From: Paramarasmius palmivorus
Lineage: Eukaryota > Basidiomycota > Agaricomycetes > Agaricales > Marasmiaceae
DNA length: 64,000 nucleotides
Direction of reading: 5' to 3'
Assembly: GCA_037176845.1 (NCBI GenBank)
Contig: JAYKXP010000026.1
Span: 602,411 to 666,410 of the forward strand
Below the pieces are notes generated by a model. It was not told where the DNA came from and did not search any database. It saw nothing but the letters and a program-made list of their open reading frames with translations. Positions 1 through 64,000 of this stretch are shown here, in pieces. The first letter of the stretch is position 1. Every line of letters starts with the position of its first letter. A program made the translations under genes and the position numbers.

Positions 1-345
1 GAAACGCCTAGTGGAAGCGAGTTTCCGGCTAAGTTCGCTCTTCTGAATCTGCAGATCTACAATCAGACCTCGAACGACACTCGACCCAGCGCTGTGTTCG
101 ATATATCCTCGTTTCTTCCGGACCAGAATACATCGCTGATCGTGAGGCGAATGCAAGCGCCCGGAGCAGATGTGAAAGCAGGGAATCTCACAACATGGGC
201 GGGGCAGACCTTTTCCAATGGCTTGGCTGAAGGTGAAATGATCGAGGAAAGGATTAATGATGGAAAAGTGTCTGTTGAGGCCTCAGGAGCTGCGCTTGTT
301 ATCGTAGGAGAGAAGACTCTAGTGAACGGCGCGAAGCACTCATGA
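1..345 (+). CDS. GH79-like glycoside hydrolase, C-terminal end (partial)
   Basis: The open frame enters from the left edge in frame 1 and stops at a TGA at 343-345. Only about 114 C-terminal residues are present. The segment carrying APGADVKAG, then TTWAGQTF, then a short loop with GKVSVEASGAALVI resembles the C-terminal beta domain of fungal GH79 enzymes (beta-glucuronidase/heparanase-like family), which ends with this APGAD...WAGQ pattern and a terminal beta strand. The catalytic TIM barrel lies upstream of the window, so activity and secretion cannot be judged. Enzymes of this family release glucuronic acid from glycans such as arabinogalactan. A small open stretch at about 395-541 follows a possible acceptor, but nothing ties it to this gene. 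Assignment rests on motif memory; another beta-sandwich glycosidase is possible. Confidence 0.6.
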   Translation, partial: ETPSGSEFPAKFALLNLQIYNQTSNDTRPSAVFDISSFLPDQNTSLIVRRMQAPGADVKAGNLTTWAGQTFSNGLAEGEMIEERINDGKVSVEASGAALVIVGEKTLVNGAKHS

Positions 346-658
346 ATGTGAGTGCCTCTCGTCAAGTTCTCTACCTGCCAAACTAATTTTTTGCAGCTAC
401 GATCACTTTTGGTTATCAGCATGACACAGCTCGTCAAGTACACGCGGAAGGCTCTGTACATAGGCCGCACTTCGGTCACCCTGAGCAATTGTACATTACT
501 ACGGAAATGAACGCTTCAGCTGAGGCAGTGGGTATGAAGTAAGTCGTCACGAGGGTTTACCCTCGTAGAATAAAGAGGCTGGAGTGGAGCTGGCGGAACC
601 TAGCAATTACTACTTTGACGGCCCTTCTCTAATATTGTTAACAACACTCGCTCTTTTC
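346..658. other. intergenic: GH79-like 3' end to M1 start
   Basis: This is spacer between the GH79-like stop and the first ATG of M1. A GTGAGT-like donor near 348 and an acceptor-like TTTTTTGCAG ending near 396 bracket a short open stretch that ends at a TAA near 541. It may be an unassigned exon, but I see no recognisable protein. Confidence 0.4.
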
Positions 659-1662
659 ATGTCCACCATGTCCACAAGACCTACACAAGTCGCAGCCGGT
701 CCGAAAGAAGTCAAAACTACGCGTATGCGAGTCTTCTGATCTATGTGATTAGTTCTAATGTCTTGTTTTAGCCCAAGGTCATCGACTTTCCAATGCCTCC
801 TGGAATCCTCCTGTAACTCCCGTCCACCAAAATTCTGGTAAGGAGTATTATCACTCGATGATCTCTAGCCTCATGTCCAAAACCTTCCAGATCGCAGACT
901 GAGCCTCGCACCGGCCAGTCCACGCTCCTCCAGACTTGGCCAGACCTCTCACGATTTCTACCTCGCTAATAGCGATATGCTACTAACATGTGAGCCCCAT
1001 GAGTCTACCATATCACATTTATATCGATACAAGTACAGATAACCTTCCGCCATTGGTTGAAGCAATGCAAGAGAAATACCTACGCCTGTTCAAGAGCGGG
1101 ACCATAACAGTGGGATTATCCATCTCGTGAATGCACGTCCACTTATTCTCCAACAGTCTTCCGTGCTCACACTGGTATCAGTGCAGCTAATGGCTTTCTT
1201 CAAGAATACAACCATCGACAACCCGCGTGCTGCTCTAGCACTTCGTATCCTATCCTACAGCGCAATTCTGTTTAACTTGAGCTCGACGCTCACTTCTCTG
1301 ATGCTCACCAGCAACCTCGGAGATTTGACTATGAAAGCGTCGAAAAAGGAAGTGGACCCACCAGAGGAAGGGTACATCTCTAGAAACATCACCATCTTCA
1401 AGCGTTACGGCCTTGGGCTGGCATGGTACTTAGTAACCTGTCATTGTGAGTATCGGTGTTTCATTTTTCTGCCGGTGAAGATTGCTCACCTAAATGTCCA
1501 GGGCTGGTTTGCTTGTCACTTGGATTCATGTGTTTATTAGCACAGATCCTTCTGTTTGTATGGTTAAGTGAATCGCTGCCGGCTGTAGTTGTAGCGTTCT
1601 CTGTCAGCGCCTTTGCTCTCATACCCTTATTATCTCATTTGATTTTGAGTCTAAGACGCTAG
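659..1662 (+). CDS. M1: small four-TM protein of an unnamed family
   Basis: The family is not recognised by name. Splicing seven exons by comparison with M2 and M3 gives about 240 residues: a polar N-terminus of about 80, a conserved LLTYNLPPLVEAMQ motif, then four hydrophobic segments (around SVLTLVSVQLMAFF, ILSYSAILFNLSSTLTSL, WLVCLSLGFMCLLAQILLFVW and AVVVAFSVSAFALIPLL). The exon joins are open and in phase: the motif exon starts at the acceptor near 1035 with a TAT codon split across the junction, and the last intron (about 1447-1501) rebuilds a Trp codon. Start: ATG 659; an in-frame ATG at 668 is an alternative. The stop at 1660-1662 is 53 bp from the stop of gene B, which faces it. I infer an integral membrane protein; role unknown. 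Confidence 0.7.
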
Positions 1663-1715
1663 TTATTCAAGTATTTATTCTATATATGTAGTTGATGTAT
1701 CTGATATGTTATTAA

Positions 1716-3600
1716 CTAGCCTTTTCCGGATCCTGTGATATAGTTCCATGCTTTTCGTGAAGCTCTCCGAAGCCAACTACCTGTTTCCTTTGTGCGTGTG
1801 TTTGGATCCTCCGCTGCAAGGCCACCCGGCATAGACGGTTCCCGGGATGTATCAGTCCTCACCATGTCAGGCTTCGCGTCTACGGTGTCATGCACAGGAC
1901 GTACACTCAGTGGATTTGGTGCAGGCAGCTCGCGCGTTGCCGACGAAGCCGCCTCTGGCGATGCATGTAGTCCCAGTCTGCTTGGGAGAGCTGTTTCAAC
2001 TGGACCTTCAATGCTTCGACGATTGTGAACGAGTGGAATATCGCCGTACACCCGATTCGTCGCGTTAGGGATATATATGGGTTCAGGAAAGGGCGGCACC
2101 ACCGAGAATGTCCACACTGTCCTGTTGCTGTCACGTTTCGCGACGACGAGCACTATCTCTAGGAGTTCTGTCCACGATTTGTCCCTGTGCAATTCAGATA
2201 CAGGTTCTCTACCGCGAGTGACTTGAGTAACCTCGATGGTGCAATGCGATGCGACGCTTTCCAGGAAGGGCGTGGACAAACTCAATATACCATCCGAGCC
2301 TAGAAAATACTTGGTAAGAGTTTTACATACGAAGGCCATAGTCGCACACCTTTCATTAAGAACGAATTATTACCCACACATTTCCACATGTTGCCAAAGA
2401 TAACCGGGGGTGAACAGAAACCAAAGGTACAAGAAAAGTTCGCGTCGTAAAGCATTCGCAGGCATGCAATGCCATGAGAAGTAGAGGACTGTGGAAACAC
2501 ATCACTCAATGTCGATGAGAACGGGACGGGCGTGATGGGTAGCGTCCACTGCCGTTGATCATCCGGATATTGTAAATAATAAAAGTGGGGATTCCGAAAA
2601 ACAGAGGGATAGGGATGATCTCCCTTCTCCACTCCTTTCAAGAATCGATACTGGGTGACCAACCATAGGAGGGCGTCACACGTATCTGTTAGCAGGCAGC
2701 GCACTGATAAAGAACAAATTCAGCAAACAATGATTCAGAGGGTAAGTTTCGCACCTGATGCAATTCGGAGTGGCCTAAAAGGCTCGGTGCAGATTTGAAC
2801 TTCTACATCTCTATACTGATCGTTACGCTCCTGATCCGCAACTGACTGCCCTTTCTTTTTCTTACAGTCACCCTTAGCATTTTGTGTCAAAGAGGAAGTA
2901 ACATAGAAACTACCTTCTTAGTATTCTCTCGTTCCCAATCTTCCGCATGTTTTGATTTGGAACTATCCCTCTCTTGAGCTTCGCTGAGTCTGCGTTTGTA
3001 GTCCTTCAACTATAACTTCTTTAGTTAACTACAGCGTGCAGAGCGGACTTTATCATGCGCACAATCAAGGACACGTTCGGATACTTGTCCAGTGCGCGCA
3101 GAAATGCTGCAAATGCGTTACGAGCTTTCGTTGAACCAGAAGATGAGGTAATTGACTTGAGCGCGAGGTTTGCAGAGCGAATTATTTCATTCAGCTCGCT
3201 ATGCATAGTCATGTCAGCACCCTCCCAAGATCACGCTGAGTCCGAGAGCTTGCCTGCTAAATGGCCCTCTCGGGCCCTTCAACTCAGCTTCTTGCAGCTC
3301 CCGACACATCTTGACAATTTCCATCGACTGACTGAGACATTTTCGGTTACTTCTGCCCACGAATTTACATAGCTCTCGGAATACATCGGTGATGACTGAC
3401 ATGAGGAAGAACTTGAAGGTATTGAGTGACACTCCGAAGGTCTGGGGAACATTGTTCTATCCAGAGTCTGATGAAGTAAACTCCTTCTGGCTTAAAGGAG
3501 TATGGAAAGATAATTTGAAGACTTGACACTGACAGCAGGAACGGTGCGTGTAGGAGTCGTGTTGAACTTGTCACCGTCATGATTATTCTCGTGACAACCG
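1716..3600 (-). CDS. B: unnamed helical/beta protein with basic C-terminal tail
   Basis: Not a family I can name, but clearly a paralogue of B' at 32.9-36.6 kb. Shared features in order: a leader with AVSVKSSNYLSIL; a helical stretch CKFVGRSNRKCL...MCRELQEAE (about 3250-3380); a second helix pair (about 3060-3200); a mixed core with DTCDALLWL, RNPHFYY, QWTLP, FGNMWK and FLMK (about 2340-2690); a Pro/Ser-rich linker; and a basic amphipathic end with WLRRASRKAWNYI. B' ends with WIRRVWDKITGHE. The intron after PFS appears to use a GC donor (GCAAGC). Splicing near 3000-3060 is uncertain. The first exon and start are not resolved, so the upstream bound is approximate. It is divergent from A and convergent with M1. 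Confidence 0.6.
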
Positions 3601-3978
3601 TGAACGGCGAACGCATCCGAGTCCACGTGTTAGACTTCGATTCTTTCATGGCATCATCATCCACGCGTTTAGGCTTTCTGACCAAGGTCACACTGTGGAC
3701 AAAATCAGGATGATTCACTGCTGTCAGTGCCGAGGCAGGTATTTCACTTCGACGGTGTAATTCAGGTCAGCACTCAGCGCTCAGCACAAAGGAGCAGTGA
3801 CGGTAAGCGTTTGACATGAAAATTTTACAAAGCTAATAGTAACTAGCTTGCTTTTGGTTTGTAGCCTATCGAGATACCTCAACGTCAAGAAGATGATTGA
3901 TGGGAACGCTGCACGGACCGCCCTGAGCACGTTGGCTTGATTGAAAATGGGCATGCTCTCAATAATCTTCCATGTACC

Positions 3979-6127
3979 ATGTCCAACAAGCCTACCTCTA
4001 CTCCTCCTTCCAATAGTTCCGCATCGAACACGACATCGACCTTGTACAATATCCTCACCGGATTTCAATCTACGAATCAATATGAGGCCACCAAACTAAT
4101 CCGACATCTACTCGAAGCCGTGGCACATGACGCTTGTCTCGCTAAACGCAATACTCATTCCCTGCTGCAATTGATGTCCGACGCGAGGGATGCATATGAT
4201 TACATTAATGGGCTAATCGACCAAATCGAGCTTGACGACGAGATCAGCTGGGATGTGTTTGACTGCTATACTGGAGCCATCGGTCCCTTGGAGGAGTAAG
4301 TTTCGACAGAACCACGTGCACCACAACACTGACGATGTTCTTTGTCGATGAAGTTTACTTTTCCTTGTCTCCCCCGTTGCCGAAAAAGAGTCGCTTCAGT
4401 TTTTTGCGGACAAACACGAGCTTGAAGCATGCATAGATTCGGTTGAAACCTGGGGTCAAGATAGAATTTTGTTGGACCAGGCCATAGAGCAGTTGTACAC
4501 ATTATGCAAGGTTAGCTATTGATTCGTCTTCTTACAGTTGGCTAATTACCCGCTAGCTGTTTTCCAAGCCAGAACGCCAGCTTTCCCACCAATTTCGTGA
4601 CGACTATGTATTCTTATCCGCCTTGAACAGCGACTTCAAACGCCTATTTGGGGTAAAGGGTAGCTGGCTGAATGGCCGGCTCGATGTCCAAGCAATACAA
4701 GGCGTAATTCAGAAGATTGCAGACACGTTTGCAGCGAGGTCTTTGCGTAAGTCGGAAACGATTTCTTCCGAGGCGAGAATCTCCACCCATGGAAAGACTT
4801 CGATGATACTGATACTTTGGTTCCGACAGGGCTTGGAAGTTCTTGTCAAAAGTGTCCAATTTACAATGCTTGCGCATGGTGTACTTGAAATTGCTGGATC
4901 TGCACAAACATCGCCAACGGTTCAATATCATTTGAGATCTCCGGAAGTCTGGGCCGAAGGGAAAAGGTGAGTTTTGTTGACACACACCTTAATATCTAAC
5001 ATTTATTGTCTAGGTTTGCAGACGCGTTGATTGCTCATGTCATACCCAACACACAAAAACAATCCGATTCTGAATCACTCAGCACGCAGTGGCAGAGATT
5101 CTTGGACTTCTTGCGTTCAAATTCGGTTCGTCGGTTCGACTTAGTATGTCTGGTCTATGCACTCTGCTGACCACGATTTCAGATTGTACCCAAGCTGCCC
5201 AAGATTTATCCTGGCTTGCGAAAACACATTGGCAGGATCCGACGGCCATATTATTTGCAAGCACTCACTTTGGTCAATGAATGCCGCACGCTAGCGGAAG
5301 CATTTTCAAGTCAGACCGACAAAGTGAAAGCTCAGGAGCTTCTTGAGACGTGAGCTGGACTACAGCATCTTTCATCGACCGTATCTGAACTAGCCATGTT
5401 AGAACATTCACTGATGTCGATAACGCGTTGCAATCTGCAGCCACTCACGCTTCGGCCACTCAAGTATCGGACATCGGGTCTCAGCGATCGGAGGGCGTTG
5501 CCGGGGCCTTCGAAACGGCAGAGAGGTCCGTTGAGGCCTGCCTGGGTTCTTTTCAGGCGAGTTACCAAGCATAGTTGATTCGCAAAATTGAACCATCGCA
5601 TCCAGAGAGACAAGGAATTGTCCGAATGGAGGGGGAAAATGGAGAGAGCCGTTCAAAAAGATGGCGCCCAGCTGGACGCTTTTGAGCAGCGATTAGGAAA
5701 GGTTGGTAAACCCAGCTTTGCTCTATATGACTATATTCAGGAAAACTCTCTAGTCTAACAAGATAGATCCAGTGTCGATCGGGAGAAGAAAGTTGACGAT
5801 CGAACTCTGGGAAGCGGGTCCGGACAAAAGAGCGCAACTCGTTCCTGGCACGAGCCACAATACATGTGAGGTCTCCCTTTGTTTTCAACGTTCGTTCCAC
5901 TAAAATACGATTTCGTGTCAGTCGAAATGGATAGTTCAACAACTTTGAACGCTCTTCAATGGCACTATGCCCACCAATTTGAGGATATAGTCCTGCGCGA
6001 CCGAATCCTCAGTCCGAAATCGTGCTTCGTACAAGGTGGCGCTGGGGGCAAAACGAAGCTGGACTTTAGTCTTACTGTCGAAAATCTCTCGACATCTACG
6101 TTGCTTTTGTTCATTCCCGATAAATAG
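3979..6127 (+). CDS. A: unnamed multi-exon protein, paralogue of A'
   Basis: No known domain recognised. The first exon (ATG at 3979) encodes an acidic helical N-terminus with KLIRHLLEAVAHDACLAKRNTHSLL and ends GPLEE at a phase-2 GTAAGT donor. The paralogue at 28.9 kb has ISNLVKLIGHEVCSAKHNTHLL and EPLEE at the same donor. Later matches to A' include ACIDSVETWG/GCVDSVELWG, RDDYVFLSAL/RDDYVFISSL, LAHGVLEIA/IVQGVLKIA, RIRRPYYLQALTL/KIRRPYFLQAVTL and, near the end, IVLRDRILS/PDLRDRILG. About 550 residues are expected; no signal peptide or TM segment is evident. One intron (about 5553-5601) seems to begin GCGAGT, a GC donor. The stop at 6125-6127 faces M2 across 120 bp. Function unknown; the helical N-terminus may be a protein-interaction region (inference). 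Confidence 0.65.
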
Positions 6128-6247
6128 GATCTTGGTTATAACAGTGACTATGACATTCGCTTCGGTTAGCCGTGTCTGATTACTCGTCGCGGTTAAATAG
6201 AACAGAGGGTATATTGTATAGGAGAATAATATAATGAATAATACATC

Positions 6248-7187
6248 CTAGGCTGGACTTCCACTATCATAAGCCTTATCTGTCGCCCGACAGGCTAGAA
6301 CAGGATTCAAGATACTTCGAAGGATTGGTTCTATGAATGGCACCAGTGCAAACAAGACAACGACACTAACAGTGGCAATAGTCGCCACTTCTTCACAGAG
6401 AGCCACATATGTAACAAGCTGGAGAAATATGCAAAGGATTCCGCAGATCAAACCAACGAACCCTGAAGGTATGATGAGTGGGTAGCCTAATTCTGAGAGG
6501 TAGTGGATTTCTTACAGTGATACAACATTAATTGCCAGCTTTGTTTCTTTATCGTGCCAGCACCGTAGTCGCTCAAAATCTGTGAGACTGGCCTTTCTGG
6601 CATGTACCTTTTCTGTAGGTTTCTTTCACTGGACTTCCGTGAAGAATGCCTATCGATTTCAGCAAGTCTGTCGATCAGAAGCAATGCCGTGATTGTTGAA
6701 CTGGCGTTAAAGAGAATTGCGCAGTACGAGGTCGAGTTCAGAAACGCATAGACACCGCTGCGCTGACTTTGGAGGTCGTCGTCCGATTTGACCATCGCAA
6801 GTATTTGCGCTGCAGCTGCCGTGAGCATTGAAGTCTGCGAAGCAACAATGAGAATTCTATGACGCGTGTTTGAATCGTTACTGGGACTGACCACTACAGC
6901 AGAATTCTGGAACGAGGTTTGCCATGACTGTTGAAATGTTTTGATTAAGGGCGGTAGCTTGTCTAAGTGCCACCGTCAAGCTCGATGCTCCCGCCTTAGA
7001 AATTAAGTGGCCTACAGTTCAGGTTGAAGTCCTGGAAACATGCGTCGTCGTGTTCTTTGTCAACAGCCGTACCCTCAGAACTGCAAACTTTGGTTCGTTG
7101 AGCTCTTTGCTTGATCAGTCAAAGGACAAGTAACATACCGGATGGTGAGCGTGTGCCGGAGGTGAACAATGGAAATTGGGTGGTCAT
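6248..7187 (-). CDS. M2: small four-TM protein, paralogue of M1 and M3
   Basis: Reconstructed by comparison with M1 and M3. The start ATG at 7187 opens a short first exon; a second exon carries SEGTAVDKEHDDA; the conserved segment YKLPPLIKTFQQSW follows an acceptor at about 7022. A phase-0 intron (about 6839-6898) precedes TSMLTAAAAQILAM. Hydrophobic segments are TSMLTAAAAQILAM, FLNSTSYCAILFNASSTITALLL, WFVGLICGILCIFLQLVTYVAL and TIATVSVVVLFALVPFI. The C-terminal tail is longer than in M1. The donor after the second exon (GTTTCC) is weak but sits where M1 and M3 have introns. The gene is convergent with A. Probably an integral membrane protein; function unknown. Confidence 0.65.
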
Positions 7188-8007
7188 TGTCAGTCTTGAT
7201 ACGATGACAACGATGTTTGACCTTCGACTTTTATAAACTAATCACCTGGAAAGATATGATGCGACAGATGTTATGCAGGAACATACCACTCCCACGTTTT
7301 TGAGACTTCGGTTAGAATCATGTCACCCATTACGAAGGGTAGTATGCCCTTTCTGGACTTAGGGCAGAGGGCCTGCCCACGGGGAAGTTGGAGGGGAAAA
7401 GCAGGTCGATTGTCTATTGATCGGCTGCTCAGAAGAGTGGTCAGGAGACACAAGCGTGAACGGACTGCGTAGTAGTAGCGACATACCGAATTGACATGTT
7501 TATCTCGGGGCCTATGGTGGAACAGTAGCGGAAAGGTTGCCGAACACGATGGTCATCATAGTGGTCTAAGAGATAGTTTGCAAATCTCTTTGGTAGACTT
7601 CGCATTACCAGACGCCGGGCAATTTCTAAATGCGCTGATGAGGAAATTAGAATATCGGGGACACAATTATGCCTTGAGACGGAAGAGCGGGTTTAGAAAG
7701 GATGCAGGACGATGCAGGACGATCGTTTTCGACAGCGCTTCATGTTTATGACACAAGACCGCCCATATCATGATCAGATCCTTGTTATGAACGGGCGCCT
7801 CTTGGTGGTGGAAGCCTGTCTCACGAATTTCTGATTTTCCATCGTCGAGAGGCAACTGACCAACGACCGTTCAGCAAGGATCAGAACTAGTAGGTTGCAG
7901 CAATTACCGGATGATTCGGACGAGCTTGTAGCATACATTGATCGTATGTACGGCGAATTCACAACCGCGAGGTGTTCTAAAAAATACCGTCCGGCTTCTT
8001 TAAAAAT
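7188..8007. other. intergenic: M2 start to terpene synthase 3' end
   Basis: Two short open frames (7491-7751 on + and 7774-7962 on -) show no recognisable motif, paralogue or convincing splice pattern. I see no gene here. Confidence 0.5.
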
Positions 8008-9295
8008 TCACTGCGAAGCGAGATCCAGGACTCGTGTATGCTTCACAACGTCAAGGGAATCTCCAAAATAGCGTTTGCTGACATACGCCCATTCTACGGT
8101 TCCTGTGACCATCGCAGCTAATCCCCGCATGTACTGAAAGCGTTGTTGGAATTCCGTCATGGGATACCTCGGTAATGAATGCGCAACATCGATGAACTCT
8201 TGACACTTCTGGATAAAAAGTAATGCTGCGTGGTTGATGGCCTCCTGCGCGTCAAAGTTGTGCTCGTGCATGATAACAGCAATAAGATTATGGCTGTCGC
8301 CCCACTCTTTTTTCACCGAGACAATGTCCTAATCACCGAAGTCAGCGAAATGCTCGAAACTGAATTCGGGGAGAGGTACTACATTGCCAATGATAGCTAG
8401 GTCAATGACCAGGTCCTCCAGCCGCTTGACGTGTGGATGTCCAAGTATGTGATCGAGAACGAGGTCGTGTATCGAAATTATAGATATGAAAATCCGGAGG
8501 GCAACAGTATGTCGCCTGAGAACAAAGTAATCTTCCATACTTCGTATTGTCGCAGTATTCCTTTCGAGCGTCTCTTGTGATATTGCTTCCAAATACTCTT
8601 GTAATGAGCTGATAAGACGGGCGTTGGCAGCTTCACTCGGCTTCGCGTCACAATGAAATCTTTGGAAGCAGCTGTGCCAGGGTAAGAGTCAGAAATGGGA
8701 AGTTCAGTATCAGGTTTTGGCCAACCTTCTTGTCATCCGTATGATTTTAGACTCTTCTTCTGAGCTCGGGCCGAACGGATGCCTATAGTAGACAATTAAC
8801 GCGATCCTTAATCTTCGTTAGGTAGCCTACTCTATTATCTGTAGCACGTCCATTAATTGTTTTTGAAGGTGTCCGTGCGAGGTCTTCTCCGCAAAATCGT
8901 CCAAAATAAAGAGCCAATGGGTCAAGTCCACAGCAGATCGAAAGTGTGACGGCTTCGCAAAGGGATAATACATTGCTACGAACTCTTCGACACGGTAACT
9001 GTTGTATACGTCCTGGGTTTGTTTATCGTATATTGAAAATGATTCAGCCCATTCGCCGCTCTCTTTTGCGAGATCTATGCGTGGATTTTGTATTGGGGGA
9101 TAGGGCCATTTCGCGAGAGACAGGATATCTGGGATGAAGAGGTGCCGTGGTTGACCGGGACCTAGTAGAACGCAACAAGTCAGTCGACGTGAGACACTGA
9201 TCATGAAAGTTCTTCTCAGTGTTCTCACCGAAAGTATATTGTAACCGTCGTTGAATGAGAAGACCGCTTAACGGGCGAGTAGCGTACTTGAGCAT
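8008..9295 (-). CDS. class I terpene synthase-like (sesquiterpene cyclase) protein
   Basis: Class I terpene synthases ionise farnesyl diphosphate using two metal-binding motifs, and both can be read here. The Asp-rich motif is FILDDFAEK (about 8890-8915), a DDxxE form. The NSE motif NDIVSVKKE is assembled across an intron (about 8318-8371) that removes an apparent stop. The first exon starts ATG 9295 (MLKYATRPLSGLLIQRR) and joins across a GTGAGA-TAG intron to PRHLFIPDILSLAKWPYP, the usual N-terminal segment of fungal sesquiterpene synthases. Downstream are SHNLIAVIMHEH and YMRGLAAMVTGTVEW, typical of the C-terminal helices. A basic N-terminus of about 20 residues precedes the fold and is unusual. 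It is divergent from the first NmrA-like gene. Product unknown; no P450 is nearby. Confidence 0.8.
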
Positions 9296-9594
9296 TGTAA
9301 AGAGTGCAGAGTTCTTGCTTGGGTCATCGTAACCGTAGTCGACAAGCCGTTGATTGGAACTCCGACGCGCCTCGGACAACGACCCCACCCTCAACATCAA
9401 TGACCCAGAGATGGCCACAGTCCCGTAGACATTATTCCCCTTTGCCGGTAATACCACAGCGTCCCTACCTCTCCGCCGCCGGAATCTCAAACTCTTCCTC
9501 TCCCTGAACCAATCACACAGACTTTGAATTTTTGGTCCGGTGCTGCGTGACCCATGTGGAGACATCTCAGTCTTGCTCATTCCGACCATTCTCA
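9296..9594. promoter_or_regulatory. shared intergenic region between terpene synthase and reductase 1
   Basis: A 299-bp gap separates the two divergent start codons and must hold both promoters. No clear TATA box is seen upstream of reductase 1, unlike copies 2-4. Joint control is inferred from the geometry only. Confidence 0.4.
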
Positions 9595-10978
9595 ATGCCA
9601 ACAAAAGTCCTAATCACTGGTGCTACAGGTCAGTCGATATGTTCTAAACCAATACATGAGACTGAAATCTCTCCCATCAGGATACATTGGAGGCTCAGTA
9701 CTTCACCGCTTTTTATCGCGGTCAGATGCTGCGTCATTCGACTTCCGGGCAATAGTACGTTCGTTGGAGAAAGCAGAGAAGCTCAGGAAATTCGGGGTCT
9801 CCACAATTGTAGGGTCTCATAACGATCCTATGGTAATGGTGAAGGCTGCTTCAGAGGTCGATGTGTTGATTGCAATGGTGAGCAGGTCAAAGGCCGCACA
9901 CTCGGACATCACAAACAAATACTCTTCTTAGGCAGATTGTGATGACCTTGCCGCGGCAGAGCTTGCGTTGAAGGGATTGAAGAAGCGATATGAAGAAACA
10001 GGAAAGCCGCCTATTTTCATCAATACGGTATGTTCTAAATGTTATTCAAGTTGATTCTACTGACGGAATTATAGTCTGGCACCGGTGAGACTCGTATTCA
10101 TCCAATCAAATCAAATCCTGATCGTTCGTGAAGGTGTACTTATGGATAAGGCACTGGGAATGTATGCCTCCCAGGTCATCTACAACGACGAGGACGCAAA
10201 ACAGCTGGAAGGGCTTCCCCCAAGCCAACCACATAGGATTGTTGACTTGGCTATCGTTGAAGCCGATAAAGCTGGTGTGTTTAGATCCTCTAGGCTATAG
10301 AACCTTTTAATGACATGCTCTTAGGTTACATCAAGTCGTACATTATACTCCCTTCTACCATTTACTCCATTGCAAAGAATCCGTTCATCGACGAAGGAAT
10401 CTCGCATCCATATTCGCAGCAAATCCCAGGGTTGATCAAAGTTGCGCTTGCTCGAAGACAGGCTGGAATGGTGGGCTTGGGGAAGAATATTTGGTCAAAT
10501 GTCGATATTCATGAACGTAGGTGGTTCATCATGCACATTGAAACTTGCCTCATACCCATCCTTTTAGTTACCGATCTCTATAGCGTGCTTTATGACTCGA
10601 TTGTGCACGATCCTGTTACAGGTCACGGGCGTGATGGGTACTACTTTGGTGCTAATGGCGAGCACAGCCTATTGGATGTCGCCAAAACGATAGGAGAAGT
10701 ACTCTTCGAAGTTGGGCAGCTGAAGAGTCGGGAGCCAACGTCATTCACGAAAGAAGAGAACGAAAAATGGTTCAAGGTGAGCGGCATTGTTCACCTACAG
10801 TCAATGAATACTCCGATTAACATCGGTAATATAGTCTGGTATGATGGGCAGCAATGCGCGGTGCATAGCCAATCGTTCCAAGGCAATCGGATGGAAGCCT
10901 GAGAAGACAACAAAGAACATGTTAGCGAGCATCAAGCCCGAAGCTGAAGCTATACTCAAGACATCTCAATCTTCCTAG
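9595..10978 (+). CDS. NmrA-like NAD(P)-binding reductase, tandem copy 1
   Basis: Member of the atypical SDR/NmrA-like family. The first exon MPTKVLITGAT joins to GYIGG, giving the Rossmann TGATGYIGG nucleotide-binding loop. Further family features are RAIVRS, GSHNDPMVMVKAASEVDVLIAM, NTSGTG, PSTIYSIA and a C-terminal block with GSNARCIANRSKAIGW. Relative to the other copies it is the most diverged: it lacks the MSQK start, has an extra intron after SGTG (GTGAGA donor near 10084) and ends KTSQSS. All joins are open and the gene looks intact. It is divergent from the terpene synthase-like gene at 299 bp. I infer that it reduces or oxidises a small molecule, perhaps a terpenoid; the family also includes redox sensors. 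Confidence 0.85.
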
Positions 10979-11382
10979 ACGAGATAACTTTGCTACAGCG
11001 GACATAGATCCCCGTGTCAGGTACATGTACACAGAGTTCAATGAAACCATATCCGTTGTAATGAATGTTATCTACGCACCGTCGGCCTCTCAAGATCTCA
11101 CGCGCACGAACTATACCTGTCAATAAGTCCTTGTACGACAAACTTTGGTCACACACACAGTGCCCGCACAGTACCCAAAACCTTCAACACCTTGTCACCC
11201 GACCCTATAATCTCCGTGGAAGCACATACACTCTCATGATATCTCAGCAAACGGGGTTCTCGTTCCGATCGGATGACGCGTTTAAACTCCTGTGAGTGCT
11301 TACTATAATGCGCCACAGACGTATAAAAGCCCATGTATCAGAATGTATCCATGCTGACAGCTTAAACATTTCCAGGAGGCAA
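10979..11382. other. intergenic: reductase 1 to reductase 2, with promoter
   Basis: No gene seen. A TATA box for reductase 2 is listed separately. Small open frames on both strands show no motif. Confidence 0.5.
11321..11330 (+). promoter_or_regulatory. TATA box of reductase copy 2
   Basis: TATAAAAG lies about 60 bp upstream of the ATG at 11383, a typical fungal TATA-to-start distance. Confidence 0.5.
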
Positions 11383-12719
11383 ATGTCACAAAAAGTCAAG
11401 CTTCTCGTCACTGGCGCCACTGGCATGTGCATACACCTCTAATAGACTTGTGTCTCTGATCTGATTTGACAGGTTACATCGGTGGTGCTATCGTCAGTCG
11501 TTTTCTTGCACGACCCGACGCGTCTTCGTTCGACATTCGAGCCATCGTTCGCTCTCGGGAGAAGGGAGAGAAACTGAAAGAATTTGGGATAACGCCCATT
11601 ATCGGCTCACATAACGACGAAAATGTAATGGTGAAAGCTGCGTCAGAAGTTGACGTCGCGATAACCATGGTGGGTGCAGGTTAGCGTAGCCAATTGTCGG
11701 CTCTCATGTATGGGCTTAGGCTGACTGCGATGACCTGGATGCCGCCAAATATGCGTTGAAAGGATTGAAGAGGCGCTTTGAAGAGACAGGGAAACCTCCG
11801 ATCTTGATTCATACAGTGAGTCCGGTGTGCTACGCCGGAAGACATAACTTCCTGTTGATGGGGTTTCCAGTCTGGTACTGGCGTTCTGTCTGATGACGCA
11901 GCAGGAATGCATATCACCGAGACCATTTACAATGATGCAGACTCCGGGCAGATTGCAACCTTGGCACCAACTCAAGTGCATCGTAACGTCGACTTGGAGA
12001 TACTCGCCGCGGACAAAGAAGGTATCTTTTACGCCATGTTTCTCAGGACACCATCGGATAATGTCCTACAGGCTATATCAAGTCATATATTATCCTTCCA
12101 TCGACTATCTACTCGATTGCAGAAGGGCCACTCTTTACAGCTGGAATTTCGAACTCCCATTCCGCACAAATTCCTGCTATTGTCAGGGCATCTCTGGACC
12201 GAAAAAGAGCAGGGATGGTTGGGGGAGGTCATAACCTTTGGCCAAATGTCAATGTCCATGAACGTTCGTCGTCGCGAAGACACATACACTTTTCCTTGCA
12301 GCTAATATCACTTCAGTCGCGGATCTATATAGCATTCTATATGACACGATCATCAATAACCCAGGAAAAGCCGGGCATGGTCACGATGGTTTCTACTTTG
12401 GTGCAAGTGGCGAGCACAAGCTCTACGATGTCAGCAAAGCAGTCGGAGATGCACTTGTCGAACTAGGCGTTGCGGATAATGCTGAGCCAACCACCTTTAC
12501 CTCTGAGGAGATCGACAAGTATTTCAGCGTACGTTGTGTGCCCTTTGAGCAGTATGGGTTTGTAGTGACAGCCTGATTTTTCAGGGATCAAATTACCTAG
12601 GAAGCAACTCCCGCTGCATCGCTAATCGTGCCAGAGCATTAGGTTGGAACCCAAAGAAATCGACTGCTGATATGCTGAAAAGCATCAAGCCTGAGGTGAA
12701 CCATTGGTATAAATCTTAA
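11383..12719 (+). CDS. NmrA-like NAD(P)-binding reductase, tandem copy 2
   Basis: Starts MSQKVKLLVTGAT. The first intron appears to use a GC donor (GCATGT after ACTG) and joins to GYIGGAIVSRFLARPDAS, rebuilding the TGATGYIGG dinucleotide loop. It then reads RAIVRSREKGEKLKEFGI, VMVKAASEVDV, HTSGTGVLSDDAAG, HRNVDLEI, SYIILPSTIYSIAEGPLF, ASLDRKRAGMVGGG, GFYFGASGEHKLYDVSKAVG and NYLGSNSRCIANRARALGW, ending HWYKS. About 310 residues, which is complete for the family. It is closest to copies 3 and 4. Probably a cytosolic oxidoreductase; substrate unknown. Confidence 0.85.
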
Positions 12720-13260
12720 CGCATATGCACACCAAAAGGGGTTGACTTGGATACTCTGATACACTATGGAATTCGCTCTACCTTCGTCAATACCCATTTA
12801 GCCTCGATGCTTGAAAATAAGCATCCATATATACTCCAAAAGTCCATATGCACCACATATCCGTACTGACAGTGATGGAATTGTATCAACATTTAGATTA
12901 TCGAAACCTCGTCCCGCCTTAGCTCGGGAGTTTTCTTGATTTCACAGCTATACCGCAAGAGCCCAAGGACACCCAGAAGATCAAGTTCAATTGCCCTTGA
13001 CCGGCAACTGTGAGGGTACACGAGTTAGTGAGGTGACGTAAGCTGCAGAAGGTTCTTTCCAGCGTCGTCATAATCATCATGCATGTCCATCTCGTTCTTC
13101 GTCTCCGTCCTCCCCGCGTGCTCTGGAATAACTCAATCCCTCTTTGCTGACTGACCTTCTTGCTGACTGATTGAACCTTGTGAGTAAGCAGTTGCGCTAG
13201 AGGCCTATAAAACATCGTTCCCACCCGCATCCTCAATACACAGCAGCTCATTCAATACTA
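12720..13260. other. intergenic: reductase 2 to reductase 3, with promoter
   Basis: Non-coding spacer. TATAAAA at 13206-13212 is about 55 bp upstream of the copy 3 start. An open frame on the minus strand (12919-13251) has no recognisable motif. Confidence 0.5.
13206..13212 (+). promoter_or_regulatory. TATA box of reductase copy 3
   Basis: TATAAAA about 55 bp upstream of the ATG at 13261, matching the position in copy 2. Confidence 0.5.
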
Positions 13261-14624
13261 ATGTCGCAAAAAGTCAAGATTCTCGTCACCGGGATTACTG
13301 GTATATTTCATTTATACCTTTGAGCTATTGTGTCTTATAAGGTTTTCAGGTTATATCGGCGGTGCTGTCGTTGACCGTTTCCTCACAAGGCCCGACGCGT
13401 CGACATTCGACATTCGGGCCATCGTTCGTTCGAAGGAGAAGGCTCAAAAGCTGAACGACTTCGGTATCACTGCGATTGTAGGGTCACACAATGACGAAAA
13501 TATCATGGTAAAGGCTGCTTCCGAGGTTGATGTGGTGATAGCTATGGTGATTTTCTTTGTCACTTGCCTACTGTAACGGCTAACATGTCATGCATGCACT
13601 AAGGCAGACTGTGACGACCTGGATGCTGCGAAATACACTTTGAAAGGACTAAAGCAACGATTTGAAGAGACAGGAAAGCCTCCGATCTTTATCAACACGG
13701 TGAGTTTCTTGATGCTGCTCTTTTGGAAACGGTTTTGATGGAGGAATAGTCTGGTACTGGAGTTCTAGCGGACAAAGCCGCAGGTAGCGGGATTACCGAG
13801 ACCATCTACAACGATGCAGACCCAGACCAGATTGAAACCCTAGCACCGACTCAGATTCACCGCAACGTTGACCTTGAGATTGTTGGCGCCGACAAAGAAG
13901 GCAGGTTCATAAGATATCTGACACAATGCAACTTCTCTAATGCGTTCCCCAGGATACATCAACAGCTATATCATTTTGCCATCGACCATTTATTCGATTG
14001 CAGTGGGGCCTCTCTTTTCTGCAGGAGTTTCCAACCCGTATTCTATCCAAGTACCTGCTCTGATCAGGGCATCTCTGGACCGAAAACGTGCAGGAATGGT
14101 TGGAGAAGGCAAGAACCTCTGGCCAAACGTTGACATCCTTGAACGTGAGTTGCAATCCAAAGCCATAACATATTGAACACTAACCCAGAGCTTCAATAGT
14201 TGCAGATTTGTATAGTATCCTTTATGACACGATCATCAACAGCCCCGAAAAGGCTGGCCATGGTCGTGAAGGATACTACTTTGGCGCGAGTGGTGAACAC
14301 AGGCTCTATGACGTCAGTAGAGCGATTGGAGAAGCTTTCGTCGAACTGGGAATTTCAGACAATGCTGAGCCGACCACCTTCACTCCTGAAGAGATTGACA
14401 AGTATTTCAATGTATGTTGTGTTGTTCTTTCGGTTTTGTTTGCGAAATAACGAATTTCCTAGGGATCCAGCTACCTTGGTAGTAACTCGCGCTGTGTTGC
14501 CAATCGCTCCAAAGCTCTTGGGTGGAGCCCGAAGAAGTCGACTCCCGATCTGCTGAAAAGCATCAAACCCGAGGTTGAAGCCTGGTCCAAGAAGGGTGCA
14601 TCTCCGAAAGCTGACAAGCTGTAG
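13261..14624 (+). CDS. NmrA-like NAD(P)-binding reductase, tandem copy 3
   Basis: MSQKVKILVTGIT joins through a normal GT-AG intron to GYIGGAVVDRFLTRPDAS. The copy keeps all blocks of the family: RAIVRSKEKAQKLNDFGI, VMIAM-type beta strand, NTSGTGVLADKAAG, ETIYNDADPDQIETL, SYIILPSTIYSIAVGPLF, YYFGASGEHRLYDVSRAIG and SSYLGSNSRCVANRSKALGW, ending KADKL. Every splice join is open and the reading frame looks intact. About 320 residues. It shares intron positions with copies 2 and 4, so these three probably arose by recent tandem duplication. Substrate unknown. Confidence 0.85.
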
Positions 14625-15122
14625 GTCTAGGGCACCTGAAAGAAAAAGCCTGTTGTAAGGATTCTTATGATGTAACATGGGATTGGATTGTGTATTTCTA
14701 TTTGAATAAAGCAAGTTGTTTTTTGTGTACAAGTACGTGTGTTGAGGAGAGCTGTAGCGGCTTCGAAAGGCCTTCGGACATTACCCGCACCAACCGGGTG
14801 GTTGCCGACTCGCTTCTTACATACTTCCAAAAATCCAATATGGTTGAACTTGAGTTGACCATATCTCTCGTCACTTGTCGTTCTTTGAGCAACAACCATC
14901 ACCATCACTTGCTTGACATTCAAGCGCATATCGCTTATGGCCGGCCAACACTGGCGGGAGCAAAGTTGGGAGTCAGCCAAATCGCTACACAAGAGTTGCT
15001 CGGTTCTTCACCGTTTGTCCTGGAGTAAATGAATTCAATTTCGTTTGCTGACTGATTTTCTAGTGGTAATCCGCGGTGCTATATACCTATAAAGCATTCG
15101 ACCCGACTATGCTTCTAGGAAA
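14625..15122. other. intergenic: reductase 3 to reductase 4
   Basis: A 112-residue open frame on the plus strand (14690-15028) has no motif or paralogue and is not called. TATAAAG at about 15088-15094 lies 30-35 bp before the copy 4 start. Confidence 0.45.
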
Positions 15123-16483
15123 ATGATGTCGCAGAAGGTTAAGATTCTTGTTACTGGCGTCACCGGTCTGTCTTATCGTCATCGCTTCCTTGCCCTAACA
15201 AGCATATTTAACAAATTAATAGGCTATATCGGTGGTGCCGTGGTTGACCGTTTTCTTGCAAGATCTGACGCGTCTTCACTGGACATTCGGGCCATTGTTC
15301 GTTCGAAGGAGAAAGCTGAAAAGCTGAGGGATTTCGGTATTAACCTAATCGTCGGGTCACATAATGATGAAAATGTCATGGTGAAAGCTGCCTCAGAGGT
15401 CGACGTGGTGATAGCTATGGTCAGTGTACTTGTCATCGTCTAATCTGCATTTCTCATGTTTGGGTACAGGCCGACTCTGATGACTTGAACGCTGCGAAAT
15501 ACATATTGAGAGGATTGAAGAAACGATTTGAGGAAACGGGGAAGCCTCCAATCTTTATCAACACCGTGAGTCGCTATTTTTGTTTGCCGGGATGGCCCCT
15601 GATTGGTGAACACAGTCTGGTACTGGAACCTTGGCAGACAATGCTGCTGGACTCGGTACCACTGACACCATCTACGACGATGCAGACCCGGACCAGATTG
15701 AGACCCTGCCTCCAACTCAGATTCATCGAAATGTTGACTTGGAGATTACCAATGCCGATAAAGAAGGTTTGTCGTCAATGATTCCTCTAGAGTCTCCCAT
15801 TGAAGTTGTTCTATAGGATATATCAAGAGCTACATCGTATTACCATCGACTATATACTCGATTGCTGAGCGCTGAGGGTCCACTCTTTGCAGCTGGAATC
15901 TCGAATCCTCATTCAATTCAAGTTCCCTCTCTCATCAAAGCATCTTTGGACAGGAAACGTGCCGGGATGGTGGGCCAAGGAAAGAATGTATGGCCGAATG
16001 TTGATATTCATGAACGTGAGTCGCGAAGTAGACTGATCTAATATAGATCGCTCAGTAACGTTCTGTAGTTGCGGAGCTGTACAATCTACTTTATGACGCG
16101 ACAATCAACAATCCAAACAAGATTGGTCATGGTCGGGAAGGATATTACTTCGGTGCGAGTGGTGAACACAAGCTCTATGATGTTAGCAAGGCTATTGGGG
16201 AAGCTCTTGTCGAGCTAGGCATTTCGGACAATGGAGACCCCACCACGTTCACTCCTCAAGAGATGAAGAAGTATTACAACGTGTGTGATTCGGTTTTGCT
16301 TGACTATTTAGATCGTGTACTAACTCTTCCATTCAGCAATCCAACTACATGGAGAACAACTCGCGTTGTGTTGCCAATCGTTCGAGAGCCTTAGGATGGA
16401 GCCCAAAGAAATCGACTCCGGATCTGTTGAAGAGTATCAAACCAGAGGTAGAAGCCTGGTTTAAGAAGGGCGCGGCATATTAG
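15123..16483 (+). pseudogene. NmrA-like reductase, tandem copy 4, broken by 7-bp duplication
   Basis: The gene starts MMSQKVKILVTGVT and joins to GYIGGAVVDRFLARSDAS. It follows copies 2 and 3 in intron positions and motifs up to the STIYSIA block. There a 7-bp tandem duplication (GCTGAGC at 15864-15870 followed by GCTGAG) shifts the frame and places a TGA just after ATT GCT GAG CGC. Skipping the duplicated 7 bp puts the downstream sequence back in frame (GPLFAAGISNPHS, YYFGASGEHKLYDVSKAIG, NNSRCVANRSRALGW, ending FKKGAAY). No intron signal explains it. The remainder is undamaged, so the break is recent or an assembly error. The stop is 61 bp from that of the convergent CobW gene. Confidence 0.75.
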
Positions 16484-16544
16484 CGTTGGGCCTTCCTGCT
16501 CTAGCAATTATGTATTGTACAGTAGTCGACTACGTGAATCTACA

Positions 16545-17738
16545 TCAGGGGATCCTAAGGACTCTAGTGAAGGGTTTGATAGCTCTGCGAACTTCGCCTC
16601 GTTCCCCCATAACCGTCAACTCTATGGCGTTCTCCACTTTCTCAGTGGATATAGTGAGGTCATATCGTCCAAACGCCCAATTCAAGATGTAATTCTCCCC
16701 GTCCGGGAATCGAACAAAACCCTTGACTCTCCATACAGATTCCTTTGGTAAAATCTGCAAAGCTTCCTCTAACTTTTCTCTGTCTATTGATGTGGGTATA
16801 ACATAACCGTTTTGCGATGTCGTTTCGCAGTGACAACCATCCGTATGTTGATGTGATGAGGCACCGCCAATCCGGAGAGTTTCTACTTCGTCATTGTGAG
16901 AGGGAACTGGGTACGCATCTTTGTCTCGGAAAAGTCTACTTTCCAAGCCAAAGATGAGATTGGGGTCGACTTCGCGGCCTTTGCAACGGATTTTGGGTGT
17001 CAGGTCATTGAGGGTATGAAGGTGATCGAGGACTGCATCCAGCTGGCGCTCGGATACATGCTCCCATTTGTTCTGAAGGGATTGGTTAGGATCTGAACAA
17101 GGTAACGTATTGAAACCCACGATCAAAATGATATCCGTGTAGCTAGCTTGCATCTTCGCAGTGGGAGAGGTATCTTCATATCCCATGAAGTTCTCTGCAT
17201 CTATGACGGTGACGATAGAGTCAAGCTTGAGTCCGCCATTTGTCTGTCTTTCTAGTTCGCGAATCTGAAAGGCGAGGGTTGCAGGAAAAGCGGACCCCGA
17301 GCATTCAATGATGATACGGTCGGGGTTGTACTTTTCTGGGTTCCCAATTAGCATCGCGGCATATCTGAACTGCGCAGTACGCACCTTTGATCTCCAGTAG
17401 AGCCGTTTGCATTTGACCCACAAGGACGCAGCACCTGACTACCACTGTGAGCCAAAAGTCGACCACAATGAATTAGATCTTACATGCAGCCATTTAAAAT
17501 TTCACTGACCGCAGCCAGGCTCGATTGTTTGGCTAATTTACTATCGACTTGACACCGTTAACGAATGCAGGGACGGCAATAGATTTTTGGGGTTCGCATA
17601 CCTTCGACATCACCGAACTCATTCTTCAAAAGAACAACCTTGTAATCCTTGGGAAGTTGAGGTAGTAAAGAAAGAATTATACTGGTCTTGCCAGCACCCA
17701 GGAAGCCGGTGAAGACAGTGATAGGGATCGAAGACATC
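16545..17738 (-). CDS. CobW/COG0523-family P-loop GTPase
   Basis: The start ATG at 17738 opens with SIPITVFTGFLGAGKTS, the G3E/CobW Walker A loop (GxxGxGKT), followed by LLKNEFGDVE, the family switch region. Later exons carry IIIECSGSAFPATLAFQIRE, the VTVIDAENF strand and a C-terminal CobW domain with VWRVKGFVRFPDG and YDLTIS. A His/Cys-containing loop (SSHQHTDGCHCE) lies between the domains, as in family members that bind zinc or other metals. The usual CxCC metal motif at the end of the switch is not seen in the exons I can join; here it reads CSGS. COG0523 proteins act as metallochaperones or in metal homeostasis; the client is unknown. Convergent with reductase copy 4. Confidence 0.85.
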
Positions 17739-17933
17739 TATGATCTGGGTCGTGGTAGCAACTGGTAGCAACAGTAAGGAAACTCGGGGAACCTGCGGAA
17801 CAGTACGCGGGAAGAAATTCTTCGTGACCAATGTTGGATGACATCAATCAACAGGCGTCCCGCGGCATACAAAGGTAGGGCTGTCCCAGATTTTTGCGCT
17901 TAGCCTTTCTCTGGGCACCCTTGTCTCCCAACC

Positions 17934-20900
17934 ATGACCATCTCAGCCTCCAGAGGGACAATACCGAAGCACCATGATCATCAAAACCTTGTTATTCACG
18001 CTTCAACAATCGCGAGAGCACACACAGTCCTCGCGTTTACCGCGTTCACCACAGCTCTTCTTGTCGGAGTGTCCCTTCATTACAAGAAAATAGTCAAGAA
18101 TGGTGTAGCTGGGTATCCTCAGGAATGGTTTCCGTCGGTGTCTGCCACGTACGAGTCGAACCAGTTTGCTCTACTCGAGATTTAACTTGGTATTCATTCA
18201 CACAGAATTGGAGACTGGTACCCGGAACGAAACATCTTTCAGATCCTGATCGCCTTGACCTCGGGTGTGTGTCCATGTACTCTCTCCTGAAGACCAAGTC
18301 TCACTCTACCCCCAGGCCCACGTTTTTGTTTAGTTGCATTCCAGTACCTCTTACAACGGTCCCGGAACTCCTCCTTGCCGACTTTCGTCTTCATTAGTGG
18401 ATTGGCGCGGACACTTTCATGCGGAGGCTGGGTATACATCACATCTACAGACGACCACGACGTGCATGATGTCTGCATGATTGCATATATGGTACTAAAC
18501 CTGCCGTGGATGGTCGGGGGCGTACTTTGCACGCCTCTAGAACACCCATCGGTTCGCCGTAAACGGTACGCACTTACTCGGTCATACGTGTCCTGCAATA
18601 TCGACTTATTCTTCAACAGAAAAATAGTTGCCTCAACGTCAGTTGCCACTACGTAACCCTGACAGTGTCTAATTCAGAGAGCATACAGTTTCTTCCTAAC
18701 AATCATCCCGCTGGTGTACTTTTTCATTCAGCACAAGGTTCATAGGATACCTGGAGGTATGGTTCAGTCGCGTATCAATCGGCCAACGTGAATGACATTC
18801 ACTCCCTAGCTTATACCCACTACAGCTTTTTTGAATGGGCTCTCATCATTTTCGACGTTCTTTACGATTCATTGTCGGAGCAAGAGTTCCGAGAAGCTGG
18901 CTTGGAGGTATGCTGTTACCCATCTCAAGTAATTCACCCTGACGGAAGTCTAGATCACCATCGGCGGCCCTATCGGAGGTTCTTTGGAATCGCAAAGGTT
19001 GGATTAGAGCCGGATCTCTGTGTTTCTTGTGATCTTGACGAGTAAAACTCAGTGTACCAGCAAACATATTCACAAAGAAATCTGAGAGGTTGGCACAAGC
19101 TGTTCTGTCGGAAGACAAGGGCCTGAAGGATGAGACCCCTAAACCAGCGGCTTCTCTGATCCATCAAATCGTGTCATCGTGTCATCGTCGCGTTCATACG
19201 CTAGTCTCGTGTCCGATATGTATCTCTGTAAGAATCTCGCCTATGTCTAAGTGAACATAAATTGACGCGCTCCGTGATTAGCATACATCTTTTGGTCGAT
19301 ATTTACCTCTTTGATTCCAACGCTATTCTACTTTTCCGTCTGGGAACTAGGTATTGCAGGCCAAGAACTTGCCCTGCTTGCCACGCTTTCCCCCGTTTTT
19401 CTCGGAATATCGTGTTTACGATCGTGGGCTTCAACTCGTGCCGGTTCAACGATTCTTCATTTGCTCTCGCTCTCTGGCCTAGCGGCATATGCACTGAAAA
19501 GTCCTATACACCGACTCTTTGTTGTCACCCCAGCAACAGCTATAGCTATGATACGCCAAGCTGTGGATTGGAGAAAGTATCCCTTGTATTCAAGTACAAG
19601 TTCGTGACCCGCGTTCATTCATGCTCACTATTATCTTACATGTTTCAATAGTGACAGTTATCGGATTTTTACTTTCCTCACTCTCGAAACATATAAACCA
19701 TTCCAATAATCCAGGTAGGCATATCATACTGTCGCGATAAGATACCACTCAATCACTTTCAGTTTGGCCAATCGTTGATCATCGTTCCGGTGGATACAAC
19801 AAGACTGGACTGGCCCTCGCGTTCCTAGCTTTGTTTGAACTCTACACAAGACCGCTATCTGCATTACCTACTGCAGAACGCGAAAAGTCAAAGCTTACGC
19901 ACAGCAGTACTTTCGCCGCTGCGTTGCCTCTAGGAAGTTTACTGTTCATCTTCCATCATCATCTATCCGAGCCCGGTACACTCGTCGCATGGTCTTGGAC
20001 TGGCTACGAAAACGGGCGCCCTCGTGGTCCTGTTCCAAATTTCCATGGCTCTCTTACACTCATCGCACAATCTTTGGGTGTACTTCTCGCTGTCACACTC
20101 TTAAGAGCCGATAGAGGAGAGTTATTAGCGCATCCGTTGTGGTTCCTGGTTGGAAGCACTGGTGCTTTCGTTATGTACCAGTACAAAGATTGGTCTGGTT
20201 ACTCCGGTGGTCTGGTACTTGCTTTGTTTGCGATGTCGATTACACCACTGGTCATTGTTCAGGCTAGCCGAACGAAGGGAGTAGGACGCACATACTTCAC
20301 AGCTATGGTGGTCTATTGCCTAATCAGCCTGGCTGCAGTTTGGACTGTTGCCTATGCGTTCGTTCCCGGTGGCATTTATTTGAGGGAACGGACAGATCTG
20401 TACGTCGCACAACCATTACCTTTTTCTGTTGCATGCTGAGGCTCCTTTGCAGCGTAATATTCGCTCAAATGGCATGTCTTGCGCCAGCTTTCAAATGGAA
20501 TTGGCCCGCGTCGCAACAACGAGCTTTATACACAACCTTACCTGCCTCGGTGGCTTCATCTACTAGGACTGTACTCGCATTCATATCCGTGCTAGGCGTG
20601 CTTTCGACGCTGTATCGATTGCCGAGTAGCCCACCCACGCCATACCGCCCAGGTCCAAGGATTCTGCGTGCCGGAATCTGGACAATCCACTTTGGCATCG
20701 ATAATGAGGGCCGAGACAGTCAACGCCGGGTGAAGGATTTGATAACGTACGTTTCGGTGTCTTGTCATCGTAAAGAATATATTATTGAGGATACTAACCT
20801 AGAGGCTTACAACTGGATGTAGTTGGTCTCTTGGAGACGGACTTGCATGTGTGTGGGATTCTGTCTTGCATACAACTGAGACTGACAATCTCTCTAGCGC

Positions 20901-22086
20901 CCCGTATATGGTAATCGTGACCTGTGAGCTCACTTTATTTGTACGCGATTTTCCTTGTTCAATGCCATTTAGAACGAGAGTAATTGCCGAAGAAGGCTAT
21001 GTGAGTTGCCTCTTTTCTAGTTGGTAACTTTCTCATGGTCGATATAGTATGTCGATATCGGTCCTGGACCTAATGCGCACACTTGGGGTGCAGTTTTACT
21101 ATCAAAGGTACGCCATCTTCTCTCCTCATGCATTCAGCTCCTCATTATGTACCTAGTTCCCCATCATCAACTCGACACACCATCTACTCCCGTCACCTCA
21201 CGGAGAGCTGGCACCTGCAATTGAAGCCGTTCTTGACGTTTTTGGAACACCAGTGGCGGTCATTGTATCGCACAATGGCCAGGGTAAGCTCGTGTCGAAT
21301 GTGCTGCCAATAAGTTCTGATGTTTGCGCAGAGGAAGATCCGCTGGATCGTGAACTACAGAGTAGAGAGTTGGGTAGAATTATGGCCTCTCACTACCCGA
21401 ATCCAACAATCTTCCTAGGTTATGTGGTGACGAAGCCTCACGTTGCGAAGCGTAAGTATGATTCAATGAACGTCGGTCACATCCAAGAGGCTAACCTGCT
21501 ACTCAGCGGCACCATACAAATTCCTTGTCGATGGTTCGTTCCCTGTTCATTATCCTGTACTCCTCTAATGTCAGTTTTTAGATGGCAAAATGCACGACAT
21601 TGACCAAGCCGATTACGACCGATGGTAAATTCGACTTCATGACCGAACTCCTTTACCCACGCTAAACAACACTAGGTGTGAATATATCCTCTATCGAGGT
21701 CTATACCGAACATCCTACGCCCGCGTGTCTCGATCTACCATTACCGACACCGAGCTCCAAGTCGGACAATTCATTTTGCCTAAGCATGGGCATACGGTGA
21801 CAAATGATACGTACGATGCGAGGTATCTTCGAATTCGTAAAGAGAGTCTGCCACAAGAACATGTACGTCGTGGGCATTCACTTTTCGCGGTAATGCTCAT
21901 GCTTTTTGTCCGTCAGTGGTTCCCAATGGAGTATTATGGCAACGAGAGACAAGGTGGTGTCAATGGTCACTTTTACCATGTCTTCAACACGGTGAGTCTA
22001 CATGCTAACGGAGAGGTCAGTCTGTGTGTCTGATTACACTTTTGCAGCCGCTGTATTATAATCTACCCGAGGACGCTGTGCTATGA
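17934..22086 (+). CDS. CWH43: CWH43-like GPI-anchor lipid remodelling protein
   Basis: Cwh43 is an ER multi-pass protein needed to place ceramide in GPI anchors. The gene has many small exons. The N-terminal half matches the Frag1/DRAM/Sfk1 domain: GYPQEWFPSVSAT, GDWYPERNIFQILIALTS, YSFFLTIIPLVYFF and several TM helices, including the VWPIVDH and FHGSLTLIAQSLGVLLAVTLL regions near 19.8-20.1 kb. The C-terminal half is an endonuclease/exonuclease/phosphatase-like domain with PVAVIVSHNGQ, EEDPLDRELQSRELGRIM, YILYRGLYRTSYARVSRSTITDTELQVGQF and FPMEYYGNERQGGVNGHFYHVFNTPLYYNLPEDAVL-type ending. The stop at 22084-22086 is consistent with the family C-terminus. The gene looks complete. Confidence 0.88.
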
Positions 22087-22506
22087 TCTAATATGTGTCG
22101 GGCCCATGTATTTATTCTTGTTAGCTACCACCACCACCTGTTGTCGATGTTCGTGTAATTATGGTTCCAAGTTCAAAAGTTCATGTGCATCTAATCGCTC
22201 TGCCCAATCACTGGACGCACGGTGGTGACTTTGGCTGATCGAATTCGCGGGGAGGCGCGGCAGGTGAGGTGAGCGCAACTATGTTGGATTATTAGATTAG
22301 ACTTGTCTACTGTACGTTGATAGGGCTACATGAGACGATTATCTGTATGATATGTATATATAAGACCGATTGTGCGTAAGTAGCTACATTTTTACATGCA
22401 TATGTGTTCGACAACAACAATGACAATAAGAAAGAAACGCAAAATGGCACCACTTCTATACCTGTATGTAGATCTATCACCCTTTCTTCATTGGGTTGAA
22501 TTGCTT
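22087..22506. other. intergenic: CWH43 to CTP synthase (convergent 3' ends)
   Basis: A 420-bp gap between two convergent stop codons. It should hold both 3' UTRs; no gene or repeat is seen. Confidence 0.5.
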
Positions 22507-24701
<2,195 letters not shown>

Positions 24702-25230
24702 GATGACTGGCGATGAGGACGAGGCCAAATCGACAAAAAAAAAATTCTGTACGCGATGAGATCACGTGAATTGGCCATCTGTTTACTCGGACCGCTTGCC
24801 GTTCGGGTTCCTTCCTTCGTTTCCGTCCAAGGTCAATGCAAAGAGACTCCTCGACTACATATCTCATGATCGAGAAGGAGAATCGGTGGCCTGCTGTGGT
24901 TAACGCGGGTAGCTGACCTTTCCTGTTCTACTGGATGTGCATTCGACGCCTCTTTGCTATCCTGCTGCCATACTTGGGCTTTGCTACCTGTGCTTTCTCT
25001 TTGGCACAAAAATTCTCCACTCCAACCTAGTCCCTCGTACTTCAGCGCCGGAGAACCAGCTTTATAACTTCTAACCAAATGAAAGCTTCATGTTTGCTCA
25101 CACGCAAGGTACTTGATCTTCATGCGTCTCTCTGCGTACTTCCGGCGCGCTGACGTGTTAACTCCAAGGATTTCATGGGTAAACAGAGAAGGATGCTCAG
25201 AAAGGTCTTTCGTGTATTTTGCCTGTATCT

Positions 25231-25930
25231 ACCAATTGCAGCTATCAAGCCACAAGTCCCTCTTCCTGAAATTCTGTGTCTTCCATTCCGGTTCCACACG
25301 TCAGGCGAGCGAGAGAATACCACTTTGTTATCGTTTACCTGTCAATGCGGCTGTCGCCCGTCAGGTTCACAGGTGCCTCACTACCTCGTAACACAAATCC
25401 GAAACCACCGAAGTTGCCCTGTGTAGTCTGGATAGGGATGTTTGTCCCCGCAATATCCCAGCCACATTTACATCGCCTGTTCTTCAAGTCTATGCCTTCC
25501 GGGTTTACTTTACTCCATTCTCGCGTCGCCTTGCACGATTCGGACGAGCCGGTTCTGACTCTAGTACGTCCGTGACCTATGACCCGAATATTCCACAGAT
25601 CTCGATGCCAGGCTGTTGTGCCTCAGACGGGATGTACAGCGAGAATAAAGGTCTTCTGGGCGATTCGGAAGGAATTTCATTACTGCCCATGGAACGACAC
25701 AGGGTCCTCTGGCGCCTCTTCAGTTTCTAAGAACTATCGAGGATACCGGAGACAATGCGCCTCGTTCACTGCACGCGTTGATAAGTACTAGATTCGCGAA
25801 ATGCGGAATTGACATGCGGCATACATACTGGCGACTCAAGAACGTTGAAATCGCACAGTAAAGACGCCGATACGGTTCCTTTCTGAAAAGCCACTTACCG
25901 GATCCGAGGTGTAGTTTCGCTTATCTCGCA
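25231..25930. repeat. diverged direct repeat, copy 1
   Basis: Shares ordered short matches with 26050-26590: AGCTATCAAG near the start, CACAGGGTCCTCTGGCGCC against CATAGGGTCCTCTGGCACC, GGCATACATACTGGCGA against GCATACATACTGATAAACG, and a TATTTTCACT/CTTTCTGAA region near the end. The order and spacing are kept, so this is an old duplication of non-coding or decayed sequence. Confidence 0.5.
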
Positions 25931-26049
25931 CGCATACTTATTTACTAGACTGCTCAAGCGCCAATCAAACATTCCTTTACTCAGCCGCAGCGATGGCAGT
26001 GGTTCATCATGGACGGTATTGTGCATGAAAGGGCTACCTTACTAGCTAT

Positions 26050-26590
26050 ATCTGCTAGTGGTAACTATCAAGTCCCTTTTTCCAGAACCTGATACTCCGA
26101 TTCCGCATCTTGTCCAGTTCCGATCTACTTCATCAGCATGCCACAGGTGCTATTTTAAGTACTTCACTGCTATCCGGAGATAGGCTCGAATCCGAAAAAT
26201 GCTTTTGCGTCGCCTATTCTTCCGATCTGTACTTTCGGGTCATCAGGTATGGTTCAGAACATACCTAAGTGTTCCACCACAAACTCCGGTAGCCAGTGTC
26301 TGGACCAAAATATCAGCTGTACGGACGTTCTCGAATTTTCATTGCCGCCTATGAGATGACATAGGGTCCTCTGGCACCTCTTTTCCTTTCGAATCTACCA
26401 GGTTACCGAAGATGTCGGGAAAGCACTTCGCTTACCGTATAAGTACACGCAGTCCAAAATAATGTAGGAACGTGTAATAAACATGCAGCATACATACTGA
26501 TAAACGGCGACCTATGAACCTTAAAATCATCCAGTGAAGACACCGCATCCGGGGATAAGTATATTTTCACTCGATATCCTGCACATTCGG
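26050..26590. repeat. diverged direct repeat, copy 2
   Basis: Counterpart of 25231-25930, shorter by about 150 bp. It contains no open frame of note. It could be a pair of degraded solo LTRs or a duplicated decayed gene; there is not enough to choose. Confidence 0.45.
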
Positions 26591-26823
26591 GAGCTGATCA
26601 AACAATGTTTATTTACACAGCTACTAGGTCGTTATAGATCTGGTAGTGTTCATGAAGGAGTATATAATAAATAGGCGGGGATGGTATCAACGAGTCAACA
26701 ACCTGGATAGAGATATGTACATTCCAAGAGAGGGAAAGCATGCATAGAGGTGATGGGTATCCGGGAAAACACGCGCCCAGCGCTTCAAACTTGGGTATTC
26801 GCCCGCTGCATTGGCTGCTGTAT

Positions 26824-28919
26824 CTAGGCAAGGACTGCATCGAGGGACAAAGTAGTCCCTTGGCTAAGTAAGTCCTGAACGGACTTCTCGAACCCGAGGC
26901 GCTCCTGCTCTCCAGAAATCTTAAAGTGGGTGGTCGATCCTAGAATCCGGTCTCGCAAGTCGGGTTTATGCCCGATCAACACATATTGAAGGCCCCGAAG
27001 GGGAGTAGATTTGTCGACAGTCACTACGGACACAGTTAATTTAGATGTATCAGCTAGAACGATTTTGGAGACATACGTTCTACCTGGTTGCCCTCAATGT
27101 TGATTGTCACTTTGGTGTCCGCCGGTGGGGATGGTTTATTGAAGTTCTATTTCGGTTGAGTTTGTCAATTGGTGGTGTAAAGCGTATAACGTTTATTCTT
27201 CACAAACCTCTCCTTTTTTCTCGAAGCAATTGTTCAATTTGCTGAGTTGCTCCTTATCTTTGTTCCTCGCGTCGGTCATGCTCTGCTCCCAGTTGCCATT
27301 CTGCCACTCGGTACCTTTCTGTATAATGATTATAGATCAGGGAGGGAAGACCTGAAAGAACACATCGAAATACCTCAAAGTCCTCGAAGCTCTTCTTGAT
27401 CGAAGTCTGGGCCGCGTCAAATTTTCCCGTGACATTCGCGAGTTCTTCGGACGCTATTTCTTTGAGTCTTCCGTCTTTAGTAGCCTCGCGCGCAAAGTCC
27501 AAAGCGTCCTTGGCATTCTTGAGTGCGCTGAAGATTTCTTCAGCGGTTATACTGAGAGCTAGCTGAGCAGCTACTCACGGTTCCAAGATATTATAGGCTG
27601 TCTTCTTCTTCTCGTCCTTATCTTTCTCGGCCATGAATACGGCGGCCAATGCTTTGCATTCCTTGATAAGTGTGACGGCTTGTAAAAAGTAAGGACGACG
27701 GATCTTTGCGGCGTCCTTTCTGAGGCCCCAATAGAAAGCAGGCAGATCCGCAATGATCTAGGAAATCAGGTTGAGATAACTCGCGATTTAGCCAATAAAA
27801 AGGACATACAGATTTCAGCAAATCAATGAATGCTGTCCATTTCGTCTCCACTGATTCTTGGTCCGTCGGGTTAGCTAGCTGTTCGTCGATAAGTTTTCCC
27901 AGACTGCCAAAAAGGTCAAAGTAGGTTCATATCTCAGCGACGCGACGTACTCATTAGCCGCCTGCAAGACACTCGGCGAGGTCAAGTGTTGCCAGACGCT
28001 TCGATCCGTTGTTGACGAAGCTATTTTCAAAACACCCTGTACAATCATAGCGAACTGAACCGCAATGATTTCGACCACCTGGGAAGATTATCGGCGTTGC
28101 GTCAGGAAACGGCCAATATAGAGGACGTACAGAAACAATGGTATCCGAGGAATCGTTCTTTTGGGAAAACTTGCCCAAAATGCTCGCGACTTGCTGGGAG
28201 ACATCTTGAACAGGTTCCCATCTTTCATCACCCTTGCTTTCCTCGTGAAGTGTCTTGATAGCCTCATCAAGCGAAGATATAAATACGTAGTCATCGCGCA
28301 CGCCAGACCCGATGCGAAGAGGAGGATCCATAGTGAGCTAAAGGTGCCTGTCAGTACGGGTCGGCTCGTGTAGTTCAATCAAGCAGTATCTCACTCCTGG
28401 GATGCCGCGTAGAGTTGTAACAAGTCCATTGATTGCATTTCTGCTCGTACCCCACAGTTCGACAGAGTCCACACATCCTTCGATGCTGGTGTATGCAGCG
28501 AAATATTCTGCTTCCAGCTTCACTCCATCAGAGAGATAGAAGTCAAACAGAAAGCTAATGCACGAGTCAGTTGTGAAAGTAGAGGTTTAGCGAGAAATAA
28601 CTGACTCTTCCAAGGGCTCGATAGCATTTGTGTATTCTGCAAAGAGCTCCCATTGATCGTCCGAGTTTGAGGTGTCTGTATCGACTAAGTCGATGAGGGT
28701 GATGATATGGTCATTGATGTCCCTTGCACCAGAGACCAAGTCGTAGAGGAGATGCGTATTGTGTTTGGCAGAACAGACTTCATGGCCTATGAGTTTGACA
28801 AGGTTGGATATAATAAGGGTCGCTTCATGAGCATCCCTCGAATGCCTGGAGCGAGTAAGAGCGTCGAAGAGAGAAAGAGGAGGATCCGGAGATTGGGTAG
28901 TTTCCTGGGGCTCAGACAT
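26824..28919 (-). CDS. A': unnamed multi-exon protein, paralogue of A
   Basis: Paralogue of the gene at 3979-6127, with the same exon order. It starts ATG 28919; the first exon contains a Pro-rich leader, SLFDALTRSR, LVKLIGHEVCSAKHNTHLL and ends EPLEE at a GTCAGT donor in the same phase as in A. Later exons carry GCVDSVELWG, RDDYVFISSLDEAIKTL, IVQGVLKIASS, KWTAFIDLLKS, KIRRPYFLQAVTL, a charged helical stretch with LKNAKDALDFAREATKDG, and a final domain with GLQYVLIGHKPDLRDRILG. It ends SLDAVLA. It appears intact. Unlike A, no M-type gene is found at its 3' side. It lies upstream of, and on the same strand as, the NACHT gene's 3' side, with about 1.4 kb between. Confidence 0.65.
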
Positions 28920-30320
28920 TTCTGTTGTTCAAGGTTGTGAGTTGTGGTTTCAGAGCGTCTCTGGGTAGGGGGTTTATATGAGCGTTGTTCATGCCAAATC
29001 TGGTAATACAAACCCACCTGAGCAGATGCATTAGATGCTTGTAACGCGAAGAACGCGTTATGTTCAAAAGAAAGGCTGGAGAAGGTGTGGACATGAACGA
29101 TCGGAAAAAGAGACGTAGTGGTTAGCCTGAGGGAGGCCCTATGGTCTCTGGCTGGCAGTGGTTCACACGCTTGAATTTTTCTGCCGACACTTAGCGCCCA
29201 TTTTCCTGCTTGACAGCTTGCATTTGCTCCACGGTACTTACATCCTTTAGTATCCCTCCTCTCATCCAGAGTCCGACGATCGAACTGTCATAGTAGTGAA
29301 TTCAAACCTTGTCACAAGCAGGTATGTTGCTGACAATCATTCTGAATCATTCCGTCCCGCACATCGAATCGGCGCCTCCGGTACGCAGGCCATTGAATAT
29401 TGAGCGACCATCCTCTGGTTTTTTTCTGTAGGCATCTTCGGCATGTTGCTCATGCATGACTGCGCCTTTCTTTGTAGGTCAGCAGGCTATCAAGTTTCTG
29501 TCAACTCCAAGTCAACTCAAGCACTCATTGCCAACTCATCGCCCTTGTCGGCTCAACAAGGCCTCACCGGCCTCACCGGCACCTCCCGCAAGTCAACACC
29601 ACATCCTCGGATTTTACATCTAATTCAAGCTACTAAATTAAGAGAGTGCACAAGGCATACGGGATATGTTTTCATTCCAAGTGACCTTCACCCGCCAGTG
29701 TGGCGTTCTGAAACAGGACATCCAACCATGGTAAGGCATCCTGTTTCCTCGCAATATTCCATTCGCCGTGACGGGTCTTGGTCAATGCATCTCATGTATT
29801 CTTTTGAGAACAATCCGTATACCAACACTCGATGGATTTGTATTTCGCCGATCGTAGTTCCAAAGATTTGTTGCCTGCCAGTGCTACCTATCCGGTGCTA
29901 CGAGCATAAGTTCAGGAAGGTACGATACACTTTCGCAGTGCTACCCTTCAAGTGTGCCGAAGAGTCTGGTATAGAGATGTAATTCCCGACACTACGCATT
30001 GGATTCAGAAAACAGGTGCTAGTTGCGAGGTTCCGAAGGACACCGCAGTGTAAACGACCATGCCATCTTGGAAAACCGTTACGGGCTTCCTGGTTGTCCC
30101 TGTATATTCAATGCGGAAGCTGAAAGTTCATGTTAGACATGCACAAGACAGAATTGTGCACCGATGACCTCGGGTGCTAACAAGCGCTGGGCTGCTTCCC
30201 AGTGAGTTGTCAATCTCCACGACTACTCCTGGAAATTGAAGTCACTGAAGAGCTGATGTATAGACATTACACGATTATGCTGGATATGTAAAACGTCGAG
30301 ACTCGACACGAAGTCTTGTC
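28920..30320. other. spacer between A' start and NACHT 3' end
   Basis: About 1.4 kb. It contains the A' promoter and one open frame of 179 codons (29443-29982, plus strand) listed separately. A short tandem duplication GGCCTCACCGGCCTCACCGG occurs near 29562-29581. Nothing else is recognised. Confidence 0.45.
29443..29982 (+). CDS. uncharacterised open reading frame, doubtful
   Basis: A 179-codon uninterrupted frame, among the longest in this spacer, starting ATG 29443. The translation contains no domain, signal peptide or repeat that I recognise, has a mixed composition rich in Ser, Arg and His, and lacks introns, which is atypical for genes in this window. It may be a chance frame or a relic. 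No paralogue is present elsewhere in the window. Confidence 0.2.
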   Translation: MLLMHDCAFLCRSAGYQVSVNSKSTQALIANSSPLSAQQGLTGLTGTSRKSTPHPRILHLIQATKLRECTRHTGYVFIPSDLHPPVWRSETGHPTMVRHPVSSQYSIRRDGSWSMHLMYSFENNPYTNTRWICISPIVVPKICCLPVLPIRCYEHKFRKVRYTFAVLPFKCAEESGIEM

Positions 30321-32545
30321 CTATCGATACCGAACATGGTACACGACACGCTTTTTACAATCAGGGCATACATACATTGAACAATGTGGCGACCGATTAG
30401 CCGGTGAAAGCACCATTGCCAGTTCGCAGCACCATTGCTTGCCAAACGAAAGGCGTTCTTCTTCAAAGAGATCGGGGTATTCCATCAACCTTTTTCGCAG
30501 GTTGTCGAGATTTGGGGGATTTTCCTCTTCAAAAAGGTAGTATCCCATAATGGTGGCTGCTGCTTCTAACACCTCCGAAACTTTTGCCGAAATGTTTAAA
30601 TCTGACACATCAACATGAAAACCCTTGGTGTACTTGAGGAAGTTGTCGACTATTTTAATATCGGTTTTCACCTAGTAAGGGAATTGCGATCCGTAGATTT
30701 AGAACATTAACTATTGTTCTTTGCACTAGTGTGCCACCGAGCACTCACCGTGTTTCTTTGTAGTAGCGACTTGTGCTGAAAGAAGAAACGCTGAACGTTG
30801 CGGAAGGCATGCCGTGGCGCTCCTGCTGGTTGCGGCGTGCGTAAAAACAATGCTATTGCGGATCCAAGACCTAGATCGAAATTGGCATCTCGAAGAGATG
30901 ACAAAACTGCTTCGGAGAACCCGCTTTGCAAACAATGGTATCCCCACCAATCCCATGCCTTTCGGAATAGTTCTTCCTTGGGCCTATGAAAGTCCGTAAG
31001 CGCAAGCCGGACTGAGCAAGCCAATTTCTGGTTACATACTGCGGCATTCCTTTGCGTTTCCATTCAAAAGCACCTTGAACATACTGACCAATGACACGAA
31101 TGAAGCAGCATGCAATGAAACCATGCTGGCTCGCTCTATCTCCCACATAGAATTCCTCTGATCTGGCCGCGTCTTGGAGGAACTCACTGAAAGATATGTG
31201 CGGGGCACGAATTTCTTCATCGGGTCCACGAATATCAAGGACAGAGTGCATTCCAACTAACGTCGCCCCGATCTCCCCTTCGTCTAGTGATAAGAGTGCT
31301 TCAACCCTCGAGGGTGTGCATGGGCAAAGACTATCTGCCAATCGAAATGCTGATAGAGCCCGTAAAGCTTGCTGCACATCGCACCGATAAGGGTTGCACC
31401 GAAGGATTTGTTTGTAAAGAAGGTCAATGTTCGCGAATGGAATATCTTGTTTCCTTGGATTAAGAACCCGCCTCAGCTGAGGGATAGGGACAGAATATCT
31501 GTTATCAACGAATTCGATCACGGTCGCGGCGTAGAGAAACTGTTTGCTTGCTCTTGCCACGAGTGATTCAATGATGTCCAGGGAGGGCCACGGATATGGG
31601 ACATCGGGTAATTTGATTCTGCGAATACGCTCAAATTCACCCTCCAAATAACGTTTGATGTCGCCGTCCGTTGGGTATTTTGTGTCTAAAGGGACACGAC
31701 AAACCAATTCGGGCCCAAATTCGAGGAAGATCTCGTGAATATGTTGCTCGAATCTACTGACAATGAGGAATCGCACGCCTATGTCCTGTAGGGATAGAGT
31801 CTTGCACATGACACAGAGAATCTCCTGTTGTTCTTGTCTGCCTTTTTCGCGGGAACTGCTCTCTCCGTTTCTATCTTCACATTCATCCAGACCATCGATA
31901 ATGATAATCCAAGAAAGTGGAGTACGTCCCTCTGCAAGCAGTGTGCTTTGCACACGCGAAAGAGGCTCGACAATGAGTTCTCGGAACTGGATGGCGAGTG
32001 TAGCAGATAAAACACTGCGGTCCATTCGGATCTTTTGAGCAATTGGTTCCCGTATCTCTGGAATATGCCTCGAGAGGTCGTGAGCAATGGATAAAAACAG
32101 CGGCTGTGAATTATTTCGCATTGGATCACCATACGAGAAAAAGAATGATGAGGCTAAATAGCCATTCTGTGAACTGGCTTCAGCCATGGTTTGGGCAATT
32201 GTTGATTTTCCTGTACCGGCAGGTCCATGTAGCCAAAGTACAGGATTGGCTGGCGATTGGTTGTAAATCCAGCTGTGAAGATCACTTTGAACCTCCTGAC
32301 GAGTATTCGGATAACAATGAAGAGGCGGGTTGCATTTCCAGGAGCTGTGAGTCGCGCCTACGTCCTTTATAGCTCTCCAGAGATAATCGAGTGCTGCAAA
32401 TCGATATTTTAGTCATTAGAGTATTTCACAACACAAAGGACAAACGATCTGTAGTTGAATTATAGTTGTTGTTGATCTGGGGTCCGTTGACGTTGTTGAA
32501 AGTTCCTCCTTGGATGCGGAAACTATGGTTGTTGTGGAAAGCCAT
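30321..32545 (-). CDS. NACHT-domain NTPase (NLR-like protein)
   Basis: STAND-class signalling NTPase typical of Agaricomycete NLR-like families. ATG 32545 opens a short exon with an Asn/Gly-rich segment (RIQGGTFNNVNGPQINNN) that joins across a short intron to PLDYLWRAIKDVGATHSSW. The NACHT core follows: Walker A HGPAGTGKST, Walker B WIIIIDGLDEC, sensor region GVRFLIVSRFE, and the helical WYPTD-like block PTDGDIKRYLEGEFERI. Downstream is the winged-helix/arm region with ALRALSAF, PHISFSEFLQD and C-terminal exons ending VVYHVRYR. No WD40, ANK or TPR repeats are visible, so the receptor domain is short or absent. It is divergent from B' (about 310 bp between the starts as annotated). In ascomycetes NLR-like proteins mediate incompatibility and host defence; a role here is inferred. 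Confidence 0.85.
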
Positions 32546-32857
32546 TAGAATTGCAGTACTGGGTTGCGACCAAAAGAGTGATGCGACATCCCATGGCTGT
32601 GCTGCTGACAAAATTGCGCACTAGTTATCTTCCAACGGTCATTTGACTTGGGGACAAAAGACAACTTTGACAGATGGAAGAAATAACCAGCGTGTTGGTG
32701 AGTGTGTTCCATGCTGCAAACACGTTGTTCAAATGTTCCCAAATTTACTACTCGCAGTCTCGCACAGACAATGGATGTCAGATGCATTACTTCCAGAATA
32801 CTTCCGAGAACTTCAACTGGCGCTCATATTTCATTTCAAGACCCGAACTTCACGCAG

Positions 32858-35800
32858 ATGAACTCACAGGCTATCAGCGTATCCCGCGTCCCTTCCTCAT
32901 ATTCCTCCTCTCCCGTATTGGATGGGATCTTTGCAAATGACTCTCCCAGCCTTTATACGAAAAATGATGGGATGCGTAGGCAGAACTAGACGAACGTACT
33001 ACGCTCAAGCAGTTGTAGTTGTTCGAGCCTGTCAAGAACTGCAGGAAAGATACCAAGATATCATACAATTTGCTGGCCCAGATGCAGAACGGTACGTCGC
33101 AACCACCAACGTATATGCATGTCCTTAAACATCGTGATTTAGGGCACGCACCAAGATCAACAGCATAATCACTCTCGCTGAAGAATGCCTTTCATCAGCG
33201 GCCCAAGAGACCAAAAATCCGTTCGTCCGGTTCAGCACTCAGCTGAAAGAGCATCGAGATGATCCAACCTTTGGAGATGTCTGTATCAGCTACAACTCCA
33301 AAGAACTCTCAGCCAGCGCACTAACATGTCGAAAGGTCGTCCACATCTACAACAAAGAATTGGCTGAAGCTTGCACACGCGATAAATCCAAGATGTCCCG
33401 CTTTCAACAATTGTTTTCACGAGGAAAGAAAAAGGTATTCATCGCAACTTTGTATCTCAGTAGCTTCCAGTGGATTTGAAGCACATATATTTGCAGTTTC
33501 AAGACGGGTTCTCCGGTGCACTTACTCTGACCATTCAGAGCTGCAAGAATAATTCGCCCTTTGAGTCAGACATTGCCGTAGAAGGCAAGCTCTTTCTTGG
33601 CCCAATCCTTTTCGGAAGACTGACGGGTCGTTCCAAAGTGTTGTACCGGTGGGGGGATACACTCGATGGTATAATATGGTTGCTTGCCAAGGCGCGGTTC
33701 ATGCAATCTGTATCCTACAAGGAGCAGGTCTCAAAAAAAGGGCTCGAACCTCGCAAGGTGCAACTTTCTGAACAGGAGTCCGAGTTCCCCCTCCCTCGTA
33801 ATCCCCATTTATACATACCCTTCACTTTGAACCAATGGAAATCAGGAGAGCATCAAAGGGTCGAACCCCTGTTCAATCTGGACCAATCTACACGGGATGG
33901 AGTAACAACGTTTCGCCTTATACCTGACAGAGATTTGGTGCTCTACTGCGATTATACGAAGAGGAAATTCGGGAACCTATGGAAGATTGATGATAACGAC
34001 CATCGTTTTTTGATGAAAGGTACGTCTACGCGCATTATGCAGGTTAGCCATGGTGGTCTCAGTGGATTCACTTCAAGATCTATACGGAAATCTGCACGTA
34101 TCTTCGTCGGTTTTCAAACCTGTTTCAACAACTTCGTCAACAAGCGACGGCATGGAGCTATATGAGTGGTCTAAATGCCTTAATCAAGTCCTATTCGAGT
34201 ATAAAGCGCGGGATACCAAGCTGACAATGGTGCGCAGGCTATCTTCAGGGGCCAATAGAAAACCAATACTCTCTGCTATCCTCCTTCCATCTCCGACTGG
34301 CGTACTGTCTATCGTAACGCTCGTGTTACCGGACTCCTCATCATCCGAGTCATCGCCACCGTCAGATGAGAACACAACTAAAGAGTCGACGCCATCAAGT
34401 GATACGGAAACCCTGTCTTCCATCGCGGGGGATACAATGGGGAAACCATTCCTTGCGCATTCCTCAGGTATGTAAATGTAATCATCTTTTGTCCAGAAGC
34501 TCAAATCCACAACCCTTAGCAGGTTCCAAAGACTCACTGCCATCAAGCTCCAATCCGCTTTTGATTGAAGGTGACGAAGTCTCTGTAATTCCCAAGAGGA
34601 CAGAGACCTCCGCTCGTGACTTGCTCTGCACGATTTCGCCTCGAACGGCATTACCGTCTTCTGACGAGCAGGTTCCTGGCGATGAGGAGCCGACAACGTC
34701 CGCCGATACGGATTCTCAGAATTCTGTCTTAGAGGCAGGGCCAAAACAGCTCCCAAGTACAATGTCACCTAGTCTATCTCGCCGTTCAACCAATCAGACG
34801 AGTACTCGAGCTAGCGCTCTGCGTCCTTGGAACGCAGGTCCAGGTTGGAGGGTGTCGTCCTCTCCAGACTCAAAGCAGAACACAGGGGTAGCTACGGGCC
34901 AACAAAAGAAGTCACTGCACACAGGCTTACCACGGAGAGACTCGATTTGTCCCGATGATCATGCTTCTTCGATGTCACCTCGCTCTTCCAAAGATTACAA
35001 AACGTCCGCGTCATTGGCCGATTCAGGCAGGAATGCGATGGCGCAGCTTCGAAGCCCGTCACACCATAGTGTCAATCAGAACTATGCCGGGAGACGGGCA
35101 CAGCCATCACCTACCACTGGCATGTCCACGATATCCGCCACTAGTAGTCCTGCCCCTCATTCGAAAATGTCGGCGAGGGTACCCACTCAAAGCTCTCGAA
35201 CTAGGGCTCCAGTGCGGCAAACTGCTTCGAGTGCATCGGCAGCAGAACGAGCCAATGTTCACGGTGGATCGTCGACACCATCACAAACTCTGAAAAAGAA
35301 ACCGCTGCCACCATCCCATCTGACAGCGTCTACCGTTGCTGCACAGGATGCACCTAGCAGTATGGATATAGCAATGCCAGGGAGCTCACCAACGGTGGGC
35401 CAGGTAGAAGGTCACGGTCGTGTTTCTTCCTTGTCGCCTCCGGCATTCCAGCCATCGTCACACCATGCTTTCAAAGAGATCTCGGGTTCACTGCTGTCTC
35501 GTCCTGACAGAGCTTTAGGGGCCTCCATGATGGCTTCCAGTACTGCTGAGCAGCCACCAGAATCCTCATCTTCTCCCTCACACCCGAGATTAACGCCAGA
35601 CGGCAGTAGCTCCCTGGTTCCTCCATCAGAGAACAACACAGAGAAATACGGCGTTCCTCGTTCTGAGACTCCCTTGGTAGTACGACAACCTTCAAACCAA
35701 AGCGTTTCCACAAATGAGGATCCACAGCGTCAATTGACGGAGTTCCCAAAGCAAAGCACTTTGATGAGGGACCCGGCACCGGATCTGACAAAGAAATGCC

Positions 35801-36570
35801 TTTCTCTGTCAAAAGATTTGGCGGCACACACTTTAGGCTCGGAGGACTCCTTGACATCGTCCTTTTCGTGCAAGGGGTTACCGTCAAAGGGTCGGCTTGT
35901 CAATGTCGCACCCTCGGAGACATTAGCCGATACGACAGGCCACTATCTCGTTACACCTTCATCTCTGAGCTCTCAAACTCCAGGGCGAGAAACTGCAAGT
36001 GTCGTGGCAGCGGGCCAGCCGGATATTCCATCATCAAGATGGCCATCGCCGCACCAAGCCTTGAAATCCAGTCCCGTTGCCCAGCCAACAGAAACACCAA
36101 AAATATTGTCACCCGTCCCAAGCTCACCAAATCACAGTGTTCCTCAGTCAGATAGTTCCTCGCTGCCTCTTTCAACCGAGAAATCGGCGGGACCGTCTTA
36201 CCCTATTGAAGACAATGGCGCACATACTTTGATTCCAGAGTTCTCAGAACATGCGACACAGAGGGAGCCCATCGCAACTCTGCAATCGGGGGAACAATTG
36301 GCTTCAGTTTGTCCCTCTATCGCCAGAGATACGAACTTGTTATCTTCAAGCCGGGAAGCTCCTATAGATATGCACATACGCATGCCCGGTGGGACTTATC
36401 CAGCTGTGCTTTCTTCGAAGATACTCTCTCCAGCAGCGTCGAACGAAGCCGCTTCAGGTAATATGACGAGTTCACCCCCCCAGTCCCGCACTGTTCCGCC
36501 AGAACTAGCTATCAAGAAGAAGAAAGGTTGGATCCGGAGAGTGTGGGACAAGATTACTGGGCATGAATAA
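32858..36570 (+). CDS. B': unnamed protein with long Ser/Pro-rich tail and basic amphipathic end
   Basis: Paralogue of B (1716-3600). The leader has AISVSRVPSSYSSSPVL; helices follow with VGRTRRTYYAQAVVVVRACQELQERYQD-like sequence (about 32960-33065); a second helical exon (33145-33432) contains KVVHIYNKELAEACTRD; the core exon (33494-34020) has FGRLTGRSKVLYRWGDTLDG, RNPHLYI, FGNLWKI and ends FLMK at an intron, exactly as in B. After EWSKCLNQVL a disordered Ser/Thr/Pro-rich region of about 650 residues follows, much longer than in B. The protein ends KKKKGWIRRVWDKITGHE, matching the Trp-Arg-Arg tail of B. The start at 32858 is tentative. The stop is 8 bp from that of convergent M3. Possibly membrane-binding through its tail (inference). 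Confidence 0.65.
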
Positions 36571-36578
36571 CGTATCGA

Positions 36579-37552
36579 TTATGGCAGGATAAATAAGGTG
36601 CAAAGTGGTAAAGCAACAAAAGCACTCGTGCCAATGGTGACTACTCTGGCTGCAGTCGAGCCTTTCATCCAGATAAATAATATCACTTCAGCTAGTAGAC
36701 AGGTGAATCCGAGAGTGAGACAAATGAACCCTATATATGTTTGGATTTGTCACTAGCTACAGCCCTTTTAGTGTCCAATACTCACAATGATGTTTCACCC
36801 AGTACCACGAAGATTTGAGCCCGTACCGTTGAAGAAGGGCGTGTGTAAAGGATATGTACCCTTCTTGTGTAGGATGTGAATTACGCTTGGATGCGCAGAA
36901 GGCCAGCTCTCCAAGCTGGTATAAAAGTAGCAGAGACGTCGACGTTGCGCCTAGGTTGAATATCACGGAACAGTACGATAATATAACGAGTGCCGATGTC
37001 GTTTTGGGGTGTTCAGCGGACAGACGGTCAGTAATGGTATCGAAGTATAGCATGAGTTGTATCGAGGCCAAGGTGATAATTGAACACTAAGAAAACACGT
37101 TAGCAAGGTAGATGACCTAGACGTAAAGGCTGGCGTGTACGGCAACGATGGCAGCTTTGAGGGACCTAAACCAGTTGTTTTGTATTGCTTTGACCAACTT
37201 GGGGAGTTTATCTGCATATTCCGACTGACGTTAGTAGAGGTGACACAAATCGCAGAAATCAGACGCACATGTCAACAACAAGTCATTTCCTAACCCTGGT
37301 AGCCAATTGCTCGAACTTGCGTTCGAAATTGGTCTGGGGCTAATTCGTTCTAGAACGCCATGAATGTTTTATAGATTCAGAAATAACGACTCTGTACCAT
37401 GGTTAAAGCTGCGTTGGGAAGGAATACGTGGTTGAGCTAGCAATGGTTGAGACTCATGATTGGGCGCGAGAAGCTGAATCCACTGTACCGAGACGGGATG
37501 GAACTACTACTGTTGAGATAGACTGTTCATTGTCACTTGGGCTTGGAATCAT
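36579..37552 (-). CDS. M3: small four-TM protein, paralogue of M1 and M2
   Basis: Seven exons, reconstructed with open joins. ATG 37552 gives MIPSPSDNEQSISTVVVPSR; three short exons follow to NDLLLT, then the conserved YKLPKLVKAIQNNW (M1 has YNLPPLVEAMQEKY), a phase-0 intron, and TM1 around SIITLASIQLML. TM2 is SALVILSYCSVIFNLGATSTSLLL; a cytosolic loop with PTQEGYISFTHALLQRYGL matches PPEEGYISRNITIFKRYGL of M1. The last intron again rebuilds a Trp codon, followed by FICLTLGFTCLLAEVILFIW and VVTIGTSAFVALPLCTLFIL. The protein ends ILP. Convergent with B', with 8 bp between stop codons. Intron positions and phases equal those in M1 and M2, which makes the model firm. Function unknown. Confidence 0.75.
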
Positions 37553-39325
37553 TGAAGGCGTGCTGTTACTAGTAAACCTCTGTTAGTTGAAGTCGCTTTT
37601 AAGTATCATACGTGGATGGACCTCGAAAAATTCATTTCGGTTTGAGGGTACAGTACTCGTCTATACTTTGCTGTTCAAGTTGCGTCTCGGCAATTACACT
37701 TCATTACCTACACGGTGGGGTCATGTATGACATCTGTTTCCAAGGCCATAGGCCCGGAACTACTGCACCCGATGACAACAGGTGAATACTAGGGCGCGTT
37801 TCGTTCAGTTCGATGAAAAGGCGGTGTGCCAGAGCATGCATAGCCAGCCATATCGCGTTCTCGCAACAACTAGGGTCTTGTCTCTGGTGGTAACAAACGA
37901 AGACAGACTAGTCTGGTAGTGAAGAATTGCACAAATCCAATAATGGACGGGGTACCGTAAGATGTCGAGATTATCGAGTGAATCAAAGGTGTTAACATCA
38001 TATCACAAATTACCCGTGCATAGGAATTCTCAATGTAGCATGTCAAGGGTAATTTTGATTCGAATGCAGGTGCTTGTTCTGGTGCGTAGCTTCAATCGTT
38101 GCATCAATTCAATATTGCTCCGTTCTCAGCGGGACACGAGATCTGTCTAGACCAAAGAAGCCTACATAAGAAACAGCGCGAGACGGTATTTGTAGACTCA
38201 CCACAAGATGAGCACGAGGCTGGTAATATGGTTGTTTCTTATCATAATAGCCTCCTTTCGAAATGAATGTGCACTTGCATAGCCAGGCGCGTGCAGACAG
38301 GTCTGCAGTTGGGGCGAAGAGTGACGAAACAACATCAAGCTCGGCAGGCAGGACGGATAATTGGTTGCAGGGCGACCCGGACGCTATAGTTTCTCATGAC
38401 TTCACAGTACTAGAATCGCAGCCCCAGTCCCAACTGCGAGTGGCGTCTGGGAACGAAAAAGCCTTTGGGCGCTTCGTGATCATGGCGATCGTGATGTTAG
38501 AACAGAAAGAACAGTACGAATGTTTGCGAGCCAAGGCCTGTCACGGAGCGGTGTCAATAGCAGAGAAATACCGAATGCGCGAAGGACATACCGAACAGGT
38601 CGGTTTCAGTGCATGAAGGAGAGAGCAAAGCATCATGATGTGAATCACATTTATTTACTTGCAATTGACTTTCTATCGCTTTAGCGCTTCCCACAAATAA
38701 CCATGCGTTTTCCAGCTGGTAATAAATCCGGTTTAACAACACGAAAGGCCGCCTAGCGCCTGAGTCCGTCAGTATGCAAAGAGAGTAACAACGCATTGCA
38801 TAGGTTTGGCACAGGTCTTCTACTGTTGAGTGAATGTTGTACTTACTCGAAACGCCAAGTCAGCTGTGGTAATGGATTTCAATGTTCGCATGCAACAGAT
38901 CCCAATACGCATTGAACTCGGCCGCCACGTTCTTGAAGTCCAGGCTAGCCTTGCTGTTCGGGTGTACGGAGATCCTTGTTCAACGTTTGAGAGACCAATA
39001 AACGAATGATGAATTCTGTTTCAATGGTGAAACAAATTGGCGGTCTGTAGAATAGAAGTATGACCCTGATATCAAACTAAATCTGGAGCCTGCCTTAAAT
39101 GCCCTGTCCAGTTTCGTCGAACCTCCCAAAATGGAGTCCATGTGTACGCTCGTTTTAGCCAACCTCAACTCCATTGCGGACCCAGCAAAGAAACCATTTG
39201 ACGCGACGGGTTACCAGCCAACGCCGCCAGTATTGATTTGCTGTGTATACGATGCTGGTCGACCTGTCGGTTTCATTATTTAAAGCTGCCAGAGTGCAAA
39301 ACAGTGAATGCACACACCTTAGCTC
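37553..39325. other. spacer downstream of the second accessory block
   Basis: About 1.8 kb without a supportable gene. An intronless 117-codon frame on the plus strand (38263-38616) is Ser/Gln/Ala-rich and has no match in the window. A minus-strand stretch near 38850-39174 has protein-like sections (FNAYWDLLHANIEIHYHS, LRLAKTSVHMDSILGGSTK) split by a TGA; it may belong to the uncertain gene at 39326-39974 or be a relic. Confidence 0.4.
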
Positions 39326-39974
39326 TTATTTTCCTGGTCTCCGGACCGCAACGCAAAACGACACGCACTGTACCAACTCGAGGCTTGTAAGCAAGGTGCG
39401 GGCCTGCTGGCGGAAGTTCTCGCCATGTATCATTTCAGGTCTTGACAGCAAATTTCGCCGAAGAGTTTGTTTGTAGCTTCGGGAAAGGTAGATCGCTGCG
39501 ACATGGATGGTGCATACTAGCTGCCACAGTCGATCCATGACTTTGATTTTTGCCAGTGTCCAAGCCATTCTATCGAAGAGGTCACTACAGAGTAAACATT
39601 GAAGTCAGCTCTTGGAGAATTATAATTATGCAGTCCAATGATACGACTAAACCTGAGCCTTCCGTCAACGCCAAATCCCTACACTGACCGGAATGCCGTC
39701 TCGCTGTATTTGATCGGACAGGCTCATCCAAGAAGGATCGCCATAGCCTACCGCAAAAGTTGATTGTACGTCCTCCCTTGAACAGGAACGTATGCAGTTG
39801 CTCGTTGTTGTTGAAGAGGAGGAGGCTAAACAAGGCAGATAGAGAGGGAAGAAGGAAAGAAGGCTCGCAATCTTGCGTGTGAGGTGTAAGGTGGGCCGAG
39901 TCGAATACGAGATTTTCAATTTCAACGGGTGTGAATGTCGTTGCGTTGAAGGCGAGTTTGAAGGGCGATGTCAA
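39326..39974 (-). CDS. uncertain minus-strand gene or relic
   Basis: A possible start at 39974 opens 50 or more codons (SPFKLAFNATTFTPVEIENLVFD) upstream of a stretch with several possible frames, then a better-looking exon at 39326-39568 (WTLAKIKVMDRLWQLVCTIHV, ENFRQQARTLLTSLELV). I recognise no family, and splice joins between these pieces are not convincing. It may continue to about 38870. The gap to the divergent J-protein start at 40234 is 259 bp. Treat the existence of this gene as unproven. Confidence 0.25.
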
Positions 39975-40233
39975 GAAAACCCACGCGCGGTTGCCCGGAC
40001 CGCCAAAGAAAACACATGTAAAAAGTGTGTGAGCGCTGTGATAAAAAAGTTACTTTGTCTCTCGTTGTCTCTCGACCACCACCATCACAGCACAGCTCCT
40101 ATCGACGACGGCGACGAGGAGCATATCTCCTGGTGTCGACGACCATTCTGCGAGGACGGCTATTCAAGTGACACTGACGACATACCATTCACGGGGGCAA
40201 TCGACGATTAGATAGCCTGGGGCAGCAATTGCC

Positions 40234-41378
40234 ATGCTCTCCTATGCATTCTCTACCGCCTCAACTTACTTCCATCTTCCCGTCGACGAAGAAGAAGACA
40301 AAGATATTCAATCTTACCAGAAAAAGTACCTGACTTGGACCTCGGAGCCAACTACTTCTACAGGCGACAACCCTTCCGCTCAGCGACAGCAAGGTGAACA
40401 ACGGGGAGAGTTACAGGAAGATCTAGAGGAAAGCAACGAAACAGTGAACGCTGTACTTGCGAACGATGACTTGTATCAGATATTGGGTGTGCCCAGATCG
40501 GCCCATTTGGATAAGATGGCGCTGAGAAGGGCATATCTCAGTAGGAGCAGAGCGTGTCATCCAGAGTGCGTACACCTTTATTTTATTTATCTTCTCACGT
40601 TTCTAACATATTCTACAGTAAATTTCCAACCCCTTCACCTCGTGTAACTCTAGCATTCCAAAAGGTCTCTATTGCGTACAGCATACTGTCGACACCTTCA
40701 TCCAAGCGCCTATACGACTCTCGTTCACCAAGCGCAAAGTACGACGTGTTTGCTGTGAGACCGACAGGTTTCGAAGAAGAGACGTTCAGAGGTGTAGTCT
40801 TGGGGGTGTTTAATGACTTTTTGGATGGGGATCTCGAAGTCATTAGGGGCTTTTTGAGTAAGTAATCTCTGCCGTTACTTTCGTACCATCATCGTTAAGC
40901 GGCTTTTGGCGTTACAGAGGCGGTCAGCGATATAAATCCCTCATTGAGTTTGGGTGATGAAGGGATGAATAACGTGTTGATTGCTCTGCAGGGTATCCGG
41001 AATCGAGCCCTTTGTAGGTTTCATATTCCTTTCCTGTCTACTCAGGACTGAAGAACCTCTGTTGCAGCATGTCGGACTTGTCTCCTAACCCTTCAAGAAC
41101 AGTTTTCGCTCCTACTTGAAACGCAGCATGCCCTTCGACAACTGCCTTACCTCGACTTATTTGGACGATCGAGGTTAACGATTAGGTTGACAAGGATAAC
41201 GCTGGGCATACCATTGGAAGTCGAGGGGGCCCTGGTCAGGCAGAGAAGGATCTACGGAAGGAGCGATGGGAGAGAAGACGAGGGTAAGGATGTGGGTGTC
41301 ATACCGACACAGGTAGCGGGGTTGATCAGAGCGATTGATGTTGCGCTGGAGAGGCTGGAGCGGATGTTCAAGCAGTAG
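40234..41378 (+). CDS. J-domain (DnaJ/Hsp40-like) protein
   Basis: ATG 40234 opens a first exon with YAFSTASTYFHLPVDEEEDKD, an acidic/Gln-rich stretch, then DDLYQILGVPRSA, the helix I start of a J domain. The invariant HPD motif is split by an intron (donor GTGCGT after CATCCAGA near 40567; acceptor ending near 40618) and reads HPDK once joined, followed by FPTPSPRVTLAFQKVSIAYSILSTPSSKRLYD. Further exons add FEEETFRGVVLGVFNDFLDG and a C-terminal alpha-rich part with LQEQFSLLLETQHALRQL and VAGLIRAIDVALERLERMF. No zinc-finger or class I/II client domain is seen, so it is a class III J protein. J domains stimulate Hsp70 ATPase; the specific partner is unknown. The stop is at 41376-41378. Confidence 0.85.
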
Positions 41379-41557
41379 CAGGGTGTTTTGTGCGCGTGGG
41401 GGTATCATTATTATATCTTTGATGTATTTGTTAGACTCTTATTTAGACGCTTAGACACATTATGCATGCATGTACTATTAGGGTTTTTAGGGTGCTATGG
41501 TACTGTTTACGATGCGCCACTGGACGATCTATGCTCTATGATACGCGCCACTCGACA

Positions 41558-43116
41558 CTATGCCAATGGAGTACCTGGTATGCTCCCAGGGGTTGGTGTG
41601 AGAGGATCCTGGCCTGTCACAGCTGCAGGTAGGAAGCGGGGACCCGCTTCCGGTATGTGGGGTGCTCGAGATGACGGAGGATGTGGATTTGTGGTATTAG
41701 GCGGTGTGATTGCTTCCGCTTCCTTCTCGGTGGTGGTGGGATTTTCAGAAGTTGCTTCTGGTGGTGTATCTGCGGTTGCCTTAAAAAGCGTGTCTTGTGT
41801 TGTAGCCGTCGAGGCAGAAGTATTCGACGCCTCTGGTTGTTCCTTTGTCTTCCGTATCCTGACTGGACGTTTCCCGATAATCTCGCAAATCTCCATGAAA
41901 TCCTTTTCCCCTGTCCACTCTCCTACTATATCTTTGACATCGTCATATCCTTTCGCTCTGACAATCGTCTCTCGGACCTTTTTCTCTTCGTGTTTATTCG
42001 AGGCAGTAAATGAGCCCTTGAATTGGGAAACGCAGAACTTGGTGAGGGCCCAGTGGTTATCGAGGTATTTGCTGACACGAAGGTATGGAGGAACGAGGGT
42101 TTGGTGGATGTCAGTTAGAGGTGTTAGGGAAAAGCAGGAAGGGTTGGATTCGGCTCCTCGTGCAATCATTACCGAGTGAGCACCTGTAAGATGAGTTGAG
42201 TGATTAATGCTTTAACTTAATTTCAAGCATGGAGTGGACATACCAGTGACATCCTTGACCCGTTTGACGTCGTGTGCACCCAGACAATCACCGTTCTCAA
42301 TGACAGCGATGCCTTTACCCATACCTTCCACGAACTCGACTATTTCGCGTAGACGTTCGATAGTCGCGGGATCCTTCTCGCGCATGTTCCGTGTCCGGCA
42401 GTGCACTGTGAGACAGTTGATGCCGGTGTTGACAATCCTCTCCACGAGCTTGAGGGTGTCTTGTTGATTGGGCAAGAGTCGGATTTTCGCAGAGACACTT
42501 ATATGACTCGGTAAAGCCTCTCTCAAGGCAGTGAGGATCCCGCACAAGACGTCTGGGTTGGTGAGTAGGGCGGCACCCATACCACTGTGTGTAGAAAAGG
42601 GCTTTGGGCAACCGCAATTGAGATCGATACCGGAGACGTCGGGGAGTACTTTGAGGGCTGCTTGTACTGCAAGCTCGGGCGAAGAAGAGCCGATTTGGTA
42701 GATAAGGTAAGGTTTTTCGACGGGATGGGTGGCGAAGATGGCTCGAGATTTGCCATTGTAGGATATTAGACCCGTGTTTGCTGGAAAGAAGGGTGATTAG
42801 AGAGACAGAGAAGAAGAATATGAAGACACTCACGATCTACGACTCGTTCAGCATGCAATATAGCTTTGTCCACGATTTCTGGACCCCAGACGAGAGAAGC
42901 ACCATGCTTGAGTGCAAATAAGCGAGTCGGGAGTGCTCCAGACCTGACCATAGGCGCTAAAACTATGCCATTCTTATAGTCTTCCGGTGTCAGAGGAGCA
43001 TGTTCCTCTAGTTTTATTCGTTTGGCTGGAGGTGGAGAAGCCGAAGCAGGACGGCGGGACATGTTTACTCGACGGAGAAGGCGAAGAAAGAAATTCATGC
43101 ACCGGCGCTTGTTCAT
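41558..43116 (-). CDS. DUS2: tRNA-dihydrouridine(20) synthase
   Basis: Flavoenzyme that reduces uridine 20 of tRNA to dihydrouridine. Exon 1 shows NGIVLAPMVRSGALPTRLFALKHGASLVWGPEIVDKAI-type sequence, the FMN-binding start of the Dus TIM barrel. The next exon has VYNGKSRAIFATHPVEKPYLIYQIGSS, GIDLNCGCPKPFS with the catalytic Cys, and the third HISVSAKIRLL and LTVHCRTRNMREKDPA, then the VIENGDCLGAHDV segment. The last exon begins HSVMIARGAESNPS and ends in a Thr/Pro/Glu-rich tail. The C-terminal double-stranded RNA-binding domain of animal Dus2 is not present, as in fungi. Start: ATG 43116 or, better placed relative to the divergent MTHFR gene, ATG 43072. Complete. Confidence 0.88.
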
Positions 43117-43134
43117 CGTTCAACACAAACTGTC

Positions 43135-45184
43135 ATGAAACTCTGCGAGAAAATCAAAAAATATTCATCTCCTCAGCCTTTCTACACGTTTGAATTCTTT
43201 CCTCCAAGGACGGATCAGGTTTGCGCTATATATCATCTCTTTACTGTATCTGACAGATCGTCGCAGGGATTCGAAAATCTTCTTCCTCGTATCGCTCGTC
43301 TAGCTAAACTACATCCTTTGGCGATTAGTATCACATGGGGTGCAGGAGGGACCACCAAGGATCGTAGCTTGGATTTAGCTGCCTTGACTCAAGCTCAGGG
43401 TGCGGAGACGCTCCTGCATTTGACTTGCACGAATATGATGCAGGGCATGGTTGATGATGCGCTGAGAGTCTGTGTAGTTCTCCTGGTACTGCGTGTTCTC
43501 GACTGATGTTTGCAGGCAGCCAAGGAACGAGGTATCCAGAACATCCTGGCATTACGAGGAGATCCTCCGAGAGGCAAAGAAGAATGGATACCCATCGATC
43601 CTAGATTTCAACACGGTGTTGATCTCGTCACATACATTAAATCCAAACCCGAGTGGAGAGATTGGTTCTGTGTCGGTGTTGCTGCGTATCCCGATGGCCA
43701 CCCGGACAAACTCGTTGACGAGGAGACGGAATTAGAAGTTTTGAAGAGCAAGCAGGCTGCTGGGGCCGAGTTTGTTATTACCCAGCTATTTTACGATTCC
43801 GATAGGTTTTTGCAGTGGCTTAGCAAGGTTAGGGCCAAGGGTGGGTGCCCAATAGCTTCCTTCTCCTCGAGATACTAAAGTACTACTAGGAATCACGATC
43901 CCCATTATACCAGGAATCATGCCCATCCAGACCTACTCTTCCTTCCTTCGTTTGGTCAAGCTATGCGGCAGTAGTGTTCCCGACGCTGTTACGCAAGAGC
44001 TGGAGGCCATCAAGGTATGCGTTATACCCTTCCATGATTTTTGAAGATTGACGATGGTGTAGCACGATGATCAACTCGTCAAAGACTATGGCGTGGAACT
44101 AGCTATCAACACAATCAAGCGCATCACTACTGAGGGAGGCGTGAGAGGCGTGCATTTCTGTACTCTCAATCTAGAGAAGAGTGTTCAGAGGGTCCTCGAA
44201 GGTTTACAATGGACGGGTGCTCACCATCATGCCCAAAACAGGCTTATTGTAGGTGTCAAGTTGGAATATACCCAAAGGTAACTAACATCGTGACAGGAAT
44301 CTGACCCCAATGCAACCTTAGCCATTACACCTTCCACAGCACTCTCCGAAGCCCAAACAGGCATCTCCAACATACCCAAATCCCAGAACGAAGTCGGCAG
44401 CGGAGAACTAAACAATGCCGATTCCTGGGACGACTTCCCCAACGGCCGTTTTGGTGACTTTAAGAGTCCTGCCTGGGCTATTGGAGAAGGTGACTTGTGG
44501 GGTAACAAGGTGGCTATCAAGCAAGATACTTTGTCGTCGTGGGGTACACCAAAGTCTATCGATGACCTGACCGACCTTTTCTTACGGTACCTCCGGAATG
44601 AGATTCCCAACACGCCATTTTCGCCTCTCCCGCTGTCGGAAGAGTCGCAACTTATCCTTCCGCATCTCATAAACCTAACCCAACGCGGCTGGTGGACCGT
44701 AGGCTCCCAACCTGCGGCTGATGCGGCGCGGTCAGATGATCCGGTTCTTGGCTGGGGTCCTCAACGTGGGGGATACGTTTACCAAAAATGCTTTGTCGAG
44801 TTCTTTTGTGATGAGGAGGATGTAGAATTGATTGCGAAAAAGGTGGAGAAGGAAGGTGGAGGATGGGTTAGTTGGTTTGCGGCCAGCTGGAAGGGAGAGG
44901 ATGTGAGAAGCAATGTCCCTGAAGATGGCCGGAATGCGGTTACGTGGGGCGTATTTCCGGGGCAAGAGATTGTACAGACGACCATTATTGAAAAGGTCGG
45001 GTTCGAGTCTTGGAAGGAGGAAGCTTTTTCGATCTGGGCAAAGTGGGCTTCGTATTTCCGACCGGATTCGGAGGAACGAAGGTTGTTGGATCGGGTATGT
45101 AGGGAGAGGTGGTTAGTGAGTATCGTGCATCATGATTACAAGAATAAGGATGCGCTCTGGGAGTTTTTGAGTACAGTGGCATAA
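43135..45184 (+). CDS. methylenetetrahydrofolate reductase
   Basis: Reduces 5,10-methylenetetrahydrofolate to 5-methyltetrahydrofolate, supplying methyl groups for methionine synthesis. ATG 43135 gives an N-terminus with FYTFEFFPPRTDQ, the family's substrate loop, and then ISITWGAGGTTKDRSLDLA (FAD-binding region), LHLTCTNM, ILALRGDPPRG, FCVGVAAYPDGHPD, FVITQLFYD and IIPGIMPIQTYSS, all catalytic-domain landmarks. The C-terminal regulatory domain begins after about residue 300, with SWDDFPNGRFGDFKSPAWA, LTQRGWWTVGSQP, GWGPQRGGYVYQKCFVEFF and an ending ALWEFLSTVA. Yeast has two forms (MET12/MET13); this cannot be assigned to one. Intact across at least five introns. It is divergent from DUS2. 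Confidence 0.92.
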
Positions 45185-45314
45185 GTAGAGTTTGAATAGA
45201 AATAATATTGAACCATGCAGCTACAAACAAACAGAGGGGTGCAGAAACAGACAACAGAAAGCTTAAGGAATGTAGGTAAGCAAGTACAGTATACATGTCC
45301 ATCGCTCAACTCTC

Positions 45315-47559
45315 TCAATGTGACGGCGTCTTGGGTAATGTTGGTCGACTCGTACCGTTCGTTTGAACGGTAGTGTCTTTAGGTGGCTTGACACGGAATT
45401 CCGCCATGATGCATACGTGGCTATACGTGTGCGCGTGTTAGTGATGCTAAAAAGGACAGGTAGAATGAAGCCACGTACTCGCTAGGGAAATGCGCGTTAG
45501 GGAATCCAACGCTCTTCTCTAAGTATGCTTCATCGATGGTGTCGAGGACAGAGTTGACGGCGAGGTTGCCCTGTGAATACCAGATGTAATCCAGTACACC
45601 TTGGAAACTAGGCGTAAAGTTTGTCAAGGGTAAGAGTTCGCCCTTGTTGGAAGCCGGAATATCCTTCTTGGTTGACGAAGGATAAGGGTTTCCGTTGGGT
45701 GTTAGTTTGTGTTTGTGTTGGGAAGAGTCCTTGTCCGGTATGGAACCACCAACGTTGTACGAGCTCTTTAACCCAAACCGATGTTTCAGCCCTTCGCTTG
45801 TGTATCTTCCGTACGTATGTCCTTTGAATTCTGGGTGGTCTTTGGCTAGAACACCGGTGGAGAGGAACTCGTATACGCCACTTTCGGGTACACTGTTCAA
45901 ATCTGCGGCGAGGATGATGGGGATCTTGGTTCCGTCCGTGTATACGGGTGGTGTTCGTTCCAACTCTTTCCTCGGCGGTAGCTTTGCGAAACTCTCTGCA
46001 TTTTTATCGATTTCGTCCATCAATAAGGCCACCTGCACGAGCTTGACGTCGCTGTAATCTGGATTCCAGTGGATATGAGCGTTGGCGACGATGACGCGTG
46101 TACCTGTCTGTCGATGCTCAAAGAGACAGATGGAACCAATGTTGTCCTTGCCAAGGACACGATTGAACATGTCTTCGGTCTTTTTGAAATCGGTGCGTTG
46201 CATGGCGAGGGCACTGAATTCAATAAGACGTGATTCGACGAGTTGGAAGGAGGATGAACGGTAGAAAGTGGCACAGCCGTCGACCTTTTCGCGTTCGGAC
46301 TCGGAACCCATGGTTTTGGCACGGGACTTTTGGAAGTACACGCCGGTATAGTCCTTTGCTTCTAGACGAGGGGTGAAGAACTGGCAAGTTGTGAGTCAGT
46401 TGTTGAGGCTGTGTTGTAGGGATAACGCACCTCGTCGTATTGCCTCCCATCGACCTCTTGTAAACAAAGGAAATCGGCGTTGTAACCTGATATTTCGCCT
46501 AGGATGAGCTCCTTGCGATAGTCCCAGTCGAGGGCCCATTGGGGGGTGTAGCCGTAAAGACGCTCGGTGGCGTACTTTTCACAAAGGATGTTGTAACACA
46601 AGGCGCTGAGGGTTTCTGGCTCCTCGTGTCCTGCTGGATTGGGAGATGCGGATAGAGTGGTCGAGGGGTAGAGAGCGGCGCGTTCTGCTGGGGTAAGAAG
46701 ACTCTTTTGGATACGAGCCGGAGGCGGAGAAGGAACGGGGCACGAGTCGCGTAGATAGGCTATCAGTGCAGTGGTGCCCTTTTCCTGAACAATTTGTTTG
46801 AGTTGGTGGTCGAGGGGATTACCTTCTACACCTAAGCATTGTAGCTGGTGTAGGGTGCCCAATTCGCCTGGGAGTGTTTGTAGGAGATTGTCAAAGACGT
46901 AGAATTCTTTGAGATTGGTGAGCATGCCAATTTGTTTGGGAAGTTGGCGTAATTGGTTGGCGGAAAGATCGAGAAGCTCTAGGTGCTTTAAAGAGCTTAT
47001 TTCAGGAGGTATGACGGTGAGTGCATTATGGTTGAGATAGAGGTTGCTGAGAAAGGAGAGTGACCATAATGATGAGGTTGAAGGTAATGATTTGAGAGCG
47101 ACGCCGCCCATATCCAAAGAATGCCATGTGTTACTGGGAATGACAGCCTTGTTCGAAGGGCGAGGTGCTTCTGCGATTGGTGCTACGGTAGATGAAGGAT
47201 GGTTGACGTCTGGTGTAGTGGCTTCGCCGTTGCCGTTTGGGGTAGATGACGGTGGCGGGGGAGTAGGTTTGGGAGCATTGGGATTTGTGATTGGAATAGC
47301 TGATTTGGGAACAGGTCTAGAAGCAGTTTGCATTGAAGACCGGGCTCTATGATGAGGACTGTGACTTGCACGAGAGATCTAGAACAATGGTAAGCGTATA
47401 CTGCTATTAACTTTTGCTATTTACTCTACGAACCTCATATTTAAGCAACTGCTGCTGCCAATGCTGGGTCAAAGGAGGACTGAGAATGTGTTGGGGATGA
47501 GGATGATGATGAGGATGGCCGTATATTGGATGCTGCCATAGCGTCTCTGGATGGTACAT
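45315..47559 (-). CDS. CCR4: CCR4-type poly(A) deadenylase (CCR4-NOT catalytic subunit)
   Basis: Catalytic nuclease of the CCR4-NOT complex, which shortens mRNA poly(A) tails in the cytoplasm. ATG 47559 opens a His/Pro/Gln-rich exon (HPHHHPHPQH), then a Pro-rich linker, a leucine-rich repeat region (LSNLYLNHNALTVIP, LELLDLSANQLRQLP, LKEFYVFDNLLQTLP, LQCLGVEGNPL) and the EEP nuclease domain. Nuclease motifs: LCYNILCEKYAT, FLCLQEVDGRQYDE (catalytic Glu), VIVANAHIHWNPDYSDVKLVQ, IILAADLNSVPESGVY (Asp/Asn) and GVLDYIWYS. The last exon joins FPNAHFPSE to HVCIMAEFRVK, so the usual SDH ending is SEH. It ends PKTPSH at 45315. The LRRs bind CAF1/POP2 in yeast. Start codon only 38 bp from ASK1. Confidence 0.92.
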
Positions 47560-47597
47560 GGTCAACGAGCACTGCAGGCTCTTTCCCACGCTATCCT

Positions 47598-49327
47598 ATG
47601 CATTCTCAAAGATGGCAGCCATCTCCAGACCCAAACAACATTCATATCCCAGGCCTCGACACAAATGCTCCCCCTTCAGAACAGATCGAACAGATTGAAC
47701 AGCTCATCACTCTCAAACTACAGAATATAGATGAAAACTTTTCAAAAATTCATCATATTCTTTCAACTCGCATTCTTCCGGCTGTCAAAAGATATGCTGT
47801 AGCAACCGAACCCGTCAGAGACGCTGCAAAGGTGTGGCGGATATTATATTTCGGCTTTCGTTACTCAACGTTATACTCTAGTTTTGGGTCTCGTTTTATG
47901 AGCAAGCCGCTCAGATCAGGATTCCTACCTACGAGGAGGAAGAGAACGAAGCACCCGTAGATGAACCAACCACCACCACAGAACCAACCACTAGCGACCA
48001 AACCGCGTCCTATGAAACCGCCTCTACCACTGACGAGTCGTCCGAAGAGTCTATCATATCTTCTGACGAAACAAACACCACCGCCGCCGAGGAATCTTCT
48101 TTTATGCCTGCGCAAGGCGCCATATCATCAACCCCAGCTACCAATCGCCATCTTTCATCGCAGGATCCTTCCTGGTCTGCTGGCACCTCCCTTGAATCAC
48201 CCCTTGTCAGACTAGACAGGGAATTGCAAAACTTTTCAAAGGAAGATCTCGCCGATATAACCACCACATCCACCTTCCTCGTTCAATTCAACCACCATGG
48301 CCGCTTCACCAACTAAACCTGCCCCAGGATCCCTTGCTCCGAACTGTCCTCAGACATACCATCGTTCCACCATCACGTACACCACAAATATCACCACTCA
48401 AACCACGGAAGCTCAAAACACCAGCTTCCAAACACTCGTTTTACGCGCGCACACCAGCTGCAAAAGAAGAGGAGGACGAAGACGACTCGTTTTCTGGGCT
48501 TCCACCGGGCATGTCTCCACCAGCGATTCATGTCTCCTGCGCGTCCGCCTCGCTCATCGGCTGAATTAGGGTTGATCAAGACGCCTGGAACGGTCGCGAT
48601 CAAGAGGATTACAAGGGATGTTGTTAATGATGTGAGAGGTGTAGCTGAAGGTCGAGGAGCAGGAGAGAACACAACGACGAGTAATAGCAGCGTTCTTACG
48701 CCGCCGTCGTTGTCTCGATACGCACCCAGAGATAGTAGCGGGAGTGTAGTGATGGATTCAAGTTTGGAGAGTATGATGAGAAGGGTCGGTCTACGTGCGG
48801 ACCCCGAGTCTCCAGGAGTGCTGTACGATGACGACGCGGATGTTCAACAAGACCAACAGCAAGGATTCATGACGCCCACTCCTCACCAATATGACGATGA
48901 TGATGAAGACTCTTTCTTTGACGACACGGCGCATCCTGGAGGTGGATCTGGTCCTTCTGCTGCCTTCTTGATGGCTTCTCAGAACCGCCGCAGGATGGAT
49001 GCAGATGAATCGTTTGATTCTGTTGATGATGACGACGGAGGTGTCGCCAGTGGAGAGGTGGCTCCCGTACATCCCTTTGCGCGGGGTATCGGGATTAACA
49101 TTGATGATTCGTTCGACGACGACGATTCGTACGAAGCGGATATGCGCGGTGCTTCACCATCACAGGAAACACTGTTTGGAGTTCCACCAGGGCAGAGGGA
49201 ACAACAACAACACGGGCTGAGGTTGCATGGTGGAAATGTTTTTGATGATACAGTGGAGGGATTGACAGAACAAATTGCATTACAAGTAGCAGATAGTCCA
49301 ACACCAGCTGCTGGTGGATGGAGATGA
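47598..49327 (+). CDS. ASK1: DASH complex subunit ASK1-like protein
   Basis: Ask1 is part of the DASH ring that couples kinetochores to microtubules. ATG 47598 starts MHSQRWQPSPD; the conserved N-terminal region reads EQIEQLITLKLQNIDENFSK and ILPAVKRYAVATEPVRDAAK, then after an intron FWVSFYEQAAQIRIPTYEE, the Ask1 signature. Acidic and Thr-rich middle segments follow, with TPQISPLKPRKLKTP and the LPPGMSPP motif. A short GTTCAA-CAG intron (48281-48327) plausibly fixes a frame change. A second frame change near 48,520 (between MSPPAIH and FMSPARPP) has no good intron and may be a 1-bp indel. The C-terminus is Asp-rich with DDSFDDDDSYEAD and NVFDDTVEGL. Essential in yeasts with one microtubule per kinetochore. 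Shares a very short divergent gap with CCR4. Confidence 0.8.
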
Positions 49328-51500
49328 TATATTGATACCACTTTTGGAGTCATTGCTTACGCCAAGGAGCTGCTATGAGACTCTGCCAGTGGGCAGCTGC
49401 GTAGACCCCCCGCCCCCGATCCCAGGCTACTTACGACCTTGCAAAACAACGCGTGTCCAAGAGAAATCTGGAATGTGGTTAAGATTCGAGGCAACCTTTT
49501 CGGATCTAAGGACATTAGAAGGGGTTGTTAATCTTGCATTTTTTGTAGACTCCTAACAATATCAATGACCCTAATTAGGCCCTACTTATGTTCCCTTCAC
49601 AGCCGCGGTCCACGCAACTTTGGATCCAAATACCACTGTTAAAAGAGTTCACGCCTATCTTTGAGTTCAAATAAGCAGCCTCTTTAGCAGGGAAGATCGC
49701 ACCAAACACTTAGCATCTTGTTTTCGTGCAACATTGGGGGCAAAGAAATTCGACCGGAAAGGTTTCCCATCTTTGGTGTCCGCAAACACGTTATAAAGAT
49801 GACGGAAATATCTCGGAACGCACCCAAAGATGATAGTCTTGTTCAAACCTCGGCCCGTTTATGGGACTCCAAATTTTTGAGTCATGTGATGGGCCCAAGC
49901 ACTGCCACAATCTCATCTCTTTTCTTCGCGTCGACGATAGATATTTTGGTTGGGTAGATACGCGTTTTTAGCGTTCGTAACTCTCTCCGTAGGACTATCT
50001 CGAGAGACCTTGATATCAAGGCGAAATCCTCAAAGAAGCCTGCGATATACCAATCAAGGGAGGGACCACTCTGGAACAAGCAGAACCCGCCATTTTAGAA
50101 GACTAAACCCTCAAATACTGAAGGCAAAAACCGTCCTCGAAGTAATATAAAGAAGCAAAAACGACGTTACATAGCCGCGAAATGTGCGAGAGAAATCGAG
50201 GGCTGAGTACCGTTTTAGTATGAGATTTAATTCATGAAAGGGTCCGGGAAGTTAATGAACCATCGCTTTTACACTGAGCGACATGAAAGCAGAGTGTTCA
50301 CAGATGTGGCTTCATGAGGGTGAGGGGTAAGCCACGATAAAATAAGAAGCAATGAGATGTGGCTGTTTGATTTTTTAGAAATCACCGTTTTTTATGCTAG
50401 TATCATGAGAGCAATGTTTTTGGAAGCGGTAAGTAACCTTTGAAGGCAAGATAAATTGCTTGCGGCCTTCTATGGTAGACAATTTGCTGAGTAGGCCAGG
50501 TTTTCCCCGGTTGAGATTCGAGAGCGCGAGAGCGAGAAAAATGGTCCATCGGGGTGATCAATGGTCTGTTACTGGCGAAAAAGAGGCCAAATAACAAAAT
50601 TAAACCACCAATCGAGGAGTATCTTCGATGATGAAAGGAAAGGAAAAGCCTTCAAGAACTCCACATGACTTAAAAATGCATCACATATTTTAATTTTTAA
50701 TCTATATAGGATTAAATGGTAAAAAATTGCGAAGCTCGAAGGAGGAGCCCCCCCCCAGGGTTAAAAGGGGGGGTACCCGCGGTGATTTGAAGCAGACTCA
50801 TATCAAGCGAGCCTGCGAGCGATTGAGTCTGCCTAGGGGAGACTACAAAGATGAAGGATCTTTGGGATTTCGACCAAAAAGATCCACGTGAAGAGGCTGT
50901 ACAAAGATGAAAGCTCTTTTTCTCCCAAACTGTGCTTTTATTTGACTAGACGAACATGGTCAAAATCAGCACCCAAAGATCTAGCCTGTTTTTGAGATTT
51001 TTTCGGTCAAATACATTGCTCATTTGACGACAGATATCGGTCAAAATTCCATGTAGCGGCTATCGTATGAACCCCACGTGACGTGACCCACCTGTGATGG
51101 GTTCGCACCAAATTTGGATAAGGGAGTGGCCGACGAGCGACACAGCCCGCTACTGCTTTGCCATCGACTGGTAAATATCCTTAGTCTGCACAGGTAAAGA
51201 CAAATACTATACTGTAAATATTATGAACAACAAAACTCATGTGCCTGCTTGTTGCCCAGCCTTTGGCTGGCTCCTTGCAGGCTGTTGTATCTGTACAACT
51301 TCAGCCAACCTCTCATCCACAGAAGTACTCATCCCATCTTCTCATCTGACCTCATGCACTTTGTATGCCATACATCAGCTCTGTACATTCATCTCCATTT
51401 CATCTCACTATTGTATTTCATGTGCTATTAATATCTGTCTTCTTGCTTGCACCTTCTTGACACATATACCTCATGAACTACACATGATACCCATGTGCCT
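49328..51500. other. non-coding transition from gene island to repeat-rich DNA
   Basis: No gene recognised over 2.2 kb; short frames near 49,718-49,957 and 50,403-50,597 lack motifs. A strong C/G hairpin is listed separately. A second inverted pair occurs at 50,791-50,799 and 50,825-50,833 (GCAGACTCA against TGAGTCTGC), with a GC-rich loop. No RNA gene is supported. Confidence 0.5.
50748..50773. repeat. oligo-C/oligo-G hairpin
   Basis: Nine C at 50748-50756 and seven G at 50767-50773 are separated by AGGGTTAAAA, so a stable stem of seven G-C pairs with a 10-nt loop could form in single-stranded DNA or RNA. It lies just upstream of another short inverted repeat at 50,791-50,833. Function unknown; it may be a transposon end or a structural element. 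Confidence 0.45.
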
Positions 51501-54206
51501 CACCAGCAAAATGTCCCCGGTATGATAAGGGTATGATAATATATTATGAACATTATAGCCTACAATAATTCTGATAAACATTATAGGTACCTTACATGTA
51601 TATTACAGCTGAAAGTAGGAATAATATTACCTTGTAACCAGATTATAATCCTCTGTCATCTTTCCGGGCATTACAAGGTGGTTATAAGGTGGTCATAATA
51701 CCGATATCAGGTGCATACAAGTCAGTTACAATGTCATCTCAGGATTAAATCGACGTCCAAGGCTCATACAATGATATATAGGTATGATGTACCCTATATA
51801 ACACCCGTACAATGTCATCTCAGAGTTTCGGTGCAGTTGTGAGACACATATAAGCCTTGATAACTTTGATATTCAGTTGCAGTTATACTACAACCTAGGC
51901 TATGTATATCACGTACGTACTATCTTCGTGATTGTTGGCTTAACGGAACGAGCCTCGAGAAGCTCGCTTTCAACTTGGTCCAAAGGCCCCACATTCACAT
52001 GTATACTCCAGTCCCCGCTGCTACGCCCGCAGTCGGGCCTCTGAAACGACGAGAAAGGACATGTTGGGCTCGATTAACGTCATTGTCAAACTACGCCCAA
52101 TATGCGGGTACCCAAAGGCATCAAAATAGCCTCTGAATACGCGAAAAGCAACGAACTTGTCATTATTCGTTGTATCAGAGGCTAAAGATCACTGTCAGGG
52201 TAATGGTAATAGGTTGGGAGCAAGAGTGGTGTATTAGGTCTGGGTTTGTGTGGCGATGTTGAGTGTGATTCATGTAGCCTGGTCTTCTAGGGTCATTGGA
52301 TGTCCTAGCGTGATGGAATGCACCATAAGTTTGAATTAGTGGGGGTGGGTGTTGCCATAGTAGGGCGTTGGTAGAAGAGGGAGCGGATAATGTCGAAGTC
52401 GCATTGACCGGTTCGTTAATTCAGGCAGGGTCGGTTTGAGGCTTGAAGGTTGGGGAGAAAAAGTGTAAATGGTGATGGTTTTCAAAGAGTCTACAGCTGA
52501 GTATCCAAGTTAGTGAACAAAAGAAACGCAAAACAGGGCACACACCATATATTCTATGCCCTACTCTCGTACGTCCATGCTGACAGGCAGGTATCAATAT
52601 CAGATATTAGGCGGTGCGGTAGGTGTAGTAGTGGCGCTTCTATTCGCCTTCTTCAGAGTCCGTCACTGAGATTTAGGATATCTAAAAGTGACTTTAGTGG
52701 TGACAAAATACAAGGGAATGGAGGAAACGATTCACCGTCATTTTGGTAGTCAAAAGAAAGCTGGCATGTGGGCAATGGGCAGTGAGTCCATGGACCGCAC
52801 ATGTAATGTGCGGGACCACAGAAACTTTGGCCCAAGTCCTAGTCACGTCACAACCTCTCTTTCTTCGCAACCACCATGATCTACCTTCCCTTCTTGAACA
52901 CTGCCTTGTCATCGTTGGCACCGACGAGCTCAACTTGATGCTTGTCATACAATCCAGTAAGTATTTTTTTTAATTGTATCCTCGATTTCCCCGTCATTGA
53001 ACACCCAAGCCAGCATGCATCCTGCTGTTACCGCTTCAGTAACCCTCTGCCCTGGTCTCTCATAGGTACAATACCCTAGTCTTGTCGGGCCAGCCATGTC
53101 AATCAACAGCACAAGGAGACCGATTGATGATAGCCGGCATGAACTAATATCAGGTACGTTGTTGCGGCATCGAGCCAGTTATGCTTGCTGACCATGGTTT
53201 GCAACACATACATACCTTCAAACCAAGGCCATGGAACTTGTCTCTTGTCTCCCAGGTTTGTCTATGCTGGATGATGGTTGGTAACTCAGACTGCAGCATC
53301 TTGTCGCTAGCATTGGACCTGGATGAGTAAAGCCTTGGTACGTCGTCATCTCGTTGTTTCATACCTTTGTTGATGTGTCACTAGCTTTTTGTCGTTGTCG
53401 TCGAGGTCATAGAAACCTGAGGGGCGTGCTTCCAGGACCATGTCAGTCTCATTTTGGTATGTCGCAGTTACCGCTAGTCTGCCGCTTGCTCATCAATTGT
53501 CAAATTGTACCACAGTACTCAAGGCTAATCTTGCTATTGGTATGTGTCTTCCGCACCTCGCTCGTGTGCCTCATTCAAAAGTTATACCTTTAGGTCCTAC
53601 ATAGTGATGGCTTCCGAGATTCAGATTTAGGGTATGTTTCTGCTGTTCTCGATCTATTCTGTTGTTCAACAATTGAGTAGGTGTTGGAAGTACCCTGTTT
53701 GATTGTCACAACGGGCTCCATGTTCATCAAAGGATCGGCGGGCCAGGTCTTGGATGGCATACGTATGCACTAATATATATGTAGTCTCATGTAGTTGTTA
53801 GTCTATGTAGAATTGACGTGAAATACAAAATTGGATTTTATTCATTATGATTGGATGGAGCAGAACCCAGAGTGGAACCCAAAGTGGAAGTGTGTGCGAC
53901 GGGGAGATCTCTTGGTCATTACAATGACCCTACTTTACCCTTATCATATTCGAGTCTCATTCTAAGGACCTTATAACGTACTTGAGTTGTGATAACATGG
54001 TTATAAGGTGGTTATAAGGTGGTTATAATGTCCCGTCAGTCTGGCAGCTGCTGCCATTCTGACGAGGATTATAAGGTACGTATAAGATTGTTATAAGGCA
54101 GTTACCTGAACTCAAGTGCGTTATAAGTACATATCAGAATAATGTACATTAAAATCGATATTGGGTATTATAAGGGGGTTATCATCTCCGGGACATTTTG
54201 CTGGTG
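51501..54206. mobile_element. 2.7-kb element with inverted terminal regions, apparently non-autonomous
   Basis: Both ends begin with CACCAGCAAAATGTCCC, in opposite orientation (51501-51517 and 54206 back to 54190). The match continues inward for about 240 bp with AT-rich sequence carrying repeated TTATAAGGTGGTTATAAGG-type units. The interior has no long open frame, only short unrelated frames. This fits a non-autonomous DNA transposon (large MITE-like or deletion derivative) or a paired-repeat element. Target-site duplications are not clear. No transposase domain is seen. Confidence 0.55.
53997..54036 (+). repeat. subterminal GGTTATAAGGT units
   Basis: Three consecutive units of GGTTATAAGGT occur in the right inverted end of the 2.7-kb element. 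Related units occur inverted in the left end near 51,680-51,700. Subterminal short repeats are usual in DNA transposons that bind their transposase at several sites. Confidence 0.5.
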
Positions 54207-55129
54207 CTGCGCATATCCATAGTATATAAACTAGATGTATTATACCGAGTAAACTCAAGTAGAAAATTTATGTTGTTCTCTGCTACTCTCATCTCTATCA
54301 TCCTCTTGCTCTATGGCTGAGACACTTGGTCTCTGCCATCTCTATCTCTCTGTACAAGGTATCTTCCTTGTGCACTCTCATCTTGCATAGTGCAGCAGTG
54401 CTGTTGCTGATAGCTTCAGCAATAACTCTCCTTGCATGGTCTTTCTCTTGTATGATGTTCCATCTGTTGTCAGCTGTGCTCTCTTGCTCTCTTCTTGCAT
54501 AGTCCTAACAGTATTTTCTACTTCAAACTGTTGCTCTATGTCCCATACTGACTTCAACTACTGACCTCATATTGACTTCAAATATCACAACAAAATTCCT
54601 GTTACTTCTCTCACCGCTAAACCAACACAGGATGTACCCATCTAAGTAGATGGCCCTATCAAACAACCCAGGTGTTTTGCTAGACTTCGCAGGGGAATGT
54701 TGTTGAGGAAAGACATCCTTGGACATCCATACCCAGACCCCTAACTATTTTCCTATATTTGATATCTTATTTTACCTATAAAATACCTACGATACAGAAA
54801 TACAAATTGATACTTCTTGACCCTAAACCTCTACCTGTAACAAACGTTCATCCAGATGTCTAGTTAGACAGGTTTTTCCACTGGGCTGTTGGCCCATTTG
54901 TGACGTTACATGGTGATATTCAAGTTGCATGTGATCATCCGAGTCCCTGCCTGCTCCCATTCCTTATTCTCCCTATCACTCTACAGCCTCATTCTACACA
55001 GTCAAACATATGTCAAGTCCAAACGATTCTGCATCAGTACAGATAGTAATAACCACCCTCACCTGACACTGTGTACCAGATACAGATCACTAGTGCCCTG
55101 TAACACCATGACACCTGCCTTAGATGAGT
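54207..55129. other. AT-rich spacer right of the 2.7-kb element
   Basis: No gene supported. Short frames at 54523-54726 (minus) and 54910-55131 (plus) lack motifs. A GTCTAGTTAGAC palindrome at about 54858 belongs to the same motif class as the array that follows. Confidence 0.45.
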
Positions 55130-55580
55130 AGAGCAAACCTGCCTTGATGTCTAGCTAGACCGTCATTCCCGGACTACATCACTGAAGTTGGTTGCATTGA
55201 TCACTGACTGTAGAAATCTGCCTTGAAGTCTAGCTAGACCATCCTTACCAGATTACATCACTGAGAGTTGGATTGTGATGATCTCCAATTGTAGAAACCT
55301 GCATTCATGTCTAGCTAGATCGTTCTTTCTAGATATCAATGAGCTGATTGTGATGAGCAGAACACACCCACGTTGATGTCTAACTAGATGCCCTTTCCTG
55401 CAGAATGACATCATGAGGTTGGTAAATCTCACTTGAAGCTGTCATCAGTTCCTTTCTTTGTTGATATCCAATATCTCATGTCTAGCTAGACTGTCCTTTC
55501 CAGCTGACATCAACAAGCTGATTGCGATATCACAGGCAGAACGCACCCGTGTTGATGTCTAACTAGACGCCTTTTGCCAC
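55130..55580 (+). repeat. tandem array of degenerate 75-100-bp units with GTCTAGCTAGAC
   Basis: Six imperfect units, each with a near-perfect palindrome GTCTAGCTAGAC (or GTCTAACTAGAC / GTCTAGCTAGAT) at about 55149, 55228, 55309, 55378, 55479 and 55557. Most are followed by a CCTTTCC-like segment and then a CATCA...GAG...TTG segment. Unit lengths vary from about 70 to 100 bp, so it is a diverged minisatellite. Related palindromes occur alone at 54,858, 57,730 and 57,889. Confidence 0.65.
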
Positions 55581-56745
55581 CTGAATCTGTCATCAATTTG
55601 GCTTGTGCTTTCTTTGTTCTGAGCCCGATATCCAATTGTTCAAGCACCCACCTCCCATTTCTCTCTGGATTCCACCAGCCCGATGATATGCCTGACTTTT
55701 AATATCTTTTATTCGAATGCATTATTGCACTTTTATATTCTGTTATGCTATGATTGGGACTCTGAAGGACTAGTATGAGCCCTGAATAGCTAGTCAAAGT
55801 CAAGGACTTGTCAGACGCACTTATATTAGCAGGTATATGGTTATATGATACGCCTCACATGGGTATCTGGCCACTGCTATAGCTTATATTAGTGGTTCTG
55901 TCAATGCAGACCTTTCCTGAAAACTGTAGGAGCTGTACTACGTTTGGATCCACGACTGGTACACCGTCTGCGCAAGGTTTCTAAGAACATATTTAAAAGG
56001 GACTATTTGCTTTAAAACACTTTTAAATACCTTTTCATGACCAACCAAAGAGAATGTGGGTTCAATTTAACCGGTCCAATGTTGAAACCCCCCAATGCAG
56101 GGACCGCTCCATTGGCAGAAATGATCTGAGGGCTTTATAAAGGCATTTGCCGAACCCAGAATGTTGGCAAGGCTGTTCCCGATGATCGAACACAGAGGCA
56201 AAGCTGTTAAAAAACGGCTGGAACACATGAACACTTAGTATGGAAAGCAGATAAGCTTGATATATCCCTTATAGTCGGGTCCCATATTGATATGAGTACT
56301 TGTAAAAGATATCCCAGAGTCTAGATCATGGGGATGACTGAGCCATTCTGGTGTCTCAAGATGTCAGAAATGACTCTTATTAGTGGAAAAGAGCCTTGGC
56401 AGCATGTAAAAAGAATAAATTATTAAATGAGGCTAAACGCCAACCTGCAGCACAGATTCAACTCCTAGAGTCTAAAGATAGATATATAAATTTATTGGTC
56501 ACACATAAACAACTTATATGATGTTGTGACTATCATATTTCCCTATTTTTGAATAAATCTTATAGATCATCTCTGTTCCTCACTTATTTCATCGATGTTC
56601 TGTCCTTGTTATACACCTTATAATAGCTAATTTTCTAACTTATATCTTTCCTGGACATCATATAAAGGCTTGTATTTTTGTAGGAAAAGGGCAGAGAAGA
56701 TGAAGGGAGAGTGCTCTGTAGCCATATCATTAGGTTGTATATGTG

Positions 56746-56782
<37 letters not shown>

Positions 56783-58329
56783 TTTTTTTATTTTTATTTT
56801 TTTTTTTGTTTTTTTTTTTTTCTGTCAGTTGAATGAACCTCTTTGATCTGATATTTGCTCTACTGGGATACTGTGCATTTCACTTTGGACCTCTTATAAA
56901 AGTTGATCCTGTGGTGTTCATGTCTTAAGACATTTGAACAGGCCTAGTTGATCTAATAGTGACCTTTGAAATTCCACTTCCACATCCTCAGAGACAGGCC
57001 CTAGATTTAAAGTCTAGTTGAGACCTGCTTGTAGACAAGAGCTTAAGTTGTATATAGGGCAGAGATCAAGTATTTGGTTGTGATCAACAGAAATGTAGTC
57101 ATTGGTTGCAATGCCTTTCTGTGTATAGATTAGACCTCAGAGCTATCTTTTTAAGCCTAGTGATTAGAGAGGCCCAGATAGACCATTTAGTAGAGTCAGT
57201 TGGATTCCTGCATGCGCACAGATTGTTGAGTTTGATTCTATAGGGTCAATACACTAGAGGCATTATTTGTTGAGACTTAGATCACTACATATAGCCCTTG
57301 GACTGTTCCAACCCCTTATATAAGCCTCCGGACCTTATGGTAACCCTAAAAAAAGGTGATCTAGATTGCTTATTTGAAGTAACAAATAGTCGTATCATCA
57401 CAATCACATATCAATATTTTGTGTACTATTCTAATTACAGCAACACTGATCACATCGAACCACCCATGCACAAAAAGTCACTAGTGTGCTGCATCATAAA
57501 CCACATCTATTTTGAATCTTTGTATAATGTCTTTATTAGGCTTCTGCTGTGTCCTACAGTTCTATTAGTGACTCAGAGTTGCAGAGCCTATTACTAGTAC
57601 TTGAGTTGATTTTGTGATGCATTACCGAATTGTGGTCCCTGTCCTGGTATGTTACCTTCTCATATCAAGATATTGAGGATATCAATGAGCTGTTGCACAC
57701 TAGCTAGATAAATAAAGCCTACCTTTTTGGCTAGCTAGACACACTCTTAGGTGCATCCAGGTGCCTGATACTCATCACCTCAAACAAGCTCAACCCTATC
57801 TATCTTTCTGGCCAGCAGGAATATGAATTAGCTAAGAATGATGAATTATGCTAACCTTCCTGATGGTAGAAAGCTCCTACCTTTGTGGCTAGCTAGACAC
57901 TCCCATTCACCTCTTGGCATGTACTTATACTGACACTCAGGCTACTACTGATGACTTTGACACTTCAAATGTCCTCCATCAGCCTGTCAACAAATGGCTC
58001 ACCCAACGGCATTTCTCCCATCATTAAAAGTCTCTGCCACCAAGAGTTCTTGAATTGCCTCATAGATGCCTACCCTAGAACCTATGATGGTTTAATCTCA
58101 ACCTTGTACAACAAGGAGCATCCTAATCTGCTTGACTTGGTGGTTCTTTGTAAAATAGTGGTTCATCTTTGTGTACTGGGTGTCCAATGTTGATGTGTTA
58201 ACTTTTTCTGTAGGACTTTCCAATTACTCTGCAACTGGAAAATCCTGTAATCAACATCCTAACACCGTAAGTTTCATCTTTGTTTTTCTTTGTTTCATCT
58301 AGCTCACTACCCTTTAACAGTTGCCTTCT
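55581..58329. other. AT-rich non-coding sequence with poly-T tract
   Basis: No supported gene over 2.7 kb. Short frames near 57,298 and 57,951 are not convincing; the second contains a piece resembling the beginning of the decayed gene to its right. Poly-T at 56,748-56,821 is listed separately. Confidence 0.45.
56748..56821. repeat. poly-T tract, about 74 bp
   Basis: Almost uninterrupted T with single G or A breaks. Reading the other strand, it is a poly-A tail of the type left by retroposition, though no retroelement coding sequence is seen next to it. Confidence 0.8.
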
Positions 58330-59700
58330 CATTCTCAGACCGTTTCCGCCTCTCCTCCCATCAAGAAGGAGAAGATGGCAGCTGAGTCCAAACACAAGCC
58401 TGCTGACTCTACCGTCCGGGTCTGATCAGGTCCCAAGCCTGTAGATCCAGTCTCGTCTGTGTCGACTAAGTCGGTCACTGCCAAGGTGTGTATCTTATAT
58501 ATCTTCTAGGTGATTTCACTCTCCTAATAGCTTCCTTTCTAGCATCATCATTCAGATCAGGTAAGCCTTTCTCTTCCCAACACTGACGAATCTTCCGACG
58601 ATTTGGGTCAGCCAAAGGTACGTGATTTCACCTCACTCTTTTATTTCATTTACTAATTCAAGTGTTTTTACCCTCGTTTAGGTTGGTCCCGCTTCTCGCG
58701 TCAAGCCTTCCATCTCTGAAGCCGATTTGGAGGATTCCTCATCCGACGATTACAAAGATGGGTCTGACAACGACGTTCGACCTTCCAAGGTAAAGTGTAC
58801 TCTCCCCTATTTCAAAGCTGGGTAGCTTTACTAACTTTCTCTTTTAGAAATCTAAGACTTCTCGTGATGCTCCGACCAAGGCAGAGGTACCACCAGTCTG
58901 GCTCCTTCCATTCTCTCGGTTTATTAACCTGGTTGTTTACTAGGTGTCGGCTCCTTCCACCTCTTATGGTCCTTGTACCAAGAGTGTTAGCAAGGGCAAG
59001 TCCAAGGCCGTCGAGAGCGATACCATTGTAAGTGATTTAAGTTCATTCTCAAGTGATTCCACCTTAATGACTATCTCCTTTCTAGGAATTTGAGGATTAC
59101 GACGACGACGGGCAAGGAGCAGAGCCCTATCCATCTCATCCTGTCTCCTACGACAATGTGGACTTGGAGGTTCTGGTCGAAGCGGCAAACGTGGCGTTTG
59201 GTCCTCGTGAAGATCCTTTGTCATACGACCGTCAACCTCAACAACATGTTGGGCGTCGAGAACCACGTCAAGACCCTCAATAGTAATTGAATTTCACCCT
59301 CTTTGTTCTATATCATTGTCTCTAACACCAGTGAGTTCACTTAGAGCTCAACTCATGCTGGCACGCAACGCACGCAGGACTTGTCTCTGAGTCAGGTCCG
59401 ACTGCCTTAACAGCTCAACCCCTCCGTAACTGGTTTCTTAGTGATCTCAACTTAAATTATAAGCTCTAATTGTTTCTTCTTTTCCACAGGACGTCCCATC
59501 AGAGCGATAAAACACCCTGCACTCAGTGCACGACCTCAGACAGAATGTGCAAGCCTGCAGCCGGTTGCTAGCATCAAGAGCGCTCCTGTCATCAAACCTT
59601 TCAAACGATGTCTTTCTCCACTTGGTGGTGATTATAATAAAGCAAGTTCCAAGGCTTCGGCGAGGGATTTGACTAGTCCCATGGTTAAGTTTACCGTTAT
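58330..59700 (+). pseudogene. decayed multi-exon repeat-associated gene
   Basis: A series of short exon-like pieces separated by GTAAGT/CTAG-type introns encodes a disordered acidic protein: SPPIKKEKMAAESKHKPAD, VSTKSVTAK, DESSDDLGQPK, VKPSISEADLEDSSSDDYKD, EFEDYDDDGQGAEPYP and NVDLEVLVEAANVAFGPRED. It continues to a Cys-containing stretch (PCTQCTTSDRMCKPAAGC). At least two in-frame stops interrupt it (near 58,423 and 59,569). The pattern of many tiny exons and Lys/Ser/Asp-rich low complexity ahead of a Cys cluster resembles multicopy hypothetical proteins common in Agaricomycete repeats. No transposase or reverse transcriptase is seen. Identity is inferred from style only. Confidence 0.5.
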
Positions 59701-59899
59701 TCAACTTCATATTCGGTTCTAATATCTTTGTTTTTAACAGTGATTTTAGTGCCTCCCTCTTCCAACAAACTGTCTTATTGGAATCGATGCGATAGTTCGA
59801 CAAGAAAACGACCAGATTAGCATCCTACCCTGTCTTCGCGACGAATTGAGGTTGTTCTCCAAAGATTGTCAACAACTCCTCAGAATGTGGATCTGCGAC

Positions 59900-62800
59900 C
59901 CCCCACCAGTAAAAGCGCCCTTTTTCGAAAAATCACCGACGTATATAAACCCACTTAATGTCAAACAAAACAACCCTGGACCATTATCTTCGAGTTTTTG
60001 ATTTTGTAAAAAAGGAGCATTTGTTACAATAACTGAAGATTACTAGGGCCATTGTATGGCTGCATTTTTAGGGTTCCCTATATGGAAACGTGATATTCCC
60101 CACGTCTCTGGTACGCCTTCTAAGCGCATATCAGCCTTTTTTTTTTACAGCGCTTATTTAGCAGGAAAATATTCCCACACCCTAATAACTATCTATGAAG
60201 CTATTTCTACTCCGCTTATAGCTTCCAAAAAAGTAAGGAGTGCTCTTATCAGATGCCCATTTTACATCCATTTTTAGGGGCGCTATATGGGCGCTTTATT
60301 TTGACGCTTTTTATAACATGTGAAATTATTCCCACACTGCTATCCAACAACTAGGTGTGATTCCTTGCCACCCGCGTTTTTTGCTTCCAAAAATGGGAAG
60401 GTGGTCTTCCCAGGTGCTGGGAAACCATTGACAGGGCTGCATTTGTGGGGCGCTTTTTTCAGTGCGTTTTAACAGGAAAATTAATCCCCACAACACCTGC
60501 TAGGCATCATTTTAGGGAGCCTCCCTACTCGCTTTTTTGGCAATCCCAACATGGAAGTTGAGCCTTACCTCACTATATTCCACTGAAATCAATGCATTGG
60601 GGGGTTAATATATATTTTATAATTAAATTGGGGGCCATGCTGGGGGGCTATAAAAATCGCATTTTGATGGAATATGATTTCTAATATGTTCTAAAATCAA
60701 GCCCCTGCAATTGGGGGGCTATGGAAGCAAACAAAGCGTCCAAATATGGTAAAACAGGAAAATGGCCTTTTGGATCTTGGGCTAACAGGCAGATAAAGAC
60801 ATGGGGGATAATTGTAGGACTCTAGATTAACATAAAAATACACAGGCCTGGGTGACACCAAAAGTACAAAGATTGGTCGGGAAAATGGTGCTAAATATCA
60901 AAAATACTGAAAATCTCCGAAATTGGGGGAAATTAAAATTACAGGATGGGATGTAGTGGCAGCTGGGCTTAGATATTGTGAATCAGAGATATAAATATGT
61001 CCCTGCTTCCGTATTTTACAATCCCAGTAGTAGCTGCTATTTTTCCAGATTTTACCGCTAAATTCGCTTTTTTTTGGAACATTAGGAAATACTATATTAC
61101 CACATTGAATGAATGGAGCTGGGCTAATTCCTTGTCATAACCCACTTAAGTAAGTATAAATGACAACTACAAAGTTGCCTAAGCACCACCCCCATCCTGT
61201 GTCCTGCAACACCTTGTTCAATCCAATGTATATGTAACAGTTAGGTAATACTAACCATAATCCATGAATAAGCACAACATGGAAGCAATATCCCACACCC
61301 AGTTGATTTCAGATCGGGGGGGGGGGGTGGTGGTGTTATTTCATTAGGCACCCAAAATACACCTTTCACCATGAAAGGACATTTTCAGAAAACATCGTAA
61401 GTTCAACATAAAAAAACATAAAAAATCGCATTTTAGGGTATTTTATTGTACTGGAGCATGGGAATGCTCCTAAAATCATCCAAAAATGAATGAGAGACCT
61501 TATCACTATGCATAGAACGAGGAAAATCAATTGCCAACCATGAATCCCAATGACAGAACTCATATGCCAGATTAGCACAATTCCTGTACAATTACAGAAA
61601 ACATGTACAATGGGATGTAGTAGCAGGATTGAACTGGTGCCTTAGGGGAACCCTCAAAAACGTGAATTCAAGATGAAAAATCAGTCAAGAATATATCCAG
61701 GTTTGAAAGGAAACCAATCACTGAAGCTTGGAGATATTTAACTGACAAGTATTTTATATGATTTATAGTTAACATATATTGCAATATACTTGTGCAATGA
61801 TATAACCTTGATATATGCATATTGAAGTCAGTTTGTTGGATGGATTTCCTTCAAACCTAGATATATTCATGACTGATTATTCATCCTGAATTCTGATTTT
61901 GAAGGTTCCCAAAGGCCCCAGATCAATCCCTGCAATACTACATCCATAGTACATGTTTCTAGTATTTGTACAGGAATTGAATCATCTGGCATATGAGTTT
62001 CCTGACAAGGATTCAAGGAGGAATTGAATCCTGTTCAATGCCAAGTAGTAAACTCTCATTCATATTTGGTGAATTTAGAGCAATCCCCCATGCTCCAGTA
62101 ACAAAAAAAATACGCGCCTAAAAATATGCGATTTTTTAGTAATTTTTATGTAGCAACTACATATGTAATTCAGAAAATGATCCTTTCATGGTAGAAAGGG
62201 AGTATTTGGTGCCTGAACTCGAATTCTGAACTCCACTTGGTGATAGTGAATGCTTCCCTGTAGTGCTATTCATGGATGTACTGGAATTATTACATAACTG
62301 TACATTACAATTTGATTGACAAGTGTTAGCATGACACAGGAGTGCATATGCAACTATGTAGTGTCATATATACATACGAAAGTGGGGTTAATGAACAAGA
62401 ATTAGCCCATTCCAATCATTCCCTGAGGTATAGTATTCCTAATGTCCAAAAAAAAAGGCGAATTTAAGTCTGTAAAAAATGCTGGAAAAAAAGGCAGCTC
62501 TCCAGGAATTGTAAAACGAAGCAAGGGGACATATAAATCAACTCTGATTCACAATTATCTAAGCCCCAGCGCACTACATCCCATCCTTACATTTATTCCC
62601 GCAATTTACGGAGATTTTCACAGTATTTTATATATTTAAGCACCATAATATCCCACCAATCTATGTACTATTTGGTGTCCCCAAGGCTTGTATTTAATGT
62701 ATCTAGTCCTACAAAAAACAACTTACACATTTCAATATCTGCCAGTTAGCCCACAGATCCAACAGGCCATTTTCCTGAATTAACCATATTGGACCGCTTT

Positions 62801-63570
62801 TTTTGCATTCCTCTCCCAGCCCCCCAATTGCAGGAGCATGCTTTTAGAACATATTAGAACATATTCCCTCCCCTCAAAAATATGCGATTTTTATAGCCCC
62901 CAGCATGCCCCAATAGCCCCCCAATCATTGATTCATGGTGGAAAATATTGAGGTAAGGCCACCTACCATTTTGGGAAGCCAAAAGGGAGTAGGGAGGCAC
63001 CTTAATGAAGCAGCAGGTGTGGAATAAATTTCCCTGTTAAAAAAGCGCTGAAAAAAGCGCCAAAAGCGCCCTGTAATGGTTTCCCATCCCCTGGAAGACC
63101 ACTCTTTCCAATATTGGGAAGCAAAAAGCGGAGCAGGAAACCATCCTAGATGAGCTAGCAGAGTGGTATAATTTCCCTTTAAAAAAGTCAAAAACGCGAC
63201 CAAAAAGCGCCCTAAAAATGTATTCCCATGGCCTGAAAAGAGCACCTTCCTTTTTGGAAGCAAAAGCGAGTAGAAAAAGCATCCTAGATAGTATTAGGGT
63301 GTGGTAATAATTTTCTCTGCTAAAAAAGCGCTGAAAAAAGCCAGAAAAAAGCGCTATATAGGGTTCCAGAAGATCTGTGGGAATATCGTATCCCTATAGG
63401 GAACCCTAAAATTGCGCCATAAAATTGTCCAAGTTAATATTACTGTTATTGTTACAAATGCTCCATTGTTACAAATCAAAACACGAAGATAAAGTCCGGG
63501 TTTAATTTGCAAAACTTGGGTTATAAAACTACCGGCGATTTTTAAAAAAGGGCGGCAGGTCGGCTGACTC
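59900..63570. mobile_element. 3.7-kb foldback element (near-palindrome, two arms of about 1.8 kb)
   Basis: The sequence from about 59,900 to 61,720 recurs in reverse complement from about 63,570 down to 61,840, with a central loop of about 110 bp. Paired landmarks: GAGCATTTGTTACAATAAC (60,016) against its counterpart near 63,460; TTTTAGGGTTCCCTATA (60,067) against 63,400; ATTGGGGGGCTAT (60,710) against 62,820; GGGATGTAGT (60,950) against 62,580; GAAAGGAAACC (61,710) against 61,840. Substitutions and small indels are spread along both arms, so the arms have diverged. Three internal units of about 150 bp repeat in each arm. No coding capacity is evident. A foldback-type DNA transposon is likely. 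Confidence 0.75.
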
Positions 63571-63929
63571 GGTGGACTGGGATTTTGGGGTCGTTGAGGA
63601 TGGTGGATAGGTTCGGTGTTAGCTGCGCTTCTGGTTTCGTTATCGTGAGTAGTTGTCGATTCACTGCGAATTCCTCTATCTGATCTTACCCGGGCTGGCT
63701 GTTCAGGGTTTCTTACATGGGCCTCTCCTTCAATATACGTTACATCGGTTTCAATATCACTATCGTCCCATACGGAGCAGCGACGATCCTCAGCATACCA
63801 TTCATGACCATCAGCGACAAGATTTCGAAGACGCTGACTCTCTGTGGTATTCTTGGATGAAGATCTTGAACTTCCGATCTCTTGAATTCGATTGGAACCA
63901 ATGGACGACATGGTTTCCGTTCTGTGCAT
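63354..63929 (-). CDS. uncharacterised open frame overlapping the end of the foldback arm
   Basis: A 191-codon frame whose Ser/Arg/Asp-rich N-terminal two thirds lie outside the foldback arm; its last third lies inside the arm and encodes a hydrophobic stretch (GAFVTITVILTWTILW). The likely initiator is the Met of MSSIGSNRIQEIGS at about 63,911. No domain recognised, no introns seen. Either the element ends differently than I place it, or the frame was extended by insertion into an older gene. Low confidence that it encodes a protein. Confidence 0.3.
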   Translation of the reverse strand: MHRTETMSSIGSNRIQEIGSSRSSSKNTTESQRLRNLVADGHEWYAEDRRCSVWDDSDIETDVTYIEGEAHVRNPEQPARVRSDRGIRSESTTTHDNETRSAANTEPIHHPQRPQNPSPPSQPTCRPFLKIAGSFITQVLQIKPGLYLRVLICNNGAFVTITVILTWTILWRNFRVPYRDTIFPQIFWNPI

Positions 63930-64000
63930 TCTAGAAGGGCCTGCTCCTGGAGTATCAAAGGGGAATTGAAGAGCAGGTTGTCATAGTCTGGGAAAGATAA

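Follow-up and report, generated by a model that had tools for sequence, protein, structure and literature searches.

Two gene clusters on one contig of the fungus Paramarasmius palmivorus hold members of the same three unnamed gene families, A, B and M, and one of the clusters also holds a gene for a NACHT NTPase. This raises the question of whether the four kinds of gene form one system and how they came to lie together. We studied a 64,000-nucleotide stretch (the window) of contig JAYKXP010000026.1 (GCA_037176845.1), in which cluster 1 comprises M1, B, A and M2 and cluster 2 comprises A', the NACHT gene, B' and M3:

659..1662, + strand: M1, 249 aa, 6 exons (stop-free spliced model, hydropathy, 45% identity to M3)
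1716..3402, - strand: B, 474 aa, 6 exons, A/B motif at the start (spliced model)
3979..6127, + strand: A, 573 aa, 9 exons, A/B motif mid-protein (spliced model)
5183..5349, + strand: exon of A carrying the A/B motif (reading-frame comparison, shuffles)
6248..6963, - strand: M2, core only, four hydrophobic stretches (spliced model, hydropathy)
26824..28919, - strand: A', 538 aa, 10 exons (NCBI VNI00_007988, model identical)
about 30324..32545, - strand: NACHT/NPHP3_N NTPase gene, between A' and B' (both ends read by eye, C-terminal part outside the model)
32922..36570, + strand: B', 1145 aa, 5 exons, A/B motif N-terminal (spliced model)
32922..33091, + strand: first exon of B', carrying the A/B motif (reading-frame comparison, shuffles)
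36579..37212, - strand: M3, core only, four hydrophobic stretches (spliced model, hydropathy)

Gene models and layout of the two clusters

The multi-exon models of M1, B, A, M2, A', B' and M3 were all free of stops, with introns of 43-62 bases and splice sites which were GT-AG apart from two GC-AG. The A' model is letter for letter the NCBI protein VNI00_007988 (P0001), while the other models rest on our own splice choices. An all-vs-all comparison of the window's reading frames of at least 40 aa recovered the family pairings without prior choice (best E: M1/M3 1e-16, M1/M2 2e-9, A/A' 5e-17 and B/B' 4e-7), and the spliced models gave protein identities of 35% for A/A', 28% for B/B' and 45% for M1/M3. 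For seven of the eight introns of A, A' has a counterpart of equal phase no more than 1 residue away, with the eighth in an alignment gap. Two of the five B introns were matched in B' within 3 residues and in phase, and a third by eye, after FLMK. Two core introns are exactly common to M1, M2 and M3; the models of M2 and M3 do not extend to the three further 5' introns of M1.

In reverse, cluster 2 reads M3> <B' NACHT> A'>, and this is the arrangement of M1> <B A> in cluster 1. M1 and M3 are the positional pair between the clusters, and M2 (extra to cluster 1) and the NACHT gene (extra to cluster 2) lie outside the common M-B-A core. The stop-to-stop gap is 53 bases for B/M1 and 8 bases for B'/M3; A and B are divergent in cluster 1, with start codons 576 bases apart. 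The layout, the tail-to-tail B/M pairs and the paralogy of A/A', B/B' and M1/M2/M3, which the initial annotation had described from motif order and intron positions, were thus confirmed by open spliced models and shared introns. The two clusters also retain DNA similarity on the minus strand (58% in M and 60% in A) and translated similarity in pieces of A, B and M. No RNA families were found above gathering scores in positions 1-38000 and no tRNA in the window (ARAGORN). In titles and the beginnings of abstracts we found nothing on the A, B and M genes.

The A, B and M proteins

A point to be added to the initial annotation is that A and B share a motif, LPxxYxxLRKxxxxIRRPYxxQAxTxVxxC, which stands at the start of B and in the middle of A. 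The score of the B' motif against each of four A copies was reached by 0 of 2000 shuffles, and that of the B motif by 0 (against A), 6 (the C28 copy), 33 (A') and 71 (the C15 copy), each of 2000. Because the motif is common to both, at least A and B are related, and so the two genes appear to have a partly common origin, with B holding the mid-A motif. The motif was not found elsewhere in the genome, in a search which also missed B itself.

A, B and M had no Pfam family above cut-off and no significant PDB match. On our reading A is mostly helical. HeLo, Goodbye and MLKL-like fungal NLR effector domains gave no above-cut-off Pfam match in the A family (sequence profiles only), VNI00_007988 and part of the C28 copy gave no Pfam families at E up to 5, and A had no PDB match at E up to 1. 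The only Pfam match of A (AlphaC_N, E 0.13), sub-threshold matches of A' (YkuI_C, E 0.04, with a rough A' model; CBM_X2, E 0.1, at the A' end) and PDB matches of the end of A (E 1.4-5.1) were not used. By eye, the C-terminus of A resembled a ubiquitin-like fold; hhalign against ubiquitin/NEDD8, a low-power test with two sequences per side, gave no support (probability 0.1%; shuffled columns median 0.2, maximum 8.8), and this C-terminus had no ubiquitin-like PDB sequence match and no Pfam match above cut-off. Short pieces of A and the A C-termini came out visibly misaligned with MAFFT, and these alignments were left out.

B closes with a short S/P/R/A-rich tail followed by a basic, Trp-containing end (GSWLRRASRKAWNYITG), and B' carries an S/P/T/A-rich tail of 725 residues ending in KKKKGWIRRVWDKITGHE. 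The helical moment of these ends is unexceptional, being reached by 551 (B), 408 (B') and 159 (a shorter B' cut) of 5000 shuffles. B had no PDB match at E up to 1; matches of the B' core to the PDB (E 0.26-0.83 only) and a sub-threshold Pfam match of B' to Apolipoprotein (E 0.07) were not used.

M looks like a membrane protein by hydropathy: M2 and M3 each have four hydrophobic stretches and M1 has at least three separate ones, the last two perhaps merged; for M alone, this fits the earlier idea of a system acting at membranes. The N-terminal part of M1 is without hydrophobic stretches and is followed by three to four hydrophobic helices. M3 weakly resembled Orai-1 (PF07856: E 0.003, 17.5 bits, cut-off 25) and M2 the Sensor domain (PF13796: E 0.0004, 20.7 bits, cut-off 28.2), but neither match was consistent across the M paralogs, as expected from membrane-helix composition, and neither gene was filed as a member. 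An M profile gave no PDB match at E up to 10, and sub-threshold Pfam matches of M1 (GATA_AreA, E 0.05) and M2 (DUF2130, E 0.08; 7TM_GPCR_Srz, E 0.11) were not used.

Copies in the genome and beyond

The A family was found at at least four loci in the genome, including two solo copies (C28 and C15), the M family at at least four, including one solo copy (C48), and the B family at at least two, both in the blocks; B and M are present at two of the four A loci. These counts are lower bounds, because the searches missed known copies: the A' query missed the C15 copy, the B' query missed B and the B query missed B'. As the B and B' queries miss each other, there may be other, more diverged B copies that these searches did not reach. 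On C165, a match to A at E 1.6 was left out of the count. The nearest relative of M2 is the C48 copy (C48:387344-387868, 54%), which is nearer than M1 or M3. Limited searches found no relatives of A, B and M outside the species; two protein searches scored the 8000 candidates richest in shared words, one of them missing even this species' M genes, and another excluded B' by length and did not return B.

The NACHT gene and its neighbours

The identity of the NACHT NTPase was borne out by two Pfam domains above their curated cut-offs: NPHP3_N (PF24883, 1e-26, 94.3 bits, cut-off 24.8) and NACHT (PF05729, 2e-10, 41.0 bits, cut-off 26.7). Its start lies 376 bases from that of B', head to head. Among its first 490 residues, which were scanned with Pfam and end before the remaining C-terminal exons, no C-terminal NLR repeats were found. 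The three closest relatives (47-48%) are all on C48. The protein begins MAFHNNHSFRIQGGTFNNVNG, a C48 relative similarly MFANSRKFHISGGQFNNVAGN, and the N-terminal motif is FRIQGGTFNNV. PMC9815663 describes a group of NLRs from Agaricomycetes (NLR05/08/22/29/44) whose N-termini bear short amyloid-like motifs, and on our reading this motif belongs to that group. The likeness lies in the N-terminal start and is limited to the NACHT gene, since the motif was undetected in A, B and M.

The NACHT motif was detected in none of the seven A, B and M proteins of the two clusters, either by pairwise shuffles or by a profile. The best pairwise scores were reached by 50 (A'), 173 (A), 333 (B), 363 (B'), 380 (M2), 516 (M3) and 542 (M1) of 1000 shuffles, and the profile reported A' at E 0.23 and M2 at E 0.9, leaving the other five proteins unreported. 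A GGTYPAV stretch in the B' tail, taken as an amyloid motif look-alike, fell to the shuffles (363/1000), and STAND/effector pairing by amyloid signalling is unsupported, the NLR motif being undetected in the seven neighbouring proteins. No NACHT gene carrying the A/B motif was found in a genome search, which also missed B.

Genome-wide (68.3 Mb), there are at least 150 matches to PF24883 (all 150 scored, of 246 candidates) and at least 85 to PF05729 (86 scored, of 222 candidates). A NACHT gene is present at one of the two blocks and at neither of the two solo A loci. With four A loci, the chance that at least one has a NACHT gene within 10 kb is 0.14 (0.22 when scaled to 246 candidates); with two blocks, the chance that one has a NACHT gene inside a 10.7-kb segment is 0.04 (0.07 scaled), a borderline figure for a locus that was selected for its NACHT gene. 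The proximity of NACHT to the A, B and M loci is thus not clearly beyond chance.

Discussion

The two clusters very probably go back to a single, old segmental duplication in which a compact block of three genes, M> <B A>, was copied in inverted orientation. The reversed layout of cluster 2 and the minus-strand DNA similarity identify the core as an inverted M-B-A duplication, and translated similarity, conserved introns and the finding of B only in the two blocks (in a lower-bound search) further support it. M2 would be an extra gene from another M subfamily in cluster 1, and the NACHT gene would have entered cluster 2 at the point that corresponds, in cluster 1, to the single divergent start region of B and A, so that it now separates B' from A'. 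As one of a large scattered population, it is most simply a chance insertion. Because the clusters are one duplication, their retained linkage is a single history and not independent evidence of function.

Functionally, A and B may bind each other through their common motif, which we read as helical. As read from its sequence, B would act as a scaffold, its S/P-rich tail and basic Trp-containing end resting on the membrane, with M as its integral membrane partner, and the divergent and tail-to-tail layout would maintain co-expression of all three. This functional account is rather unlikely to hold as it stands; taking it jointly with the duplication history, and giving most weight to the latter, we lean slightly in favour of the whole. 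A, B and M are not obligate partners, since solo copies of A (C28, C15) and M (C48) exist.

These solo copies, the lack of relatives beyond the species in limited searches and the fact that a single duplication accounts for the repeat would also suit lineage-restricted genes without joint function, kept together through block duplication and slow decay of short-range order. This is a serious possibility, but we doubt it, as order, orientation and M/B stop gaps of 53 and 8 bases were kept despite 28-45% identity, and A and B are related by their motif. The modular system of the initial annotation stands in part: A, B and M share a conserved neighbourhood, with M> <B A> occurring twice at that identity, but the membership of NACHT is unsupported, with one block only, a proximity not clearly beyond chance and no motif detected in A, B or M, and a recognition/effector set lacks sequence support, with no Pfam family above cut-off. 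One system in which a NACHT sensor acts via its neighbours at the membrane would fit the presence of the NACHT gene within the block (chance 0.04-0.07), its start facing that of B', as well as the membrane-like M and, from PMC3321046, the pairing of ascomycete STAND and effector genes (HET-S/NWD2-type). The window resembles these pairs, as described there, in having a NACHT-type STAND gene whose neighbours include at least one gene for a putative membrane protein, and a NACHT N-terminus with a short motif of the amyloid-like type; it differs in that the neighbours are without a detectable matching motif or Pfam effector domain and the linkage is at one locus. Since just one of the four A loci has NACHT close by (chance 0.14-0.22 at 10 kb), the NACHT motif went undetected in all seven proteins, no known effector domain came above cut-off and no NACHT gene was found with the A/B motif (in a search that missed B), we consider such a system very unlikely.

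C48, a contig of 410 kb in a 68.3-Mb genome, carries both the three nearest relatives of NACHT and the sole further M copy found (54% to M2), which could mean that M2 and NACHT arrived together from that region. NACHT and M on C48 are at least 115 kb apart, however, M2 and NACHT sit in different window clusters and the pattern was noticed post hoc, so that we give this the smallest chance of all. Hardly less improbable is that in marasmioid fungi A, B and M form a new membrane-linked three-protein complex, with B docked on M and A joined to B by their common motif, one copy of which is controlled by a NACHT gene captured into the shared promoter of cluster 2; if true, basidiomycetes would have a way to an NLR-linked membrane effector that needs no amyloid motif transfer.

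If A, B and M do not cooperate, the locus is a caution that, in a genome with at least 150 NACHT-type matches, finding a NACHT gene next to an unnamed gene says little for a connection between them. If they do cooperate, they would make up a small protein module, as yet uncharacterised, that brings its own test, as two diverged blocks and solo copies of A and M occur in one genome.

Paralogy of the two clusters

The initial annotation had described two gene clusters sharing three unnamed families, A, B and M, with cluster 1 comprising M1, B, A and M2 and cluster 2 comprising A', a NACHT NTPase gene, B' and M3; this observation was correct and careful. An all-against-all comparison of reading frames in the window, with pairs not preselected, recovered M1/M3, M1/M2, A/A' and B/B', and also gave an unexpected A/B link and, apart from these families, a tandem array at 9.6-16.5 kb. 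Spliced models were open for all seven genes (M1, B, A, M2, A', B' and M3), those of M2 and M3 lacking 5' exons. As a protein query, the A' model returned a single record, VNI00_007988 from Paramarasmius palmivorus, which matches the final A' model letter for letter.

Identities were as follows: A and A', 35.1% over 519 residues; B and B', 28.2% over 432; M1 and M3, 44.7% over 170; M1 and M2, 31.2% over 173; and M2 and M3, 32.0% over 169. M2 was nearest to a copy on another contig, C48 (54%), and less close to M1 and M3. Paralogy had been proposed from motif order and intron positions, and the introns bear this out for A, where 7 of 8 have an A' counterpart in the same phase and at most one residue off, and for M, where two core introns are common to all three genes. 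For B it was partly tested: 2 of 5 introns were matched in B', in phase and within 3 residues, and a third by eye.

The N-terminus of B and B' resembles a well conserved A exon (LPxFYxxLRKxxxxIRRPYFxQAVTxVRxC). None of 2000 shuffles reached the score of the B' motif against any of the four A copies found; for the B motif the counts were 0 of 2000 against A, 6 against the C28 copy, 33 against A' and 71 against the C15 copy. On these comparisons A and B are partly related. Searching the whole genome with the motif consensus (E ≤ 10) recovered B' (E 0.2) together with all four A copies but not B, so a diverged copy elsewhere may likewise escape it.

Copy number and arrangement

The assembly searched contained 68.3 Mb in 393 contigs, the window being C26:602411-666410. 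We found four A loci (two in the window, one at 129.1-130.4 kb of C28 or slightly beyond and one at 727.3-729.0 kb of C15), four M loci (three in the window and one on C48) and two B loci, both in the window. Each B-family genome search returned its own query alone (B' without B, B without B'), and B was not seen outside the M-B-A block. Approximately 6-8 kb on either side of the solo A and M copies contained no clear match to another family or to NACHT, with B' as the sole B query; A and M can therefore exist without the block. Weak flank matches were left uncounted (one of M3 on C28, E 0.96, and two of NACHT on C48, E 0.06 across 19 residues and E 0.33), and B' matched the A copies via the shared motif.

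Cluster 1 is ordered M1> <B A> <M2 and cluster 2, reversed, M3> <B' NACHT> A'>. M and B lie tail to tail in both, with stop-to-stop gaps of 53 and 8 bases. Start-to-start distances, calculated from the models, are 576 bases for B-A and 376 bases for B'-NACHT, the NACHT start being read by eye. Leftover DNA similarity between the clusters lies on the minus strand (M 58%, A exons 60%). The simplest account of both clusters is a single old inverted duplication of M-B-A.

The NACHT neighbour

The headline proposal had been that NACHT is linked to A, B and M in one modular system. The genome contains at least 85 matches to PF05729 (NACHT; 86 of 222 candidates scored) and at least 150 to PF24883 (150 of 246 scored). 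From the 150 PF24883 positions (values scaled to 246 candidates in brackets), the probability that a 10.7-kb segment includes a NACHT is 0.021 (0.034), that one or both of two blocks do so 0.041 (0.067), that one or more of four 10.7-kb loci do so 0.081 (0.130) and that a NACHT lies no more than 10 kb from one or more of the four A loci 0.136 (0.216). The nearest listed NACHT is 28 kb from the cluster 1 A and 4.5 kb from A', and C28 and C15 have none among the PF24883 matches listed. A published criterion for amyloid signalling, as given in PMC9815663, is a motif common to the N-terminus of the NACHT-bearing receptor-like protein (NLR) and its neighbour. Shuffle tests of the NACHT N-terminal motif found no such sharing in A, A', B, B', M1, M2 or M3; A' had the lowest count, 50 of 1000, before any correction for the seven tests. 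With chance at 0.041-0.216, the position of NACHT is little ground for positing a link to A, B and M; the proposed link, while possible, was not upheld.

Contig C48 (410 kb) carries both the three nearest relatives of the window NACHT and the sole M found outside the window, with at least 115 kb between M and NACHT. The NACHT N-terminal motif, FxIxGGxFNNVxG (window 32430-32545), also occurs at C48:268915, C48:271736, C32:510091, C32:512177, C63:126688 and C14:664982; on C32 (two), C63 and C14 it opens frames without a NACHT among the PF24883 matches listed. A DNA pattern for it gave 75 matches vs 25 in a reversed control; besides the window's own, 7 of the 75 sites were translated, six having the motif and one (C51) lacking its first half. 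These sites may represent a single motif present on both the NLR side and the partner side.

Surrounding genes

8.0-8.7 kb, minus strand: terpene synthase exons (Terpene_syn_C_2)
About 9.6-16.5 kb: four tandem gene copies, with an NmrA match in the one copy of four run against Pfam
40216-49324: dihydrouridine synthase, methylenetetrahydrofolate reductase and DASH subunit Ask1, over the Pfam cut-off
40216-49324: DnaJ-like and endonuclease/phosphatase-like pieces, below the Pfam cut-off

The interval 8011-16480, between both M-B-A blocks, is possibly a small terpenoid gene cluster, and 40216-49324, right of cluster 2, holds ordinary genes. From 50000 to 64000, G+C is 38-46% per 2 kb vs 46-52% upstream, long reading frames are few and three tested pieces matched no Pfam family; this interval is possibly repeat-rich.

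Protein features and possible function

Hydropathy gave four hydrophobic stretches in M2 and in M3, three or four in M1, one strong stretch in A' plus a weaker one within the A/B motif, and none above threshold in the B' core. The tail of B' has 725 residues (19% Ser, 11% Pro) and that of B 104, and both proteins end in a basic Trp-containing segment of unexceptional helical moment. Because A, B and M gave no Pfam family over the cut-off, no significant PDB chain match and, in limited-scope searches of the protein collection, no relatives outside the species, the functional picture we put forward is tentative and of low probability: A would bind B, and B would dock near M. A, B and M make up a duplicated block whose genes are apparently lineage-restricted, with A and B related to each other in part.
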